From assembly GCF_001422445.1 (NCBI RefSeq), contig NZ_LMNA01000001.1, positions 418,735 to 482,734 of the forward strand: DNA of 64,000 bases. The letters run 5' to 3'. The translations under genes were made by a program, and so were the position numbers. Below the pieces are notes generated by a model. It had not been told where the DNA came from and did no database searches. It worked only from the letters and a program-made list of their open reading frames with translations. The stretch is from Pseudorhodoferax sp. Leaf274 (GTDB lineage Bacteria > Pseudomonadota > Gammaproteobacteria > Burkholderiales > Burkholderiaceae_C). The first letter of the stretch is position 1. The number at the start of each line of letters is the position of its first letter. Shown piece by piece: positions 1-64,000 of the stretch.

Positions 1-398
1 CTTCGACGAGGCCCATGCGCTGCTGGCCCGGCTGCGGCTGGACGCGCTGGCCGACGTGCCGGTGGCCGAACTGGCCTACGGCAAGCAGCGGCTGCTGGAG
101 ATCGCGCTGGCGCTGGCCGCGCGGCCGCGCATCCTGCTGCTGGACGAACCGGCCGCCGGCGTGCCAGAGGACGAGAGCGGCGAGCTGTTCGACGTGATCG
201 CCGAGCTGCCCGACGACATCAGCGTGCTGTTCATCGAGCACGACATGAAGCTCGTGTTCCGCTTCGCGCGCCGCATCTCGGTGCTCGTGGCCGGCCGCAT
301 CCTGACCGAGGGCACGCCGGCCGAGATCGGCCACGACCCGCGCGTGCGCGAGGTGTATCTGGGCAAGACCCACGTGAACATCCGCAAGGAGTCCACCC

Positions 399-406
<8 letters not shown>
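1..406 (+). CDS. LivG-type ABC transporter ATP-binding protein, C-terminal part (5' end outside window)
   Basis: This is the C-terminal ~134 residues of an ATPase of the branched-chain amino acid/amide (HAAT) importer family. The frame is open from base 2 and has no start in the window. A LivG-type signature (LAYGKQR), a Walker B segment (ILLLDEPAAG) and the H-loop (FIEHDM) are visible in the right order and spacing. The end with a short YLG-containing tail is typical of LivG. It energises import of a small solute by a LivHM-type permease that must lie upstream. Its stop overlaps the start of the next ATPase gene by 8 bases, so the two are translationally coupled. The family is secure and the substrate is unknown. 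Confidence 0.9.
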
Positions 407-1118
<712 letters not shown>

Positions 1119-1152
1119 CCCGCCCCTTTTCAAAGAGTCCAAGGAGTCCTCC

Positions 1153-2313
1153 ATGTTCCACCGTCGCCACCTGCTCGCCGCCAGCGCCCTCGGCCTGGCC
1201 CTGCCACGCGCCTTCGCCGCGCAGGACCCCCTCCGCATCGGCCTCATCGCCGAGATGTCGGGCCCCTTCGCCGAGTTCGGCCGCCAGATGCAGGCCGGCA
1301 TCGCGGTCTACCAGAAGCAGTTCGGCGACAGCGTCGCCGGCCGCAAGGTGGAGGTCGTCGTCAAGGACGTGGCCGGCCCCAACCCCGAACTGGCCAAGCG
1401 GCTCGCGCAGGAGCTCATCGTGCGCGACAAGGTCGGCGTGCTGGCCGGCTTCGGCTTCACGCCCAATGCGCTGTCGGTCGCGCCGATTGCCACGCAGGCC
1501 AAGGTGCCCATGGTGGTCATGAACGCCGCCGCGGCCAAGTTGACCGAGAAGTCGCCCTTCATGGTGCGCACCTCGTTCGACTACCCCAACACCGTGCCGC
1601 CGATTGCGGAGTGGGCCGCGCAGAAGGGCTCGAAGAAGGCCTACGTGATCGTGGCCGACTACGCGCCCGGCCACGACGCCGAGGCCGCGTTCCTGGCTGC
1701 CTACAAGGCCACGGGCGGCGAGATCGTGGGCAGCGTGCGCACGCCGCTGGTCACGCTGGACTTTTCGCCCTACATGCAGCGCGTGAAGGATGCGAAGCCC
1801 GACCTGCTGTTCGCCTTCGTCAACGGCGGCGACGTGGCGCCGGCCTTCATCCGCGAGTACCGCGAGAAGGGCCTGGAGCAGGCCGGCATCCAGCTGGTCG
1901 GCACGGGCGACATCGTGGACGAGGCCATCATCGAGACCATCGGCGAGCGCGCGCTGGGGCTGACCACGGTCTACCCCTATTCCATGCACCACAAGTCGGA
2001 GCTGAACGCGCGCTTCGTGCGCGACTTCAAGGCCCAGCGCGACGCCAAGGCCCGGCCCACCATCATGGCCGTGGCCGCCTACGACGGCATGGCCGCCATC
2101 TACGCGGCCCTGCACAAGGCGGGCGGCAACGCCGACGGTGCAGCACTGCTGCAGGCCATGCAGGGCCTGCAGCTGGACAGCCCGCGCGGGCGCATCGCCA
2201 TCGACGCGAAGACGCGCGACATCGTGCAGGACCAGTACATCCGCCGCGTCGAGAAGGTCGGCGAAGTGCTGGCCAACGTGGAGATCGAGACGTACCCCGC
2301 GACGAAAGGATGA
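1153..2313 (+). CDS. Branched-chain-amino-acid/amide-type ABC transporter substrate-binding protein
   Basis: This 386-residue periplasmic binding protein is of the LivJ/AmiC fold (Peripla_BP_6). The N-terminus has paired arginines (HRR) followed by a hydrophobic run ending at AFA-AQ, consistent with a Sec or Tat signal peptide cut near residue 22. The mature part begins LRIGLIAEMSGPFAEFG, the usual opening of this family. AAGGAG lies 6 bases before the ATG. It would capture the solute for the LivG/LivF pair just upstream. The gene overlaps the amidase by ATGA, so transport and hydrolysis are probably coupled. The ligand cannot be read from the sequence. Confidence 0.92.
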   Translation: MFHRRHLLAASALGLALPRAFAAQDPLRIGLIAEMSGPFAEFGRQMQAGIAVYQKQFGDSVAGRKVEVVVKDVAGPNPELAKRLAQELIVRDKVGVLAGFGFTPNALSVAPIATQAKVPMVVMNAAAAKLTEKSPFMVRTSFDYPNTVPPIAEWAAQKGSKKAYVIVADYAPGHDAEAAFLAAYKATGGEIVGSVRTPLVTLDFSPYMQRVKDAKPDLLFAFVNGGDVAPAFIREYREKGLEQAGIQLVGTGDIVDEAIIETIGERALGLTTVYPYSMHHKSELNARFVRDFKAQRDAKARPTIMAVAAYDGMAAIYAALHKAGGNADGAALLQAMQGLQLDSPRGRIAIDAKTRDIVQDQYIRRVEKVGEVLANVEIETYPATKG

Positions 2314-3665
2314 GCGCGCTGAAGCTGGACATCGGCGCGCTGACCGCCGCCTATGCGCGCGGCGTGCACGATCCGGTCGCCGTGCTGCAGGCCCTGCTGG
2401 CCGAGGCCGGCGCCGACACGCCAGGCCTCAACGCCTTGTGCCACCTGGATGCCGAAGGCGCGCTGGCCCAGGCGCAGGCTTCGGCTGCGCGCTGGCAGGC
2501 CGGCCGTGCGCTGGGGCCGCTGGACGGCGTGCCGGTCTCCATCAAGGACCTGCTGCCCGTGGCCGGCTGGCCCACGCGGCGCGGCTCGCTGGCCACCGCC
2601 GGCGACCCACCCGCCGCGCAGGACGCACCGCTCGTGGCCCAGCTGCGCGCGGCCGGTGCCGTGCTGTTCGGCAAGACCACGACCACCGAGTTCGGCTGGA
2701 CCATCGACAGCCACAACCCGCATGCCGGCACCACGCGCAACCCGCGCGACGTGACGCGCAGCGCGGGCGGCTCCAGCAGCGGCGCGGCCGCGCAGGTGGC
2801 GGCCGGCTGGGGGCCGCTGGCCGTGGGCAGCGACGCAGGCGGCTCGGTGCGCATCCCGGCCGCCTGGTGCGGTGTGGTCGGCTTCAAGCCCACGTACGGC
2901 GCGATCCCGGCCGCGCCGCAGAGCGCCTTCGCCGAGTTCGCGCACTTCGGCCCGCTCACGCGCAGCGTGGCCGACTGCGCCCGCGCCATGGCCGTGCTGG
3001 GCCAGAGCGACCCGCGCGACCCGGCCTCGCTGTACCCGCGCACGCCCGCACAGCGGCCTGCCCAGCTGCGCATCGGCTGGAGCCTGGCGCTGGGCGCGCC
3101 CACCGCACTGGACCCGGCCATCGCGCAGGCCATGCGGGCGCTGCTGGAGCGCCTGGCCGCGGCCGGCCACCAGCTCGTGGCGCTGCCACCGCTGGGCCTG
3201 GACGCCGACCAGGCCATGTGGACCGTCTGGCAGTCGCGCGTGCACGAGTCCTTCGTCGACTGGAGCGGGGCCCAGCGCGCTGCGCTGGACCCGGCGCTGC
3301 AGCGCCTGTGGGAGCAGGGCGCCGATCTCTCGCCCACGCGCCTGGCGCGCGCCCGCGCCCAGCTGCGCGGCCTGGCCGGCGCGCTGGCCCAGCAGTTCGC
3401 AAGCATCGACGTGCTGCTGACGCCGGCCGCGCCGACGGTGGCGCCCCTGCTGCCCGAGGCGCCCGACGCCCAGCCGCGCAACTGGTTCGCCGGCAACGGC
3501 TACTGCTACCCGTTCAACCTCACGCAGCAACCGGCGCTGAGCCTGCCGCTGGGCCGCGACGCGCAGGGCCTGCCGTTCGGGCTGCAGGTGGTGGCGCGGC
3601 GGTATGCGGACGAGCTGGTGCTGCACGCGGGGCGGGTGGTCGAGGGGATGCTGGCGGCGGGGTGA
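2310..3665 (+). CDS. Amidase (amidase-signature family)
   Basis: This 451-residue hydrolase of the amidase-signature superfamily cleaves amide bonds with a Ser-cisSer-Lys triad. Lys79 (in VSIKD), a Ser near 155 (in AGGSSSGAA) and the nucleophile Ser179 (in GSDAGGSVRIPA) are all present, so it should be active. It has no signal peptide and is therefore cytoplasmic. The ATG overlaps the stop of the binding-protein gene (ATGA), making it the last gene of the importer operon. It probably releases ammonia or an amine from the imported compound. It could equally act as a GatA-like or aryl-acylamidase enzyme, because substrate class is not predictable from the motif. Confidence 0.9.
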   Translation: MSALKLDIGALTAAYARGVHDPVAVLQALLAEAGADTPGLNALCHLDAEGALAQAQASAARWQAGRALGPLDGVPVSIKDLLPVAGWPTRRGSLATAGDPPAAQDAPLVAQLRAAGAVLFGKTTTTEFGWTIDSHNPHAGTTRNPRDVTRSAGGSSSGAAAQVAAGWGPLAVGSDAGGSVRIPAAWCGVVGFKPTYGAIPAAPQSAFAEFAHFGPLTRSVADCARAMAVLGQSDPRDPASLYPRTPAQRPAQLRIGWSLALGAPTALDPAIAQAMRALLERLAAAGHQLVALPPLGLDADQAMWTVWQSRVHESFVDWSGAQRAALDPALQRLWEQGADLSPTRLARARAQLRGLAGALAQQFASIDVLLTPAAPTVAPLLPEAPDAQPRNWFAGNGYCYPFNLTQQPALSLPLGRDAQGLPFGLQVVARRYADELVLHAGRVVEGMLAAG

Positions 3666-3703
3666 GGCGGACTGGCGGGAGGCCGGTGGATGACAATCCA
3701 GCG

Positions 3704-4795
3704 ATGCGTCCCCGCCAACCGGCCTCCAAGAATCCTGGTGCAGTCACGGCTCCACCGGTGGAGTCGGCCTTCGCCGAAGTGGTGCGGCTGATCGAGCAGG
3801 CGCGCCAACGCGCCTACCAGGCTGTCAACACCGAGTTGGTGCGCTTGTATTGGCAGATCGGCGAGTACATCAGCGGCAAGCTGGCGGCAGCCGAATGGGG
3901 CGAAGGCGTGGTGGACAAGCTGGCGGCCCACCTGGCACGCACGCTGCCCGGGCAGCGCGGTTTCACGCGCCGCAACCTGTTTCGCATGCGCCAGTTCTTC
4001 GAGACCTACCGCGGCGATGAAGTGGTGACACCACTGCTGACACAACTTCCATGGACGCACAACCTCCTCATCCTGAGCCAGGCCAAGCGCGCGGAAGAGC
4101 GCACGTTCTACCTGCGCATGGCGATCCAGCAACGCTGGGGCAGCCGCGAGCTGGAGCGGCAGCTGCGCCTGCATGCCTTCGAACAGGTGGTGCTCGCTTC
4201 ACCAAAAGTGTCAGCAGCGCTGACACAAATGCATGGAGATACCGCAGCCGGTGCCTTCAAGGACACCTATGCCGTCGAATTCCTGAATCTCCCCACCGGC
4301 CACACCGAAGCCGACCTGCACCGCGGCCTGCTGGCCGAGTTGCGCAGCTTCCTGATCGAACTGGGCCGCGACTTCTGTTTCGTCGGATCGGAATTTCCCC
4401 TGCAGGTGGGTGGGCGCGACTTCGCACTGGACCTGCTGTTCTTCCACCGCGGCCTGAACTGCCTGGTGGCCATCGAGTTGAAGGTCGACCGCTTCGAACC
4501 CGAACACCTCGGCAAGCTCAACTTCTACCTCGAAGCGCTGGACCGCGACGTGAAGAAGCCGCACGAGAACCCGGCCATCGGCCTGCTGCTGTGCGCCAGC
4601 AAGGACAGCGAGGTGGTCGAGTACGCCCTGAGCCGCACGCTGTCGCCTGCGCTGGTGGCGCAGTACCAGACACAGCTGCCGGACCGGCAGATGCTGGCGG
4701 CCAAGCTGCACGAGTTCTATGCGCTGAGCGCGCCCGAGACGGCGCCGCCGGCCGATCCGCCTGCAAAGCGTCCGAGGAAGCGGCGCGCGCCTTGA
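3704..4795 (+). CDS. DUF1016/YhcG family PD-(D/E)XK nuclease-domain protein
   Basis: This 363-residue protein has an N-terminal DUF1016 helical domain (about residues 20-165, with the typical LYWQIGEYIS and GFTRRNLFRMRQFF segments). A C-terminal nuclease-like domain follows (about 185-345). The PD-(D/E)XK pattern is visible as Asp243 in FALDLLFFH and the ELK triplet at Glu258-Lys260, so the catalytic residues look intact. The C-terminal tail is basic (KRPRKRRAP). The start at 3704 gives the first ATG that retains the whole domain. Family members (E. coli YhcG) are often linked to genome-defence or mobile regions, but their role is poorly known. It lies 38 bp after the amidase and is probably an independent insertion, not part of that pathway. 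Confidence 0.88.
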   Translation: MRPRQPASKNPGAVTAPPVESAFAEVVRLIEQARQRAYQAVNTELVRLYWQIGEYISGKLAAAEWGEGVVDKLAAHLARTLPGQRGFTRRNLFRMRQFFETYRGDEVVTPLLTQLPWTHNLLILSQAKRAEERTFYLRMAIQQRWGSRELERQLRLHAFEQVVLASPKVSAALTQMHGDTAAGAFKDTYAVEFLNLPTGHTEADLHRGLLAELRSFLIELGRDFCFVGSEFPLQVGGRDFALDLLFFHRGLNCLVAIELKVDRFEPEHLGKLNFYLEALDRDVKKPHENPAIGLLLCASKDSEVVEYALSRTLSPALVAQYQTQLPDRQMLAAKLHEFYALSAPETAPPADPPAKRPRKRRAP

Positions 4796-4898
4796 CCGCC
4801 GCACCCCGCAGAGCCTGAGCGCAACGCAAGACGATTCGAGCAGCGCCACAATCGCGGCCCGCACCTCGTCCCTGCTGGCCCGCCCAGCCGCCTCCCGC

Positions 4899-6107
4899 AT
4901 GTCCGCCCCGCCCGCCGCGCCCGCCCCCTCCCCCGAGTTCTCCTTCCGCCGCATCGCCATCCCCGCCTTCGGCCCCTCGCTGCTGTTCGGCCTGGGCGAG
5001 GGTGCGATCCTGCCCATCATCCCGCTCATGGCGCGCGAACTCGGCGGCTCCGTGCCCATGGCCGCGCTGATCGTCACGCTGATCGGCCTGGGCTCGCTGC
5101 TCTCCAACATCCCGGCCTCGCTGATCACCATGCGCTGGGGCGAGCGCGGCGCCATCGTCGCCGCGGGCCTGTGGAGCGCGCTGGGCATGGCGATGTGCGT
5201 GTTCACGGGCCACCTCGCGCTGTTCGCGCTGGGCTGCTTCATGGTGGGCATGTCGCAGGCGGTCTACAACCTGGCGCGCCAGAGCTACATGACCGAGGCC
5301 GTGCCCATGCAGTACCGGGCGCGCGCGCTGTCCACGCTGGGCGGGGTCATGCGCATCGGCATGTTCATCGGGCCCTTCCTCGGTGCGGCGGCCGTGCACG
5401 CCTTCGGCCTGTCGGGCGCCTTCGGTGTCGGCATCGCGGGCGTGCTGGCCGCAGCGGCGCTGGGCTCGCGCGTGCCCGACCTGGCCGTGCCTGCGCCCGC
5501 GCCCGGCCAGGCGGCACCGGCGGCCACCAGCATCGCCTCCATGCTGCGCGACCACCGCCGCACCTTCCTCACGCTGGGCCTGGGCGTCACGCTGCTGAGC
5601 GCCGTGCGCGCCTCGCGCCAGGTCGTGATCCCGCTGTGGGCCGACCACCTGATGCTGGCACCGGCCGTGGCCTCGCTCGTCTACGGCCTGGCCGGCGGCA
5701 TCGACATGCTGGTGTTCTACCCGGCCGGCAAGCTCATGGACCTCAAGGGCCGGCGCTGGGTGGCCGTGCCGTCCATGGTCATCATGGGCCTTGGCCTGCT
5801 GGCGATGCCCTTCACCACGGGCTTCAACACGCTGCTGGTCGCGGCGCTGGCCATCGGTTTTGGCAACGGCATCGGCTCGGGCCTGATCATGACGCTGGGC
5901 GCCGACCACTCGCCACGCCACGGCCGCGCGCACTTCCTGGGCGTGTGGCGGCTGATGGCCGACATCGGCTCGTCCAGCGGGCCGGCGCTGCTGTCCTTCC
6001 TGGCAGGCGCGCTGTCGCTGGGCTGGGGCATAGCCGCCATCGGCCTGGTGGCCTTCGCGGCGGCCGGCGTGCTGGCGCACTTCATCCCGGCGCGCGTGCC
6101 GCACTGA
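4899..6107 (+). CDS. MFS transporter
   Basis: This 402-residue integral membrane protein has about 12 hydrophobic segments separated by short loops. It contains MFS-like features such as the loop after helix 2 (TMRWGERGA) and a second-half counterpart (GKLMDLKGRRW). It is a proton- or ion-driven carrier or efflux pump of the inner membrane, and no residue seen points to a particular substrate. The gap to the nuclease gene is 103 bp with no clear Shine-Dalgarno, and the ATG chosen is the first that keeps the N-terminal cytosolic tail. Three bases separate its stop from the convergent LysR gene. Confidence 0.88.
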   Translation: MSAPPAAPAPSPEFSFRRIAIPAFGPSLLFGLGEGAILPIIPLMARELGGSVPMAALIVTLIGLGSLLSNIPASLITMRWGERGAIVAAGLWSALGMAMCVFTGHLALFALGCFMVGMSQAVYNLARQSYMTEAVPMQYRARALSTLGGVMRIGMFIGPFLGAAAVHAFGLSGAFGVGIAGVLAAAALGSRVPDLAVPAPAPGQAAPAATSIASMLRDHRRTFLTLGLGVTLLSAVRASRQVVIPLWADHLMLAPAVASLVYGLAGGIDMLVFYPAGKLMDLKGRRWVAVPSMVIMGLGLLAMPFTTGFNTLLVAALAIGFGNGIGSGLIMTLGADHSPRHGRAHFLGVWRLMADIGSSSGPALLSFLAGALSLGWGIAAIGLVAFAAAGVLAHFIPARVPH

Positions 6108-6110
6108 CGC

Positions 6111-7013
6111 TCAGTCGGAGGTGCCGGGAAAGCCGCGCAGATAAGCCTGCAGCGCCGCGATCGCGTGGCGCACCTTGGCCGGCTTGGCATCGCGCTGCGG
6201 CGTCACGGCCCACAGCGGCATGGGCGGCACACGCCATTCGGGCAGCACCTGCACGAGCCGCTGCGCCCGCAGGTCCTCGTCGGCCTCGGTGCCGACCACG
6301 AAGGCCAGGCCCAGGCCCGACACGCACAGCTGCTGCAGCGAGATCTGGCTGTTGCTCGTGATGCGCGGCGCAACCTCGATGGCCTCGACCGCGCCGTCGG
6401 GCCCGGTCATCTGCACGGGCAAGGCGCGGCCACCACGCGGCGGCGCAATCCACTGGTGCGCCGGCAGTTCGCGCGGCGATTGCGGCTGGCCTGTGCGCGC
6501 CAGGTAGGCCGGCGCGGCGCACAGCAGCAGCGCGACGCCGCACAGGCGCCTGGCGCTCCAGCCCGAATCCGCCATCTCGCCGACGCGGATGGCCAGGTCG
6601 ATGCGCGCATCGACGAGATCGATCATGCGGTCGTCGATCTCCAGGTGCAGGCGCAGCGCGGCATGGTCGGCCAGCAGCGGCGCCAGGGCCGGTGCCACGC
6701 AGCGCGCGAAACCCACCGGCGCCGACATGCGCAGCTCGCCCTCGGGCGCGTCGCGCGCCAGCGCGAGCTGCTGGCGCGCCCGCGTGGCCGTGGCCGCCAG
6801 TGCCGCGCAATGCTCGGCCAGGTTGCGCCCGGCCTCGGTCAGACCGAGCTTGCGCGTGGAGCGGTGCAACAGCGTGACGCCGTGGCGCTGCTCGAGCGCG
6901 CGCAGCTGCTGGCTCACGGCCGAGGTGCTGATGCCCAGGTGCCGCGCGGCCGCGCTCAGCGAACCCGCGCGCACCACCTCGGCGAACAGCGCGAACTGCT
7001 TGAGGTCGTCCAT
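6111..7013 (-). CDS. LysR-family transcriptional regulator
   Basis: This 300-residue regulator begins MDDLKQFALFAEVVRAG, with the LysR winged helix-turn-helix in the first ~65 residues (AARHLGISTSAVSQQLRALE). The rest is the periplasmic-binding-like effector domain, ending near LRGFPG. It resembles the LTTR subgroup close to DhcR/CrgA-type regulators. It is transcribed away from the NmrA-like reductase gene across a 114-bp gap holding an AGCTT-type palindrome, so it probably controls that gene and itself. The start at 7013 puts the first residue directly before the helix-turn-helix, as is usual in the family. Confidence 0.92.
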   Translation of the reverse strand: MDDLKQFALFAEVVRAGSLSAAARHLGISTSAVSQQLRALEQRHGVTLLHRSTRKLGLTEAGRNLAEHCAALAATATRARQQLALARDAPEGELRMSAPVGFARCVAPALAPLLADHAALRLHLEIDDRMIDLVDARIDLAIRVGEMADSGWSARRLCGVALLLCAAPAYLARTGQPQSPRELPAHQWIAPPRGGRALPVQMTGPDGAVEAIEVAPRITSNSQISLQQLCVSGLGLAFVVGTEADEDLRAQRLVQVLPEWRVPPMPLWAVTPQRDAKPAKVRHAIAALQAYLRGFPGTSD

Positions 7014-7017
7014 CGTG

Positions 7018-7038
7018 AAGCTGAGCTTAACGCAGCTT
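7018..7038. promoter_or_regulatory. Candidate LysR operator between the lysR gene and the NmrA-like gene
   Basis: AAGCT at 7018-7022 and AGCTT at 7034-7038 form a T-N11-A-like inverted pair, the usual form of a LysR box. A second AGCTT at 7024-7028 makes an 11-bp perfect palindrome with the first arm. The site sits 5 bp upstream of the LysR start codon, where autorepression would be expected. The assignment is based on form and position only. Confidence 0.35.
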
Positions 7039-7127
7039 GTGCGCTGCACCGACTTCCGTGAGGAAGAGGTGCTGCGTACCGTTGGGCCCTCGTTAATTTG
7101 CACTTCACCATTGGAAAGGACCATGCC

Positions 7128-7961
7128 ATGCAGAAAGTTCTCGTACTGGGTGCCAGCGGCACCGTGGGCGCCCTGCTCGTGCCGGCGCTGGTTGCGGCCG
7201 GCCAGCGCGTGCGCGCCGCGTCGCGCCACGCCACGGCCTTCGCGGGCGCCGAAGCGGTGCGCTTCGACTTCGCCAACCCGGCCACGCTGGGCCCGGCGCT
7301 GGACGGCGTCGACCGGCTCTACCTGCTGATGCCGGCCGACAACCCGCAGGTCGCGCAGTTCCTGCTGCCCGTCGTCGCCGCGGCAGCGGCGCGCGGCGTG
7401 AAGACCGTGCTGCAGTCCGTCATGGGCGTGGAGCACACGCCGCAGAACCCCTACCGCCAGGTGGAGCTGGCGCTGCAGCGCGCGCAGCCGTCCGCGGTGA
7501 TCCTGCGCCCCAACTGGTTCGCGGACAACTTCCATGGCATGTGGGCACCCGCCGTGGCGCAAGGCGTGATCGCGCTGCCGGCCGGCACCGGCGCGTCGAG
7601 CTTCATCGACGCGCGCGACATCGCGGCCTGCGCGCTGGCCGCGCTGACCAGCACGAACTTTGACGGCCAGGCCTTCACGCTGACCGGGCCGCAGGCCCTG
7701 AACTACGGCTCGGCGGCCACGCTGCTGTCGCAAGCCGCCGGCCGGCCCATCGTCTACCGCGCGATCGACGTCGACAGCTTCGTGGCCCAGCTGCAGGCCG
7801 CCGGCGTGCCGCAGGACCATGGCCGCATGCTGGCCGGGCTGTTCGCGGCCGTGCGCGCGGGCGATACAGCCCCTGTCAGCGACGCGGTCGAACGCATGAC
7901 GGGCCGGCCGGCCCGCACGCTGGCGCAGTACGCGGCGGACCACGCCGGCGCGTTCCGCTAA
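7128..7961 (+). CDS. NmrA/NAD(P)H-binding SDR family oxidoreductase
   Basis: This 277-residue protein of the atypical short-chain dehydrogenase group (NmrA/QorB/AzoB-like) begins VLVLGASGTVGALL, a GxxGxxG dinucleotide-binding motif. It has VLRPNWFADNF and SFIDARDIA segments, which are common in this group. The start at 7128 is preferred over an upstream in-frame codon because AAGGA lies 7 bases before it. Members act as NAD(P)H-dependent quinone or azo reductases, or as redox sensors. Being divergent from a LysR gene, it is probably inducible by an electrophile or quinone. Its last 4 bases overlap the convergent HutD-family gene. Confidence 0.9.
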   Translation: MQKVLVLGASGTVGALLVPALVAAGQRVRAASRHATAFAGAEAVRFDFANPATLGPALDGVDRLYLLMPADNPQVAQFLLPVVAAAAARGVKTVLQSVMGVEHTPQNPYRQVELALQRAQPSAVILRPNWFADNFHGMWAPAVAQGVIALPAGTGASSFIDARDIAACALAALTSTNFDGQAFTLTGPQALNYGSAATLLSQAAGRPIVYRAIDVDSFVAQLQAAGVPQDHGRMLAGLFAAVRAGDTAPVSDAVERMTGRPARTLAQYAADHAGAFR

Positions 7962-8548
7962 GCCGCGCCGTCGGTCTGCGCCGGAGCGGAAAGCCGCACC
8001 TCGACCAGGCAGCCGGTCGGCGTGTCCAGCGTGGCCCGCAGCGCCGGCCGCGCGCCCGCCCACAGCAGGCCGTCCTCCGCCTCCAGCCGTTCGGTGCCGG
8101 CAGGCGTCTCGACCGCGAAGCGGCCGTGCAGCACCAGCAGGCCGTGCTGCACATCCTGCGCGGGCGCCAGAACCCCCGATGTGCGGTGCGCCACGACCGT
8201 GGCCACCAGGCGCCCGCGCCGGACCATCACGTTGAAGAACCGGGCGCCGCCGCCATCGAGCCGCGCCGTGAACGCCGTCTCGCCGGCGAAGCCATGGGCC
8301 TCGCCCGGCGTCGTCCAGGCCTGGGTCTGCGTGGCCGATTCCAGCCGCACCGCGCCGTCCACCAGCGTGGCCACACGGTCGACACCGGAGAAGGTCGAAA
8401 ACGGGCCGTCGTGCGCGATGCGGGCCACACTCAGCCGCCAGTCCCAGTCCGTCGCACCGTCCAGAGCACCGCGCGCGATCTCCCGCGTCACGCCGCCGCC
8501 GTTGCGCCACGGCGCGGGCGCCAGGTCGGCCAGCCGGAAACGCTGCAC
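7958..8548 (-). CDS. HutD/Ves family protein
   Basis: This 196-residue cupin-like protein matches the HutD/Ves family, with PWRNGGGVTREI near the start, DWDWRLSVARI around residues 34-44, and GPFSTFSGVDR. HutD is proposed to set an upper limit on histidine-utilisation flux by binding a pathway metabolite such as formiminoglutamate or urocanate. The gene starts 2 bp after the stop of the FAD oxidoreductase gene, so the two form an operon. hutG is transcribed divergently close by, but hutH, hutU and hutI are not in the window, so a classical histidine-degradation role is uncertain. Confidence 0.82.
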   Translation of the reverse strand: MQRFRLADLAPAPWRNGGGVTREIARGALDGATDWDWRLSVARIAHDGPFSTFSGVDRVATLVDGAVRLESATQTQAWTTPGEAHGFAGETAFTARLDGGGARFFNVMVRRGRLVATVVAHRTSGVLAPAQDVQHGLLVLHGRFAVETPAGTERLEAEDGLLWAGARPALRATLDTPTGCLVEVRLSAPAQTDGAA

Positions 8549-8550
8549 GC

Positions 8551-9735
8551 TCAGGAGACCGCGCCCAGGCCGTACTTGCCGGTCAGCAGGCCGCCGGTGC
8601 GGAAACGCTCCAGCGCATAGGGCGCGATGTCGACCTCGGTCGCCAGGCCCAGCGCGGACTGCGCCAGCACCAGGCCCACGGCCGGCGACAGCTTGAAGCC
8701 GTGGCCCGAGAAGCCGTAGCCGACCACCAGACCCGGCACGTCGGGCAGGCGGCCCAACACCGGGTTCCAGTCCGGCGTCACGTCGTAGACGCCGGTCCAG
8801 GACGAGGCCACGCCCGCGGTCTCGAAGCTCGGGAAGCGCTCGGCCACCTGCTCGCCGACCTCGACCATGTAGTCCATGCTGATGTCGCCCTGCTCGTTGT
8901 CGGGCAGCGCCAGCGTCTCGCCCACGATGCCTTCGCTGACCAGCATCTGGTTGCCGCCGTAGCTGCGGCAGTACAGCATGCCGGGCGAGCCCAGGTCCTT
9001 GTAGACGGGCATCTTGAAGGTGTAGGCCTCGGGGCCCTCCAGCGCCAGCACGGCATGGCGTTCGGCCTTGACGGGCGATGCGATGCCGGTCCAGCGTTCG
9101 ATGTCGGTGGCCCAGATGTTCTGGGCACTGACCACCACGGGCGCGTGGAAGCGGCCCTCGGAGGTCTCCACGCCTGTGACCTTGCCGTCTTCGCGCAGCA
9201 GGCTCAGCACCTCCACGTTCTCCATGATCTTCACGCCGAGCCGGCGCGCGGCGCGGGCGAAGCTGGTGGCCACGAGGTAGGCGTCGGCAAAACCGGCCTC
9301 GGGCTCGTAGCCGATCAGCGCCGCGTCGTCGAAGCGCGCGATCGGCAGCAGGGCGCCGGCCTGCTCCGCGTCCAGGTAATCCACCTGGATGCCCTGGGCA
9401 CGCTGCGCCTCCAGCGCGGCGCGCAACGGCGCGAGCTTGTCGCCCTCGGGCGCGGCGATCAGGTAGCCCGACTTGACCAGGCCGGCCGAGGCCTCGGCGT
9501 CGCCCAGGTAGTTGGCGAAGTCGTTGAACACACGCCAGGACGACTGCGCCAGGCGCACGTTCTCGATCACCGAGTAGTGCGTGCGCAGGATGCCGCTGGA
9601 CTGCGAGGTGGTGCCGGCACCGACCTGGGTGCGGTCCAGCACCAGCACCTTGGTGCAGCCGAGCCGGGCCAGGTGGTAGGCGACCGAGCTGCCGATCACG
9701 CCGGCGCCCACAACGATCGCGTCAAAGGTACGCAT
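8551..9735 (-). CDS. FAD-dependent oxidoreductase (DAO/sarcosine oxidase-like)
   Basis: This 394-residue flavoenzyme of the D-amino-acid oxidase/sarcosine oxidase fold has an N-terminal FAD-binding GAGVIGSSVAYHLA motif (about residues 10-23). A C-terminal segment (GYGFSGHGFKLSPAVG) is typical of the SoxB/glycine oxidase family that oxidises secondary or N-methyl amines. It lacks a signal peptide. The start at 9735 places the Rossmann strand at residue 4 and has AGGA 8-11 bases upstream. It is the first gene of a pair with HutD and is divergent from hutG. A role in oxidising an amino-acid derivative is likely, but the exact amine is unknown. Confidence 0.88.
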   Translation of the reverse strand: MRTFDAIVVGAGVIGSSVAYHLARLGCTKVLVLDRTQVGAGTTSQSSGILRTHYSVIENVRLAQSSWRVFNDFANYLGDAEASAGLVKSGYLIAAPEGDKLAPLRAALEAQRAQGIQVDYLDAEQAGALLPIARFDDAALIGYEPEAGFADAYLVATSFARAARRLGVKIMENVEVLSLLREDGKVTGVETSEGRFHAPVVVSAQNIWATDIERWTGIASPVKAERHAVLALEGPEAYTFKMPVYKDLGSPGMLYCRSYGGNQMLVSEGIVGETLALPDNEQGDISMDYMVEVGEQVAERFPSFETAGVASSWTGVYDVTPDWNPVLGRLPDVPGLVVGYGFSGHGFKLSPAVGLVLAQSALGLATEVDIAPYALERFRTGGLLTGKYGLGAVS

Positions 9736-9908
9736 CTCAGAGTCCTGATGGGAAGTAATGGATGGCGGCGAGCGTAGGGGCCGGGTGTGCAAAGCCGCGC
9801 AGCCCCTGCGCCCGCTGATCTTCAGCATCAGCGCCGCTGAAGTTGCGCTGCCGGCAGACGCGCGCATCCACCATGCGCGCTGCCCTGTAGCCACCCGAGC
9901 CGACCGCC

Positions 9909-10730
9909 ATGCAAGAACCCGTGTTCCATCTCCAGCAAGGCCGCATTCCGCTGCTGGTCTCCATCCCGCACCTGGGCACGGCGCTGCCGGACGAGGTCGG
10001 TGCCAGCCTGGCCCCCGTCGCGGCCAGCCTGCGCGACACCGACTGGCACCTGGACCGGCTCTACGCCTTCGCGCAGGACATGGGCGCCTCCGTGCTCGGC
10101 GCGCGCGTGTCGCGCTACGTGATCGACCTGAACCGCCCACCCGGCGGCGAGAGCCTGTATCCGGGCCAGACCACCACCGGCCTGTGCCCGACCGAGACCT
10201 TCCGCGGCGAGCCGCTGTATCTGCCGGGCCAGGCGCCCGACGCGGCCGAGATCGCACGCCGCCGCACCACCTACTGGCAGCCCTACCACGACGCGCTGCG
10301 CGCCGAGCTCGACCGCCTGCGCGCCCTGCACGGCCAGGTGTTGCTCTGGGAGGCCCACTCCATCGCCACCGTGCTGCCCCGGCTGTTCGAGGGCGTGCTG
10401 CCGGACCTCAACTTCGGCACCAACGACGGCCAGACCTGCGCACCCGAGATCGCCGGCGCCGCGCTGGACGCCGTGCGCGATAGCGCCACGCCGTTCAGCC
10501 ATGTGCTGAACGGCCGCTTCAAGGGCGGCTACATCACGCGCCACTACGGCCAGCCGCAGGCCGGCGTGCACGCCATCCAGCTGGAGATGTGCCAGCACCT
10601 CTACATGGACGAGGAGCCGCCCTTCGCCTACCTGCCCGACACCGCGGCACGCGTGCAGCCCGTGCTGGCAGCCATGCTGTCCAACGCGCTCGCGCAGCTG
10701 GCCGCCTGCGCGCCGCCGCCGCGCGGCTGA
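9909..10730 (+). CDS. hutG: N-formylglutamate deformylase
   Basis: This 273-residue protein of the N-formylglutamate amidohydrolase family splits N-formyl-L-glutamate to glutamate and formate, the last step of the five-step histidine pathway. Family blocks are clear: VSIPHLGT near residue 17, RDTDWHLDRLY around 42-52, SRYVIDLNRPPGGESLYP, and WEAHSI. The His, Asp and Arg positions of these blocks suit a zinc hydrolase. It faces the FAD oxidoreductase-HutD pair across a 173-bp gap. Because no other hut genes are present, it may serve a different N-formyl or N-formimino amino acid route. Confidence 0.88.
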   Translation: MQEPVFHLQQGRIPLLVSIPHLGTALPDEVGASLAPVAASLRDTDWHLDRLYAFAQDMGASVLGARVSRYVIDLNRPPGGESLYPGQTTTGLCPTETFRGEPLYLPGQAPDAAEIARRRTTYWQPYHDALRAELDRLRALHGQVLLWEAHSIATVLPRLFEGVLPDLNFGTNDGQTCAPEIAGAALDAVRDSATPFSHVLNGRFKGGYITRHYGQPQAGVHAIQLEMCQHLYMDEEPPFAYLPDTAARVQPVLAAMLSNALAQLAACAPPPRG

Positions 10731-10812
10731 GCGCTGGCAGCGGGGCACCGGGCCGGCGTGCGCTAAGCTGCGCGCCCGGCCCCGCCCCCGCCCTGCTTCT
10801 CCTGGGTACGGC

Positions 10813-11841
10813 ATGGCCTTTTCTCTGGGGGCCAACGCCATGAATTCAAGCAGCGCACCGGGCCAGCCGGACTGGGACTTGCTCGTCAGCTGGATCGCCG
10901 TGGTCGAGAGCGGCAGCGTCTCGGAAGCCGCCCTGCGCCTTCGGATCTCGCAGGCCGCCGTGTCCCAGCGCATCAAGCAGCTGGAAACCTTCTTCGAGAC
11001 CCCGCTGCTGGACCGCAGCACCCGGCCCGCGCAGCCGACTGCCGCGGGCCAGCGCCTGTACGAGCAGGCCAAGAACCTGCTGACCCAGGCCGACCAGATG
11101 GTGGAGAGCGTGCGCAGCGTGAGCCGCGCCAAGCGCATGACGGTGCGCATCGGCTGCGTGGACTCGTTCGCGGCCACGGTCGGGCCGCTCCTGATCAAGG
11201 GGCTGTCGGGCTCCTCGCACCAGATCCGGCTGTGGTCGGGCATCACGCCCACGCTGGACGCGTCCATCGTCGGCCGGCAGCTGGACCTGGCCGTCACGAC
11301 CAACGGCCAGCCCTCGCCCGGCATCACGCGCACCATGCTGTTCTCGGAGAGCTACTACGTGGTGGTGCCCAGCGACTTCGACCTCTCACAGGGCGGCTCC
11401 CTGGGCGACATCGCCCGGCAGCTGCAGTTCATCCGCTACAGCGCGCGCTCGGTGATCGGCCAGCAGGTCGACGACTACCTGCAGCGCTGCGGCGAGGTGC
11501 TGGAGCGCACCTACGAGTTCGACACCACCGACCCGCTGCTGAGCCTGGTGGCCAACGGCATGGGCTTTGCGCTCAGCACGCCGCTGTGCATCTGGCAGTC
11601 GCGCCACTTCCTGCCCGACATCCGCATCGTGCGGCTGTCCTCGCTGCTGCGCGGGGGCAAGCCCTATGCCGACCTCAGCCGCAGCTTCTACCTGGCCTAC
11701 CGGCAGGGCGAACTGGGCAACCTTCCCAACGAGGTGCGCGACCTGGTCCGCATCGCGGCCAAGCGGCAGATCGCGCGGGACATCGCCGCCACGCTGCGGC
11801 TGGACGGCGACGTGCTGCGCCTGGACGACGACGAGCGCTGA
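10813..11841 (+). CDS. LysR-family transcriptional regulator
   Basis: This regulator has up to 342 residues. The helix-turn-helix (EAALRLRISQAAVSQRIKQLE) lies at about residues 37-57, and an effector-binding domain occupies the rest. A second in-frame ATG at 10840 (MNSSSAPGQ) would remove nine residues and is equally possible. The C-terminus is longer than usual, with an acidic and basic tail (LRLDDDER). It lies downstream of hutG and upstream of etfBA in the same direction and has no divergent partner, so its target is unclear. It may act on hutG, etfBA or distant genes. Confidence 0.88.
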   Translation: MAFSLGANAMNSSSAPGQPDWDLLVSWIAVVESGSVSEAALRLRISQAAVSQRIKQLETFFETPLLDRSTRPAQPTAAGQRLYEQAKNLLTQADQMVESVRSVSRAKRMTVRIGCVDSFAATVGPLLIKGLSGSSHQIRLWSGITPTLDASIVGRQLDLAVTTNGQPSPGITRTMLFSESYYVVVPSDFDLSQGGSLGDIARQLQFIRYSARSVIGQQVDDYLQRCGEVLERTYEFDTTDPLLSLVANGMGFALSTPLCIWQSRHFLPDIRIVRLSSLLRGGKPYADLSRSFYLAYRQGELGNLPNEVRDLVRIAAKRQIARDIAATLRLDGDVLRLDDDER

Positions 11842-11913
11842 AGCTCAGCATCACGGCCACTGATCCAGGGCCGAAGTCCGCCGCGCGCCACCACACTCGT
11901 TCCATCGTCGGCG

Positions 11914-11952
11914 GTGCGCTGCCGCGATGCCATGCCCGGTGCCGCAGCGCAC
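11914..11952 (+). other. Stem-loop upstream of etfB
   Basis: GTGCGCTGC (11914-11922) and GCAGCGCAC (11944-11952) form a perfect 9-bp stem with a 21-base loop. It ends 35 bases before the etfB start. It may be the terminator of the preceding LysR gene or part of the etf leader, but no U-run follows. Confidence 0.4.
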
Positions 11953-11987
11953 ACGGGTTCCACTGAACACTTTTGGAACTGACAGAC

Positions 11988-12746
11988 ATGAAGGTCCTGG
12001 TCCCCGTCAAGCGCGTGGTCGACTACAACGTGAAGGTTCGCGTGAAGTCCGACGGCAGCGGCGTCGACATCGCCAACGTCAAGATGAGCATGAACCCGTT
12101 CGACGAGATCGCCGTCGAAGAGGCCGTGCGCCTGAAGGAAAAGGGCGTGGTCACCGAGGTGATCGCCGTCTCCTGCGGCGTTGCGCCCTGCCAGGAAACC
12201 CTGCGCACCGCCATGGCCATCGGCGCCGACCGCGCCATCCTGGTCCAGACCCCTGCCGATGGTCTCGAACTGCAGCCCCTGGCCGTCGCCAAGCTGCTCA
12301 AGGCCCTGGTCGACAAGGAACAGCCCGGCCTCATCATCCTGGGCAAGCAGGCCATCGATGACGATGCCAACCAGACCGGCCAGATGCTGGCGGCCCTGGC
12401 CGATTTGCCGCAGGCCACCTTCGCCAGCAAGGTCGAAGTTGCTGGCGACAAGGTCAACGTGACGCGCGAAGTGGACGGCGGCCTGGAAACCCTGAGCCTG
12501 TCGATCCCGGCCGTGGTCACCACCGACCTGCGGCTGAACGAGCCGCGCTACGTCACGCTGCCCAACATCATGAAGGCCAAGAAGAAGCAGCTGGACACCG
12601 TGACCCCGGCCGACCTGGGCGTGGACGTGACCAGCAAGCTCAAGACCGTGAAGGTCAGCGAGCCGCCCAAGCGCAGCGCCGGCATCAAGGTGCCCGATGT
12701 GGCCGCGCTGGTCGCCAAGCTCCAAACCGAAGCCAAAGTGATCTGA
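11988..12746 (+). CDS. etfB: Electron transfer flavoprotein beta subunit
   Basis: This 252-residue ETF beta subunit begins [19 protein letters not shown] and has [18 protein letters not shown], the conserved family opening. The central segment [19 protein letters not shown] belongs to the AMP-binding region. The protein transfers electrons from acyl-CoA and related dehydrogenases to the quinone pool via ETF:quinone oxidoreductase. The ATG at 11988 matches the family N-terminus, whereas an in-frame TTG 15 bases upstream would add an atypical extension. EtfA follows after 8 bp. An acyl-CoA dehydrogenase is a common neighbour in related genomes but is absent here. Confidence 0.97.
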
Positions 12747-12754
12747 GGAACAGC

Positions 12755-13687
12755 ATGCCCATTCTTGTCATTGCCGAACACGACAACGCCTCGCTCAAGA
12801 GCGCAACCCTGAACACCGTGACCGCCGCACTCGCCTGCGGTGGCGACGTGCATGTGCTGGTGGCCGGCCACAACGCCGCGGCAGCTACCAAGGCCGCCGC
12901 TGAGGTGGCTGGCGTCGCCAAGGTGCTGCACGCCGACGCCGAAGGCCTGGCCCATGGCCTGGCCGAGAACGTGGCCGCCCAGGTGCTGGCCATTGCATCG
13001 GGCTACAGCCACATCCTGTTCCCCGCCACCGCCAGCGGCAAGAACGTGGCCCCGCGCGTGGCCGCCAAGCTGGACGTGAGCCAGATCAGCGACATCACCA
13101 AGGTCGACAGCGCGGACACCTTCGAGCGCCCGATCTACGCCGGCAACGCGATCGCCACCGTGCAGAGCGGCGACAGCGTGAAGGTCATCACCGTGCGCGG
13201 CACCGGCTTCGACGCCGCCGCCGCCACGGGTGGCTCCGCTGCCGTGGAAAGCCTGTCGGCTGTCGCCGCCAGCGACAAGAGCAGCTTCGTCGGTTCGGAG
13301 ATCGCCAAGAGCGAGCGCCCGGAACTGACGGCCGCCAAGATCATCGTCTCCGGTGGTCGTGCCCTGGGCAGCGCCGAGAAGTTCACCGAAGTCATGACCC
13401 CGCTGGCCGACAAGCTGGGCGCGGCCATCGGCGCCAGCCGCGCGGCCGTGGACGCGGGCTACGCCCCGAACGACCTGCAGGTCGGCCAGACCGGCAAGAT
13501 CGTGGCGCCGCAGCTGTACATCGCGGCCGGCATCTCGGGTGCGATCCAGCATCTGGCCGGCATGAAGGACAGCAAGGTCATCGTGGCCATCAACAAGGAC
13601 CCCGAGGCGCCGATCTTCTCGGTGGCCGACTACGGTCTGGAGGCGGACCTGTTCACCGCCGTGCCGGAACTGGTCGCGTCCCTGTAA
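12755..13687 (+). CDS. etfA: Electron transfer flavoprotein alpha subunit
   Basis: This 310-residue FAD-binding partner of EtfB begins [15 protein letters not shown]. Its C-terminal FAD domain carries the ETF-alpha signature [18 protein letters not shown], followed by [12 protein letters not shown]. The N-terminal domain (about residues 1-185) packs on EtfB. AGGAA lies 7 bases before the ATG, and the gene is cotranscribed with etfB. A strong stem-loop terminates it 5 bp after the stop. Confidence 0.97.
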
Positions 13688-13692
13688 GGCCC

Positions 13693-13721
13693 GCCTGGCA
13701 CGGGCGCGCCCCGTGCCAGGC
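13693..13721. terminator. Bidirectional terminator between etfA and the EamA transporter gene
   Basis: GCCTGGCACGGG and its exact reverse complement form a 12-bp perfect GC-rich stem with a 5-base loop. It lies between two convergent genes and touches the stop codon of the minus-strand gene. There is no clear U-run in either direction, so termination strength is inferred from the stem. Confidence 0.7.
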
Positions 13722-14620
13722 TAGCGCCGCGTGCCCCACCAGCACAGCAGCGAGCCGGCGCAGACCAGCACCACGCCCTGCCAGAACGCCACGGAGGGCA
13801 CCACGCCCAGCCAGGCGCTGCCCAGCAGCACCGACAGCACGGGCGTGAGGTACGAGGCCGCGGCCAGCAGCGTCATGTTGCCGCGCTGGATGCCGAGGTT
13901 CCAGCACGAGAACGAGGCCGCGGCAAAGCAGCCCTGCACCAGCACCTGCGCGATGCTGGCGAACGACAGCAGCATCGGCGGCTGCGGGCTCGTGGCATAG
14001 CGCCCCCACAGCAGCACGCCGGTGGCCAGCAGGAACAGCGGCACGGCGCTCTGGCCATTGCCGTACAGCCGCGTGAGCAGCGAGTAGCAGGCCCACAGCA
14101 CCGCCGCCGACGCGGCCATGGCGTAGGCCAGCGGGTTGCCCAGCACGTTGTGCCAGAGCTGCGCGGCCGACCAATGGCCGTTGCCCATGACCAGCACCAC
14201 ACCGACCAGCGACAGCGCCACGCCCGGCAGCAGCAGCGGCGAGCCGCGCTGCTGGCGGCACAGCACGGCCAGCAGGATGGTCAGGCTGGGCCACAGGTAG
14301 TTGAGCATGCCGAGTTCCAGCGCCTGGGCCCGGTCGTGCGCCAGGCCCAGTGACAGCGCGAAGCAGATCTCGTAGACCACGAACAGTGCACCGGCCAGCC
14401 ACAGGTAGACCGGGTGCAGGGCGCGCAGCGGCGGCACGCCGACCACGCGCCAGGCCAGCAGGCCGCTCAGCGTGAAGACCGCGGCGCCGCCGGCCACGGG
14501 CCCCAGGGCCTCGGTGATGCTGCGCATCATGCCGACCGAGGCGCTCCAGACCAGGATGGCCACGAGGCCTGTCCACGTCGCGCGCGGCGACGAGGACGCA
14601 GGGGCGACAGCCGCGTGCAT
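13721..14620 (-). CDS. EamA/DMT-superfamily transporter (YddG-like)
   Basis: This 299-residue membrane protein has about ten hydrophobic helices in two EamA repeats. Segments such as ALELGMLNYLWPSLTILLAVL and WNLGIQRGNMTLLAAASYLTPVLS are typical of the aromatic amino-acid exporter YddG group. It probably exports an amino acid or related metabolite across the inner membrane. It is the last gene of a minus-strand set, starting 10 bases after the stop of the ABC ATPase, and would be co-expressed with that importer. The start at 14620 (MHAAVAPASSS) leaves a short tail before helix 1. Confidence 0.87.
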   Translation of the reverse strand: MHAAVAPASSSPRATWTGLVAILVWSASVGMMRSITEALGPVAGGAAVFTLSGLLAWRVVGVPPLRALHPVYLWLAGALFVVYEICFALSLGLAHDRAQALELGMLNYLWPSLTILLAVLCRQQRGSPLLLPGVALSLVGVVLVMGNGHWSAAQLWHNVLGNPLAYAMAASAAVLWACYSLLTRLYGNGQSAVPLFLLATGVLLWGRYATSPQPPMLLSFASIAQVLVQGCFAAASFSCWNLGIQRGNMTLLAAASYLTPVLSVLLGSAWLGVVPSVAFWQGVVLVCAGSLLCWWGTRR

Positions 14621-14630
14621 GGCGCGGGCC

Positions 14631-15410
14631 TCAGCCCCGCGACATGGCCAGCGTGCGGCCGACTTCCTGCTGCACCGTCTCCCAGATCGCGCGCTTGAGT
14701 TCGATGAAGGCGCTGGACAGCTGCACCTCGGCCGTGCGCGGGTGCGGCAACTCGTTGCGCACGTCCTGCACGATGCGGCCCGGCCGCGCGCCCATGATGG
14801 CCATGCGCGTGGACAGCATGAGGGCCTCGTCGATCGAGTGCGTGATGAACACAATGGTCTTGCCGCTCTGCTCGTAGATCGACAGCAGCTGGTCCTGCAG
14901 CACCTGGCGCGTCATCGCGTCGAGCGCCGCGAAGGGCTCGTCGAACAGCATCACATCGGGGTCGTTGGCCAGCACGCGCGCGATCGACACGCGCTGCTTC
15001 ATGCCGCCCGACAGCGCGCCCGGGTACTTGTTCTCGCTGCCCTTGAGGCCCACCATCTCGATGAACCGCATGGCGACTTCCGCGCGCTCCTTCTTGGGCA
15101 TGCCCTTCATCTTCAGGCCGAACTCGACGTTCTGCTGCACGGTCTGCCAGGGCAGCAGCGCGTACTGCTGGAACACCATGCCGCAGGCCGCCGTGATGTC
15201 CTCGATCACCTTGCCGTTGACCGACACGCGGCCCGCGGTCGGTTTCTCGAAGCCCGCGATCAGGTTGAGCAGCGTGGACTTGCCGCAGCCCGAGGCGCCC
15301 AGCAGCACCAGGAACTCGCCCTTCTTGACCTCCAGGTCGAGGTTGGTCAGGACATGGTTGTCGCCGAAGCTCTTGGAGACGCCTTGAATGCTGATCATGC
15401 TGTCGTTCAT
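14631..15410 (-). CDS. Nitrate/sulfonate/taurine-type ABC transporter ATP-binding protein (SsuB/TauB-like)
   Basis: This 259-residue ATPase has Walker A GASGCGKST (about residues 38-46), a Q-loop at MVFQQYALLPW, signature LSGGMKQR and Walker B VMLFDEPFAALD, followed by the family H-loop THSIDEAL. These features fit the SsuB/TauB/NrtD group. The ATG at 15410 overlaps the permease stop by 4 bases. A second Met four residues later (MISIQG) is an alternative start. It powers the permease encoded just upstream in the operon. Confidence 0.93.
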   Translation of the reverse strand: MNDSMISIQGVSKSFGDNHVLTNLDLEVKKGEFLVLLGASGCGKSTLLNLIAGFEKPTAGRVSVNGKVIEDITAACGMVFQQYALLPWQTVQQNVEFGLKMKGMPKKERAEVAMRFIEMVGLKGSENKYPGALSGGMKQRVSIARVLANDPDVMLFDEPFAALDAMTRQVLQDQLLSIYEQSGKTIVFITHSIDEALMLSTRMAIMGARPGRIVQDVRNELPHPRTAEVQLSSAFIELKRAIWETVQQEVGRTLAMSRG

Positions 15411-16186
15411 TGCTGTTGCCAGTCGAGGAGCCAGCGCTCCATTGCGCGCACCACGAGGTCGGTCGCCAGGACGGTGAAGCTGATCAGCACCATGCCCAGC
15501 ACCACGGTGTCGGTCTGGAAGAACTCCTTGCCGTTCATGATCATGAAGCCCAGGCCTTCCTTGGCGGCCACGAGTTCGGCCGAGATCACACAGGTCCACG
15601 ACAGGCCCAGGATGATCTTCATGCCCGAGATGATCTGCGGCAGGCAGCCCGGCAGCAGCACCTCGCGCATGACCTGCCAGCGGTTGGCGCCCAGATTCCG
15701 CGCGGCACGCACCAAGATCGGATCGATGCTGCGCGTGGCCTCCATCACGTAGAGCAGGGCCGGCACGAAGGAGCCCATGAACACGATGGAGTACTTCTGC
15801 GTCTCGGTGATGCCGAACCACAGCAGCGACAGCGGGATCCAGCTCATCGAGGGCAGCGGCCGCAGGAACGAGACGACCGGGTCGAACACGGCACGCGCGA
15901 TGCGCGAGGTGCCCAGCCAGATGCCCAGCGGAATCGCCACGACCACGGCGGCCAGGAAGCCGACCATCACGCGCCGCGCCGAAGCGAGCACGTGCCAGGC
16001 CAGCGTGCCCTGCTCGGTCATGCTGGCGGCGCGCGCGAACACCTGCGAAGGCGGTGGCAGGAAGATCGGTTCCACGAAGCCGAGCCGGCAGACCAGCTCC
16101 CAGATGGCCAGGAAGCCCAGCAGCGACAGCACGCTCAGCCAGGCGAGCGAACCGACCCCCTTGCGGGAATTGCCCACAGCTGCCAT
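15407..16186 (-). CDS. ABC transporter permease (SsuC/TauC-like)
   Basis: This 259-residue inner-membrane permease has about six helices. The cytoplasmic EAA loop appears as ARNLGANRWQVMREVLLPGCLPQIISGMK, recognised piecewise by AARNLGA and LLPGCLPQI, and it contacts the ATPase. FLRPLPSMSWIPLSLLWFG is characteristic of sulfonate/nitrate/taurine permeases. The gene starts 1 bp after the binding-protein stop and overlaps the ATPase gene by 4 bp, so all three form one transcription unit. Confidence 0.93.
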   Translation of the reverse strand: MAAVGNSRKGVGSLAWLSVLSLLGFLAIWELVCRLGFVEPIFLPPPSQVFARAASMTEQGTLAWHVLASARRVMVGFLAAVVVAIPLGIWLGTSRIARAVFDPVVSFLRPLPSMSWIPLSLLWFGITETQKYSIVFMGSFVPALLYVMEATRSIDPILVRAARNLGANRWQVMREVLLPGCLPQIISGMKIILGLSWTCVISAELVAAKEGLGFMIMNGKEFFQTDTVVLGMVLISFTVLATDLVVRAMERWLLDWQQQ

Positions 16187-16187
16187 G

Positions 16188-17183
16188 TCAGACGAAGCTC
16201 CCGTCCAGCCAGTTGCGCACCGTGGGCGCCTTGTCGATCTGCTTGAGCGCCACCAGCATCTCGGCCAGCTTCTGCATGCCGGTCACGAAGCTGCCCGGCT
16301 GCACCAGCAGCTCGCGCTGCTGCGCGGCGTCGTACCAGCCGGTCTGGCGGATGGTGTTGACCTGTTCCTCCTGCGAGAGGCCGGTCAGCTCCAGCAGCAG
16401 GCGGGCGGCTTCCTCGGGCTTGTCGCGCAGCATGGCGTTGGCCTCGAAGATGCCCTGCATGAAGGCCTTGATCGCGGCCGGGTCGTTCTTGACCAGGCGT
16501 GCGCTGGCCAGCAGCACGTCCGGGCCGGGCGTGATGCTGAAGTCCTTGTACAGCGAGAAGGCCGTGTCGTCGGCCAGCACGCGCGTGCCGGGCAGGGCCT
16601 TGATGCGGTCAAAGGCCGGCGTCCAGGCCACGGCGGCGTCGATCTGGTTGCCCTGGTAGGCCGACAGGATGTTGGGCGCGGGCAGGTTGATGAGCGCCAC
16701 GTCGGCGTCCGGGCGCAGGCCGGCCTGCTTGAGCAGGTCCAGGATCAGCACATGGGCGCTGGACGCGAAGGTCACGCCGATCTTCTTGCCCTTGAGCTGG
16801 GCGATGCTGCTCACGTCCTGGCGCACCAGCAGGCCTTCGGCGCGGCCGAAGTTGTTCGGCGTGGCGATCAGCTTGAACTGCGTCGCGCCGGCGGCCATCA
16901 GCGCCAGCGAAGAGACCACGCCGGTGCCGGCCAGGTCGATGCTGCCGGCCATCACCGCGCCCATGCGGTCCGACGAGGTCGGGAAGGCCTGCCACTTGAC
17001 GTCCAGGCCCTTGCTGGCGAACAGCCCGGCCTTGATCGCGATGTAGGCCGAGTAGTGGCCCAGCCAGGCCGAGCCGCCGTAGGTGTAGGACTTCGCGGCC
17101 TGCGCGACGAGCGGGAAACCGGCGATGACGGGAGCCGCCACGGCGGCAGCGGAACGGAGAAGGGTGCGTCGATGGAGGGTCAT
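16188..17183 (-). CDS. ABC transporter substrate-binding protein (NMT1/SsuA-like)
   Basis: This 331-residue periplasmic binding protein begins MTLHRRTLLRSAAAVAAP, a twin-arginine-like signal with cleavage near VAQA. The mature protein has the NMT1/THI5-SsuA style (GGSAWLGHYSAYIAIKAGLF). The start at 17183 gives a proper signal peptide, whereas upstream in-frame codons would not. It is the first gene of the minus-strand importer operon. The ligand could be a sulfonate, nitrate, thiamine precursor or aromatic acid, because this family is broad. Confidence 0.9.
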   Translation of the reverse strand: MTLHRRTLLRSAAAVAAPVIAGFPLVAQAAKSYTYGGSAWLGHYSAYIAIKAGLFASKGLDVKWQAFPTSSDRMGAVMAGSIDLAGTGVVSSLALMAAGATQFKLIATPNNFGRAEGLLVRQDVSSIAQLKGKKIGVTFASSAHVLILDLLKQAGLRPDADVALINLPAPNILSAYQGNQIDAAVAWTPAFDRIKALPGTRVLADDTAFSLYKDFSITPGPDVLLASARLVKNDPAAIKAFMQGIFEANAMLRDKPEEAARLLLELTGLSQEEQVNTIRQTGWYDAAQQRELLVQPGSFVTGMQKLAEMLVALKQIDKAPTVRNWLDGSFV

Positions 17184-17343
17184 GGCCGGTGCTGGGGTTG
17201 AAGGTGCCGCATGTTGTTCGGCCTTCACACACCACGTCCGTTGCATAAGCAACTGCAATGCTTTGTTTCAGCGAATGCGGCTGCTGTCGACCTCACGCCC
17301 CAAAACAGGTCGCCGTAAGCACAAATGAAGTGCAATGACCAGA

Positions 17344-17381
17344 GGGGGAACGCCAATCTACCACCGAAATGGTGCTCCCCC
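17344..17381. terminator. Possible stem-loop downstream of the LysR gene
   Basis: GGGGGA (17344-17349) can pair with TCCCCC (17376-17381), and an inner CACC/GGTG stem surrounds a GAAAT loop. It lies 15 bp past the stop of the minus-strand LysR gene and could end its transcript before the SsuA-like operon. There is no U-run, so the call is tentative. Confidence 0.3.
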
Positions 17382-17395
17382 GCGGCTGAGCCTGT

Positions 17396-18289
17396 TCAGC
17401 GCGTGCGGGCCTGGCGCCGCAGCAGGCCCGTGAAGGCCTCGGCCGCGGGCGACAGCGCCAGCCCGCGGCGCTGGTAGACGAAGAACTCGCGGTTCAGGGC
17501 CGGCGCGCGCAGCGCGATGAAGCGGATGCCGAAGTTCTGCGCGAAGCCGCGCGCGTAATCGGGCACGGTGGCCACGCCCACGCCGGCACCGACCAGCGCG
17601 AGCGCCGTGGTCAGGTAGCCGACCTCGGTGGCGGTCTGCATCGACAGCGAGGCATCGTGCTCGCGCAGGCGCTGCTCCACATAGCGGTTGAAGTCGCCCG
17701 AGTAGACGACCCAGCGCTCGTGCCGCAGCTCCTGCCAGGACACGGTCTGGCGCTCGGCCAGCGGGTGCGCGGCGGCGCAGACCAGCCGCATCGGCACGTT
17801 CATGAGGAAGCTGCGCGTCACGTCCTCGCCGACCGTGCGCTCGGGGCCGATGCCGAGCTCGGCGTCGCCGCGGCGCACCGTGCCGACGATGTCGTCGGCC
17901 GTGGCGTCCACCAGGCGCAGGCCGATCGCCGGGTGCAGCTGCGCGAAGTTCGCCATCGCGCCCGCCACCCAGGTGCAGGCCATGAGCTGCGGCGCCACCA
18001 CGCGCAGCACGCCGCTCTTGAGGCCGCGCAGGTCGCCCGCACCCTCCTCGATCTGGCGCAGGTCGTCGAGCATGCGGCGCGCCAGCGGCAGCAGCTGCTG
18101 GCCGGCCTCGGTCAGCGTGACGGCGTTGCGCGCGCGGTCGAACAGCCTGACGCCGAGTTCTTCCTCCAGCTGCTGCACCAGCATGCTCACCGCCGACTGC
18201 GTGAGGTTCAGCTGCCGCGCGGCCAGCGTGAAGCTCGCGCTGCGCGCCACGACCGAGAACGCACGCATCTGGCGAAGGGTGAGGTTCAT
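17396..18289 (-). CDS. LysR-family transcriptional regulator
   Basis: This 297-residue regulator begins MNLTLRQMRAFSVVARSASF. The helix-turn-helix is at about residues 18-38 (AARQLNLTQSAVSMLVQQLE), followed by a standard effector domain. It lies head-to-head with the DadA-like operon across 108 bp containing repeated motifs, so that operon is the likeliest target. It also reads toward the SsuABC-like operon on the same strand, 212 bp away, and could be linked to it. The start places the helix-turn-helix at the usual distance from the N-terminus. Confidence 0.92.
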   Translation of the reverse strand: MNLTLRQMRAFSVVARSASFTLAARQLNLTQSAVSMLVQQLEEELGVRLFDRARNAVTLTEAGQQLLPLARRMLDDLRQIEEGAGDLRGLKSGVLRVVAPQLMACTWVAGAMANFAQLHPAIGLRLVDATADDIVGTVRRGDAELGIGPERTVGEDVTRSFLMNVPMRLVCAAAHPLAERQTVSWQELRHERWVVYSGDFNRYVEQRLREHDASLSMQTATEVGYLTTALALVGAGVGVATVPDYARGFAQNFGIRFIALRAPALNREFFVYQRRGLALSPAAEAFTGLLRRQARTR

Positions 18290-18331
18290 GTGCGCACCAT
18301 TGTGGCGCCGCCGTGCGGCATGGATCAGAAA

Positions 18332-18373
18332 GCCTGATGCGCCGATCAAATGAATGCGTTGGCCTGATGCGCC
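18332..18373. promoter_or_regulatory. 12-bp direct repeats upstream of the DadA-like operon
   Basis: GCCTGATGCGCC occurs at 18332-18343 and again at 18362-18373, a start-to-start distance of 30 bp, close to three helical turns. The pair sits in the 108-bp divergent gap between the LysR gene and the operon start at 18398. Partial inverted pairs (ATCAG/CTGAT, TGAT/ATCA) overlap the first copy. This pattern suits cooperative binding of a dimeric regulator such as the adjacent LysR protein. Confidence 0.45.
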
Positions 18374-18397
18374 CGCGCCCCGCACAATCCGCGCCCT

Positions 18398-19633
18398 ATG
18401 CATGTCGCCGTCATCGGGACCGGCATCGTCGGAGTCTGCACGGCCGCCTGGCTGCAGCGCGACGGTCACCAGGTCACCTTCTTCGATCCGCTGGAGCCAG
18501 GCGAGGCCTGCTCCTTCGGCAACGCGGGCTCGCTCTCGCCCAGCGCCTGCCTGCCCGTGGGCATGCCGGGCATGTGGAAGCGCGTGCCGAACTGGCTGCT
18601 CGACCCGCTGGGCCCGCTCACCGTGCGCTGGCGCCATGCGCCCGTGGTGCTGCCCTGGCTGGTGCGCATGCTGCAGCACTCCACGCGCGAGGAGGTCACG
18701 CGCATCGCCACGTCGCTGCGCAGCCTGCTGGTGCCGATCTTCGACTGCTACGGCCCGCTGCTGCAGGACGCCCAGGCGGACGCGCTGGTGCGCCGCAGCG
18801 GCTGCCTCTACGTCTACTCCTCGCGCGAGAAGGCCGCGCAATGGGCCTGGGGCATGAACCTGCGCCGCTCGCTGGGCGTGCAGATGCGCGACGTGGAGCA
18901 GGACGAACTGGAACAGCTGGAGCCCGACCTCAAGGGCCGCTTTCGCTTCGGCATCCTGGCGCCGGAGAACGGCTCGACGACCGACCCCTCGGCCCTGGTC
19001 AAGGCGCTGCACGCGCACTGCATGGCAGGCGGCGCGGTGCACCTGCGCAAGCGCGTGGCCGGCTTCGAGCGCGAAGGCCGCCGCGTGACCGGCGTGCGCA
19101 CCGACGAAGGCGCCAGCCTGCCCGTGGACGGCGTGGTGGTGGCGGCCGGTGCCTGGTCGGCCCCGCTGGCCGCGCAGCTGGGTTCGCGCGTGCCGCTGGA
19201 GACGCAGCGCGGCTACCACGTCACGGTGCGCAGTTCCAACCTGCAGCTGCGCCACACCGTGATGGCGGTGGAGAACAACCTCATGGTCAACCCCATGGCC
19301 ATGGGCCTGCGGCTGGCCGGCACGGTGGAGTTCGCCGGCCTGAAGGCGCCGCCGCGCTACGCGCGCGCGCAAGCCCTGCTGCGCCTGGGCCAGCAGCTGT
19401 TTCCACACCTGGACACCAGCGAGACCACGCAGTGGATGGGCCACCGGCCCTGCCTGCCCGACAGCCTGCCCGTGGTGGGCCGCGCGCGCAGCGCCGACAA
19501 CGCCTGGCTGGCTTTCGGCCATGGCCACATGGGCATGTGCATGGGCGCGAGCACGGGGCGCGAGGTGGCCCACCTGGTGGCCGGCCGGGCCACGCAGGTC
19601 GATCTCGCGCCGTTCCGGCCGGACCGCTTCTGA
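18398..19633 (+). CDS. D-amino acid dehydrogenase-like FAD oxidoreductase (DadA family)
   Basis: This 411-residue flavoprotein of the DadA family begins HVAVIGTGIVGVCTAAWL, a dinucleotide-binding GxGxxG motif. EACSFGNAGSLSPSACLPVG is the DadA-type active-site region, and VVVAAGAWSAPLA with GHRPCLPDSLPVVG follows near the C-terminus. Such enzymes oxidise D-amino acids to imino acids at the membrane and pass electrons to quinones. It opens an operon with a HyuB-type protein, a TTT binding protein and RidA, which would respectively make, import and detoxify the related metabolites. Its substrate may be a D-amino acid released from a cyclic precursor. Confidence 0.88.
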   Translation: MHVAVIGTGIVGVCTAAWLQRDGHQVTFFDPLEPGEACSFGNAGSLSPSACLPVGMPGMWKRVPNWLLDPLGPLTVRWRHAPVVLPWLVRMLQHSTREEVTRIATSLRSLLVPIFDCYGPLLQDAQADALVRRSGCLYVYSSREKAAQWAWGMNLRRSLGVQMRDVEQDELEQLEPDLKGRFRFGILAPENGSTTDPSALVKALHAHCMAGGAVHLRKRVAGFEREGRRVTGVRTDEGASLPVDGVVVAAGAWSAPLAAQLGSRVPLETQRGYHVTVRSSNLQLRHTVMAVENNLMVNPMAMGLRLAGTVEFAGLKAPPRYARAQALLRLGQQLFPHLDTSETTQWMGHRPCLPDSLPVVGRARSADNAWLAFGHGHMGMCMGASTGREVAHLVAGRATQVDLAPFRPDRF

Positions 19634-19634
19634 C

Positions 19635-21638
19635 ATGCCGGACATCGCGCTCATCTGTACGGAAGGCTTCGCCGACGTGCTGACCCTGGCGCGGCAGAGC
19701 CGCGCCGACCCCTACGCACTGCACGTGCCGGCTTCGCCCTGGCCGCAGCTGCTGCCGGCGCCCTGGCGCATCCAGGCGCGCGGCCGCATCGACGCCGCCG
19801 GTGCCGAGGTCGCGCCGCTGGACCTGGCCGGCGTGCTCAACGCGCTGGCCGCGCTGCCGCGCCCGCCCGCCGGCATCGCCATCTGCCTGCTGTTCGCGCA
19901 GCGCAACCCCGCGCACGAACAGGCGTTGGCGCAGCGCATCGCGCAGCTGTGGCCCGGTCTGCCGGTGGCCTGCTCGCACGCGGTGCTGGCGCAGGACGGC
20001 GAATACGAGCGCACGCTGGCAACCGTGCAGGCACTGGGCCTGCAGGCGCCAGCGCCGGCCGCAGAGCCTGCGCGCGGCGACGGCCTGCCGCAGCAGCTGG
20101 AGGCCCTGGCCGACCGCATGCAGCAGCGCCTGGTGCGCGACGCCGTCTCCAGCGTGGTGCGCGAGGCCATGGACTGCGCGGCCGCCGTGTTCCTGCCCGA
20201 CGGCCGGCTCGTGGCCCAGGCGCGCACGCTGCCGCTGCTGCTGGGCAGCCTGTCGCCGGCCGTGGCCGGGCTGCTGGCCCTCTACCCGGCCGACACCATG
20301 GCCGAGGGCGACGGCTACCTGCTCAACGACCCCTGGCACGGCGGCACGCACCTGCCCGACCTCACGCTGGTGCGCCCGGTGCGCGTGCACGGCCGCACGG
20401 TGGCGCTCGTGGCCTGCGTGCTGCACCACCAGGACGTGGGCGGCATCGCGCCGGGCTCGGTGCCCACGCACGCGTCCAGCATCCAGCAGGAAGGCCTGCG
20501 CATCCCGCCCATGCCGCTGTTCCGCGCCGGCCAGCCCGACGCGGCACTGCTGCGCCTGTTGTGTGCCAACAGCCGCATGCCCGACAACCTGCAGGGCGAC
20601 CTGGCCGCGCAATGGGCCTGCCTCGCGCAGGGCGCGCAGGAACTCGCCGCGCTGTGGCTGCGCACGCCCGACGCGCCGGCGCGCTGCCAGGCCGCGCTGG
20701 CGGACTCGGATGCGGCTGCGCGCGCAGCACTGGCGGCCGCACCCGATGGCGACTACGCCTTCGAGGACGCGCTGGACGGCGACGGCATCGGCACCGACCC
20801 GGTGCGCGTGGCGGTCTGCATCCGCAAGCGCGGCGACAGCGCCGAACTGGACCTCACCGGCTGTGCCGACCAGACGCCCGGGCCCGTGAACGCCGCGCGC
20901 GGCGCAGTGCAGGCGGCCGTGGCCTACTTCGCGCGCATGCTGTCGCCGCAGGCTGCGCCCAACGACGGCAGCCTCGCGCCACTGACGCTGCGCACGCGCC
21001 CGGGCAGCATCGTCGACCCGGCCTTCCCCGCCGCGGTGAACGCGCGCACCAACCTCGTCAAGCTGCTGGCCAACGCGCTGCTGGGCGCCTGGGCCCAGGC
21101 CCTGCCGGCGCGCATGCCGGCGCCTAATGCGGGCGAGGCCGTGGTGCTCTCGCTGGGCGGCACGCGGCCCGACGGCAGCGCCTGGCTGCTGACCGAGATC
21201 ATCGCCTCGGCGGCCGGCGGCGCCCCCACCGGGCCGGGCGGCGCGGGCGTGTCCACCGACGTGGGCAACGCGCGCAGCACGCCGGCCGAGGCCATCGAGG
21301 CCCAGGCCCCGCTGCGCGTGGAGCGCGTGGCCGTGCGCGCCGGCTCCGGCGGCGCCGGCCGCCACCGCGGTGGCGACGGCGTGGTGCGCGTCTACCGCCT
21401 GCTGCATGGCAGTGGCAGCATCTCCTACCGCGGCGAGCGCCACGGCATCGCGCCCCAGGGCGCCGCCGGCGGCCAGCCGGGCGCCTGCGCGTGCGCCCGC
21501 ATCGAGCGTGCGGACGGCCGCGTCGAGCCCCTGCCCGCCAAGGCACGCGCGCAGTGGCAGGCCGGCGACCGGCTCGTGGTCGAGACCGCGGGCGGCGGCG
21601 GCTGGGGAGCACCGGACGCCACGCCGGCAGGCCCATGA
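19635..21638 (+). CDS. Hydantoinase/oxoprolinase B protein with fused partial HyuA segment
   Basis: This is a 667-residue protein. Residues ~152-660 are a HyuB (hydantoinase B/oxoprolinase) subunit, with GDGYLLNDPWHGGTHLPDL, HHQDVGGIAPGS and a glycine-rich C-terminal block (GPGGAGVSTDVGNARSTPAEA). Residues 1-~135 instead match the second half of the HyuA N-terminal domain (ICTEGFADVLTLARQSRADPY, NPAHEQALAQRI, DGEYERT). The HyuA N-terminal GGTFTD nucleotide motif and the large actin-like HyuA domain are missing. HyuA/HyuB complexes hydrolyse hydantoins or 5-oxoproline with ATP. Without HyuA, activity is uncertain unless a partner lies elsewhere. The ATG at 19635 follows the dehydrogenase stop by 1 bp. 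Confidence 0.85.
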   Translation: MPDIALICTEGFADVLTLARQSRADPYALHVPASPWPQLLPAPWRIQARGRIDAAGAEVAPLDLAGVLNALAALPRPPAGIAICLLFAQRNPAHEQALAQRIAQLWPGLPVACSHAVLAQDGEYERTLATVQALGLQAPAPAAEPARGDGLPQQLEALADRMQQRLVRDAVSSVVREAMDCAAAVFLPDGRLVAQARTLPLLLGSLSPAVAGLLALYPADTMAEGDGYLLNDPWHGGTHLPDLTLVRPVRVHGRTVALVACVLHHQDVGGIAPGSVPTHASSIQQEGLRIPPMPLFRAGQPDAALLRLLCANSRMPDNLQGDLAAQWACLAQGAQELAALWLRTPDAPARCQAALADSDAAARAALAAAPDGDYAFEDALDGDGIGTDPVRVAVCIRKRGDSAELDLTGCADQTPGPVNAARGAVQAAVAYFARMLSPQAAPNDGSLAPLTLRTRPGSIVDPAFPAAVNARTNLVKLLANALLGAWAQALPARMPAPNAGEAVVLSLGGTRPDGSAWLLTEIIASAAGGAPTGPGGAGVSTDVGNARSTPAEAIEAQAPLRVERVAVRAGSGGAGRHRGGDGVVRVYRLLHGSGSISYRGERHGIAPQGAAGGQPGACACARIERADGRVEPLPAKARAQWQAGDRLVVETAGGGGWGAPDATPAGP

Positions 21639-21703
21639 CCGCGCCCGCCCCGCACGGTTCCTGCATGGCCGCCATGACCCCTTCCCTAGCTCCGGAGTGC
21701 CCC

Positions 21704-22711
21704 ATGACCCATCCCATGACCCACCCCACGCCCCATCCCATCTCCCGCCGCCAGTCCCTGCGCCGCCTCGCCGCCGGCACCGCGCTGGCCGCCGCGCCGC
21801 TGCTGGCCCAGGCCCAGGGCGGCAAGACCACGCGCATCGTCGTGCCCTTCCCGCCCGGCGGCAGCACCGACCTGCTGGCGCGCCGCATCGGCGAGAAGCT
21901 GTCGGTGGCGCTGGGCCAGCCCGTCATCGTCGAGAACCGGGCCGGTGCCGGCGGCACCGTGGGTGCCGACTACGTGGCCAAGTCCACGCCCGACGGCACG
22001 ACGCTGCTGATGGGCGTGACCGGCAGCAACGCCATCGCGCAGGCGCTCTACCCCAAGCTGCCCTACGACGTGGTGAAGGACTTCGCGCCCGTGTCCATGG
22101 TCGTGAGCTCGCCGCTGGTGGTGACCGTGAACCCCTCGGTGAAGGCCGGCACCATCGCCGAGTTCATCGCGCTGGCCAAGGCCAGGCCCGGATCGATCAG
22201 CTACGGCTCGGCCGGCAACGGCACCTCGATGCACCTGACGGGCGAGATGTTCAAGCAGGCCACGAAGACCTCGATGGTGCACATCCCCTACCGCGGCAGC
22301 GCGGGCATGCTGCAAGACCTCATGGGCGGGCAAATCGAGGCCACCTTCGGCGACCTGCTGGTGGTGATGCCGCAACTGGAAGCCGGCAAGCTGCGCGCGC
22401 TGGCCGTCACGTCGCGACAGCGCCACCCCATGCTGCCCAACGTGCCGACCCTGGCCGAGAGCGGCTATCCGGGCTTCGAGGCGCTGTCGTGGCAAGGCCT
22501 GTTCGCCCCGGCCGCCACGCCGCCCGATGTGGTCGCCAGGATCAGCGCCGAGGTCAACAAGGCCATCAAGACGCCGGAGATCGCCGACTTCTTCGCCGCG
22601 CGCGGCTTCCTGATCGAGGGCACGGCGCCGGCCGCGTTCAAGGGCCTGATCGAGTCCGAGGTGAAGAAGTGGTCGGCCATCGTCAAGGTCTCGGGCGCCA
22701 AGGCGGACTGA
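21704..22711 (+). CDS. Tripartite tricarboxylate transporter (Bug/TctC) substrate-binding protein
   Basis: This 335-residue periplasmic binding protein of the Bug/TctC family has a twin-arginine-like signal (ISRRQSLRRLAAG) ending at AQAQ. The mature protein begins TTRIVVPFPPGGSTDLLARRI, the family hallmark. Other family blocks include VIVENRAGAGGTVG and SYGSAGNGTSMHL. A GGAG lies ahead of the ATG at 21704. An earlier in-frame ATG at 21635 overlaps the HyuB stop (ATGA) and would give a 23-residue extension, so it may be used for coupling. No TctA/TctB membrane genes are nearby, so it must work with distant partners or act as a sensor. Confidence 0.9.
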   Translation: MTHPMTHPTPHPISRRQSLRRLAAGTALAAAPLLAQAQGGKTTRIVVPFPPGGSTDLLARRIGEKLSVALGQPVIVENRAGAGGTVGADYVAKSTPDGTTLLMGVTGSNAIAQALYPKLPYDVVKDFAPVSMVVSSPLVVTVNPSVKAGTIAEFIALAKARPGSISYGSAGNGTSMHLTGEMFKQATKTSMVHIPYRGSAGMLQDLMGGQIEATFGDLLVVMPQLEAGKLRALAVTSRQRHPMLPNVPTLAESGYPGFEALSWQGLFAPAATPPDVVARISAEVNKAIKTPEIADFFAARGFLIEGTAPAAFKGLIESEVKKWSAIVKVSGAKAD

Positions 22712-23106
22712 TGGACGCCCCCATCGAACGCATCGGCACCGTGGTGCGGGCCGGCCAGCGCCAGCCGATCTCCGCCGCCGTGGCCTGGGACCGGCTGGTG
22801 TTCGTCTCGGGCCAGGTGCCGATGACGCCGGCCGGCCCGGCCGCGCCCGACATCGCGGGCCAGACCCATGCCACGCTGGACCACATCGCCCGCATCCTGC
22901 GCAATGCGGGCTGCACCCTGGAAGACGTGGTCAAGACCACCGTGTGGCTGACCGATGCGGCGGACTACCCGGCCTTCAACGCGGCCTATGCCGAGCGCTT
23001 CCCGGCCGAACAGGCGCCCGCGCGCTCCACCGTGATCGCGGGGCTCATCGCGCCCGTGAAGGTGGAGATCGAGGCCGTGGCGGTGCGGCCGGCCCGCGCG
23101 ACCTGA
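22711..23106 (+). CDS. RidA/YjgF family enamine/imine deaminase
   Basis: This 131-residue protein of the YjgF/YER057c/UK114 family has WDRLVFVSGQVPMTP near residue 26, ILRNAGCTLEDVVKTTVWLTD around 62-82 and a C-terminal RSTV pattern (PARSTVIAGLIAPVKVEIEAVA). The conserved Arg in that segment binds the carboxylate of 2-aminoacrylate-type imines. It starts inside the stop of the binding-protein gene (TGATG). In this operon it would hydrolyse the imino acid made by the DadA-like dehydrogenase to the 2-oxoacid, a logical pairing. Confidence 0.92.
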   Translation: MDAPIERIGTVVRAGQRQPISAAVAWDRLVFVSGQVPMTPAGPAAPDIAGQTHATLDHIARILRNAGCTLEDVVKTTVWLTDAADYPAFNAAYAERFPAEQAPARSTVIAGLIAPVKVEIEAVAVRPARAT

Positions 23107-23108
23107 CG

Positions 23109-24464
23109 CTACCAGCCCACCTGGCCGCGGCCGGTGTCCATCACCATGCGTGCGGCCAGGTACAGCCGCGGCCCCACGTTGGACACCAGCACGTACTCGT
23201 CGTCGTTGGAGTGGGCGCCGAAACCGCGCAGGCCGAAGCTTTCCAGCACGCCGCCGCGCGGGCGCAGGCCGGCGAAGGCGGCGTCGGTGCCGCCGCCGGT
23301 GGCGCGCTCGCGGATCTCCATCGGCATGTCCAGCCCGCCGTACAGGCCGCGGGCATGCTGGGCCAGCGCGCGCGAGGCCGCGTTGGAGACGAAGGCCGGG
23401 CGGCTGCGGTAGAAGGTCAGGTCGATCTTCGTGTCCGGGATCAGCTTGTCCTCGATGGACTTCTTCAGCGATGCCTCCATGAGGTCCAGGTCGGCATTGG
23501 TCAGCGAGCGCACGTCGGCCACGGCCGTGGCCTCGGCCGGGATCACGTTGCGCGAATTGCCGGCGTTGGCCACGGTCCAGTTGATCTGCAGGCCCTTGGC
23601 CGGGTCGCCGAACTGGCGCGACTTGAGCATCTGGTGCGCGAGTTCGTACAGCGCATTGCGGCCCTGCTCGGGCGCCGCGCCCGCATGGCTGGCCTTGCCG
23701 GTCACCTTCATCTCGACGATGGCGATGCTGCTCGTGGCCAGGCGCACCATGTCGCCGCCCTGGGCCGTGGCGCTGCCGCCGCCTTCGAACGAGAACACCG
23801 CGTCGTAGGCACCGCCCAGCTCGGTGAGGAACGGGCCGGAGCCGGGCGACCCCACCTCCTCGTCGCCGTTGATCAGCACGCCCAGCTCCGCGTAGTCGGT
23901 GAAGCCGTTGCGCGCCAGCAGCTCGACCACGTGCAGGATCAGCGCCACGCCCTGCTTGTCGTCGGCGATGCCCAGGCCGTAGGCGCGGTCGCCGTCGATG
24001 CGGAAGGGCTGCTTGGCGCCCATGCCGCGCTGGTAGACCGTGTCCATGTGGGCGATCAGCAGCACCTTCTTGACGCCCGTGCCCTTGCGCGTCGCATACA
24101 CCATGCTGCCCAGTTCCGCGCCCTTGAGCTGCGGATGGAAGCCGGGCGCGCGCGTGGGCTTGACCTCCACCTGCATGCCGGCCTTGCGCAGCCGCTCGGC
24201 CACGGTGCCGCTGAGCTGGCGCAGGCCCTCCAGGTCGCGGCTGCCGGACTCGATGCCGACCAGCGTCTCCAGCGTCTTGAGGTAGGGGCCGACCTCGGCC
24301 TGCGTCTGCGCGCGCAGGGCGGCGTCCACGGGCAGGGCCGCCTGTGCGGGCGGGGTGGCGGGGACCGTCGCCTTCGGCGCCATCGGCGCACAGGCACCGA
24401 GCAGCAGCGCCGAAGCCAGCGCGCCGGCCAGGAGGGAGGGGCGGCGCAGAGATGCGAGAGACAT
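23109..24464 (-). CDS. M20 family metallopeptidase, exported lipoprotein (carboxypeptidase G2-like)
   Basis: This 451-residue peptidase has an N-terminal hydrophobic stretch ending LLGAC, a lipobox that predicts lipid attachment at Cys25. The di-zinc M20 ligands are visible: IAHMDTVY (His and Asp), GLGIADDKQG (Asp), NGDEEVG (catalytic Glu and ligand Glu) and a C-terminal GAHSNDDEYV (His). The dimerisation domain lies around residues 230-340. The glutamate carboxypeptidase (Cpg2) branch removes C-terminal Glu or Asp from N-acyl substrates. It sits convergent to RidA with 2 bp between them, so its link to that operon is not certain. Confidence 0.9.
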   Translation of the reverse strand: MSLASLRRPSLLAGALASALLLGACAPMAPKATVPATPPAQAALPVDAALRAQTQAEVGPYLKTLETLVGIESGSRDLEGLRQLSGTVAERLRKAGMQVEVKPTRAPGFHPQLKGAELGSMVYATRKGTGVKKVLLIAHMDTVYQRGMGAKQPFRIDGDRAYGLGIADDKQGVALILHVVELLARNGFTDYAELGVLINGDEEVGSPGSGPFLTELGGAYDAVFSFEGGGSATAQGGDMVRLATSSIAIVEMKVTGKASHAGAAPEQGRNALYELAHQMLKSRQFGDPAKGLQINWTVANAGNSRNVIPAEATAVADVRSLTNADLDLMEASLKKSIEDKLIPDTKIDLTFYRSRPAFVSNAASRALAQHARGLYGGLDMPMEIRERATGGGTDAAFAGLRPRGGVLESFGLRGFGAHSNDDEYVLVSNVGPRLYLAARMVMDTGRGQVGW

Positions 24465-24505
24465 GAAAAACTCCAGAGAACCGGGAAAGGCGCGCAGTGT
24501 AGAAC

Positions 24506-25753
24506 TCAGGCCCGCGCGTGCTGCAGCCGCCGCACGCGCCACAGCAGCGTGGCCGCGATGCTGAGGTTGAGCAGGTTGAACGCGATGCCGTTCAGGAAGG
24601 CCGCGTGGTAGCTGCCGGTGAGGTCGAACACCTTGCCCGACATCCAGCCGCCCAGCGCCATGCCGAACAGCGTGGCCATGATGACCGTGCCCACGCGCGC
24701 GCCGGCCTCCTGCGGCGGGAAGTGCTCGCGCACGATGATGGCGTAGGACGGCACGATGCCGCCCTGGAACAACCCGAACAGCGCCGAGATCACGTACAGC
24801 GGCACCAGGCCGTCGAAGGGCAGGAACAGCAGCAGCGCCACGCCCTGCAGCGCCGAGCCCAGCAGCAGCGTGCGCAGGCCGCCGATGCGGTCGCAGACCC
24901 AGCCCGAGACGAGTCGGCTGACCACGCCGAAGCCCAGCATCAGCGCCAGCATCTCGGCGCCGCGCGCCGCGCCATAGCCCAGGTCGCCGCAGTAGGCCAC
25001 GATGTGCACCTGCGGCATGGCCATCGCCACGCAGCAGGCCAGGCCCGCCACGCACAGCAGGCCCTGGGCCGTGCCCAGCGACAGGCCGAAAGGCCGCCCG
25101 GCCGCCAGCGCGGCGGCCGAGGCCGCGGCCGCGCCCTGCGGCGCAGCGGCCACGACCGGCGGCCGCTGGCGCATGCACAGCGCCAGCGCGCCCACCGCGA
25201 GGCTGCAGAACACCGCCATGCCCAGGTAGGTCTGGCGCCAGCCCACGGTCTCGATGAAATGCTGGGCGACCGGCGGCCACACCGTGCCGGCCAGGTAGTT
25301 GCCGCTGGCGCACACGCCCACCGCCATGCCGCGCCGGCGCTCGAACCACAGGGCGGTGTCGGCGATCAAGGGCGCGAAGCTGGCCGAGCAACCCAGCAGG
25401 CCGACCAGCAGGCCCTGCGCGAGCGCAAAGCCGAGCAGGCTGTCGGCCGTGGCGCTGGCCCAGTAGCCCAGGCCCAGGCACATCGCGCCGAGCAGCAACG
25501 GCCAGCCGATGCCGAAGCGGTCGGCCAGCCTGCCCATGAGCACGCCGCCGGCGCCGAAGCCCAGCATCAGCAGCGTGTAGGGCAGCGAGGCGTCGGAGCG
25601 GGCGACACCGAACTCGGCCTGCACCGCGGGCAGCGCCACCGAGACCACGTACATGCCGCCGTTGCCCACCGCCATGAGCAGCAATGCAACGCCGAGCCGG
25701 AACATGGCATAGGGGGAATCGACGCCGGGCGCCGGCGGCTGGCTTGTCTCCAT
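24506..25753 (-). CDS. MFS transporter
   Basis: This 415-residue inner-membrane carrier has about 12 helices. The motif after helix 2 (GGVLMGRLADRFGIG) is a good MFS motif A, and a second-half version is GWVCDRIGGLRTLL. The overall style (MYVVSVALPAVQAEFGVARSDASLPYT) resembles monocarboxylate/OFA-type carriers, which often take up organic acids. It lies 41 bp upstream of the M20 gene on the same strand, and the two could form an operon that takes up the peptidase product. Confidence 0.88.
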   Translation of the reverse strand: METSQPPAPGVDSPYAMFRLGVALLLMAVGNGGMYVVSVALPAVQAEFGVARSDASLPYTLLMLGFGAGGVLMGRLADRFGIGWPLLLGAMCLGLGYWASATADSLLGFALAQGLLVGLLGCSASFAPLIADTALWFERRRGMAVGVCASGNYLAGTVWPPVAQHFIETVGWRQTYLGMAVFCSLAVGALALCMRQRPPVVAAAPQGAAAASAAALAAGRPFGLSLGTAQGLLCVAGLACCVAMAMPQVHIVAYCGDLGYGAARGAEMLALMLGFGVVSRLVSGWVCDRIGGLRTLLLGSALQGVALLLFLPFDGLVPLYVISALFGLFQGGIVPSYAIIVREHFPPQEAGARVGTVIMATLFGMALGGWMSGKVFDLTGSYHAAFLNGIAFNLLNLSIAATLLWRVRRLQHARA

Positions 25754-25807
25754 GGCTTGTTCTGTGTGTGCGGACGAAGCGCGGACCCTACACCACGCCG
25801 GCAGGGA

Positions 25808-26677
25808 TCACAGGCCGAGCAGCCCCAGCGCCAGGCGGTGTGCGCGCGCAGCCGGATCGGCCAGGTCGTGCAGCACGTTCATGTGGTTGCGGCCCGGCAC
25901 GGTCTCGCAGACCGGCACCGCGGCCTCGCCCCAGCGCGCGCGGATCAGCGCGTTCTGCCGCTGGAACTCGGCACTCTCCTCGCCGCCCACGAGGGCCAGC
26001 AGCGGCCCGGCGGGTGCCGGCATCCAGGCCGGGCTCAGCTGCAGGGCCGAGGCCTCGGTCAGCTTCAGGTCGCGCGCGAGGAAGGGCGCGTGGCGCAGCG
26101 GCTCCAGCTCGTACAGGCCCGACAGCGCCAGCGCGCCGCGCAGCGGCTGTGCCGGCATGCGCCGCTCGATGTCGCGCCAGTTGCAGGCCATCAGCATGGC
26201 CGCCAGGTGGCCCCCCGCGCTGTGGCCGCTCAGCGCGATGCGTTGCCGGTCCACGCCCAGGGTGTCGGCCTCGCGCCAGATCCAGGCGATGGCCTTGACC
26301 ATCTGTTGCACGATCTGCGCGATGCTGGCGTACGGCGCCAGCGCGTAGTTGGGCAGGATCACCGAGACGCCGGCGGCCACGAAGGGCTCGGCCACGAAGC
26401 TGTGGTCGCGCTTGTCCAGCGCGCGCCAGAAGCCGCCATGGATGTGGACCAGCACCGGCGCGCCTGCTGGCGCGTGCGGCTGCGCGGCGGGGAACAGGTC
26501 CAGCGTCTCCTTGGTCCCGTCGCCATAGCGCAGGTCGAGCTTGCTGCGCAGCTTGCCGCGCGCGGCCTTGGACGCGTCGGTCCAGTGCTGCAGGATCTGC
26601 GGGTGCTCGGGGATGGCGGCGCGGGCGTTGTACTGGGCGTCGTACCAGGCGGGATCGTGTTCGGGCATGGGCCTCAT
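25808..26677 (-). CDS. Alpha/beta hydrolase, kynurenine formamidase/BD-FAE-like
   Basis: This 289-residue carboxylesterase-fold hydrolase has the oxyanion motif HGGFW at about residues 80-84, the nucleophile Ser153 in GHSAGGHLAA and a C-terminal His in PGRNHMNVLHDL. This set is typical of arylformamidase/kynurenine formamidase-like and feruloyl-esterase-like (BD-FAE) enzymes. There is no signal peptide. The ATG overlaps the TetR stop by 4 bp, and a second ATG three codons later is possible. It is co-transcribed with the TetR gene that faces the catabolic cluster, so its substrate probably belongs to that pathway. Confidence 0.87.
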   Translation of the reverse strand: MRPMPEHDPAWYDAQYNARAAIPEHPQILQHWTDASKAARGKLRSKLDLRYGDGTKETLDLFPAAQPHAPAGAPVLVHIHGGFWRALDKRDHSFVAEPFVAAGVSVILPNYALAPYASIAQIVQQMVKAIAWIWREADTLGVDRQRIALSGHSAGGHLAAMLMACNWRDIERRMPAQPLRGALALSGLYELEPLRHAPFLARDLKLTEASALQLSPAWMPAPAGPLLALVGGEESAEFQRQNALIRARWGEAAVPVCETVPGRNHMNVLHDLADPAARAHRLALGLLGL

Positions 26678-27342
26678 TGTCCTGGCTTCTTCCTGGCCGC
26701 GCGCGGCGGGTTGGCCTCGCGCAGTGCGGCGTCGACCATGGCATCGGCCATCCACAGCGCGGTGCGCTCGACCTCGCGGTCGCTCACGCCCCAGATGTCC
26801 TTGAGGATCACATAGGGCTCGATGCCGTAGATCACCGACAGCGCGCGGTGCAGCCGGTCGTACACCGCCTTGGGCAGCTGGGGCGCCAGCGGCTCGAGCG
26901 CGTGCTCGAGGATGCGCACGCGGTGGCCGCGGCGGAACGGCTCCTCCTCCAGCAGGCCGGCGCGCTCCTGCGCCCATTGCTCCAGCGAGAGCAGGGCGGC
27001 GGCGCGCAGCTGCGGCTCGAACTCCTTGAAGCGCGGGAAGGTCTTCTTGAACAGCTCGTGCAGCCGCGCATGCCCGTCCGGCAGGTCGGACGCGTGGCTG
27101 CGCACCGGCCCCAGCGAGGCCTCGATCACGGCGGTCAGCAGCGCACTGCGGCTCTTGAAGTAGCGGTAGGCCGTGGCGCGCGACACCTTGGCGCGCACCG
27201 CGGTCTCGGCCACGGAAGGAATGTGGCCACCGTCCTGGATGATGGCCATGGCCGTCTCCAGCAGCAGCTTGAAGGTGGCCGCCTTGATGCCGCGCTCGGG
27301 CGGCTGCGGAGGGGGGCTGTGCGAGAACTTGGGGCGCGCCAT
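26674..27342 (-). CDS. TetR-family transcriptional regulator
   Basis: This 222-residue regulator has an N-terminal helix-turn-helix at about residues 40-62 (SVAETAVRAKVSRATAYRYFKSRSALL), preceded by a proline-rich lead, and an all-helical ligand domain behind it. It is read away from the FAH-family gene, with 162 bp between the start codons. That gap holds paired GTCTT/GAGAC elements, which suit a TetR-type operator. It most likely represses the long catabolic cluster starting at 27505 and its own operon with the esterase gene until an inducer binds. Confidence 0.92.
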   Translation of the reverse strand: MARPKFSHSPPPQPPERGIKAATFKLLLETAMAIIQDGGHIPSVAETAVRAKVSRATAYRYFKSRSALLTAVIEASLGPVRSHASDLPDGHARLHELFKKTFPRFKEFEPQLRAAALLSLEQWAQERAGLLEEEPFRRGHRVRILEHALEPLAPQLPKAVYDRLHRALSVIYGIEPYVILKDIWGVSDREVERTALWMADAMVDAALREANPPRAARKKPGQ

Positions 27343-27375
27343 GCGGGTTTGTCCGGGTCTGGGTATGTCGTTTGT

Positions 27376-27437
27376 GTCTTGCGCGGCGAGACCCGCTCAT
27401 TATGATGCGCCCATCCCGTTGTGAGACACCCGTCTTA
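27376..27437. promoter_or_regulatory. Candidate TetR operators in the divergent gap
   Basis: TGAGAC (27422-27427) and GTCTTA (27432-27437) form a 16-bp inverted repeat with a 4-base centre and one mismatch. A second pair, GTCTT (27376-27380) and GAGAC (27388-27392), repeats the same half-site in the opposite layout. Both lie between the TetR start (27342) and the FAH-family gene (27505). No convincing -35/-10 pair could be fixed. Confidence 0.45.
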
Positions 27438-27504
27438 AAACGGACATTCGATCTCACGGCCAGGGCCATGCCCTGCGACACGTGCGGCACCAGGAGACAA
27501 CACG

Positions 27505-28371
27505 ATGCGGCTTGCCAGCTGGCGTTGGGGTGGTATGGACCACGTGGGGCTGATCTCGCCCGACGGACGCGAGGCCACGCCGCTCGCGTGCAACGACGCC
27601 AGCCGTGGCGTGCAGCCGCTGGTCGAGGCGCTGGCCGAAGGCCGGCCGCTGCCGCGCGAGGCCGGCACCAGGCTCCCGGTCTCGGCCATCACCTTGCGCG
27701 CGCCGCTGCCGCGCCCGCACCGCAACCTGTTCTGCGTCGGCCGCAACTACCGCGCACACGCGGCGGAACTCGCCGGCACCGTGTTCCGCGACAGCCTGCC
27801 CAAGGAGGACGAGTGGCCCATCGTCTTCACCAAGACGCCGCAGACCGTGATCGGCCCCTTCGACACCGTGCGCCTGCCGGGCCGCGCCGTCACCGAGCAG
27901 ATCGACTACGAGAGCGAGCTGGCCATCGTCATCGGCAAGCAGGGCCGCGACATCCCCAAGGGCCGCGCGATGGAGCATGTGCTGGGCTACACCGTGGTCA
28001 ACGACGTGAGTGCGCGCGACGTGCAGACGCGCCACCAGCAGTGGGACCTGGGCAAGAGCTTCGACACCTTCTGCCCCATGGGCCCGTGGATCGTGACAGC
28101 CGACGAACTGGAAGGGCGCAGCACCCGCGTGCGTGGCTGGGTGAACGGCGAGTTGCGCCAGGACGGGCGGACCGAGGACATGATCTTCGACATCCCCACG
28201 CTCATCGAGACCTGCTCGCGCGGCATCACGCTGCTGCCCGGCGACATCATCGCCACGGGCACGCCCTCGGGTGTGGGCATGGGCTTCAAGCCGCCACGCT
28301 GGCTCCAGTCCGGCGACGTGTTCAAGGTGGAGATCGATGGCATCGGCGCCATCGAGAACCGCTTCCAGTGA
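27505..28371 (+). CDS. Fumarylacetoacetate hydrolase family protein
   Basis: This 288-residue protein has the FAH C-terminal fold. The core opens with NLFCVGRNYRAHAAE (about residue 74), and the metal-binding carboxylates are seen in IDYESELAIVIGK. The VVNDVSARDVQTRHQQWDLGKS and GTPSGVGMG blocks follow. Family members hydrolyse or decarboxylate 2-oxo acids such as acylpyruvates or oxepin-ring products of aromatic meta-cleavage. It is the first gene of the long plus-strand cluster and the one nearest the TetR operators. An AGGAG precedes the ATG by 8 bases. The exact substrate is unknown. Confidence 0.92.
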   Translation: MRLASWRWGGMDHVGLISPDGREATPLACNDASRGVQPLVEALAEGRPLPREAGTRLPVSAITLRAPLPRPHRNLFCVGRNYRAHAAELAGTVFRDSLPKEDEWPIVFTKTPQTVIGPFDTVRLPGRAVTEQIDYESELAIVIGKQGRDIPKGRAMEHVLGYTVVNDVSARDVQTRHQQWDLGKSFDTFCPMGPWIVTADELEGRSTRVRGWVNGELRQDGRTEDMIFDIPTLIETCSRGITLLPGDIIATGTPSGVGMGFKPPRWLQSGDVFKVEIDGIGAIENRFQ

Positions 28372-28381
28372 GGCCCGCGCG

Positions 28382-29167
28382 ATGCCGTTGCACCTGATCG
28401 AACGCATGGTGGCCGAGGACGAAGGCGAGGGCGACGCCGTCGTCTGCATCCACGGCCTGGGCGGCAGCGCCAACACCTTCGGGCCCTTGCTGCCGGCGCT
28501 GCAGCGCTGCCGCGTGCTGCGGCCCGATCTGCCGGGCAGCGGGCGTTCGCAGCGTGCGGAAGGGCCCTTGACCATCCAGCGCTACGTGGACGCGGTTCAA
28601 GCGTTCTGCGACCGCGCCGGCATCCCCCGCGCGCATGTCGTCGGCCATTCCATGGGCACCATCGTGGCCCAGCACCTGGCCGTGCAGAACCCGAGGCTCG
28701 TGCGCAGCCTCGCGCTGTTCGGCCCGTTGATCACGCCGCCCGACCCGGCCCGCAACGCCATGCGCGCCCGCGCCACCAAGGCCCGTGAAGGCGTGGCCGG
28801 CCTGCACGAGATTGTGAACCAGCTGACCCAGGTGGCCGTGTCGTCGGAGACGCGCCAGAACCATCCCCTGGCGGTGGCCTTCGTCCGTGAGAGCCTGATG
28901 CGCCAGGAGCCCGAGGCCTACGCGCGCAGCTGCGAGGCGCTGGCCGGCGCCGAGCCGGCGGCCGTGGACCGCATCGCCTGCCCGGTGCTGCTGGTCACCG
29001 GTGACGAAGACGGCGTGGCGCCGCCGCAGGCCGTGCGCGCCATGGCCGAGAAGATCGCCGGCGCCCGTGTGCAGGTGCTGTCGCGCTGCGGCCACTGGAC
29101 GCCGGTGGAGCGGCCCGAGGATTGCCAGCGCGCGCTGCGCGAGTTCCTGTCCAGCGTGAGGGGCTGA
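28382..29167 (+). CDS. Alpha/beta hydrolase
   Basis: This 261-residue hydrolase of the PcaD/MhpC type has the oxyanion segment IHGLGGSANTF near residue 23, the nucleophile Ser90 in VVGHSMGT, an acid in VTGDEDGVAPP and the catalytic His in SRCGHWTPVE. It is cytoplasmic. It starts 10 bp after the FAH gene stop and ends 1 bp before the first amidohydrolase gene, so it belongs to the same transcript. It would open a lactone or ester or cleave a C-C bond in the pathway. Confidence 0.9.
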   Translation: MPLHLIERMVAEDEGEGDAVVCIHGLGGSANTFGPLLPALQRCRVLRPDLPGSGRSQRAEGPLTIQRYVDAVQAFCDRAGIPRAHVVGHSMGTIVAQHLAVQNPRLVRSLALFGPLITPPDPARNAMRARATKAREGVAGLHEIVNQLTQVAVSSETRQNHPLAVAFVRESLMRQEPEAYARSCEALAGAEPAAVDRIACPVLLVTGDEDGVAPPQAVRAMAEKIAGARVQVLSRCGHWTPVERPEDCQRALREFLSSVRG

Positions 29168-29168
29168 C

Positions 29169-30485
29169 ATGGCCGACATCCACTTCACCAACGTGCGCAT
29201 CTTCGACGGCGGCGGCGAGCAGCCCTTCATGGGCGAGCTGCTGGTGTCGGGCAACCGCATCCACCGCGTCGCCAAGACGGCTTTCGGCCAGCGCAGCCAG
29301 CCGGTGGCCGGTGCCACGGTCATCGATGGCGGCGGCGCCTTCCTGATGCCGGGCATGGTGGAGGCGCACACGCACTTCAGCTGGAACGACCAGCCCAGCC
29401 TGGACGCCATCCAGCGCATGCCGCCCGAGGAGCACATCCTGTGGTGCGCCGAAGTCGCCAAGCGTTACCTGGACATGGGATGGACGAGTTGCGTGGGCGC
29501 GGCCGCCGCCAAGCCGCGGCTCGACGTGGTGATCCGCAACGCCATCAACGACGGCACCATCATTGGCCCGCGCTACCTGGCGGCCAGCCAGGAGATCACG
29601 GTGCCCGGCGGCCTGGGCGACACCACGCAGCCGCACCTGCCACAGCCGGAATTCGCGTTCGGCGCCGTCGTCAGCGGCGCCGAGGAGATGCGCCGCTGCG
29701 TGCGCATGTTCGCCAAGTACGGCGTGGACACGCTGAAGATCAACCTGTCGGGCGAATCCATCACGGGCATGTCGTCCGAGCGCAGCCAGTTCACGTCCGA
29801 GGAGGTGCGCGTCTGCGTCGAGGAGGCCAAGGCCTGGGGCAAGCGCGTGGCCGCGCATGCGCGCAGCACCTGGGCCATCAAGCAGTGCGTGCAGCTGGGC
29901 ATCGAGGTGATCTACCACGCGAGCTTCTGCGACGAGGAGGCGCTGGACCTGCTGGAGGCGCACAAGATGCAGCACTTCGTGGCGCCCGGGCTGGCCTGGC
30001 TGATCCGCACCGTGCACAACGCCAGCGAGTACGGGCTGACGCCCGAGGTCACGCGCAAGATGGGCTACCACCGCGAGCTGGAGGCGGCCATCGCGAGCAT
30101 GCAGGCGCTGCGCCGGCGCGGCGTGCGCATCCTGCCCGGCGGCGACTACGGCTTTGCCTGGACGCCGCACGGCACCAATGCGCGCGACCTGGAGTACTTC
30201 GTCAAGGTGGTGGGCATGAGCACCATGGAGGCGCTGCTGTCGGCCACGGCCTGGGGCGGGCCGATGATGAAGCAGGGCAAGGAGATCGGCTACCTGCGCG
30301 AGGGCTGCCTGGCCGATGTGCTGCTGATCGACGGCGACCCGCTGGCCGACATCACGATCCTGCAGGACAAGGCGCGCATCCTGGCCGTGATGAAGGATGG
30401 CGAATTCCACCGCGCGCCGCCGGTGCGCGAGGGCAGCGGTTCCCCGTATCTGCGCGAGGTGCGCCCCAACCGCTGGGCGGCTTGA
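29169..30485 (+). CDS. Amidohydrolase family protein (first of two paralogues)
   Basis: This 438-residue metal-dependent hydrolase of the imidazolonepropionase-related COG1228 group has the HxH ligands at His67 and His69 (EAHTHF). Further metal or catalytic positions appear in LKINLSGES, VAAHARS, IYHASF and PGGDYGFA. The C-terminal part (GCLADVLLIDGDPLADI) is the typical composite beta-sandwich end. It should hydrolyse a cyclic amide, lactam or N-acyl bond. It is followed by a closely similar paralogue, so the two may form a hetero-oligomer or act on two related substrates. Confidence 0.92.
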   Translation: MADIHFTNVRIFDGGGEQPFMGELLVSGNRIHRVAKTAFGQRSQPVAGATVIDGGGAFLMPGMVEAHTHFSWNDQPSLDAIQRMPPEEHILWCAEVAKRYLDMGWTSCVGAAAAKPRLDVVIRNAINDGTIIGPRYLAASQEITVPGGLGDTTQPHLPQPEFAFGAVVSGAEEMRRCVRMFAKYGVDTLKINLSGESITGMSSERSQFTSEEVRVCVEEAKAWGKRVAAHARSTWAIKQCVQLGIEVIYHASFCDEEALDLLEAHKMQHFVAPGLAWLIRTVHNASEYGLTPEVTRKMGYHRELEAAIASMQALRRRGVRILPGGDYGFAWTPHGTNARDLEYFVKVVGMSTMEALLSATAWGGPMMKQGKEIGYLREGCLADVLLIDGDPLADITILQDKARILAVMKDGEFHRAPPVREGSGSPYLREVRPNRWAA

Positions 30486-30495
30486 GGAGACGACG

Positions 30496-31785
30496 ATGGC
30501 CGAAGTCCTGTTCACCAACGTGCGCATCCTCGAAGGCGGCACGCAACAGCCCTACCAGGGCAGCGTGCGCGTGGCGGGCAACCGCATCCGCGAGGTCGGC
30601 CGCAGCCTGGCGCCCGTAGGCGGTTTCCACAGCGGCGTGCAGGTCATCGACGCGGCCGGCGCCACGCTGATGCCGGGCATGTGCGAGGCGCACACGCACT
30701 TCAGCTGGAACGACGCGGCCACGTTGGCTGCCATCCAGGCGATGCCGCTGGAAGAACACGTGCTGTGGTGCGCCAAGGTGGCAGGCCGCTATCTGCAAGC
30801 GGGCTTCACCTCCTGCGTGGGTGCGGCCTGCGCCAAGCCGCGGCTGGACGTGGTCACGCGCAACGCCATCAACAAGGGCCAGATCCCCGGCCCGCGCTAC
30901 CTGGCCGCCAGCCAGGAGATCACGGTGCCCGGCGGCCTGGGCGACGAGACGCTGCCGCACCTGCCCTTTCCCGAGTTCAGCTTCGGCGTGAACGTGAACG
31001 GCGCCGACGACATGCGCAAGGCCGTGCGCCGCTTCCTGGCCTACGGCGTGGACTCGATCAAGCTCAACCTGTCGGGCGACAACTTCACGCCGCAGTCGCC
31101 GGCCGGCACCACCTGGATGACCGACGCCGAGGTGGCCGCCGCCATGCAGGAGGTCAAGATGCGCGGCAAGCGGGGTGTGGCCCATGCGCGGTCGGCCGAC
31201 AGCGTCAAGCAGGCGCTGCGCCACGGCATCGAGCTGATCTACCACGCCAGCTACACCGACACCGAGACGCTGGACCTGCTGGAGGCGGCCAAGGACCAGG
31301 TGTTCGTCGCGCCCGGCATCGCCATCCTCTACGCCATGCTGCACGAGGCCGAGCCGTTCGGCATCACGCACCAGATGGCGGTGGACATGGGCTACCAGGA
31401 CGAATGGGACAACGCCATCGCCTCGCTGCGCGCCATGCACCGGCGCGGCATCCGCGTGCTGCCGGGCGGCGACTATGGCTTCGCGTTCACGCCGCACACG
31501 CAGAACGCGCGCGACCTGGAGTTCTTCGTGAAGTACCTGGGCATGACGCCGCTGGAGGCGATCCGCTCCACGGCCGAGTTCGGCGGGCACGTCATGAAGC
31601 AGCCGCACGACCTGGGGCTCATCAAGCCTGGGTACCTGGCCGACCTGCTGCTGGTCGATGGCGACCCGCTGGCCAACCTGTCCATCCTGCGCGACCCCAA
31701 GCGCATCCTGGCGGTGATGAAGGACGGCGTGTTCGCGAAGCTGCCGCCGGTGGCCAGCGAGCGGCGTTGGGAAAGGGCGGCATGA
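30496..31785 (+). CDS. Amidohydrolase family protein (second paralogue)
   Basis: This 429-residue protein is similar along its full length to the preceding gene product, with the same ligand blocks (EAHTHF, IKLNLSGD, VAHARS, IYHASY, PGGDYGFA). A stretch around 30901 is nearly identical to that around 29578 at the DNA level, which indicates local duplication. AGGAG lies 8 bases before the ATG. The last codons overlap the LivH start (ATGA), which ties the hydrolases directly to the importer genes. It lacks the short extra C-terminal tail of its paralogue. Confidence 0.92.
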   Translation: MAEVLFTNVRILEGGTQQPYQGSVRVAGNRIREVGRSLAPVGGFHSGVQVIDAAGATLMPGMCEAHTHFSWNDAATLAAIQAMPLEEHVLWCAKVAGRYLQAGFTSCVGAACAKPRLDVVTRNAINKGQIPGPRYLAASQEITVPGGLGDETLPHLPFPEFSFGVNVNGADDMRKAVRRFLAYGVDSIKLNLSGDNFTPQSPAGTTWMTDAEVAAAMQEVKMRGKRGVAHARSADSVKQALRHGIELIYHASYTDTETLDLLEAAKDQVFVAPGIAILYAMLHEAEPFGITHQMAVDMGYQDEWDNAIASLRAMHRRGIRVLPGGDYGFAFTPHTQNARDLEFFVKYLGMTPLEAIRSTAEFGGHVMKQPHDLGLIKPGYLADLLLVDGDPLANLSILRDPKRILAVMKDGVFAKLPPVASERRWERAA

Positions 31786-32729
31786 CGCGCACCGCGCGCA
31801 TCCTGCTCTGGCTGCTCATCGGCGGCCCCATCGGGGTGTTCTCGCTCTGGGCGCTGTTCGACAACGCGCGCCTGTACGTGGTCACCATGCTGAACGGGCT
31901 GACGCTGGCTTCGCTGTACTTCATCGTCGCGAGCGGCTTCACGCTGGTGTTCGGCCTCATGCGCAACGTGAACCTGGCGCACGGCTCGCTCTACCTGCTG
32001 GGCGGCTACGTGGGCTATGTGGTGGCCGACAAGACCGGCTGGTGGCTGCTGGCGCTGGCGGCGGGCTTCGCGGCGGCGGCCGTGGCGGGCCTGCTGATCC
32101 AGGTGCTGATCCTGCGCCGCATGCAGGGCCAGGACCTGCGCCAGACGCTGGTGACCATCGGCCTGTCCATCGTGATCGCCGATGTGCTGCTGTGGATCTT
32201 CACGGGCCAGGTGCACCAGATGGAAGCGCCATCGTTCCTGCAGGGCCCCATCCGCGGCCTGCCGCTGATCAATGCCTACGGCGCCTTCCGGCTGAGCCTG
32301 CTGGGCTTCGGCCTGGCCATCGGCTTCGGACTGTGGTGGCTGCTGAACAGGACCCGCGTGGGCGCCATGATCCGCGCCGGCGTGGACGACCGCGGCATGC
32401 TGGCCGCATCCGGGGTGAACGTGAACCTCGTGTTCGCCATCACCTTCATGCTGGGTGCCGGGCTTGCGGGCTTCGGCGGCGTGATCGGTGCGGTGGAGCT
32501 GTCGATGGTGCCGGGCGAGGACATCCGGCTGCTGCTGGCCTCGCTGGTCGTGGTGATCGTGGGCGGCATGGGCAGTGTGGTGGGGGCCGCCATCGGTGCG
32601 GTGATCCTGGGGCTGGCGGAGACCTATGGGCTGGCTTATGCGCCGACCTACAGCGTGGTGTTCACGTTCGTGATCCTGATCCTGGTGCTGGCGTTCCGGC
32701 CGCGCGGGATCATGGGGAAGGCAGCATGA
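31782..32729 (+). CDS. LivH-type ABC transporter permease
   Basis: This 315-residue branched-chain amino acid-type permease has about eight membrane helices. LNGLTLASLYFIVASGFTLVFGLMRNVNLAHGS is represented piecewise by the typical LivH segments GLTLASLYFIVASG and MRNVNLAHGSLY. The coupling loop RVGAMIRAGVDDRGMLAASG and the glycine-rich VVVIVGGMGSVVGAAIG are also present. It pairs with LivM, but the two genes are separated here by an unusual 459-bp repeat-rich stretch instead of being adjacent. Confidence 0.94.
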   Translation: MTRTARILLWLLIGGPIGVFSLWALFDNARLYVVTMLNGLTLASLYFIVASGFTLVFGLMRNVNLAHGSLYLLGGYVGYVVADKTGWWLLALAAGFAAAAVAGLLIQVLILRRMQGQDLRQTLVTIGLSIVIADVLLWIFTGQVHQMEAPSFLQGPIRGLPLINAYGAFRLSLLGFGLAIGFGLWWLLNRTRVGAMIRAGVDDRGMLAASGVNVNLVFAITFMLGAGLAGFGGVIGAVELSMVPGEDIRLLLASLVVVIVGGMGSVVGAAIGAVILGLAETYGLAYAPTYSVVFTFVILILVLAFRPRGIMGKAA

Positions 32730-32843
32730 GCGCACTCGGCGAGGGGCCCCGCGCAGCGGGGATCGACGGCAGCGCGAAGGCTGCAAGCCGCCGACCGGCA
32801 TGTCCGTTCGGCCCGCACAACGGTTCGGAGGCGGCAGCATGAG
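32720..32843. repeat. 11-bp direct repeats enclosing a 102-bp segment after livH
   Basis: GGCAGCATGAG occurs at 32720-32730, over the livH stop, and again at 32833-32843. The enclosed segment holds a CCCCGC/GCGGGG hairpin at 32747-32761. A 38-codon open frame starting ATGAG at 32726 runs to 32842 and has no recognisable product. The arrangement resembles either a duplicated gene end or a small insertion with duplicated flanks. Confidence 0.5.
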
Positions 32844-32880
32844 ATGCAAGCTTGTGCACTCGGTCTTTGCGGTGGCGCCC

Positions 32881-32989
32881 GACCACGCCGACGGTGTGCT
32901 CCACTCCGCGAATGTCCCCCGCCCAGGGCCGCAGGCGGCCCAGGGCTCCTCCTTTATTTCGCTGCGTGGAGCACACCATCGTCGTGGTC
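32881..32989. repeat. Left hairpin module of the livH-livM intergenic element
   Basis: A 61-bp core (32905-32965) is enclosed by 24-bp arms (32881-32904 and 32966-32989). The arms are mutual reverse complements with two mismatches, and the inner 12 bp (GGTGTGCTCCAC) are perfect. The core contains its own GGGCCGC/GCGGCCC hairpin and the string CTCCTCCTTTATTTCGCTGC. The same core recurs inverted at 33059-33117. Confidence 0.8.
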
Positions 32990-32995
32990 CGGAAC

Positions 32996-33027
32996 CGTCG
33001 CGTCGCACGAGCCAGCACGACGCGACG
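32996..33027. repeat. Central hairpin of the livH-livM intergenic element
   Basis: CGTCGCGTCG (32996-33005) and its exact reverse complement CGACGCGACG (33018-33027) flank a 12-base loop. It lies between the two oppositely oriented core modules and marks the approximate symmetry centre of the whole element. Confidence 0.7.
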
Positions 33028-33037
33028 TGCCCAGGGT

Positions 33038-33138
33038 CGAGGGTACCGGGTGGCCTCTGCAGCGAAATAAAGGAGGAGCCTGGGCCGCCTGCGGCCCAGG
33101 CGGGGGACATTCGCGGAAGAGGCCACCCGGTGCCCTCG
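33038..33138. repeat. Right hairpin module of the livH-livM intergenic element
   Basis: A 59-bp core (33059-33117) is the reverse complement of the left core apart from two single-base gaps and one substitution-like difference in the GC-rich centre. It is enclosed by 21-bp arms (33038-33058 and 33118-33138) that pair with one mismatch, and the inner 14 bp are perfect. The arm sequence is unrelated to the arms of the left module. The core is therefore conserved while the stem varies but stays self-complementary. From here to the livM start at 33189 no further structure is seen. Confidence 0.8.
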
Positions 33139-33188
33139 GCCCCCGCGCCACGCCTCCTGCGCAAACCGCAGCGAGGGGAGCTCCTGCG

Positions 33189-34304
33189 ATGAGTGCCTCC
33201 CAATGGCGCCGCGCCATGAACCGCCAGCCCACGGCGCCGGTCACCCGACCCCGCCCCAGCGCTGCGCCGACGGCCGCCAACACACCGCAGCCCCGCACAG
33301 CCGCCTGGCGGACCCTGCGCCCCCGCCACGGCATCGTGCTGATCGGGGCCCTGCTGTTCCCCTTCGTCGCCACGCCCTTCTTCACCTACCAGGTGGCAGC
33401 CCAATCCTTGGTGTTGGGCCTGATCGCCCTGTCGCTGACCTTCCTGGGCGGCTACGGGGGCATGGTCTCGCTGGCGCAGATGACCGTGGCCGGCATCGCG
33501 GGCTACGCCATGGCCGTGCTGGGCACCAGCAGCAGCGCGGCCATCAGCCTGGGCTGGCCCTGGTGGGTGGCGGTGCCGTTCGCGCTGCTGATCGCGGTGG
33601 CCTGCGCCGCGCTGATCGGCTGGCTGTCGGTGCGCACCGAGGGCATCTACACCATCATGATCACGCTGGCCATCGGCGTGGCGTTCTACTACCTGGTGCT
33701 GCAGAACTACAGCATCTTCAACGGCTTCCAGGGCCTGCGCGAACTGCACCCGCCCGATGTGTTCGGCGTGGACTTGCGCAAGCCGGTGCCGTTCTATTTT
33801 CTTGCGCTGGTGTGCGCACTCGCGGGCTACGGCCTCGTCAAGTGGATCGTGCGCGCACCCTTCGGCATCGCGCTGCAGGGCGTGCGCGACAACCCGCGCC
33901 GCATGGCCGCGCTGGGCTACGACGTGGTGGCGCACCGCGTGGCGGCCTACGCCTTCGCCGGCCTGCTGGCGGCCGTGGGCGGCATCCTGCTGGCCTGGTA
34001 CAACGGACTGATGACCCCCGGATCGGTCGGCACCAGCTGGCTCATCAACATCCTGGTCGTCGCGGTGCTGGGCGGCATGCGCCACCCCATCGGCGCGTTC
34101 GTCGGCGCGGTGCTGTTCGTGCTGCTGCAGACCTTCGCCATCGACCTGGTCGACCGCGAACGCTTCAACCTCGTCATCGGCGGCGTGTTCCTCGCCATCG
34201 TGCTGTGTTCCCCCGACGGCCTGCTCGGACTGTGGGCGCGTGCGCGTGCGCGCTTCGCACCCCGGCAGACCATGACAACGCCAACCCCAAGGAGACAAGC
34301 GTGA
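33189..34304 (+). CDS. LivM-type ABC transporter permease
   Basis: This 371-residue permease has about ten membrane helices and an unusual polar, proline-rich N-terminal extension of ~50 residues (MSASQWRRAMNRQP...). Core family segments include GGYGGMVSLAQMTVAGIAGY and GVRDNPRRMAALGYDV. The latter is the coupling loop to the ATPases. The start at 33189 was chosen because the repeat element lies directly upstream. A later Met (MNRQP) is also possible. The stop overlaps the GTG start of the binding-protein gene. It forms the channel with LivH. Confidence 0.93.
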   Translation: MSASQWRRAMNRQPTAPVTRPRPSAAPTAANTPQPRTAAWRTLRPRHGIVLIGALLFPFVATPFFTYQVAAQSLVLGLIALSLTFLGGYGGMVSLAQMTVAGIAGYAMAVLGTSSSAAISLGWPWWVAVPFALLIAVACAALIGWLSVRTEGIYTIMITLAIGVAFYYLVLQNYSIFNGFQGLRELHPPDVFGVDLRKPVPFYFLALVCALAGYGLVKWIVRAPFGIALQGVRDNPRRMAALGYDVVAHRVAAYAFAGLLAAVGGILLAWYNGLMTPGSVGTSWLINILVVAVLGGMRHPIGAFVGAVLFVLLQTFAIDLVDRERFNLVIGGVFLAIVLCSPDGLLGLWARARARFAPRQTMTTPTPRRQA

Positions 34305-35536
34305 ACCTCAAGCAAACCCTGCTGGCCGCTGCGGCCACCTGCGTCGTGACCGGTGCCTGGGCCCAGGGCGGCCCCATCAAGATCGGCCTGCTGGCCACGC
34401 TGGAAGGACCGTTCGCGGCCGGTGGCGCCGACGGCATGCGCGGCGCGGAGCTGGCCGTCAAGGAGCGTGGCGGCATGGTGGCGGGGCGCAAGATCGAACT
34501 CATCAAGGCCAGCTCGGACGCCAAGCCCGACGTGGCCGTCAACGCCACGCGCAAGCTGGTGGAGCAGGACAAGGTCGACATCATGGTCGGCCCGCTGTCG
34601 GGCGGCGAAGGCATCGCGGTGAAGGACTACTCCAAGACCCAGCCGCAGGTGACCTTCATCAACGGTGCCTCGGGCGCGCAGGGCACCACGCTGGACAGCC
34701 CCAGCCCCAATTTCTACCGCTTCAACACCGAGGGCGCGCAGTGGATGGTGGGCCTGGGCCAGGCCGCGCTGGACAAGGGCTACAAGCGCGTGATGGTCAT
34801 CGCCGAGGACTACGCCTTCCCCTATTCGCAGGTGCAGGGCTTCATGGCCGAGTACTGCGCCAAGGGCGGCAAGGTGCCGGTCAAGGCCTGGGTGCCGCTG
34901 GGCGGCAAGGACTACAGCTCGGTGATCGCGCGCATCCCCAAGGACGTGGACGCGCTGCTGGTGGTGCTGGGCGGCGCCGACGCGGTGAACTTCCTCACGC
35001 AGTACGAGAACGCCGGCGGCGACAAGCCGATGCTGGGCGGCTCCATCACGGTGAGCCAGGACGTGCTGAACTACCGCGGCAAGCGGCGCGATTCGCTGGT
35101 GGGCACGCTGTCGGCCGGCCCGGTGGCCGACAGCTACGACGGCGCCGGCTGGAAGTCCTTCGTGGCCGACTACCAGAAGACCTACCCGGTGTCCTCCGGC
35201 GCGTTCCCCAGCCCCAGCCTGTTCGCCTACGTGTACTACACCAACATGAAGGCCGCGCTGGACGGGCTCGACGCCGTGAAGGGAGATCTCTCGGGCGGCC
35301 AGGCCAAGTACCGCGAGGCACTGCAGAAGCTGGTGCTCAAGACGCCCACGGGCGACGTGCGGCTGGACGGCAACCGCCAGGCCATCGGCACCACCTTCGT
35401 GACCGAGGTGGTCAAGGACGCGCAGGGCAACCTCACGACCAAGGTGAGCAAGAAGGTCGACAACATCGACCAGCTGCTGGGCATGAAGAAGGAAGACTTC
35501 AAGATGGGCACGCGGGATGTCCCCGCCTGCCCCTGA
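34301..35536 (+). CDS. Branched-chain-amino-acid-type ABC transporter substrate-binding protein
   Basis: This 411-residue periplasmic binding protein (Peripla_BP_6) has a signal peptide with cleavage at about residue 25 (GAWA-QGG), and the mature part opens IKIGLLATLEGPFAAGGADG. The GTG start at 34301 overlaps the livM stop by 4 bases and has AAGGAG 6 bases upstream, so it is well supported. It supplies the LivHM channel with the cluster's substrate, which from context is probably an amide, ester or aromatic acid. Confidence 0.93.
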   Translation: MNLKQTLLAAAATCVVTGAWAQGGPIKIGLLATLEGPFAAGGADGMRGAELAVKERGGMVAGRKIELIKASSDAKPDVAVNATRKLVEQDKVDIMVGPLSGGEGIAVKDYSKTQPQVTFINGASGAQGTTLDSPSPNFYRFNTEGAQWMVGLGQAALDKGYKRVMVIAEDYAFPYSQVQGFMAEYCAKGGKVPVKAWVPLGGKDYSSVIARIPKDVDALLVVLGGADAVNFLTQYENAGGDKPMLGGSITVSQDVLNYRGKRRDSLVGTLSAGPVADSYDGAGWKSFVADYQKTYPVSSGAFPSPSLFAYVYYTNMKAALDGLDAVKGDLSGGQAKYREALQKLVLKTPTGDVRLDGNRQAIGTTFVTEVVKDAQGNLTTKVSKKVDNIDQLLGMKKEDFKMGTRDVPACP

Positions 35537-35550
35537 GCAAGGCTGAACGC

Positions 35551-36356
35551 GTGGCCACCGTCACTCCGCTGCGCCCCGCCGCCCGTTCCAGCGCCGCCCC
35601 GCGCGCGCTGGCCTCGGGCGATGCGCTCGCGCTCGAAGGCGTCACGCGCGCCTTCGGGGCGCTGCGCGCCGTGGACGACGTGAGCTTCTCGGTGGCCGCC
35701 GGCCAGCGCTATGCCGTGCTGGGCAGCAACGGCGCGGGCAAGACCACGCTGTTCAACGCCATCACGGGCGACTTTCCGCCGACCAGCGGGCGCATCCGCT
35801 TCTTCGGCGAGGACATCACGGCGCTGCCGCCGCACGAACGCATCCGCAAGGGGCTGCGGCGCACCTACCAGTCCTCGTTGCTGTTCCGCGAGCTCAGCGT
35901 GCGCGACAACCTGTTCCTGGCCGTGCGCGGCGTGGCCAACGGCCGCTTCAGCCTGCGGCGCGCCGGGCCGGGCCACGGCTCCACGCAGGCGACCGAGGAA
36001 CTGCTGGAGCGCGCCCGCCTGGCCCACATCGCCGACGAGCTGGTGGCCAACCTCGCGCATGGCCAGCAGCGCCAGCTGGAGATCGGCATGGCGCTGGCCG
36101 GCGCGCCGCGGCTGATCCTGTTCGACGAGCCGGCCGCCGGGCTGTCGCCGGCGGAACGGCGCGAGCTGGTGGCGCTGCTGAACGCACTGCCCGCGCACAT
36201 GGGCTTCGTGATCATCGAGCACGACCTGGACATCGCGCTGCGCGTGACCGAGAAGGTGACCGTGATGCACAACGGCCGCGTGCTCAAGACCGGCACGCCG
36301 GCCGAGATGGAGAACGACGGCCAGGTGCAGGCCATCTACATGGGCGGGAGGCATTG

Positions 36357-36357
<1 letters not shown>
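35551..36357 (+). CDS. LivG-type ABC transporter ATP-binding protein
   Basis: This 268-residue ATPase has a short variable N-terminus, Walker [10 protein letters not shown] near residue 60, the LivG-type signature [16 protein letters not shown] and Walker [14 protein letters not shown]. The end QAIYMGGRH is typical of LivG. A GTG at 35551 is used as start because no ATG precedes the conserved domain closely. It partners the LivF half of the next gene, and its stop overlaps that ATG. Confidence 0.92.
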
Positions 36358-38547
<2,190 letters not shown>

Positions 38548-38570
<23 letters not shown>

Positions 38571-39378
38571 ACTGCTGCGGCGCTTCCGCGCCAAGATCGC
38601 TGCGGGCCGGCCACTGATCGGCGGCGGCGCCGGCACCGGACTGTCGGCCAAGTGCGAGGAGGCCGGCGGCATCGACCTGATCGTCATCTACAACTCGGGC
38701 CGCTACCGCATGGCCGGCCGCGGCTCGTTGGCGGGGCTGCTGGCCTACGGCAACGCCAACGAGATCGTCTGCGAGATGGCGCGCGAGGTGCTGCCCGTCG
38801 TCAAGCACACCCCGGTGCTGGCCGGCGTGAACGGCACCGACCCCTTCATGATCCCCGAGCAGTTCTTGCGCCGGCTGGTGGACCTCGGCTTCTCGGGCAT
38901 CCAGAATTTCCCGACGGTGGGCCTGATCGACGGGAGCTTTCGCGCCAACCTGGAGGAGACCGGCATGGGCTATGGGCTGGAGGTGGAGCTGGTGGCCCGC
39001 GCGCGCGCCATGGACCTGCTGACCACGCCCTACGTGTTCTGCGAGGCCGATGCGCGCGCCATGGCGAAGGCCGGCGCCGACATCGTCGTCTGCCACCTGG
39101 GCCTGACGACGGGCGGCAGCATCGGTGCCGAGACCGCGCTGCAGCTCTCGGACTGCGTGGCACCCATCAAGGCCTGGGCCGCCGCCGCCAAGGCCGTCAA
39201 CCCCGAGCAGCTGGTGCTGTGCCATGGCGGCCCCATCGCCACGCCGGAGGACGCCCGCTGGATCCTCGGCCAATGCCCTGAACTGCATGGCTTCTATGGC
39301 GCCAGCTCGATGGAGCGGCTGCCCACCGAGATCGCATTGACTGAAACCACCCGACGCTTCACGGAGATTGCACTATGA
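38548..39378 (+). CDS. PEP-hydrolase-like/Tm-1 C-terminal TIM-barrel protein
   Basis: This 276-residue TIM-barrel protein belongs to the phosphoenolpyruvate hydrolase-like family, which also forms the C-terminal half of plant Tm-1. Segments such as [37 protein letters not shown], seen piecewise as GAGTGLSAK and [14 protein letters not shown], and [14 protein letters not shown] are conserved. The ATG at 38548 lies 23 bp inside the fusion gene, so translation is coupled. It probably works with the UPF0261 domain. No reaction has been established that I can name with confidence. Confidence 0.88.
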
Positions 39379-41066
39379 CCGGCGCTGAATTCGGCAGCTT
39401 CCTTCTCGGCCTGATCGTGGTGGTCATCGCCGTGGCCATCGTGGTCTGGCTGTTCCACTGGCTGTACCTGCGCAGCAGCAAGGAGCGCGCGTTCGTGCGC
39501 ACCGGCATGGGCGGGCAGAAGGTGGTGCTGGGCGGCGGCGCCTTCGTGCTGCCCATCGTGCACGACGTGATCCCGGTGAACATGAACACGCTGCGGCTGG
39601 AGGTCAGCCGCGGCCGCGACAAGGCCTTGATCACCAAGGACCGCATGCGCGTGGACGTGATCGCCGAGTTCTACGTGCGCGTGGCCGCCGAGCCCGAGGC
39701 CGTGGCGGCCGCCGCCCAGACCCTGGGCCTGCGCACCATGGAGCCCGAGCAGCTCAAGGAGCTGGTGGAAGGCAAGTTCGTCGACGCGCTGCGCACCGCC
39801 GCGGCCGAGATGAGCATGGAGGAACTGCACGAGAAGCGCGGGGCCTACGTCAAGCGCGTGCGCGAGGCCGTGGCCGGCGACCTGACCATGAACGGCCTGG
39901 AGCTGGAGGCCGCCTCGCTGACGCAGCTGGACCAGACGGCGATGGAGTACTTCAACCCCAGCAATGCCTTCGACGCCGAGGGTTTGACGCGGCTGACCGA
40001 GCAGATCGAACGCCGCAAGAAGCAGCGCAACGACGTGGAGCAGGACACGCTGATCGCCATCCGCAACAAGAACCTGGAGGCCGAGAAGCTGAGCCTGGAC
40101 ATCGACCGCGAGGCCGAGCATGCGCGCCTGCACCAGCAGCGCGAGGTGGAGATCGCGCGGGCCCGCCAGCGCGCCGAGCTGACCAGCGAGCGCGCCCAGA
40201 GCGAGCAGAACGCCGAGGGCGCGCAGATCACGGCCAAGCAGGCCATCGACCTGGCCCGCATCCGCAGCGAGCAGAGCCTGGAGCAGGAGCGCATCACCAA
40301 GGAACGCACGCTGCAGGCCGCAGAGATCGCGCGCCGCCAGTCGCTGGAACTGGCCGAGCAGCAGCGCGCCATCGCCGTGGCGCGCGAGAGCGAGGCGCTG
40401 TCGAACGCGCAGGCCGGTGCCGAGGCTGCCCGCGCGCTGGCCGTTGCGGCCGAAGAAAAGGTGTTCACCGCGCGCGAGGTGGAGATGGCCGAGCGCAAGA
40501 AGGCCATCGAGCTGATCGGCGCCGCGCAGGCGGCCGAGCGCGAGGCGCTGCAGCTGACCACCGCGGCCCAGGCAGAGAAGGCCGCCAGCGCCGACCGCGG
40601 GGCCGCCATCCGCGCGCAGGCCGAGGCCGATGCCGACGCGGACCGCATCAAGGCCCTGGCCGTGCGCGTGCGCGCCGAGATCGAGGCGGAGGCACAGCGC
40701 TGGATGAACGAGGCGCAGAACGTGCTCTCGCCCGAGGCCCGCACCTCGGCGCTGCGCATGCGCCTGGTGGAGAAGGCCGAGGGCATCATCCGCGAATCGG
40801 TGCGGCCGATGGAGCGCATCGAGGGCATCAAGATCCTGCACGTGGACGGGCTGGGCGGCGGCGGGGGCGGTGGGGGCGATGGCGGTGGCGGCGGCTTCGC
40901 CGATGGCGTCGTCAACTCCGCGCTGCGCTTCCGTGCGCAGGCACCGCTGGTGGACCAGCTGCTGCGCGAGATCGGCCTGGACGCGGGCGACATCCAGCGG
41001 CTGGCCGGCGCCAGCTCGGGCGCGAACGCGGCCTTGCCACCGGCCCAGCAGAAGGCTGAAACCTGA
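39375..41066 (+). CDS. Flotillin/SPFH-domain membrane protein (YqiK-like)
   Basis: This 563-residue protein has one N-terminal membrane helix (about residues 8-32) and an SPFH/PHB domain (~35-190, [27 protein letters not shown]). A long charged coiled coil rich in Glu/Arg/Gln/Ala follows (~195-470). A run of glycines near 492-507 precedes the C-terminal end. Flotillins scaffold membrane microdomains. The ATG overlaps the stop of the TIM-barrel gene. Finding it inside a catabolic ABC operon is odd and suggests it anchors or clusters the transporter or enzymes. Confidence 0.92.
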
Positions 41067-41500
41067 TGGTCCGCCTGTACGTCTCCACCGTGGTCGAGGC
41101 CGGCGCCGACAACGTCTGGGCACGCATCCGCGACTTCAACGGGCTGCCGCAGTGGCATCCGGGCATCGCGGACAGCCGCATCGAGAACGGCGAACCGAGC
41201 GACCGCGTGGGCTGCATCCGCCACTTCCACACGCGCGACGGCGGCACCATCCGTGAGCGGCTGCTGGCCCTGTCCGACTTCGACTACGCGCAGACCTACG
41301 AGATCCTGGAGAGCCCCATGGGCGTGGAGCACTACGTGGCCACGCTCAAGCTCACGCCCGTGACCGACGGCAACCGCTGCTTCGCCGAATGGAGCGCCGA
41401 GTTCGACTGCGACGAGGGGCGCGAGCAGGAGCTGACGCGGACGATTGCCGATGGCGTGTTCCAGACCGGCTTCGACGCGCTCAAGCGTCTGTACAGATGA
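41066..41500 (+). CDS. SRPBCC family protein
   Basis: This 144-residue START/Bet v1-like (SRPBCC, polyketide cyclase type) protein opens VSTVVEAGADNVWARIRDF and has LPQWHPGIADSRIENG and LTPVTDGNRCFAEWSAEFD. Such proteins bind hydrophobic ligands and some act as cyclases. It starts in the flotillin stop (TGATG). It is clearly paralogous to the N-terminal domain of the next gene product, so a ligand-binding duplication has occurred. Confidence 0.9.
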   Translation: MVRLYVSTVVEAGADNVWARIRDFNGLPQWHPGIADSRIENGEPSDRVGCIRHFHTRDGGTIRERLLALSDFDYAQTYEILESPMGVEHYVATLKLTPVTDGNRCFAEWSAEFDCDEGREQELTRTIADGVFQTGFDALKRLYR

Positions 41501-41582
41501 GCCCCCACGCTCGTCACTTCGTGTACTCGCTGCCCCCCAAGGGGGCGCAGGCCCGCCTTGGGGCGGCCCGGCGGTGGGCCTG
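41501..41582. repeat. GC-rich palindromic intergenic element
   Basis: The whole 82-bp gap between two SRPBCC genes is made of a GC-rich element. It has a GCCCCC/GGGGGC hairpin at 41532-41546 (loop CAA) and a CCGCC/GGCGG hairpin at 41553-41566. It resembles interspersed palindromes that I associate with Comamonadaceae, but I cannot verify other copies. It abuts the start codon at 41583, leaving no normal ribosome site. Confidence 0.6.
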
Positions 41583-43043
41583 ATGCTGCAGAAGGTGGTC
41601 CGCTCGACGGTGATCGACGCGCCCATCGAGCGCGTCTGGGCCGTGCTGCGCGATTTCAACAGCCACGACCAGTGGCACGACGTGGTGGAACAGAGCCGCA
41701 TCGAGGGCGGCGAACGCAGCGACCAGGTCGGCTGCGTGCGCAGCTTCTCGCTGAAGGACGGCAACCGCATCCGCGAGCAGCTGCTGACGCTGGACGACCG
41801 CCAGTACAAGAGCACCTACTGCATCGTCGAGGCCACGGTGCCGCTGCTGCGCTACGCGGCCACCGTCACGCTCAAGCCCGTGACCGATGGCAACCGCACC
41901 TTCTGGCACTGGGAATCGACCTTCGCCACGCCCCCCGGGCGCGAGCGCGAACTGCGCGACATGGTGGCGCAGGGCGTGTACGAGGCCGGCTTCGCCAACC
42001 TGCGCCGGCACCTGCAGCGCGCAAACGACCTGCGCGCGCCGGGGCGGGCCGCGATGCCGGTGGCCATCGCGCTGCCCACGCGGCGCGTGCGGCTGCACGC
42101 CTATGGCGACGCGGCGCAGCTGCGCGCCGAGGACGCCGAGGCCCCGCCGCCCGCGCCCGGCGAGGTGCGCATCCGCCAGCGGGCCATCGGCCTGAACTAC
42201 ATCGACGTGTACCAGCGCCGCGGGCAGATCCCTTCGATGCTCGCGCCCGGCGGCACGCCCGGCATGGAGGCGGCCGGCAGCGTGCTGGACTGCGGCGAGG
42301 GCGTGCACGGATTCCTGGCCGACGAACGCGTGGCCTACCTGTGCCCGCAACCCGGCGCCTACACCGGCGTGCGCAACGTGCCGGCCCAGTGGCTGGTGCG
42401 GCTGCCTCCCGCGGTGGACGACGACGTGGCCGCCGCACTGCTGCTCAAGGGCCTGACCGCCGACGCGCTGTTGCACGACGTGGCGCCCGTGAAGCCCGGC
42501 GCGCGCTGGCTTGTGCATGCCGCCGCCGGCGCGCTGGGCCAGGTGCTGTGCCAATGGGCCGCCCGCCTGGGCGCGCAGGTCATCGGCACCGTCTCGAACG
42601 AGGCCAAGGCCCGCATCGCGCGCGCCCACGGCTGCACGCAGGTGATCGTCACATCCGACTACCGCTTCGCCGATGCGGTGCAGGCCATGGGCGGCGCCGA
42701 TGTCATCGTCGACGGCCTGGGCCAGCAGGCGCAGCAGCAGAACCTGGCCGCACTGGCCCCGTGCGGCCACTGGATCAGCCTGGGCCAGGCCAGCGGCCCG
42801 CTGGCGCCGCTGGACCCGGACGCGCTGCTGATGAAGTCCGCCACGTTCTCGCGCCCCATCGTGTTCGTCTACGTGGCGCAGCCGCAGACCCTGGCGCGCC
42901 GCGCAGCCCGCGTGTGGGCGGCGCTGGCCGACGGCAGCATCACGATGCCCACCATCGAGCGCTTCACGCTGGAGAGCGCGGCCCAGGCGCACGAGCGCCT
43001 GGAGTCGCGCGAGCGCAGCGGCGCCCTCATCCTGATCCCCTGA
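41583..43043 (+). CDS. SRPBCC domain fused to quinone oxidoreductase-like zinc-less MDR
   Basis: This 486-residue fusion has residues 1-~148 as an SRPBCC domain (STVIDAPIERVWAVLRDF, LKPVTDGNRTFWHWES). Residues ~158-486 are a medium-chain reductase of the NADPH:quinone oxidoreductase type (IGLNYIDVYQRRG, GTPGMEAAG, HAAAGALGQVLCQWAARLGAQVIGT). The MDR half lacks zinc ligands, as usual for QOR. The two halves may bind a hydrophobic enone or quinone and reduce it. The start at 41583 follows the palindromic element directly, and no better start keeps the SRPBCC domain intact. Confidence 0.88.
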   Translation: MLQKVVRSTVIDAPIERVWAVLRDFNSHDQWHDVVEQSRIEGGERSDQVGCVRSFSLKDGNRIREQLLTLDDRQYKSTYCIVEATVPLLRYAATVTLKPVTDGNRTFWHWESTFATPPGRERELRDMVAQGVYEAGFANLRRHLQRANDLRAPGRAAMPVAIALPTRRVRLHAYGDAAQLRAEDAEAPPPAPGEVRIRQRAIGLNYIDVYQRRGQIPSMLAPGGTPGMEAAGSVLDCGEGVHGFLADERVAYLCPQPGAYTGVRNVPAQWLVRLPPAVDDDVAAALLLKGLTADALLHDVAPVKPGARWLVHAAAGALGQVLCQWAARLGAQVIGTVSNEAKARIARAHGCTQVIVTSDYRFADAVQAMGGADVIVDGLGQQAQQQNLAALAPCGHWISLGQASGPLAPLDPDALLMKSATFSRPIVFVYVAQPQTLARRAARVWAALADGSITMPTIERFTLESAAQAHERLESRERSGALILIP

Positions 43044-43054
43044 GGGAGCGCCCC

Positions 43055-43432
43055 ATGATCCTCGGCATGAACCACTTCACCGTGATCGCGGAGAACCCGC
43101 AGGCCACGATGGATTTCTACACCGGCATGCTGGGCCTGAAGGAAGGCTTCCGGCCCGACCTGGGGTTCCCCGGAGCGTGGCTCTACGGCGAAGACACCAG
43201 GCACGCCATCCTGCACGTCTACTTCGACCGGCCCGTGCCGGCGCAGCGCGCGGGCGTGATCGACCACATGGCATTCACAGCCAAGGGGCTCCGGGAGGTC
43301 AAGGCGCGCTTCGACGCGGCGGGCTGGAAGTACGACCTGCGGCGGCAGGCCGGGGCGCTGTGGCAGCTGTTCTGCCACGACCCGAACGGGGCGAAAGTGG
43401 AGCTGGATTTCGACAAGGCGGAGGAGCCGTAA
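43055..43432 (+). CDS. VOC (glyoxalase/bleomycin resistance) family protein
   Basis: This 125-residue vicinal-oxygen-chelate protein has LGMNHFTVIAENPQATMDFYTGMLGLKEGFRP at its start, identifiable by MNHFTVI and DFYTGMLGL. A second half with IDHMAFTAKGLREVKARF and a C-terminal VELDF follow. The metal ligands His8 and the Glu of the VELDF motif are in family positions. It could be a dioxygenase, lyase or isomerase for a pathway intermediate. It is the last gene of the cluster, 11 bp after the fusion gene. The 68 bp beyond are A+T-rich and contain no gene. Confidence 0.9.
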   Translation: MILGMNHFTVIAENPQATMDFYTGMLGLKEGFRPDLGFPGAWLYGEDTRHAILHVYFDRPVPAQRAGVIDHMAFTAKGLREVKARFDAAGWKYDLRRQAGALWQLFCHDPNGAKVELDFDKAEEP

Positions 43433-43500
43433 GCCCCGATGCAAGTTTTCTTTCATCAACTTCTCGCAAATTAAAGAATGTTTTAATGTGTGTCGCGGTC

Positions 43501-44667
43501 ATGCAAGACCGCTTTCACACCATGCGCACCACCGGCAGCTACACCACGACAACCACGCTGGGCGAGGCCGTCCGTGCGTTCGTGCCGCATCCGCTGCCAC
43601 CGGCTGAACCGGCGCTCTCGCCCGATGTCTATGCCGTGGCCACGCAGCGGGCGGAGATGGCGCTGGGGCGCTTGGCTGGCGTCGCTGGGCTCGTCCCCTC
43701 GGTTGATTGGCTGCTGTACAGCGCTATCCGCAAGGAAGCTCTGCTGACCTCGCAGATCGAGGGTACGCAGGCGACGCTGACGGACCTGTTCGACGACGAG
43801 GCCGGTTTGCCTGTGGCCAACGTGGACGACGTGGAGGAGGTCACCAACTACCTGCGCGCCTTCCGACTGGTGCGCGACAACCTGCGCAGCCCCGATGGCC
43901 TGCCGTTGTCCGTGCGCCTGCTGTGCGACGCGCACCGCCTGCTGCTGGATGGTGCGCGCGGCACGGGCAAACAGCCGGGCGAACTGCGACGCTCGCAGAA
44001 CTGGATCGGCGGCACCCGACCCGGTCGCGCCGTGTTCGTTCCCCCGCCGCCGGACCGCGTTCCGGCCCTGCTGACCGATCTGGAGCGCTTCATCCACGAT
44101 CCGGAACCGAGCTTGCCACCGCTGGTGCGCGTCGCGCTGGTGCACGTGCAGTTCGAGACCATCCACCCGTTCCTGGATGGCAATGGCCGCATCGGCCGCC
44201 TGCTGATCGCGGCCTTGCTGGAGCAGTGGCAGCTGCTGCCCGAGCCGTTGGTCTATCTGAGCGGCTACCTCAAGCAGCACCAGGCTGCGTACTACCAACG
44301 CCTGTCGGCGGTCCGGACCGGAGGCGACTGGGAGGGCTGGATCGCGTTCTTCCTCGACGGCGTGGAGGCAGCGGCCGCCGAGGCGGAGCGCGGCATCGTG
44401 GCCGTCGCCAGCCTGATCAACACGGACCGGCGCCGGCTGCTGGCAGCTCCCCGCGTGGGCGCCGTGGCGCTGCGGCTGTTCGAGCTGCTGCCGCTGATGC
44501 CGCGCTTCACCATCGAGCAGGTGCGCCAGCGGCTGGAAACCACATTTCCCACGGCGACCGCGGCCGTCAAGCTGCTGGAGGAGCAGGGCATCTTGGCGGA
44601 ATTGACCGGGCAGAAGAAGAACCGCAGCTTCGGCTACGCCGCCTACGTGGCCCTGCTCTCGGCATGA
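43501..44667 (+). CDS. Fic-family protein (self-inhibited, class II-like)
   Basis: This 388-residue Fic protein contains the catalytic motif HPFLDGNGRIGR starting at His222, with all key residues (His, Asp/Gly-Asn-Gly-Arg). Fic enzymes transfer AMP or another nucleotide moiety to Ser, Thr or Tyr of target proteins. An N-terminal inhibitory helix motif (T83-S-Q-I-E87-G) matches the S/TxxxE(G/N) rule, so activity is expected to be held off in cis. A C-terminal winged-helix-like region follows. The start is uncertain: ATGs at 43486 and 43522 are in frame and none has a strong ribosome site. The region upstream is the most A+T-rich for kilobases, suggesting transfer. Confidence 0.9.
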   Translation: MQDRFHTMRTTGSYTTTTTLGEAVRAFVPHPLPPAEPALSPDVYAVATQRAEMALGRLAGVAGLVPSVDWLLYSAIRKEALLTSQIEGTQATLTDLFDDEAGLPVANVDDVEEVTNYLRAFRLVRDNLRSPDGLPLSVRLLCDAHRLLLDGARGTGKQPGELRRSQNWIGGTRPGRAVFVPPPPDRVPALLTDLERFIHDPEPSLPPLVRVALVHVQFETIHPFLDGNGRIGRLLIAALLEQWQLLPEPLVYLSGYLKQHQAAYYQRLSAVRTGGDWEGWIAFFLDGVEAAAAEAERGIVAVASLINTDRRRLLAAPRVGAVALRLFELLPLMPRFTIEQVRQRLETTFPTATAAVKLLEEQGILAELTGQKKNRSFGYAAYVALLSA

Positions 44668-44716
44668 CGCGCACCGGCGACACCCCCGTTGCCAGCCCGC
44701 CGGGTTCTCCCGGACA

Positions 44717-44736
44717 ATTGCGAGCAATTCCTATTC
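44717..44736. promoter_or_regulatory. Candidate Fur box upstream of the sigma factor gene
   Basis: ATTGCGAGCAATTCCTATTC is a locally A+T-rich, partly palindromic stretch that resembles the Fur-controlled promoters of FecI-type sigma genes (AATGCGAATAATTATCATTT-like). It lies 58 bp before the GTG start and after the Fic gene stop. The match is partial. Confidence 0.35.
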
Positions 44737-44794
44737 ATCCAGGCCGCCATGTCTTTCCCGCTCCCGCGTCTCCGCCAGCCGACCGGCCTGCACC

Positions 44795-45310
44795 GTGTCG
44801 CCGCCTGAAGCGGGCGCGCTGGCGGTGCCGCTGGCCCGCGCAGCGGCGCGCACCTATGCCGAGCTCGTCAACTTCTTCTCGCGTTCGCTGAACGACCGCG
44901 ATGCCGCGCGCGACCTGGTGCAGGAGGCCTTCACGCGCCTGCTGGCCATGCAGGCCGGCGGCGCCCCGGTGGCCGACGACCGTGCCCTGCTCTACCGCGT
45001 GGGCAAGAACCTGGTGGTCAGCGATGCGCGCCGGCGCGCCGCCGAAGAACGCATGCTGCAGACGCTGGCGCTGGTCGGCCCCGACAGCGCACCGTCGGTC
45101 GAGCAACAGGTCGATGCGCGCCAGCGGCTGGAGCGGCTCATGGCGCGCCTGGCCGTCATGCCACGCAAGCGGCGCGAGGCCTTCATCCTGGTGCGCATCT
45201 ACGGCTACAGCTATGCCGAGGCGGGCCACGCCATGGGCCTGAACGCGAGCGCCGTGGACCGCCACGTGGTGCGCGCCGTGTTCGACTGCATGCGCCACCG
45301 TGGCAGCTGA
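44795..45310 (+). CDS. FecI-type ECF sigma factor
   Basis: This 171-residue sigma-70 protein of the ECF iron-starvation group has region 2 (FFSRSLNDRDAARDLVQEAFTRLL, about residues 27-50) and region 4 (MPRKRREAFILVRIYGYSYAEAGHAMGLNASAVDRHV, about 121-157) in standard order. It would direct RNA polymerase to the TonB-receptor promoter when released by FecR. A GTG is used as start. A possible 19-codon open frame from 44749 overlaps it and could be a leader. FecR overlaps its stop by 11 bases. Confidence 0.92.
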   Translation: MSPPEAGALAVPLARAAARTYAELVNFFSRSLNDRDAARDLVQEAFTRLLAMQAGGAPVADDRALLYRVGKNLVVSDARRRAAEERMLQTLALVGPDSAPSVEQQVDARQRLERLMARLAVMPRKRREAFILVRIYGYSYAEAGHAMGLNASAVDRHVVRAVFDCMRHRGS

Positions 45311-46307
45311 ACACCTGGCATCGCCCGGCACGCGCCGGCCGCCGGCACGCCGGCTGGTGGAGCACGCGCTCTCGCTGATCGGCCGGCAGCAGCACGGCAC
45401 GCCCGAACAGGCCGCCGCCGCGCGCGACGAACTGGCGCGCTGGCGCCAGGCCCACCCCGCGCATGCCGCCGCGGCGGACACGGCCCGCCACTACTGGCAG
45501 GCCACCGAAGCCAGCGCGCTGCGCGGCGATGTGGCCCTGCCGCCCGACCGGGCCGCGCACCGCGCCCAGGCCCGGCGCCGCGCACTCACGCTGCTGGGCG
45601 TGGGCGGACTGGCCGCAGCGCTGGCGGCCGGCGGCCGCTGGGCCTGGCTGCAGCCCACCGCGCAGTTCGCGCTGCGCGCCGGCCAGGGCCAGCGGCAGGG
45701 CCTGGACCTGCCCGACGGCTCGCGCATCGACCTGGCCGCCAACAGCGCGGCCCAGGTGCGCTACCACCGCGACCGGCGCGTCTGCGTGCTGCAGTCCGGC
45801 GAGATCCGCGTGGACGTGCGGCACGATCCGGCGCGGCCCTTCGTGGTGGAGACCGCCTTCGGCCGCGTCGAGGTGCTGGGCACGCTGTTCAGCGTGTCGG
45901 TGCGGGGCGACCGCCTGCGCGTGGCGGTGGCGCGCGGCCGCGTGGCCGTCGCCCCGGGCCAGGCACCGCCGGCCGTGCTGGAGCCAGGCGAGGCCTTCGA
46001 GGTCGACCGCGACGGCCTGGCACAGCGCACGCAGGTGCGCGCCGAGAGCGTGGGCGCCTGGCGCGACGGCTGGCTTGTGTTCCAGGCCACGCCGCTGGCC
46101 GAGGTCGTCGCGCGCTGGAACGACTACCTGGCGCAGCCGCTGCGCCTGGCCGACGACGCGGCGCTGCGCAGCCTGCGGCTGACGGGCAGCTTCCCGCTGC
46201 GCGACCCGGCGGCCTTCGTCGACAACCTGCCGCAGATGCTGCCGCTGCACGCCGAACGGCAGGCCGGCGGCGTGCTGCTGCGCGCCCGGGCGGCTGTTAC
46301 AAATTAG
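45300..46307 (+). CDS. FecR-family anti-sigma/signal transducer
   Basis: This 335-residue inner-membrane regulator has an N-terminal cytoplasmic anti-sigma part (DUF4880-like, up to ~residue 70). One membrane helix is at about 93-110 (ALTLLGVGGLAAALAAG). The periplasmic FecR domain (~125-225, LDLPDGSRIDLAANSAAQVRYH) and a C-terminal STN-like tail (GSFPLRDPAAFVDNLPQML) follow. It senses the loaded outer-membrane receptor through the receptor's STN domain. The GTG start overlaps the sigma gene stop. Confidence 0.92.
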   Translation: MAAEHLASPGTRRPPARRLVEHALSLIGRQQHGTPEQAAAARDELARWRQAHPAHAAAADTARHYWQATEASALRGDVALPPDRAAHRAQARRRALTLLGVGGLAAALAAGGRWAWLQPTAQFALRAGQGQRQGLDLPDGSRIDLAANSAAQVRYHRDRRVCVLQSGEIRVDVRHDPARPFVVETAFGRVEVLGTLFSVSVRGDRLRVAVARGRVAVAPGQAPPAVLEPGEAFEVDRDGLAQRTQVRAESVGAWRDGWLVFQATPLAEVVARWNDYLAQPLRLADDAALRSLRLTGSFPLRDPAAFVDNLPQMLPLHAERQAGGVLLRARAAVTN

Positions 46308-46370
46308 TTGTCGGTGATCGGCCGGCGAGAGCGTCTTCCACGGGAAACCACCTTCCCGAGGACGCAAGAG

Positions 46371-48809
46371 ATGCCAACGACAGCCGCCACCCTGAAACCC
46401 ACCGCGCTCGCGCTGGCCTGCGCCGCCGCCATGGCGATGCCGAGCCCGCCTGCCGCGGCGCAAGCCTCCACCGCGGGCGCCGCCGATCCCTCGCCGGCGG
46501 CTGCGGCGCGCGCGCCGTCGGGCGGCCAGCCGGCGCCCATGGCGCGCCCGCTGCAACTGGCGCTGCCGGCACAGCCGCTGGCGCTGACCATCGACGCGCT
46601 GGCGCGCCAATCCGGCGTGGGCATCGGCTTCGACGCCGCGCTGGCCGGCCAGCGCAGCGCACCCGCCCTGCAGGGCACGATGACGCTGGGCCAGGCGCTG
46701 GAGCGCGCGTTGAGCGGCTCCGGGCTGGCGGCCACCGCCCAGGGCGCGGGCGTGGCCATCCGCCGCCAGGCCGACACCGGCAGCGCGACCACCTTGCCGG
46801 CCGTCACCGTGACCGCCGAGGCGGACCGGGAAACCGCCACCGGCCCGGTGAGCGGCTACGTGGCCCGGCGCAGCAGCACCGCCACCAAGACCGACACGCC
46901 GCTGCTGGAGGTGCCGCAATCCATCTCGGTGGTCGGCCGCGAGGAAATGCAGGACCGCGGCGTGCAGGACCTGTCGCAGGCCATCGGCACCACGCCCGGC
47001 GTGATGACCGGCATCTACGGCCCGGACAACCGCGGCTGGGAATACATCACCGTGCGCGGCTTCAGCGCCCGCAGCAACGGCTACCGCGACGGCCTGGCGC
47101 GCACGCCCGCCGGCGTCACCTACTACCAGACCGAGCTGTACGGGCTGGAGCGCGTCGAGGTGCTGCGCGGCCCGTCGTCGATGGTGTTCGGCCAGGGCGA
47201 TGCGGGCGGCGTGGTCCACCAGGTCAGCAAGCAGCCCACGGGCGAGCGCATCCGCGAGCTCGAGGCGCAGGTGGGCAGCTTCCAGCGCCGGCAGCTGGCC
47301 TTCGACCTGGGCGACCGCGTGGCCACGGATTCGCCGCTCAGCTACCGGCTGGTCGGCGTGGGCCTGGACAGCAACGACCAGGACATCTACCCCGACGGCC
47401 ACAAGCTCAACCGCACGCGCACCTACCTGGCGCCGTCGCTGCGCTGGGAGCCCGATGCCGCCACCTCGCTCACGCTGCAGGCCGAGTACCTGAAGGACCG
47501 CTCGGCCGAAGACCCCTACTACATCGCCCCCGCCGACCACGTGCTGACCAACGTGAAGATGGGCGACTACAGCTTCGGCAAGCTTGCGCAGGAGCAGACC
47601 TCGGTGGGCTACCGCTTCGCGCACCGTTTGAACAACGACTGGACGCTGCGCCAGAACGTCCGCGTGAGCCACCTGACGCTGGACCGCCGCGTGGTCTGGC
47701 TCGACTCCATCGGCGACGACGGCCGCACCGTCTCGCGCATCGCCCGCACCTGGAACGACCCGATGCGCCAGACCGGCGTGGACACGCATCTGCAAGGCAG
47801 CCTGCGCGCGGGCGGGCTGGAGCACCAGCTGCTGCTGGGCATCGACTGGAACAACCAGAAGGCCCAGGCGCTGCGCCTGCGGGGCCCGGCACCCGACCTG
47901 GACCTGCTCGCCCCCGTCTACGGCCTGCCGATCGCGCAGCCGACCACCCTGCTGGCCAACTACACGCAGACCCTGCGGCAGGTGGGCGTGTATGTGCAGG
48001 ACCAGGTCCAGCTCGGCGAGCGCTGGCTGGCCACTGTGGGTGGCCGGCAGGACCATGTGAAGTCCGTCACCGACGACCACCGGGCCGCCACCCGCACCGC
48101 GCAGAGCGACAGCGCCTTCAGCGGCCGCGCCGGCCTGACCTACCTGGTGGGCAACGGCCTGGCGCCCTACCTCGGCTATGCCGAGTCCTTCCTGCCCAAC
48201 AGCGGCACCGGTGCCGACGGCCAGCCCTTCCAGCCCAGCCGCGGCCGGCAATGGGAGGCGGGCGTGAAGTACCAGCCCGAGGGCACGCGCACATTGCTGA
48301 CCGCCGCCGTGTTCGACCTGCGCAAGACCAACGTGGTGACCTACGACAACCTGACGTTCGACGCGCGCCAAGTCGGCCAGCAGCGCTCACGCGGGCTGGA
48401 GCTGGAGGCCAAGGCGGAGCCGCTGCCCGGGCTCAAGGCGAGCGCGGCCTACACCTGGCTGGACACCAAGACGGTGCAGAGCGCCGACCGCACCGAGGTC
48501 GGCAAGGCGCCGCCCGGTGTGCCCAGACAGTCGGCCTCGCTGTGGCTGGACTACCTGGTGGGCGGCGGCCTGGGCATCGGCGGCGGCATCACGCACGTGG
48601 GCCGGCGCCAGAACGACGAGGCCAACACCTCGTCGGAGCCCAGCGTCACGCTGTTCGACGCCGCCCTGCACTACGAGATCGACGCCTGGCGCTTCGCGCT
48701 CAACGTGCGCAACCTGTTCGACCGCAGGTACTACGGCATCTGCTACCACGGCGAGTGCTACAACGGGCTGGAGCGGGCCATGACGCTGACGGCGAGGGTC
48801 AGGTTCTAA
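46371..48809 (+). CDS. TonB-dependent siderophore receptor with STN signalling domain
   Basis: This 812-residue outer-membrane receptor has a signal peptide (to about residue 30, AAA-QAS). An STN domain at ~residues 60-125 ([25 protein letters not shown]) touches FecR. A plug follows that begins with [25 protein letters not shown], and a 22-strand beta-barrel ends in ...LTARVRF with the terminal Phe needed for assembly. It belongs to the ferric-siderophore (FpvA/FhuE-like) group. It is controlled by the upstream sigma/FecR pair. The siderophore cannot be named. Confidence 0.94.
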
Positions 48810-48815
48810 AGGCCG

Positions 48816-48842
48816 CCGTCCCGGCGCCAGGCGCCGGGACGG
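48816..48842. terminator. Bidirectional terminator between the receptor gene and katG
   Basis: CCGTCCCGGCGCC and its exact reverse complement form a 13-bp perfect stem around a single central base, in practice with a short GCC-A-GGC loop. It lies 6 bp after the receptor stop and 8 bp after the katG stop on the other strand. There is no U-run. Confidence 0.7.
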
Positions 48843-48850
48843 TTGCGGGC

Positions 48851-53844
<4,994 letters not shown>

Positions 53845-54029
53845 GGCCTGCGGCAGGCCGGCCCTGCCCGCGTCCCGCGCGCCGTGTGGGGTGCCCGCCA
53901 CAGCGTGGGCGCCTCACCGCGGTGCCCTGCGCACTTCAACCTGCAGCGAAACGCCAGCGATTGGTCGCAATTCGTTTCAAATATCGCGCGCCAGTTGTTA
54001 CACATTTGCATTGGTTTCGTACCGAATTT

Positions 54030-54052
54030 GGCATCTCGTTACGTAAGATGCC
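54030..54052. promoter_or_regulatory. Inverted repeat in the GDSL esterase leader
   Basis: GGCATCT (54030-54036) and AGATGCC (54046-54052) are perfect arms around a 9-base centre. The site ends 32 bp before the ATG at 54085, within an A+T-rich 240-bp gap that must hold the promoter. It may be an operator or an RNA hairpin. Confidence 0.4.
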
Positions 54053-54084
54053 TTTCTCGATACCACCTTCCCTGGGAGGGAAAC

Positions 54085-55086
54085 ATGTTTGCAAACCCCC
54101 TGCGCGCGTTCTGGCGCGTTCTCTGCGTCGCGCTGTGCCTGGCCGTGCTGCCGGCGGCCTGGGCCGGCCAGGTCAAGTACCCCGGCCTGTACGTCTTCGG
54201 CGACAGCCTGTCGGACACCGGCAACGACTACATCGTCAGCGGCAGCATGGGCATGACGCCCGCGATCCCGCCTTCGGCCACGCCCTACGCCACCTACTGG
54301 CAGGGCCGCTTCAGCAACGGCCCGGTGGCGGCCGAGTACCTGTGGCGCCTGATCGCGCGCAAGAACAACGCCGAGTTGTCGCCCTCGGTGACCGACCCCA
54401 CGCTGGGTACCAAAGCGGCGCTGAGCTTTGCGTTCGGCGGCTCGGCCTCGGGCGTCTCCACCCCCACGCCGATGGGCTTCACGGTGCCGGGCCTGCTGGG
54501 CCAGGTCGGCCAGTTCACCACCGCGCTGAACGGCCGCAAGGCGCCCGCCAACGCGCTGTACATGGTCTGGAGCGGCTCCAACGACTACCTGCAGATGATC
54601 ACGGACAGCCCCTACACCGTGGTGGCCAACGTGACCACAGCGATCCGCGGCCTGTACGTGGCCGGCGCGCGCGACTTCATCGTGCCCAACCTGGCCGACC
54701 TGGGCCTCACGCCGTTCGCCGTGTCGCAGAACCTGGGCCCGCAGTTCACGGCGCTCAGCAAGCAGCACAACACGCAGCTCAAGGCGGCACTGGCCAGCCT
54801 GGAGCGCGAGCTGCGCGGCGTGCGCATCGTGACGGTGGACGTCTACAAGCTGGGTGCGACGCTGCTGTCCACCGGGCTCATCATCGACGACGTGCCGGCC
54901 GCCGAGTTCCTGGCCCCGGGCAAGGGCGCGGCCACATGCCTGTTCACCAACCCGGCCACCTGCGTGGACGTGACGCAGCCGGCCTTCATGCCGCCCTTCC
55001 TGTTCTGGGACGCGATGCACCCGACCACGCAGGTGCACGGCGTGATCGGCACGGCCATGTTCGCGGCGCTGCTGACGCAGCGCTGA
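54085..55086 (+). CDS. Secreted GDSL-family lipase/esterase
   Basis: This 333-residue SGNH/GDSL hydrolase has a Sec signal peptide (cleavage near AWA-GQ, residue 27). Block I is YVFGDSLSDTGND with nucleophile Ser41. GGSASG (block II), WSGSNDYL (block III) and Asp309-x-x-His312 in FWDAMHPTTQ (block V) complete the active site. GGGAGGG lies 4 bases before the ATG, so the start is firm. It is exported and would cleave esters outside the cell or in the periplasm. It looks monocistronic. Confidence 0.93.
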   Translation: MFANPLRAFWRVLCVALCLAVLPAAWAGQVKYPGLYVFGDSLSDTGNDYIVSGSMGMTPAIPPSATPYATYWQGRFSNGPVAAEYLWRLIARKNNAELSPSVTDPTLGTKAALSFAFGGSASGVSTPTPMGFTVPGLLGQVGQFTTALNGRKAPANALYMVWSGSNDYLQMITDSPYTVVANVTTAIRGLYVAGARDFIVPNLADLGLTPFAVSQNLGPQFTALSKQHNTQLKAALASLERELRGVRIVTVDVYKLGATLLSTGLIIDDVPAAEFLAPGKGAATCLFTNPATCVDVTQPAFMPPFLFWDAMHPTTQVHGVIGTAMFAALLTQR

Positions 55087-55105
55087 TGCCCCCCGCGGGC
55101 GGCGC

Positions 55106-56752
55106 TCAGCCGCCCGCCTCGCGCACCCAGCCCGCGGCCTTCTCGGCCATCATGAGCGTGGGGCTGTTGGTGTTGCCGCTGGTGATGGTGGGCATGGCGC
55201 CGGCGTCCACCACGCGCAGCCCGGCGATGAGGCCGCCGCGCCCGTCGCGCACGCGCATGCGGCTGTCGAGCACGGCACGCGGGTCGCCATCGCGGCCCAT
55301 GGCCGTGGTGCCCACCGGGTGGAAGATGGTGGTGGCGATGTCGCCGGCCAGGCGCGCCAGGTCTTCGTCGCTCTGGTACTGCGGGCCGGGCTTGTACTCC
55401 TCGGGCTTGAAGGGCGCCAGCGCCGGCTGGGCCGCGATGCGGCGCGTCACGCGCAGCGAATCGGCCGCCACCTGGCGGTCGATGTCGGTGCTCAGGTAGT
55501 TGGGCGCGATGGCCGGCGCATCGCCGAAGCGCGGGCTCTTGATGCGCACGCTGCCGCGGCTCGTCGGGTTGAGGTTGCACACGCTGGCGGTGAACGCCGG
55601 GAAGCTGTGCAGCGGCTCGCCGAAGGCGTCGAGCGAGAGCGGCTGCACGTGGTACTCGAGGTTGGCGTAGGGCTGGCCCGGGTCGCTGCGTGTGAACGCC
55701 CCCAGCTGCGACGGCGCCATGCTCATGGGCCCGCTGCGCGACAGCAGGTACTGCAGGCCAATGCGCGCCTTGCCCGCGAGCGAGGAGGCCAGCACGTTGA
55801 GCGTGGGCGCACCGCTGATCTTGTAGACGGCGCGGATCTGCAGGTGGTCCTGCAGGTTCTCGCCCACGCCGGGCAGGTCGGCCTGCACGTCGATGCCGTG
55901 CTGCTGCAGCAAGCTGCCCGGACCGATGCCCGACAGCTGCAGGATCTGCGGCGAGCCGATGGCGCCGGCGCACAGCAGCACCTCGCCGGTGGCACGCACG
56001 GTGACGCGCTCGCCGCCGGTCCAGACCTCGGCGCCGGTGCAGCGCAGGCCGCCGTCGGCCTGGCGCTCCAGCAGCAGCCGCGCCACCTGGCCGCCGGTCC
56101 ACAACTCGAAGTTGGGGCGGCCGTAGCAGGTGGGCCGCAGGAAGGCCTTGGCCGTGTTCCAGCGCCAGCCGTTCTTCTGGTTGACCTGGAAATAGCCCAC
56201 GCCCTCGTTGTCGCCGCGGTTGAAGTCGGTGCTGTGCGGCACGCCGGCCTGCTGCGCGGCCTGGGCGAAGGCGTCGAGGATGTCCCAGCGCAGGCGCTGC
56301 TTCTCCACGCGCCACTCGCCGCCGGCCCCGTGCATCTCGTCGGCGCCCAGGTAGTGGTCCTCGTGCTGCTTGAAGGCGGGCAGCACGTTCTCCCAGCGCC
56401 AGGCGTCGTCGCCCGTGGCCTGCGCCCAGCCGGCGTAGTCGCGCGCCTGGCCGCGCATGTAGATCATGCCGTTGATGGACGAGCAGCCGCCCAGCGTCTT
56501 GCCGCGCGGGTAGCGCAGCGTGCGGCCGTTCAGCCCGGCATCGGGCTCGGTCTGGTAGAGCCAGTCGGTGCGCGGGTTGCCGATGCAGTAGAGGTAGCCC
56601 ACGGGGATGTGGATCCAGTGGTAGTCGTCCCTGCCGCCGGCCTCGATCAGCAGCACGCGCTTGCGCGGGTCTTGGCTGAGCCGGTTGGCCATCAGGCTGC
56701 CGGCCGTGCCGGCGCCGATGACGATGTGGTCGAAGGTATTGCTGCCGCTCAT
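55106..56752 (-). CDS. GMC-family FAD oxidoreductase (choline/alcohol dehydrogenase-like)
   Basis: This 548-residue GMC oxidoreductase has an N-terminal FAD site (FDHIVIGAGTAGSLMANRLS) and RGKTLGGCSSINGMIYMRG (GMC signature 1). GAIGSPQILQLSGIGPG is signature 2. A catalytic His lies in TIFHPVGTTAMG near the C-terminus. Such enzymes oxidise primary alcohols to aldehydes. It has no signal peptide. It is convergent with the GDSL esterase gene, so a route from ester to alcohol to aldehyde is conceivable but not shown. Confidence 0.94.
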   Translation of the reverse strand: MSGSNTFDHIVIGAGTAGSLMANRLSQDPRKRVLLIEAGGRDDYHWIHIPVGYLYCIGNPRTDWLYQTEPDAGLNGRTLRYPRGKTLGGCSSINGMIYMRGQARDYAGWAQATGDDAWRWENVLPAFKQHEDHYLGADEMHGAGGEWRVEKQRLRWDILDAFAQAAQQAGVPHSTDFNRGDNEGVGYFQVNQKNGWRWNTAKAFLRPTCYGRPNFELWTGGQVARLLLERQADGGLRCTGAEVWTGGERVTVRATGEVLLCAGAIGSPQILQLSGIGPGSLLQQHGIDVQADLPGVGENLQDHLQIRAVYKISGAPTLNVLASSLAGKARIGLQYLLSRSGPMSMAPSQLGAFTRSDPGQPYANLEYHVQPLSLDAFGEPLHSFPAFTASVCNLNPTSRGSVRIKSPRFGDAPAIAPNYLSTDIDRQVAADSLRVTRRIAAQPALAPFKPEEYKPGPQYQSDEDLARLAGDIATTIFHPVGTTAMGRDGDPRAVLDSRMRVRDGRGGLIAGLRVVDAGAMPTITSGNTNSPTLMMAEKAAGWVREAGG

Positions 56753-56926
56753 GCGTGTGTCTCCCTGGGGGCGCGAGTGTCGCCTGCATGCACCGGCCGG
56801 GCCAATGCGTTCTGACCCCTACGGGGCGCCGACGCCGCGCCCAAGCGCTTCGCGGCCTTCGCCGAGGCCACGGCCGAAGAGCCGGACTTCGGCCCCGGTG
56901 CCGTGCTGGGCGACCATACTGCGTCC

Positions 56927-57640
56927 ATGAACGCCACCGCACCCCAACCCCTGGTCCTCGTCCCCGGCCTGCTCTGCGACGCCCTGCTCTGGGCGCCGCA
57001 GGTCGAGGCGCTTGCCGACATCGCCGATGCCTGGGTGCCCGCGCCCACGCAGCACGACAGCATCGAGGCGCTGGCGCGTGCCGTGCTCGCCGACTGCCCG
57101 TTCGAGCGCTTCGCGTTGGCCGGGCTGTCCATGGGCGGCTACATCGCCATGGCCATGCAGCGCCAGGCACCGCAGCGCGTCACGCGCCTGGCCCTGCTGG
57201 ACACCAACGCCGTGGCCGATACGCCCGCCGCCAGCGCCGCGCGCCGCGAACTCGTGGCGCGCAGCCAGGCCAAAGGCATGGGCGCGGTGGCCGACGCGCT
57301 GCTGCCGCGGCTGGTGTGGCCGCAGGCACCGCGCCACGCGGCCTTGCGTGCGGTGGTGCGCAGCATGGCCCGCAACGTGGGTGCCAGGGCGTTCGCGCGG
57401 CAGCAGGAGGCCATCATCGGGCGGCCCGACGCACGCGCGGCGCTAGCGGCCGTGGCCTGCCCCACGCTGGTGGCGTGCGGCGCACAGGACCTCTTGACGC
57501 CGCCGGCGCTGCACGACGACATCGCCGCGCTGGTGCCGGGCGCGCGGCTCGAGGTCTTTGCCGATTGCGGCCACCTGAGCACGCTGGAACAGCCCGGGCG
57601 CGTGAACCGCGCGCTGCGGGACTGGCTGCTGTGGCGCTGA
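56927..57640 (+). CDS. Alpha/beta hydrolase
   Basis: This 237-residue hydrolase has LVPGLLCDALLW at residue 9, nucleophile Ser in LAGLSMGGYIAMAMQ, an acid near CGAQDLLTPP and a His in DCGHLSTLEQP. It is typical of small esterases/BioH-like enzymes. An upstream in-frame GTG at 56903 could also start it. The frame remains open up to 56816 with protein-like composition but no ATG. It is convergent with the LysR gene (7 bp between stops). The role is unknown. Confidence 0.88.
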   Translation: MNATAPQPLVLVPGLLCDALLWAPQVEALADIADAWVPAPTQHDSIEALARAVLADCPFERFALAGLSMGGYIAMAMQRQAPQRVTRLALLDTNAVADTPAASAARRELVARSQAKGMGAVADALLPRLVWPQAPRHAALRAVVRSMARNVGARAFARQQEAIIGRPDARAALAAVACPTLVACGAQDLLTPPALHDDIAALVPGARLEVFADCGHLSTLEQPGRVNRALRDWLLWR

Positions 57641-57647
57641 AGCGGCC

Positions 57648-58571
57648 TCAAGCCCCGAAGCCGCCCGCGAACGCCTGCCGCAGATGCGCCACAAACGCCT
57701 CGACCGCGCGCGGCACGTAGGGTGCGTACGGACGGATGGCGTACAGCGTCTCGCTGAACTGGCCCTCCACCTTCCAGTCGGGCAGCACCTGCTGTAGCAG
57801 CCCGGCACGCAAGGCGGCCTGGGCGCTGAAGTCGGGCACCAGCGCGATGCCCAGGCCGGCCAGCGCGGCATCGCGCAGCGCCTCGCTGTTGTTGGCGGCG
57901 AAGGCGCCGGCCACGGGCACCACCACGCGCTCCTCGCCGCGCAGCAGCGTCCAGCCGGCGACCTGGCCGGCGCGCGGGTAGTGCAGGCAGTCGTGCGTGC
58001 GCAGCGCGTCCGGCCCGGCCGGCGCGCCACGCCGGCGCAGGTAGGCGCGGCTGGCCACCAGCAGCGAACGCGTGGGCGCCAGCAGCCAGGCCACGTGCGT
58101 TTCGGGCGGCGCCGCGGTGTGGCGCACGGCCAGGTCGAAGCCTTCCACCGCCAGCGGGCGCAGACCGTCGGACAGGTCCAGTTCCAGCCGCACCTGCGGG
58201 TGCGCGCGCAGGAACTCGGGCAGGCGCGGCAGGAGCTGCTGGCGCGCGAAGGCCACGGGCGCGGTCACGCGCAGCAGGCCCTGCGGCGCATCGGCCAGGT
58301 CGCGCACGGCGGCAAAGCTTTGCTGGATCTGCGCGAAGGCGCTGCGTGTGCCGTCGGCCAGGCGCTGGCCGGCCTCGGTCAGCCGCACGCTGCGCGTGGT
58401 GCGTTGCACCAGCGGCACGCCGGCGGCGCGTTCCAGCTCGGCGATGCGCTGGCTCATGGCCGCCTTGCTGATGGAAAGGCGTGCCGCCGCGGCCGTGAAG
58501 CTGCCGTGCTCGCCGAGCACGGCCAGCGCGTGCAGCGTGCTCCATAGCGTGTCGGTTTTTTCGGAAGACAT
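57648..58571 (-). CDS. LysR-family transcriptional regulator
   Basis: This 307-residue regulator has a helix-turn-helix near residues 28-48 ([20 protein letters not shown]) and a PBP-like effector domain. It resembles the group related to DmlR/CrgA. An ATG three codons upstream (58580) lies inside a 22-bp palindrome that looks like its operator, so the start at 58571 is preferred. It is divergent from the methylmalonate-semialdehyde dehydrogenase-like gene (111 bp between start codons) and very likely controls it. Confidence 0.9.
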
Positions 58572-58578
58572 GGCTTGC

Positions 58579-58600
58579 ATTGTTCACCATGGCGAACAAT
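58579..58600. promoter_or_regulatory. 22-bp near-perfect palindrome, candidate LysR operator
   Basis: ATTGTTC (58579-58585) and GAACAAT (58594-58600) are perfect arms around an 8-bp centre containing CCATGG, and only one base pair of the whole 22 bp breaks symmetry. It lies between the LysR gene and the mmsA-like gene and contains T-N11-A. It is the most convincing operator in the window. Confidence 0.65.
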
Positions 58601-58682
58601 CAGTTCAGCGGGCGAGCCTGTACAAGGCCGGCAGCGCTTCCTAGACTTGCGGCCTTCCCCTCTTTCCAGCGAGACATCTGCC

Positions 58683-60215
58683 ATGAAGCGCGACCTGCCC
58701 GCCACCCCCGCCTACACCGACAGCGCCGAAGTGGCGCACTTCATCGCCGGCCAGCCCGTCCAGGGCGTGGGCGAGCGCACGCAGGCCGTGTTCAACCCGG
58801 CCCTGGGCACCGAGGCACGCCGCCTGCGCCTGGCCGCCAAGCCCGATGTCGATGCGGCCGTCGCCGCCGCGCAGGCCGCCTTCCCGGCCTGGGCCGACAC
58901 GCCGCCGATCCGCCGCGCGCGCGTGCTGCTGAAGTTCCTGGAACTCGTGAACCAGCGCAAGGACGAGCTGGCCGCCATGATCACGGCCGAGCACGGCAAG
59001 GTGTTCACCGATGCGCAGGGCGAGGTCTCGCGCGGCATCGACATCATCGAGTTTGCCTGCGGTGTGCCGCAGCTGCTCAAGGGCGACTTCACCGACCAGG
59101 TCTCCACCGGCATCGACAACTGGACGCTGCGCCAGCCGCTGGGCGTGGTGGCCGGCATCACGCCGTTCAACTTCCCGGTGATGGTGCCGATGTGGATGTT
59201 CCCGGTCGCCATCGCGGCCGGCAACACCTTCATCCTCAAGCCCAGCGAGCGCGATCCCTCGCCCTCGCTGTTCATCGCCCGGCTGCTCAAGGAAGCCGGG
59301 CTGCCGGACGGCGTGTTCAACGTGGTGCAGGGCGACAAGCTGGCCGTCGACGCGCTGCTGGAGCACCCGGATGTGAAGGCCATCAGCTTCGTCGGCTCCA
59401 CGCCCATCGCGCAGTACATCTACGAGACCGGCGCGCGCCAGGGCAAGCGCGTGCAGGCCCTGGGCGGTGCCAAGAACCACATGGTGGTGATGCCCGACGC
59501 CGACATCGACCAGGCCGTGGATGCGCTGGTCGGCGCCGGCTACGGCTCGGCCGGCGAGCGCTGCATGGCGATCTCGGTGGCGGTGCTGGTGGGCGACGCG
59601 GCCGACAGGCTGATCCCCCAACTGGCCGAGCGCGCCAAGACCCTGGTGGTCAAGAACGGCATGGAACTCGACGCCGAGATGGGCCCCATCGTCACGAAGC
59701 AGGCGCTGGAGCGCATCGAGGGCTACATCGACATCGGCGTGCAGGAAGGCGCCGAGCTGCTGGTGGACGGCCGCAACTTCCAGGTGCCGGGCCACGAGCA
59801 GGGCTTCTTCACGGGCGGCACGCTGTTCGACAAGGTGACGCCCGAGATGCGCATCTACAAGGAAGAGATCTTCGGCCCGGTGCTGGCCTGCGTGCGCGTG
59901 CCCGACCTGGCCGCCGCGGTGGAGCTGATCAACAAGCACGAGTTCGGCAACGGGACGGCCTGCTTCACGCGCGACGGCAACGTGGCGCGCGAGTTCGCGC
60001 GGCGCATCCAGGTCGGCATGGTCGGCATCAACGTGCCGATCCCGGTGCCCATGGCCTGGCACGGCTTCGGCGGCTGGAAGAAGAGCCTGTTCGGCGACAT
60101 GCACGCCTACGGCGAAGAAGGCGTGCGCTTCTACACCAAGCAGAAGTCGGTGATGCAGCGCTGGCCCGAGAGCATCGGCAAGGGCGCCGAGTTCGTGATG
60201 CCGACGGCGAAGTAA
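58683..60215 (+). CDS. mmsA: CoA-acylating methylmalonate-semialdehyde dehydrogenase-like
   Basis: This 510-residue aldehyde dehydrogenase of the MmsA group converts malonate- or methylmalonate-semialdehyde plus CoA and NAD+ to acetyl- or propionyl-CoA in valine, beta-alanine and inositol catabolism. The N-terminal block [29 protein letters not shown], recognised by [15 protein letters not shown], is diagnostic. The nucleophile is Cys294 (GERCMAIS), and [19 protein letters not shown] lies near the end. The ATG at 58683 sits shortly before the conserved start. It is divergent from a LysR gene. Confidence 0.94.
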
Positions 60216-60222
60216 AGCCGCC

Positions 60223-60849
60223 TCAGCGCGTCCCGCGGGCCAAGGCCAGCAGCAGCCCCAGCCCGACCAGCACGCCGCCGAACGCGCGGTCGATCCAGTG
60301 CCGCACCGCCAGCAGGCGGCTGCGCACGGCACTGGCCGAGAAGCACATCGCCACCAGCGCGAACCACGCGAGGTGTGCGCCGGCGATGAACAGGCCATAG
60401 CCCCACTGCACCGCCGCAGGCGTGCCGGGCTGCACCACCTGCATGAACAGGCTGACGATGAAGACCATGGTCTTGGGGTTCAGCACGTTGGTGAGGAAAC
60501 CCACGCGCAGTGCGGCGGCGTCCGACAGCGCCGGCATGGCCGCCGCCCCGGTGGCGGCGCTGCCGCCGCCCGCGCGTGCGCGCAGCATGCCCAGGCCCAG
60601 CCAGACCAGGTAGGCGGCGCCGGCCAGCTGCAGCGCCCGGTACAGCGCGGGCGACTGCTGCACCAGCAAGGCCACGCCCAGCATGGTGTAGCCCACGTGG
60701 ACCAGCACGCCGAGCGCGATGCCCAGGGCGGTCAGCACGCCGGCGCGGCGCGACAGCAGCAGGCTGTTGCGCGTGACCATCGCGAAGTCGGGGCCGGGGC
60801 TGACCACCGCGAGCACGGTGATGGTGATGACAGCTAACAATTCGGTCAT
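60223..60849 (-). CDS. LysE/RhtB-family amino acid exporter
   Basis: This 208-residue membrane protein has about six helices. VVSPGPDFAMVTRNSLLLSRRAG at the N-terminus, recognised by SPGPDFAMVTRNSL, is the LysE/RhtB signature, and LNPKTMVFIVSLFMQVV is a typical mid-protein segment. It exports an amino acid or derivative by proton antiport. It is convergent with the dehydrogenase gene (7 bp) and divergent from a LysR gene (59 bp), the usual arrangement for an amino-acid-induced exporter. Confidence 0.92.
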   Translation of the reverse strand: MTELLAVITITVLAVVSPGPDFAMVTRNSLLLSRRAGVLTALGIALGVLVHVGYTMLGVALLVQQSPALYRALQLAGAAYLVWLGLGMLRARAGGGSAATGAAAMPALSDAAALRVGFLTNVLNPKTMVFIVSLFMQVVQPGTPAAVQWGYGLFIAGAHLAWFALVAMCFSASAVRSRLLAVRHWIDRAFGGVLVGLGLLLALARGTR

Positions 60850-60908
60850 GATGCGTCCTCTCGATCGAAGGCCTGCATGCTAGGCAGGATGGACCGCCAT
60901 GACGAACG

Positions 60909-61832
60909 ATGATTGCTGACGGTATCGGTGAGCCTGGCTCACCAACAGACAGTGCACGCCTGCCCTCGCTGGTGGCCTTGCGCTGCTTCGAAGCGGCGGC
61001 GCGGCTCGAGAACTTCAGCCGCGCGGCCGACGCGCTGCACCTGACGCATGGCGCCGTGAGCCGGGCCGTGCGGCTGCTGGAGGACGACCTGGGCGTGGCG
61101 CTGTTCGAGCGCCGCAACCGGCGCGTCCACCTGACCGAGGCGGGCCGCACATTGGCGCATGCGGTGCGGGAGGGGCTGACCCTGATGCGCCAGGCCGCGC
61201 ACACCTTGCGCCAGCAGGCACGCCAGCCACGCACCCCCGTGCTGTCGTGCGAACCGACCCTGCTGATGCGCTGGCTCATTCCGCGCTGGCCGGACTTCCA
61301 GGCGCGCCACCCCGGCATGGACATGCACCTGGTGGCCGGTGGCGGGCCGTTCGCGTTCGAGGCCGGCATCGACCTGGCGATCCGCCGCGACGACTTCGCC
61401 TGGCCGGCCGGCGCGCATGCCGACGCCTTGTTCGCCGAGCGCGTCGGCCCCGTCTGCCGCCCCGACCGCGTGGCCAGCTGGTTCGGCAACGCCCGCCAGG
61501 GGGCCCGCCTGCGCGCGGCCGCGCCGCGGCTGCACACGCGCACCCGGCCGGACGCCTGGACCGCCTGGAGCGCCGCCGCGGGGCAGGCGCTGCCGGCCGC
61601 GCGCGAGCAGACCTTCGAGCACTTCTACTTCAGCCTGCAGGCCGCCGTGGCCGGACTGGGCGTGGCCGTCGGCCCATGGCAACTGGTGCGCGACGACGTG
61701 GCCGCCGGGGTGCTTGCGGCACCGGCCGGCTTCGTCGAGGACGGATCGCGCTACTGCCTGCTGTCGCCAGCGGCTCCGGCCGACGGCAGCCCGCAGCGCG
61801 CCCTGCTCGACTGGCTGCGCGCCAACGGCTGA
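60909..61832 (+). CDS. LysR-family transcriptional regulator (GcvA-like)
   Basis: This 307-residue regulator has its helix-turn-helix at about residues 33-53 (AADALHLTHGAVSRAVRLLE). LPSLVALRCFEAAARLENFSRAADAL is typical of the GcvA/TrpI subgroup. It lies head-to-head with the LysE gene with only 59 bp between start codons, so the two probably share operators and it regulates the exporter. The ATG at 60909 is the first that keeps the whole domain. Confidence 0.92.
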   Translation: MIADGIGEPGSPTDSARLPSLVALRCFEAAARLENFSRAADALHLTHGAVSRAVRLLEDDLGVALFERRNRRVHLTEAGRTLAHAVREGLTLMRQAAHTLRQQARQPRTPVLSCEPTLLMRWLIPRWPDFQARHPGMDMHLVAGGGPFAFEAGIDLAIRRDDFAWPAGAHADALFAERVGPVCRPDRVASWFGNARQGARLRAAAPRLHTRTRPDAWTAWSAAAGQALPAAREQTFEHFYFSLQAAVAGLGVAVGPWQLVRDDVAAGVLAAPAGFVEDGSRYCLLSPAAPADGSPQRALLDWLRANG

Positions 61833-61995
61833 TACGGCGCCCGGCGCCCGGTGCCACCTCGGTGCTTTCCCTGGCTTTGCCCACGCTGTCACTTTCTGCC
61901 AATGCCCGCGCGACATGCGGCCATTGGGCTCTGGCCTCGCCTGGCCCAGACTGCCGGCTCCGGGGCGCCAGCCCCATCGAGAAGGAGACAAGCGC

Positions 61996-62988
61996 ATGGG
62001 CCACGGTCCGAAGATTTCCCGCCGCCAGGTTCTGGGCGGCCTTGCCGCCACCGGCTTCGGCCTGACCGCCCCGCAGGCCTTCGCCCAGGGCGCCGGCAGC
62101 TACCCCAACCAGATCATCCGCATCGTGGTGCCCTACCCTGCCGGCGGCGCCACCGACACGCTGGCGCGCATGATGGCCAGCCACCTGCAGACGGCCTGGA
62201 GCCAGACCGTGATCGTGGAGAACAAGCCCGGCGCATCGGGCGCCATCGGCAACGACATGGTGGCCAAGGCGGCGCCGGACGGCTACACCGTGCTGATGGC
62301 GATCACGGCCATCGTGCAGATCCCGCCGCTGATGCCCAACCTGCCCTACGACGTGATGCGCGACCTGCAGCCGCTGGCGCAGGTGGCCAACACCCAGTCG
62401 CTGCTGGCCGTGCCCAAGGCGGCGCCGTTCAAGGAACTCAAGGACTTCGTGGCGCAGGTCAAGGCCAATCCGCGCAAGTTCAACTACGGCAGCTACGGCG
62501 TGGGCACCTCCTCGCACATCCAGGGCTCGCTGCTGAACATGCAGGCCGGGCTGGACCTCGTGCACGTGCCCTACAAGGGCGCGGCGCCGCTGCTGCAGGA
62601 CCTGCGCGGCAACCAGCTGACCGCCGCCTTCATCGACATGGCCACGGCGCGCCCGCACCTGGATGCCATGCACGTGCTGGCCGTGACCGGCAGCAAGCGC
62701 AACCCCACGCTGCCCGATGTGCCGACGTTCGCCGAGCTGGGCTACCACTCCTTCGAGCCGGTCGGGTGGTTCGGCCTGTTCATGCCGGCCAAGGTGCCGG
62801 CCCCGATCGCCGCCAAGTTCGCCGCGGAAAGCAACCGCATCCTGCGCCTGCCCGACGTGGTGCAGCGCATCGAGGCGCTGGGCATGGTGCCGGGCGGCAT
62901 GCCGACCGCCGAGTTCGCCAAGGTGGTGCGCGACGACGCCGGCATCTACGCCAGGATCATCAAGGACGCGAACATCCGGCTGGAGTGA
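61996..62988 (+). CDS. Tripartite tricarboxylate transporter (Bug/TctC) substrate-binding protein
   Basis: This 330-residue periplasmic binding protein has a twin-arginine-type signal (KISRRQVLGGLAATG) ending near AFA-QG, and the mature start YPNQIIRIVVPYPAGGATDTLARM. AAGGAG lies 8 bases before the ATG. Family blocks VIVENKPGASGAIG and YGSYGVGTSSHIQG are intact. No TctA/TctB genes are near, so it is an orphan Bug protein. It stands 163 bp after a LysR gene and converges on the AraC regulator with 2 bp between them. Confidence 0.93.
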   Translation: MGHGPKISRRQVLGGLAATGFGLTAPQAFAQGAGSYPNQIIRIVVPYPAGGATDTLARMMASHLQTAWSQTVIVENKPGASGAIGNDMVAKAAPDGYTVLMAITAIVQIPPLMPNLPYDVMRDLQPLAQVANTQSLLAVPKAAPFKELKDFVAQVKANPRKFNYGSYGVGTSSHIQGSLLNMQAGLDLVHVPYKGAAPLLQDLRGNQLTAAFIDMATARPHLDAMHVLAVTGSKRNPTLPDVPTFAELGYHSFEPVGWFGLFMPAKVPAPIAAKFAAESNRILRLPDVVQRIEALGMVPGGMPTAEFAKVVRDDAGIYARIIKDANIRLE

Positions 62989-62990
62989 GT

Positions 62991-64000
62991 TCAGGCCGCG
63001 CGCTGCTGCGCCTGCCGGTAGGCCCCCGGCGCCACGCCGGTCCAGTGCTTGAACGCGCGGTGGAAGGTGCTGGCTTCGGAGAAGCCGAGCAGTCCGGCGA
63101 TCTCGGGCAGCGCCATCTCGCTGCGCGCGAGGTATTCCACGGCCACGTCGCGGCGCAGGTCGTCCTTGATCGCGCGAAAACCGGCCTGGCCCTCCTCGCG
63201 CAGCCGGCGGCGCAGCGTCTGCGGCGTCAGGTCCAGCTGGCGGGCCACCTGCACCAGCGAAGGCAGCTCGGCCGCTAGCTGGTGGCGCAGCAGCCGGCGG
63301 ATGCGCTCTGTCACGCTGGCGTGGTCGCGGTACTTCACCAGCAGGCTGGCCGGCGCCTGGCGCATGAACGCGGTCAGGCTCTGCGCGTCCTGCACCACGG
63401 GCATCTCCAGGCAGCCCGCGCCGAAGGTCCAGGCCATGCGCTCGCCGCCATACTGGATCGGCGCCTGGAACACCAGCGCCGCCTCGCTGACGGGGCCGGG
63501 CGTGGAGGCCGGATAGTTCACGCTGAGCAGCGGGATGCGCCGGCCGGCCAGCCACGAGGCCAGGCCGTAGGCAAGGAAACAGAAGACGCGCTGCGCATAG
63601 GCCAGCAGCGGGTCGAACGGGTCGCGCGGCGCCACGCTGACGCTGGCCAGCGCGCCCTGGCGCTGCAGCCGCGGCGTGAAGTCGTCGATCAGCAGGCGGT
63701 ACTGGCGCAGGCCGATGTCCAGCGCCTCGCCCAGCGTGCGGCAGCCCACCAGCAGCCGGCAGGTCTGGCCGAACGCACCCGGTGGCACCGGGCGGCTGCA
63801 CAGGCCCCAGAGCTCGTCGCGCAGGCGGTGGCGCAGCCGGTGCGTGAGGCGCGCGTACTGCGCCTGCGTGACCCGCGAGAGCGGCGAGGCCAGCAGCGCC
63901 GGGGCAATGCCGGCGCTCTCCAGCAGCGCGTCCACATCGATGCCGCGGCGGCGTGCGCCGAGCAGGATGCGCTCGACCTGGCCGATGGCGATGGTGTGTC
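62991..64000 (-). CDS. AraC-family transcriptional regulator (5' end outside window)
   Basis: At least 330 residues are visible. The N-terminal part is an arabinose-binding-like domain of the OruR/ArgR-type AraC group. The C-terminal double helix-turn-helix (ARQLDLTPQTLRRRLREEG; LPEIAGLLGFSEASTFHRAFKHWTG) occupies the last ~100 residues. A GTG at 63935 could serve as start. However, the frame stays open to the window edge and encodes IGQVERILLGARRRGIDVDAL, the normal beginning of this family, so the gene really starts beyond base 64000. Confidence 0.9.
   Translation of the reverse strand, partial: HTIAIGQVERILLGARRRGIDVDALLESAGIAPALLASPLSRVTQAQYARLTHRLRHRLRDELWGLCSRPVPPGAFGQTCRLLVGCRTLGEALDIGLRQYRLLIDDFTPRLQRQGALASVSVAPRDPFDPLLAYAQRVFCFLAYGLASWLAGRRIPLLSVNYPASTPGPVSEAALVFQAPIQYGGERMAWTFGAGCLEMPVVQDAQSLTAFMRQAPASLLVKYRDHASVTERIRRLLRHQLAAELPSLVQVARQLDLTPQTLRRRLREEGQAGFRAIKDDLRRDVAVEYLARSEMALPEIAGLLGFSEASTFHRAFKHWTGVAPGAYRQAQQRAA

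What the first reader, a model, noticed from the sequence alone, without database searches (positions are those of the whole stretch)
26674..43432. A 16-kb TetR-controlled uptake-and-breakdown system of unusual composition
One strand carries FAH hydrolase, alpha/beta hydrolase, two amidohydrolases, a complete five-part HAAT importer, a Tm-1-like domain and TIM barrel, a flotillin, two SRPBCC units, a quinone reductase and a VOC protein. They have start/stop overlaps or gaps of a few bases almost throughout. The first gene faces a TetR-esterase pair. The gene content implies import of a hydrophobic amide, ester or ring compound, hydrolysis, and reduction. The combination with UPF0261 and flotillin is not one I can match to a named pathway.
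Basis: partly seen in the sequence, partly recalled or inferred. Interest (0 to 1): 0.72.

Follow-up and report, generated by a model that had tools for sequence, protein, structure and literature searches.

The report
Importer fused to Tm-1-like protein
A block of fourteen co-directional bacterial genes with its own repressor, conserved as a unit in many related bacteria, appears to import an unknown small molecule and break it down, and the importer's motor is physically joined to a relative of a tomato virus-resistance protein and, more distantly, of a protein that binds an aromatic ketone, so uptake and chemical activation may be coupled.

Summary
At 27505-43432 (+) lie FAH hydrolase, alpha/beta hydrolase, two amidohydrolases, a five-part HAAT importer, UPF0261, a PEP_hydrolase-type TIM barrel, flotillin, SRPBCC, an SRPBCC::quinone-reductase fusion and VOC, facing TetR and an esterase. 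In 43 related long-flank loci (chosen by the importer-UPF0261 fusion) the core is present in 43 and the order kept in 37. The TetR operator (consensus TTTGAGAC-N4-GTCTCAAA, here 27420-27439) follows a -10-like box and recurs in 8 of 11 distant TetR|UPF0261 loci. Best reading: an importer that hands cargo to a tethered ATP-dependent activating enzyme, with TIM barrel and SRPBCC as partners and hydrolases completing breakdown. Shown: anatomy, conservation, operator sites, fusion. Inferred: kinase activity, coupling, flotillin's role, the order in which modules were gained. Unknown: the substrate. New variant of a known kind; the coupling, if real, would be new.

The parts
25808..26668 (-). alpha/beta hydrolase (esterase, BD-FAE/Abhydrolase_3), behind TetR
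   Evidence: Pfam; NCBIfam; a relative in 23 of 43 long-flank loci
26674..27342 (-). TetR-family repressor
   Evidence: TetR_N 2.3e-6; found in 42 of 43 loci
27401..27406 (+). -10-like box TATGAT, 13 bp upstream of the operator
   Evidence: TATGAT or TATCAT at 13 bp in 41 of 57 related sites
27420..27439 (.). TetR operator TGTGAGACACCCGTCTTAAA (consensus TTTGAGACNNNNGTCTCAAA)
   Evidence: only exact TGAGACNNNNGTCTYA in the genome
27505..28371 (+). FAH-family hydrolase
   Evidence: E136 E138 D167 in at least 97% of 63 sequences
28382..29167 (+). alpha/beta hydrolase, PcaD-like but below cut-off
   Evidence: S90 D210 H238 in at least 97% of 67 sequences
29169..30485 (+). amidohydrolase AH1
   Evidence: H67 H69 K190 H230 H250 D326 in at least 97% of 74 sequences
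30496..31785 (+). amidohydrolase AH2 (59% identical to AH1)
   Evidence: H66 H68 K189 H230 H250 D326 in at least 97% of 74 sequences
31782..32729 (+). HAAT permease LivH (nearest model UrtB, below cut-off)
32870..33150 (.). hairpin repeat element between livH and livM
33189..34304 (+). HAAT permease LivM
34301..35536 (+). HAAT substrate-binding protein (GTG start)
35551..36357 (+). ABC ATPase LivG (GTG start)
36354..38570 (+). fusion LivF (ABC ATPase, residues 1 to about 235) :: linker :: UPF0261 / Tm-1-like domain (about 331-725)
38548..39378 (+). PEP_hydrolase-like TIM barrel (counterpart of the second half of plant Tm-1)
39375..41066 (+). flotillin with one strong N-terminal hydrophobic segment
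41066..41500 (+). SRPBCC protein 1
41583..43043 (+). fusion SRPBCC 2 :: quinone oxidoreductase-like domain
   Evidence: 63 of 69 related ORFs are 450 aa or longer, the six shorter ones not examined
43055..43432 (+). VOC protein
   Evidence: 35 of 43 loci

Best explanation
A self-contained, TetR-repressed import-and-catabolism operon. Without inducer TetR sits on the palindrome next to the promoter of the long operon. An Urt/Liv-type HAAT importer brings in an unknown small molecule. One importer ATPase, LivF, is covalently tethered to a UPF0261 (Tm-1-like) domain which, with the separately encoded PEP_hydrolase-like TIM barrel, forms a split Tm-1-type enzyme. I propose that UPF0261 activates (most likely phosphorylates) the cargo or an early intermediate as it enters, and that the TIM barrel acts on the product; SRPBCC proteins carry or rearrange a hydrophobic intermediate and the flotillin keeps the parts at the membrane. 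The two amidohydrolases, the PcaD-like hydrolase, the FAH hydrolase and the quinone-reductase-like enzyme complete breakdown. Shown: genes, fusions, conserved order, operator sites, conserved residues, occurrence of the modules apart. Inferred: operon transcription, TetR binding, kinase activity, coupling, flotillin role, reaction order, history. Unknown: substrate.
For: Synteny: core in 43 of 43 long-flank loci, order kept in 37; median gaps at most 29 bp in all junctions. Operator within 3 mismatches of 16 fixed letters in 57 of 72 TetR upstream regions (five pairs are one locus fetched twice; consensus taken from the same set) against about 0.2 expected in letter shuffles; in 8 of 11 distant TetR|UPF0261 loci not used for the consensus. 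Fusion: 97 related ORFs of 700 aa or more (some one locus fetched twice) align over LivF and UPF0261 with linkers of 84-134 aa and a partly conserved N/TRWN motif. Unfused neighbours livF, UPF0261, TIM, SRPBCC in L171 suggest the older arrangement. UPF0261 relative Saro_1862 is solved with acetovanillone (9mpy); MarK, a single-component kinase of the same organism, starts acetovanillone breakdown (passages in PMC13101465). 53 of 76 residues invariant in 23 UPF0261 sequences are kept in 9mpy against 35% overall identity; any shared fold would give some such excess. LivH, LivM and binding protein distances go together (r 0.76-0.87) but apart from the rest (0.27-0.56), while LivG and UPF0261 track the enzymes, as expected if the ATPase side and the enzymes form one machine.
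Against: No transcript, enzyme or substrate data. 9mpy is only about 35% identical and its pathway type has biotin carboxylase and HAD phosphatase genes (115-117), not seen here. That Saro_1862 is MarK is my inference; the MarK paper is not held. The TIM fold search does not single out phospho-compound enzymes: triosephosphate isomerase, tryptophan synthase and PLP synthase folds score like methylisocitrate lyase. TIM does not follow the fusion in two loci that otherwise match (L148, L157). Some operator regions lack a good site (8 of 11 distant ones have it; L019, L105 and L133 have 5 mismatches; L034, L088 and L093 have 6-8). The 459-bp hairpin element could end transcripts between livH and livM. 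In S. meliloti the SMa1334 insertion (398 aa, the length of the UPF0261 protein there) had normal symbiosis and no nodule expression (PMC3462710).
Confidence: 0.55

Rival explanations
1. The Tm-1-like pair is a sensor, not an enzyme: UPF0261 fused to LivF gates the importer according to an internal metabolite or ATP level, as regulatory domains on some other importer ATPases do (recalled).
For: A TIM barrel of the same family is built into a sigma-54 activator beside UPF0261-TIM genes (L132: PF09370 + Sigma54_activat + HTH_8; ORFs of similar length with TIM matches in L135, and L171, not Pfam-tested), so the fold can sense. UPF0261 sits exactly on an importer ATPase.
Against: UPF0261-TIM pairs occur without an annotated importer nearby, next to TetR in Vibrio casei and in haloarchaea; a UPF0261 relative binds acetovanillone and one is apparently a kinase.
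Confidence: 0.2
2. Two or three functional blocks that merely share a promoter: an uptake/UPF0261/SRPBCC system and an independent FAH-ABH-amidohydrolase pathway captured next to it.
For: FAH-ABH-amidohydrolase stands with a GntR/FCD regulator in Pseudomonas, Pantoea, Cupriavidus, Paraburkholderia and Azospirillum plasmids.
Against: Joined in the 43 fusion-bearing loci (FAH 40), with one operator in front of the hydrolase genes and distance correlations of 0.45-0.91 among the non-permease genes; two further loci, L148 and L157, also carry FAH-ABH-AH1 in front of the importer.
Confidence: 0.2
3. An ordinary HAAT importer plus amide catabolism; UPF0261 is a passenger with a housekeeping role.
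For: HAAT importers beside catabolic genes are common (established knowledge).
Against: The fusion with a partly conserved linker motif is kept in 97 related ORFs, while the full-length fusion was found in only 2 of 274 class genomes sampled: rare but kept where present.
Confidence: 0.05

Closest known systems
MarK (very probably Saro_1862, PDB 9mpy), Novosphingobium aromaticivorans; and the Hpe/Acv acetovanillone pathways
   Same: UPF0261 fold; 35% identity; 53 of 76 core residues kept; ATP-dependent start of a catabolic route (PMC13101465, passages)
   Different: No importer fusion known to me; plasmid relatives sit with biotin carboxylase and HAD genes, not seen here. Hpe and Acv start with a two-component kinase of another kind (PMC12167813, PMC9618137, passages).
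Plant Tm-1 / Tm-1-like proteins (UPF0261 + TIM in one chain)
   Same: Both halves present and adjacent; UPF0261 E 1.5e-93 to Tm-1
   Different: Here the TIM is a separate gene and UPF0261 is fused to an ABC ATPase; in plants the two are fused to each other (PMC5028733, abstract and passages)
HAAT importers LivFGHM / UrtABCDE
   Same: Full set of two permeases, two ATPases and binding protein; best-scoring models for each part are Urt
   Different: All below the Urt cut-offs; one ATPase carries an enzyme-family domain
FAH-alpha/beta hydrolase-amidohydrolase cassette with GntR/FCD regulator
   Same: Same three families in the same order, AH1 59-65% identical
   Different: No UPF0261, TIM, flotillin or SRPBCC annotated within 9 kb; GntR/FCD instead of TetR
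Membrane microdomains and an importer ATPase in Staphylococcus aureus haem uptake (PMC10147376; search listing and start of abstract only)
   Same: Microdomains and an ABC importer ATPase act in one uptake route
   Different: Different importer class; no fusion to a metabolic enzyme that I know of (recalled)

Membership tests
HAAT ABC importer | two BPD_transp_2 permeases, two ABC ATPases, one binding protein; Walker A, signature and Walker B in LivF | tested here: met
   (motifs [18 protein letters not shown] read in LivF)
Urea importer UrtABCDE | curated NCBIfam cut-offs | tested here: not met
   UrtA 75/493, UrtB 160/250, UrtC 121/296, UrtD 206/304, UrtE 207/286 bits
Tm-1-like pair | UPF0261 and PEP_hydrolase domains above Pfam cut-off, side by side | tested here: met
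   209 and 298 bits (cut-off 27), 424 bits (cut-off 33.8); genes overlap by 23 bp
MarK-type kinase | ATP-dependent phosphorylation of a hydroxyphenylethanone | not testable with these tools
   needs an enzyme assay; 53 of 76 core residues kept
MarK-type pathway | biotin-dependent carboxylase and HAD phosphatase genes beside the kinase | tested here: not met
   none among the 20 ORFs between 24506 and 46304 put to Pfam; the rest of the genome was not searched for them
Flotillin | Band_7/SPFH plus Flot C-terminal domain | tested here: met
   62.6 and 123.8 bits, over cut-off; the NCBIfam FloT equivalog is missed, 33 of 700 bits
Flotillin | adjacent NfeD partner (recalled feature) | tested here: not met
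   neighbours are TIM and SRPBCC
Xaa-Pro dipeptidase (NF051886) | curated cut-off 500 bits | tested here: not met
   217 and 223 bits
3-oxoadipate enol-lactonase PcaD | curated cut-off 255.85 bits | tested here: not met
   152 bits
Methylisocitrate lyase / PEP mutase enzymes | fold | tested here: inconclusive
   Foldseek E about 1e-8, TM about 0.55, 16% identity, but other TIM-barrel enzymes score alike
Methylisocitrate lyase / PEP mutase enzymes | metal-binding Asp/Glu motif (recalled) | tested here: inconclusive
   by eye the recalled positions read otherwise ([15 protein letters not shown]) in alignment A1; no residue-level superposition was made

The most novel reading that the evidence does not exclude
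An ABC importer that works like a group-translocation system: the ATPase subunit carries, on a tether, a kinase that phosphorylates the cargo on entry, so transport and metabolic trapping are one machine, assembled with its TIM-barrel partner and SRPBCC carriers on a flotillin scaffold. The plant virus-resistance protein Tm-1 would then descend from this kind of enzyme pair.
Probability: 0.25. Interest if true: 0.88.

Novelty: new variant of a known kind. Interest (0 to 1): 0.62.

Why it matters
UPF0261 and PEP_hydrolase-like proteins occur in bacteria, archaea, fungi and plants (PMC5028733, abstract), and tomato's fused version, Tm-1, blocks tomato mosaic virus. Apart from MarK, found late through a structure title and a citing paper, the searches by family name gave no bacterial role. 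A conserved operon with its own importer, repressor and operator gives a direct experimental handle: the repressor's inducer and the binding protein's ligand should name the substrate of this branch of the family. If the ATPase-tethered enzyme modifies the cargo on entry, it would be a kind of coupled uptake that I do not know for ABC importers (recall; not searched as such).

Tried and rejected
Substrate from named families: all curated NCBIfam cut-offs missed for FAH, ABH, AH1, AH2 and the importer parts. Urea importer: rejected by cut-offs. Substrate through S. meliloti: the homologue lies on pSymA; the record has no annotation, so the locus tag was guessed from map position (recall) and met in PMC3462710, where SMa1334 is listed at 398 with three genes 3' of it; the protein length agrees, but its mutant showed no symbiotic phenotype (section 12 read in full, passages otherwise). 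PMC2848018 held none of the tags. Search for flotillin + SRPBCC + amidohydrolase + ABC transporter together: no paper. CoxG-like carrier role of SRPBCC: considered because L146 has xanthine-dehydrogenase-type subunits next to SRPBCC and CoxG is an SRPBCC protein (PMC4240915, passages); left as a lead. Wider regulon: two one-mismatch places beside the exact operator, no more than the backward-pattern control. Chance fusion or gene-calling artefact: rejected. The AH2 count of 43 of 43 came from cross-hits to AH1; (42 of 43) replaces it. L022, L026 and L028 looked unfused only because LivG was the stored hit: L026 is a 728-aa fusion, and L022 and L028, same contigs as G004 and G003 by length, have frames of 1007 and 1027 aa. 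The simple gene caller missed the TIM genes of L145, L147 and L149 and the ABH genes of L148 and L157; one search corrects this. The 504 relatives were not checked for fusion; only the 80 kept loci were used.


Full report
What is there. The window lies in a 6.74-Mb genome whose nearest named loci are Pseudorhodoferax. On the + strand from 27505 to 43432 are, in order, FAH, ABH, AH1, AH2, LivH, LivM, binding protein, LivG, LivF::UPF0261, TIM, flotillin, SRPBCC1, SRPBCC2::QOR and VOC; opposite lie TetR (26674-27342) and an esterase (25808-26668). Gaps run from -23 to +14 bp except livH-livM (459 bp) and srp1-srp2 (82 bp). The 459-bp gap holds a hairpin (DNA fold z -12.6) whose 18-base core occurs 17 times in the genome at up to one mismatch, 14 of them as seven pairs 117 bp apart, against 0 for the control. 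In four other loci of the genus the gap is -4, 198, 320 and 372 bp; arms of the same element are seen in the loci with the two longest gaps and not in the one with -4.

Is it one unit? A scan with the fusion protein kept 80 loci, by their titles mostly Burkholderiales. Of the 43 of at least 22 kb, 43 have ABH, AH1, LivH, LivM, binding protein, LivG, LivF, UPF0261, TIM, flotillin, SRPBCC1, SRPBCC2 and QOR; AH2 is in 42, TetR in 42, FAH in 40, VOC in 35, esterase in 23. The order of the window is kept in 37; in three FAH and VOC lie on the other side of TetR, in three ABH and AH1 swap. Median gaps are at most 29 bp. These loci were found by the fusion, so they say nothing of loci without it. Among 100 relatives 11, the window's own genome included, hold a UPF0261 gene (5 of 6 in the genus), 9 of the 11 in frames of fusion size (767 aa or more): conserved in structure, patchy in distribution.

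Regulation. The TetR-FAH interval carries TATGAT at 27401 and, 13 bp on, TGTGAGACACCCGTCTTAAA at 27420-27439. In relatives this is the palindrome TTTGAGACNNNNGTCTCAAA. Of 72 TetR upstream regions, 47 have a site with at most 2 and 57 with at most 3 mismatches to the 16 fixed letters; single-letter shuffles give about 0.1 and 0.2. The consensus was read from some of these regions, and five pairs are one locus fetched twice. TATGAT or TATCAT stands 13 bp before 41 of the 57 sites. In the own genome the only exact match to the core pattern is this one. So this TetR belongs with the UPF0261-TIM module, and its inducer is likely a compound of that module (inference).

The fusion. LivF and UPF0261 form one ORF of 738 aa with ABC motifs intact; 97 related ORFs of at least 700 aa (some one locus fetched twice) align over both, with linkers of 84-134 residues and a partly conserved motif around N/TRWN. 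In an even sample of 274 genomes of the class the full-length fusion was found in 2, the own genome among them. One sampled genome has livH livM SBP livG livF UPF0261 TIM SRPBCC as separate neighbours (L171), another has UPF0261 divergent from the importer genes (L173); L172 has the fusion with TIM, flotillin, SRPBCC1, SRPBCC2, QOR and FAH. Of seven loci from genomes of other classes, four (L145, L146, L149, L150) have importer, fusion, TIM, flotillin and two SRPBCC but no FAH or amidohydrolase; L147 has QOR, FAH and ABH after SRPBCC2; L148 and L157 have FAH-ABH-AH1 in front of the importer and no TIM between fusion and flotillin. In L146 xanthine-dehydrogenase-type subunits follow SRPBCC, and L148 has a GntR/FCD regulator. 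FAH-ABH-amidohydrolase also stands apart with GntR/FCD regulators, in Burkholderiales too. A history that fits, not tested by trees: UPF0261-TIM with TetR; then SRPBCC or cupin and various importers; then HAAT; then the fusion, flotillin and the second SRPBCC::QOR; hydrolases joining more than once.

Two rates of evolution. Pairwise protein distances over the 80 loci (51 to 80 loci per gene) correlate at 0.76-0.87 within LivH, LivM and binding protein, but at 0.27-0.56 between these and the other genes, which correlate at 0.45-0.91 among themselves. The membrane and binding parts seem to have been exchanged as a block while LivG and UPF0261 stayed with the enzymes. Relatedness of loci was not corrected for.

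What the parts do. AH1 and AH2 keep H-x-H, K, H, H, D in at least 97% of 74 aligned sequences each; FAH keeps E, E, D (63 sequences); ABH keeps S, D, H (67) (that these are catalytic is recalled family knowledge). TIM is 66% identical to solved 2p10, and beyond it the nearest folds are methylisocitrate lyase, triosephosphate isomerase, tryptophan synthase, pyridoxal-phosphate synthase and carboxyphosphonate phosphorylmutase, all at E about 1e-8, so the fold does not fix the chemistry. UPF0261 matches tomato Tm-1 (1.5e-93) and, at fold level, 9mpy: Saro_1862 of Novosphingobium aromaticivorans with acetovanillone bound. [quoted passage not shown] its reference list gives the MarK paper, which is not held. 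That Saro_1862 is MarK is inference. Two plasmid records, of Sphingomonas bisphenolicum and Pseudomonas putida YC-AE1, carry a UPF0261 gene next to biotin carboxylase and HAD genes, as in the Hpe/Acv type of pathway (PMC9618137, passages). Of 76 residues invariant in 23 UPF0261 sequences, 53 are kept in 9mpy at 35% overall identity. This makes ATP-dependent transfer the likeliest chemistry for UPF0261, without proving it for this clade. PMC9618137 itself suggests that phosphorylation may trap a diffusing substrate (passage).

Against. No substrate is fixed; no activity is measured; two loci lack TIM next to the fusion; a TIM barrel also serves as a domain of a sigma-54 activator (L132), so a regulatory reading of the pair stays open; the S. 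meliloti homologue's mutant has no known phenotype.

Verdict. The finding is real and richer than stated: a conserved gene block with its own operator and an importer-enzyme fusion. Its pathway is not named in the searches made. I rate it a new variant of a known kind.

Noticed in passing
window 32870-33150: About 260-bp hairpin repeat element between livH and livM; its 18-base core occurs 17 times in the genome, 14 of them in seven pairs 117 bp apart.
   Followed up: partly
window 41501-41582: GC-rich 82-bp gap with an inverted repeat (seen by eye) between srp1 and the srp2::qor fusion, unlike the other junctions.
   Followed up: no
L132:13850-15676; L135:14556-16406; L171:2879-4597: PEP_hydrolase TIM barrel as part of a sigma-54 activator beside UPF0261-TIM genes (Pfam only for L132; the others by length and TIM match): a possible sensor use of the fold.
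   Followed up: partly
L022-L101, livH-livM-SBP: Two versions of the permease/binding-protein block (LivH and SBP about 78-97% or about 54-71% identical to the window), apparently exchanged within a stable operon.
   Followed up: partly
L136 and L174: Sphingomonas bisphenolicum pBAR1 and Pseudomonas putida YC-AE1 plasmid: UPF0261 + biotin carboxylase + HAD genes, probably a MarK-type aryl ketone pathway.
   Followed up: partly
L139-L143: FAH - alpha/beta hydrolase - amidohydrolase cassette with GntR/FCD regulator on plasmids of Pseudomonas, Pantoea, Cupriavidus, Paraburkholderia, Azospirillum; function not found here.
   Followed up: partly
L146:2-2065: Xanthine-dehydrogenase-type FAD, 2Fe-2S and molybdopterin subunits after SRPBCC in a locus of another class, where the window has the quinone reductase.
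   Followed up: no
L131:12963-15215: The LivF::UPF0261 fusion of Variovorax paradoxus VAI-C is annotated 'ABC transporter permease', a misnaming.
   Followed up: no
window 43600-46304: Fic-family protein right after the operon, then ECF sigma factor and FecR; no Fic match is printed for the related loci.
   Followed up: no
plasmids collection: A flotillin related to this one is carried by 232 Escherichia plasmid records (those listed about 48% identical); 263 of the 321 matching records are typed conjugative.
   Followed up: no
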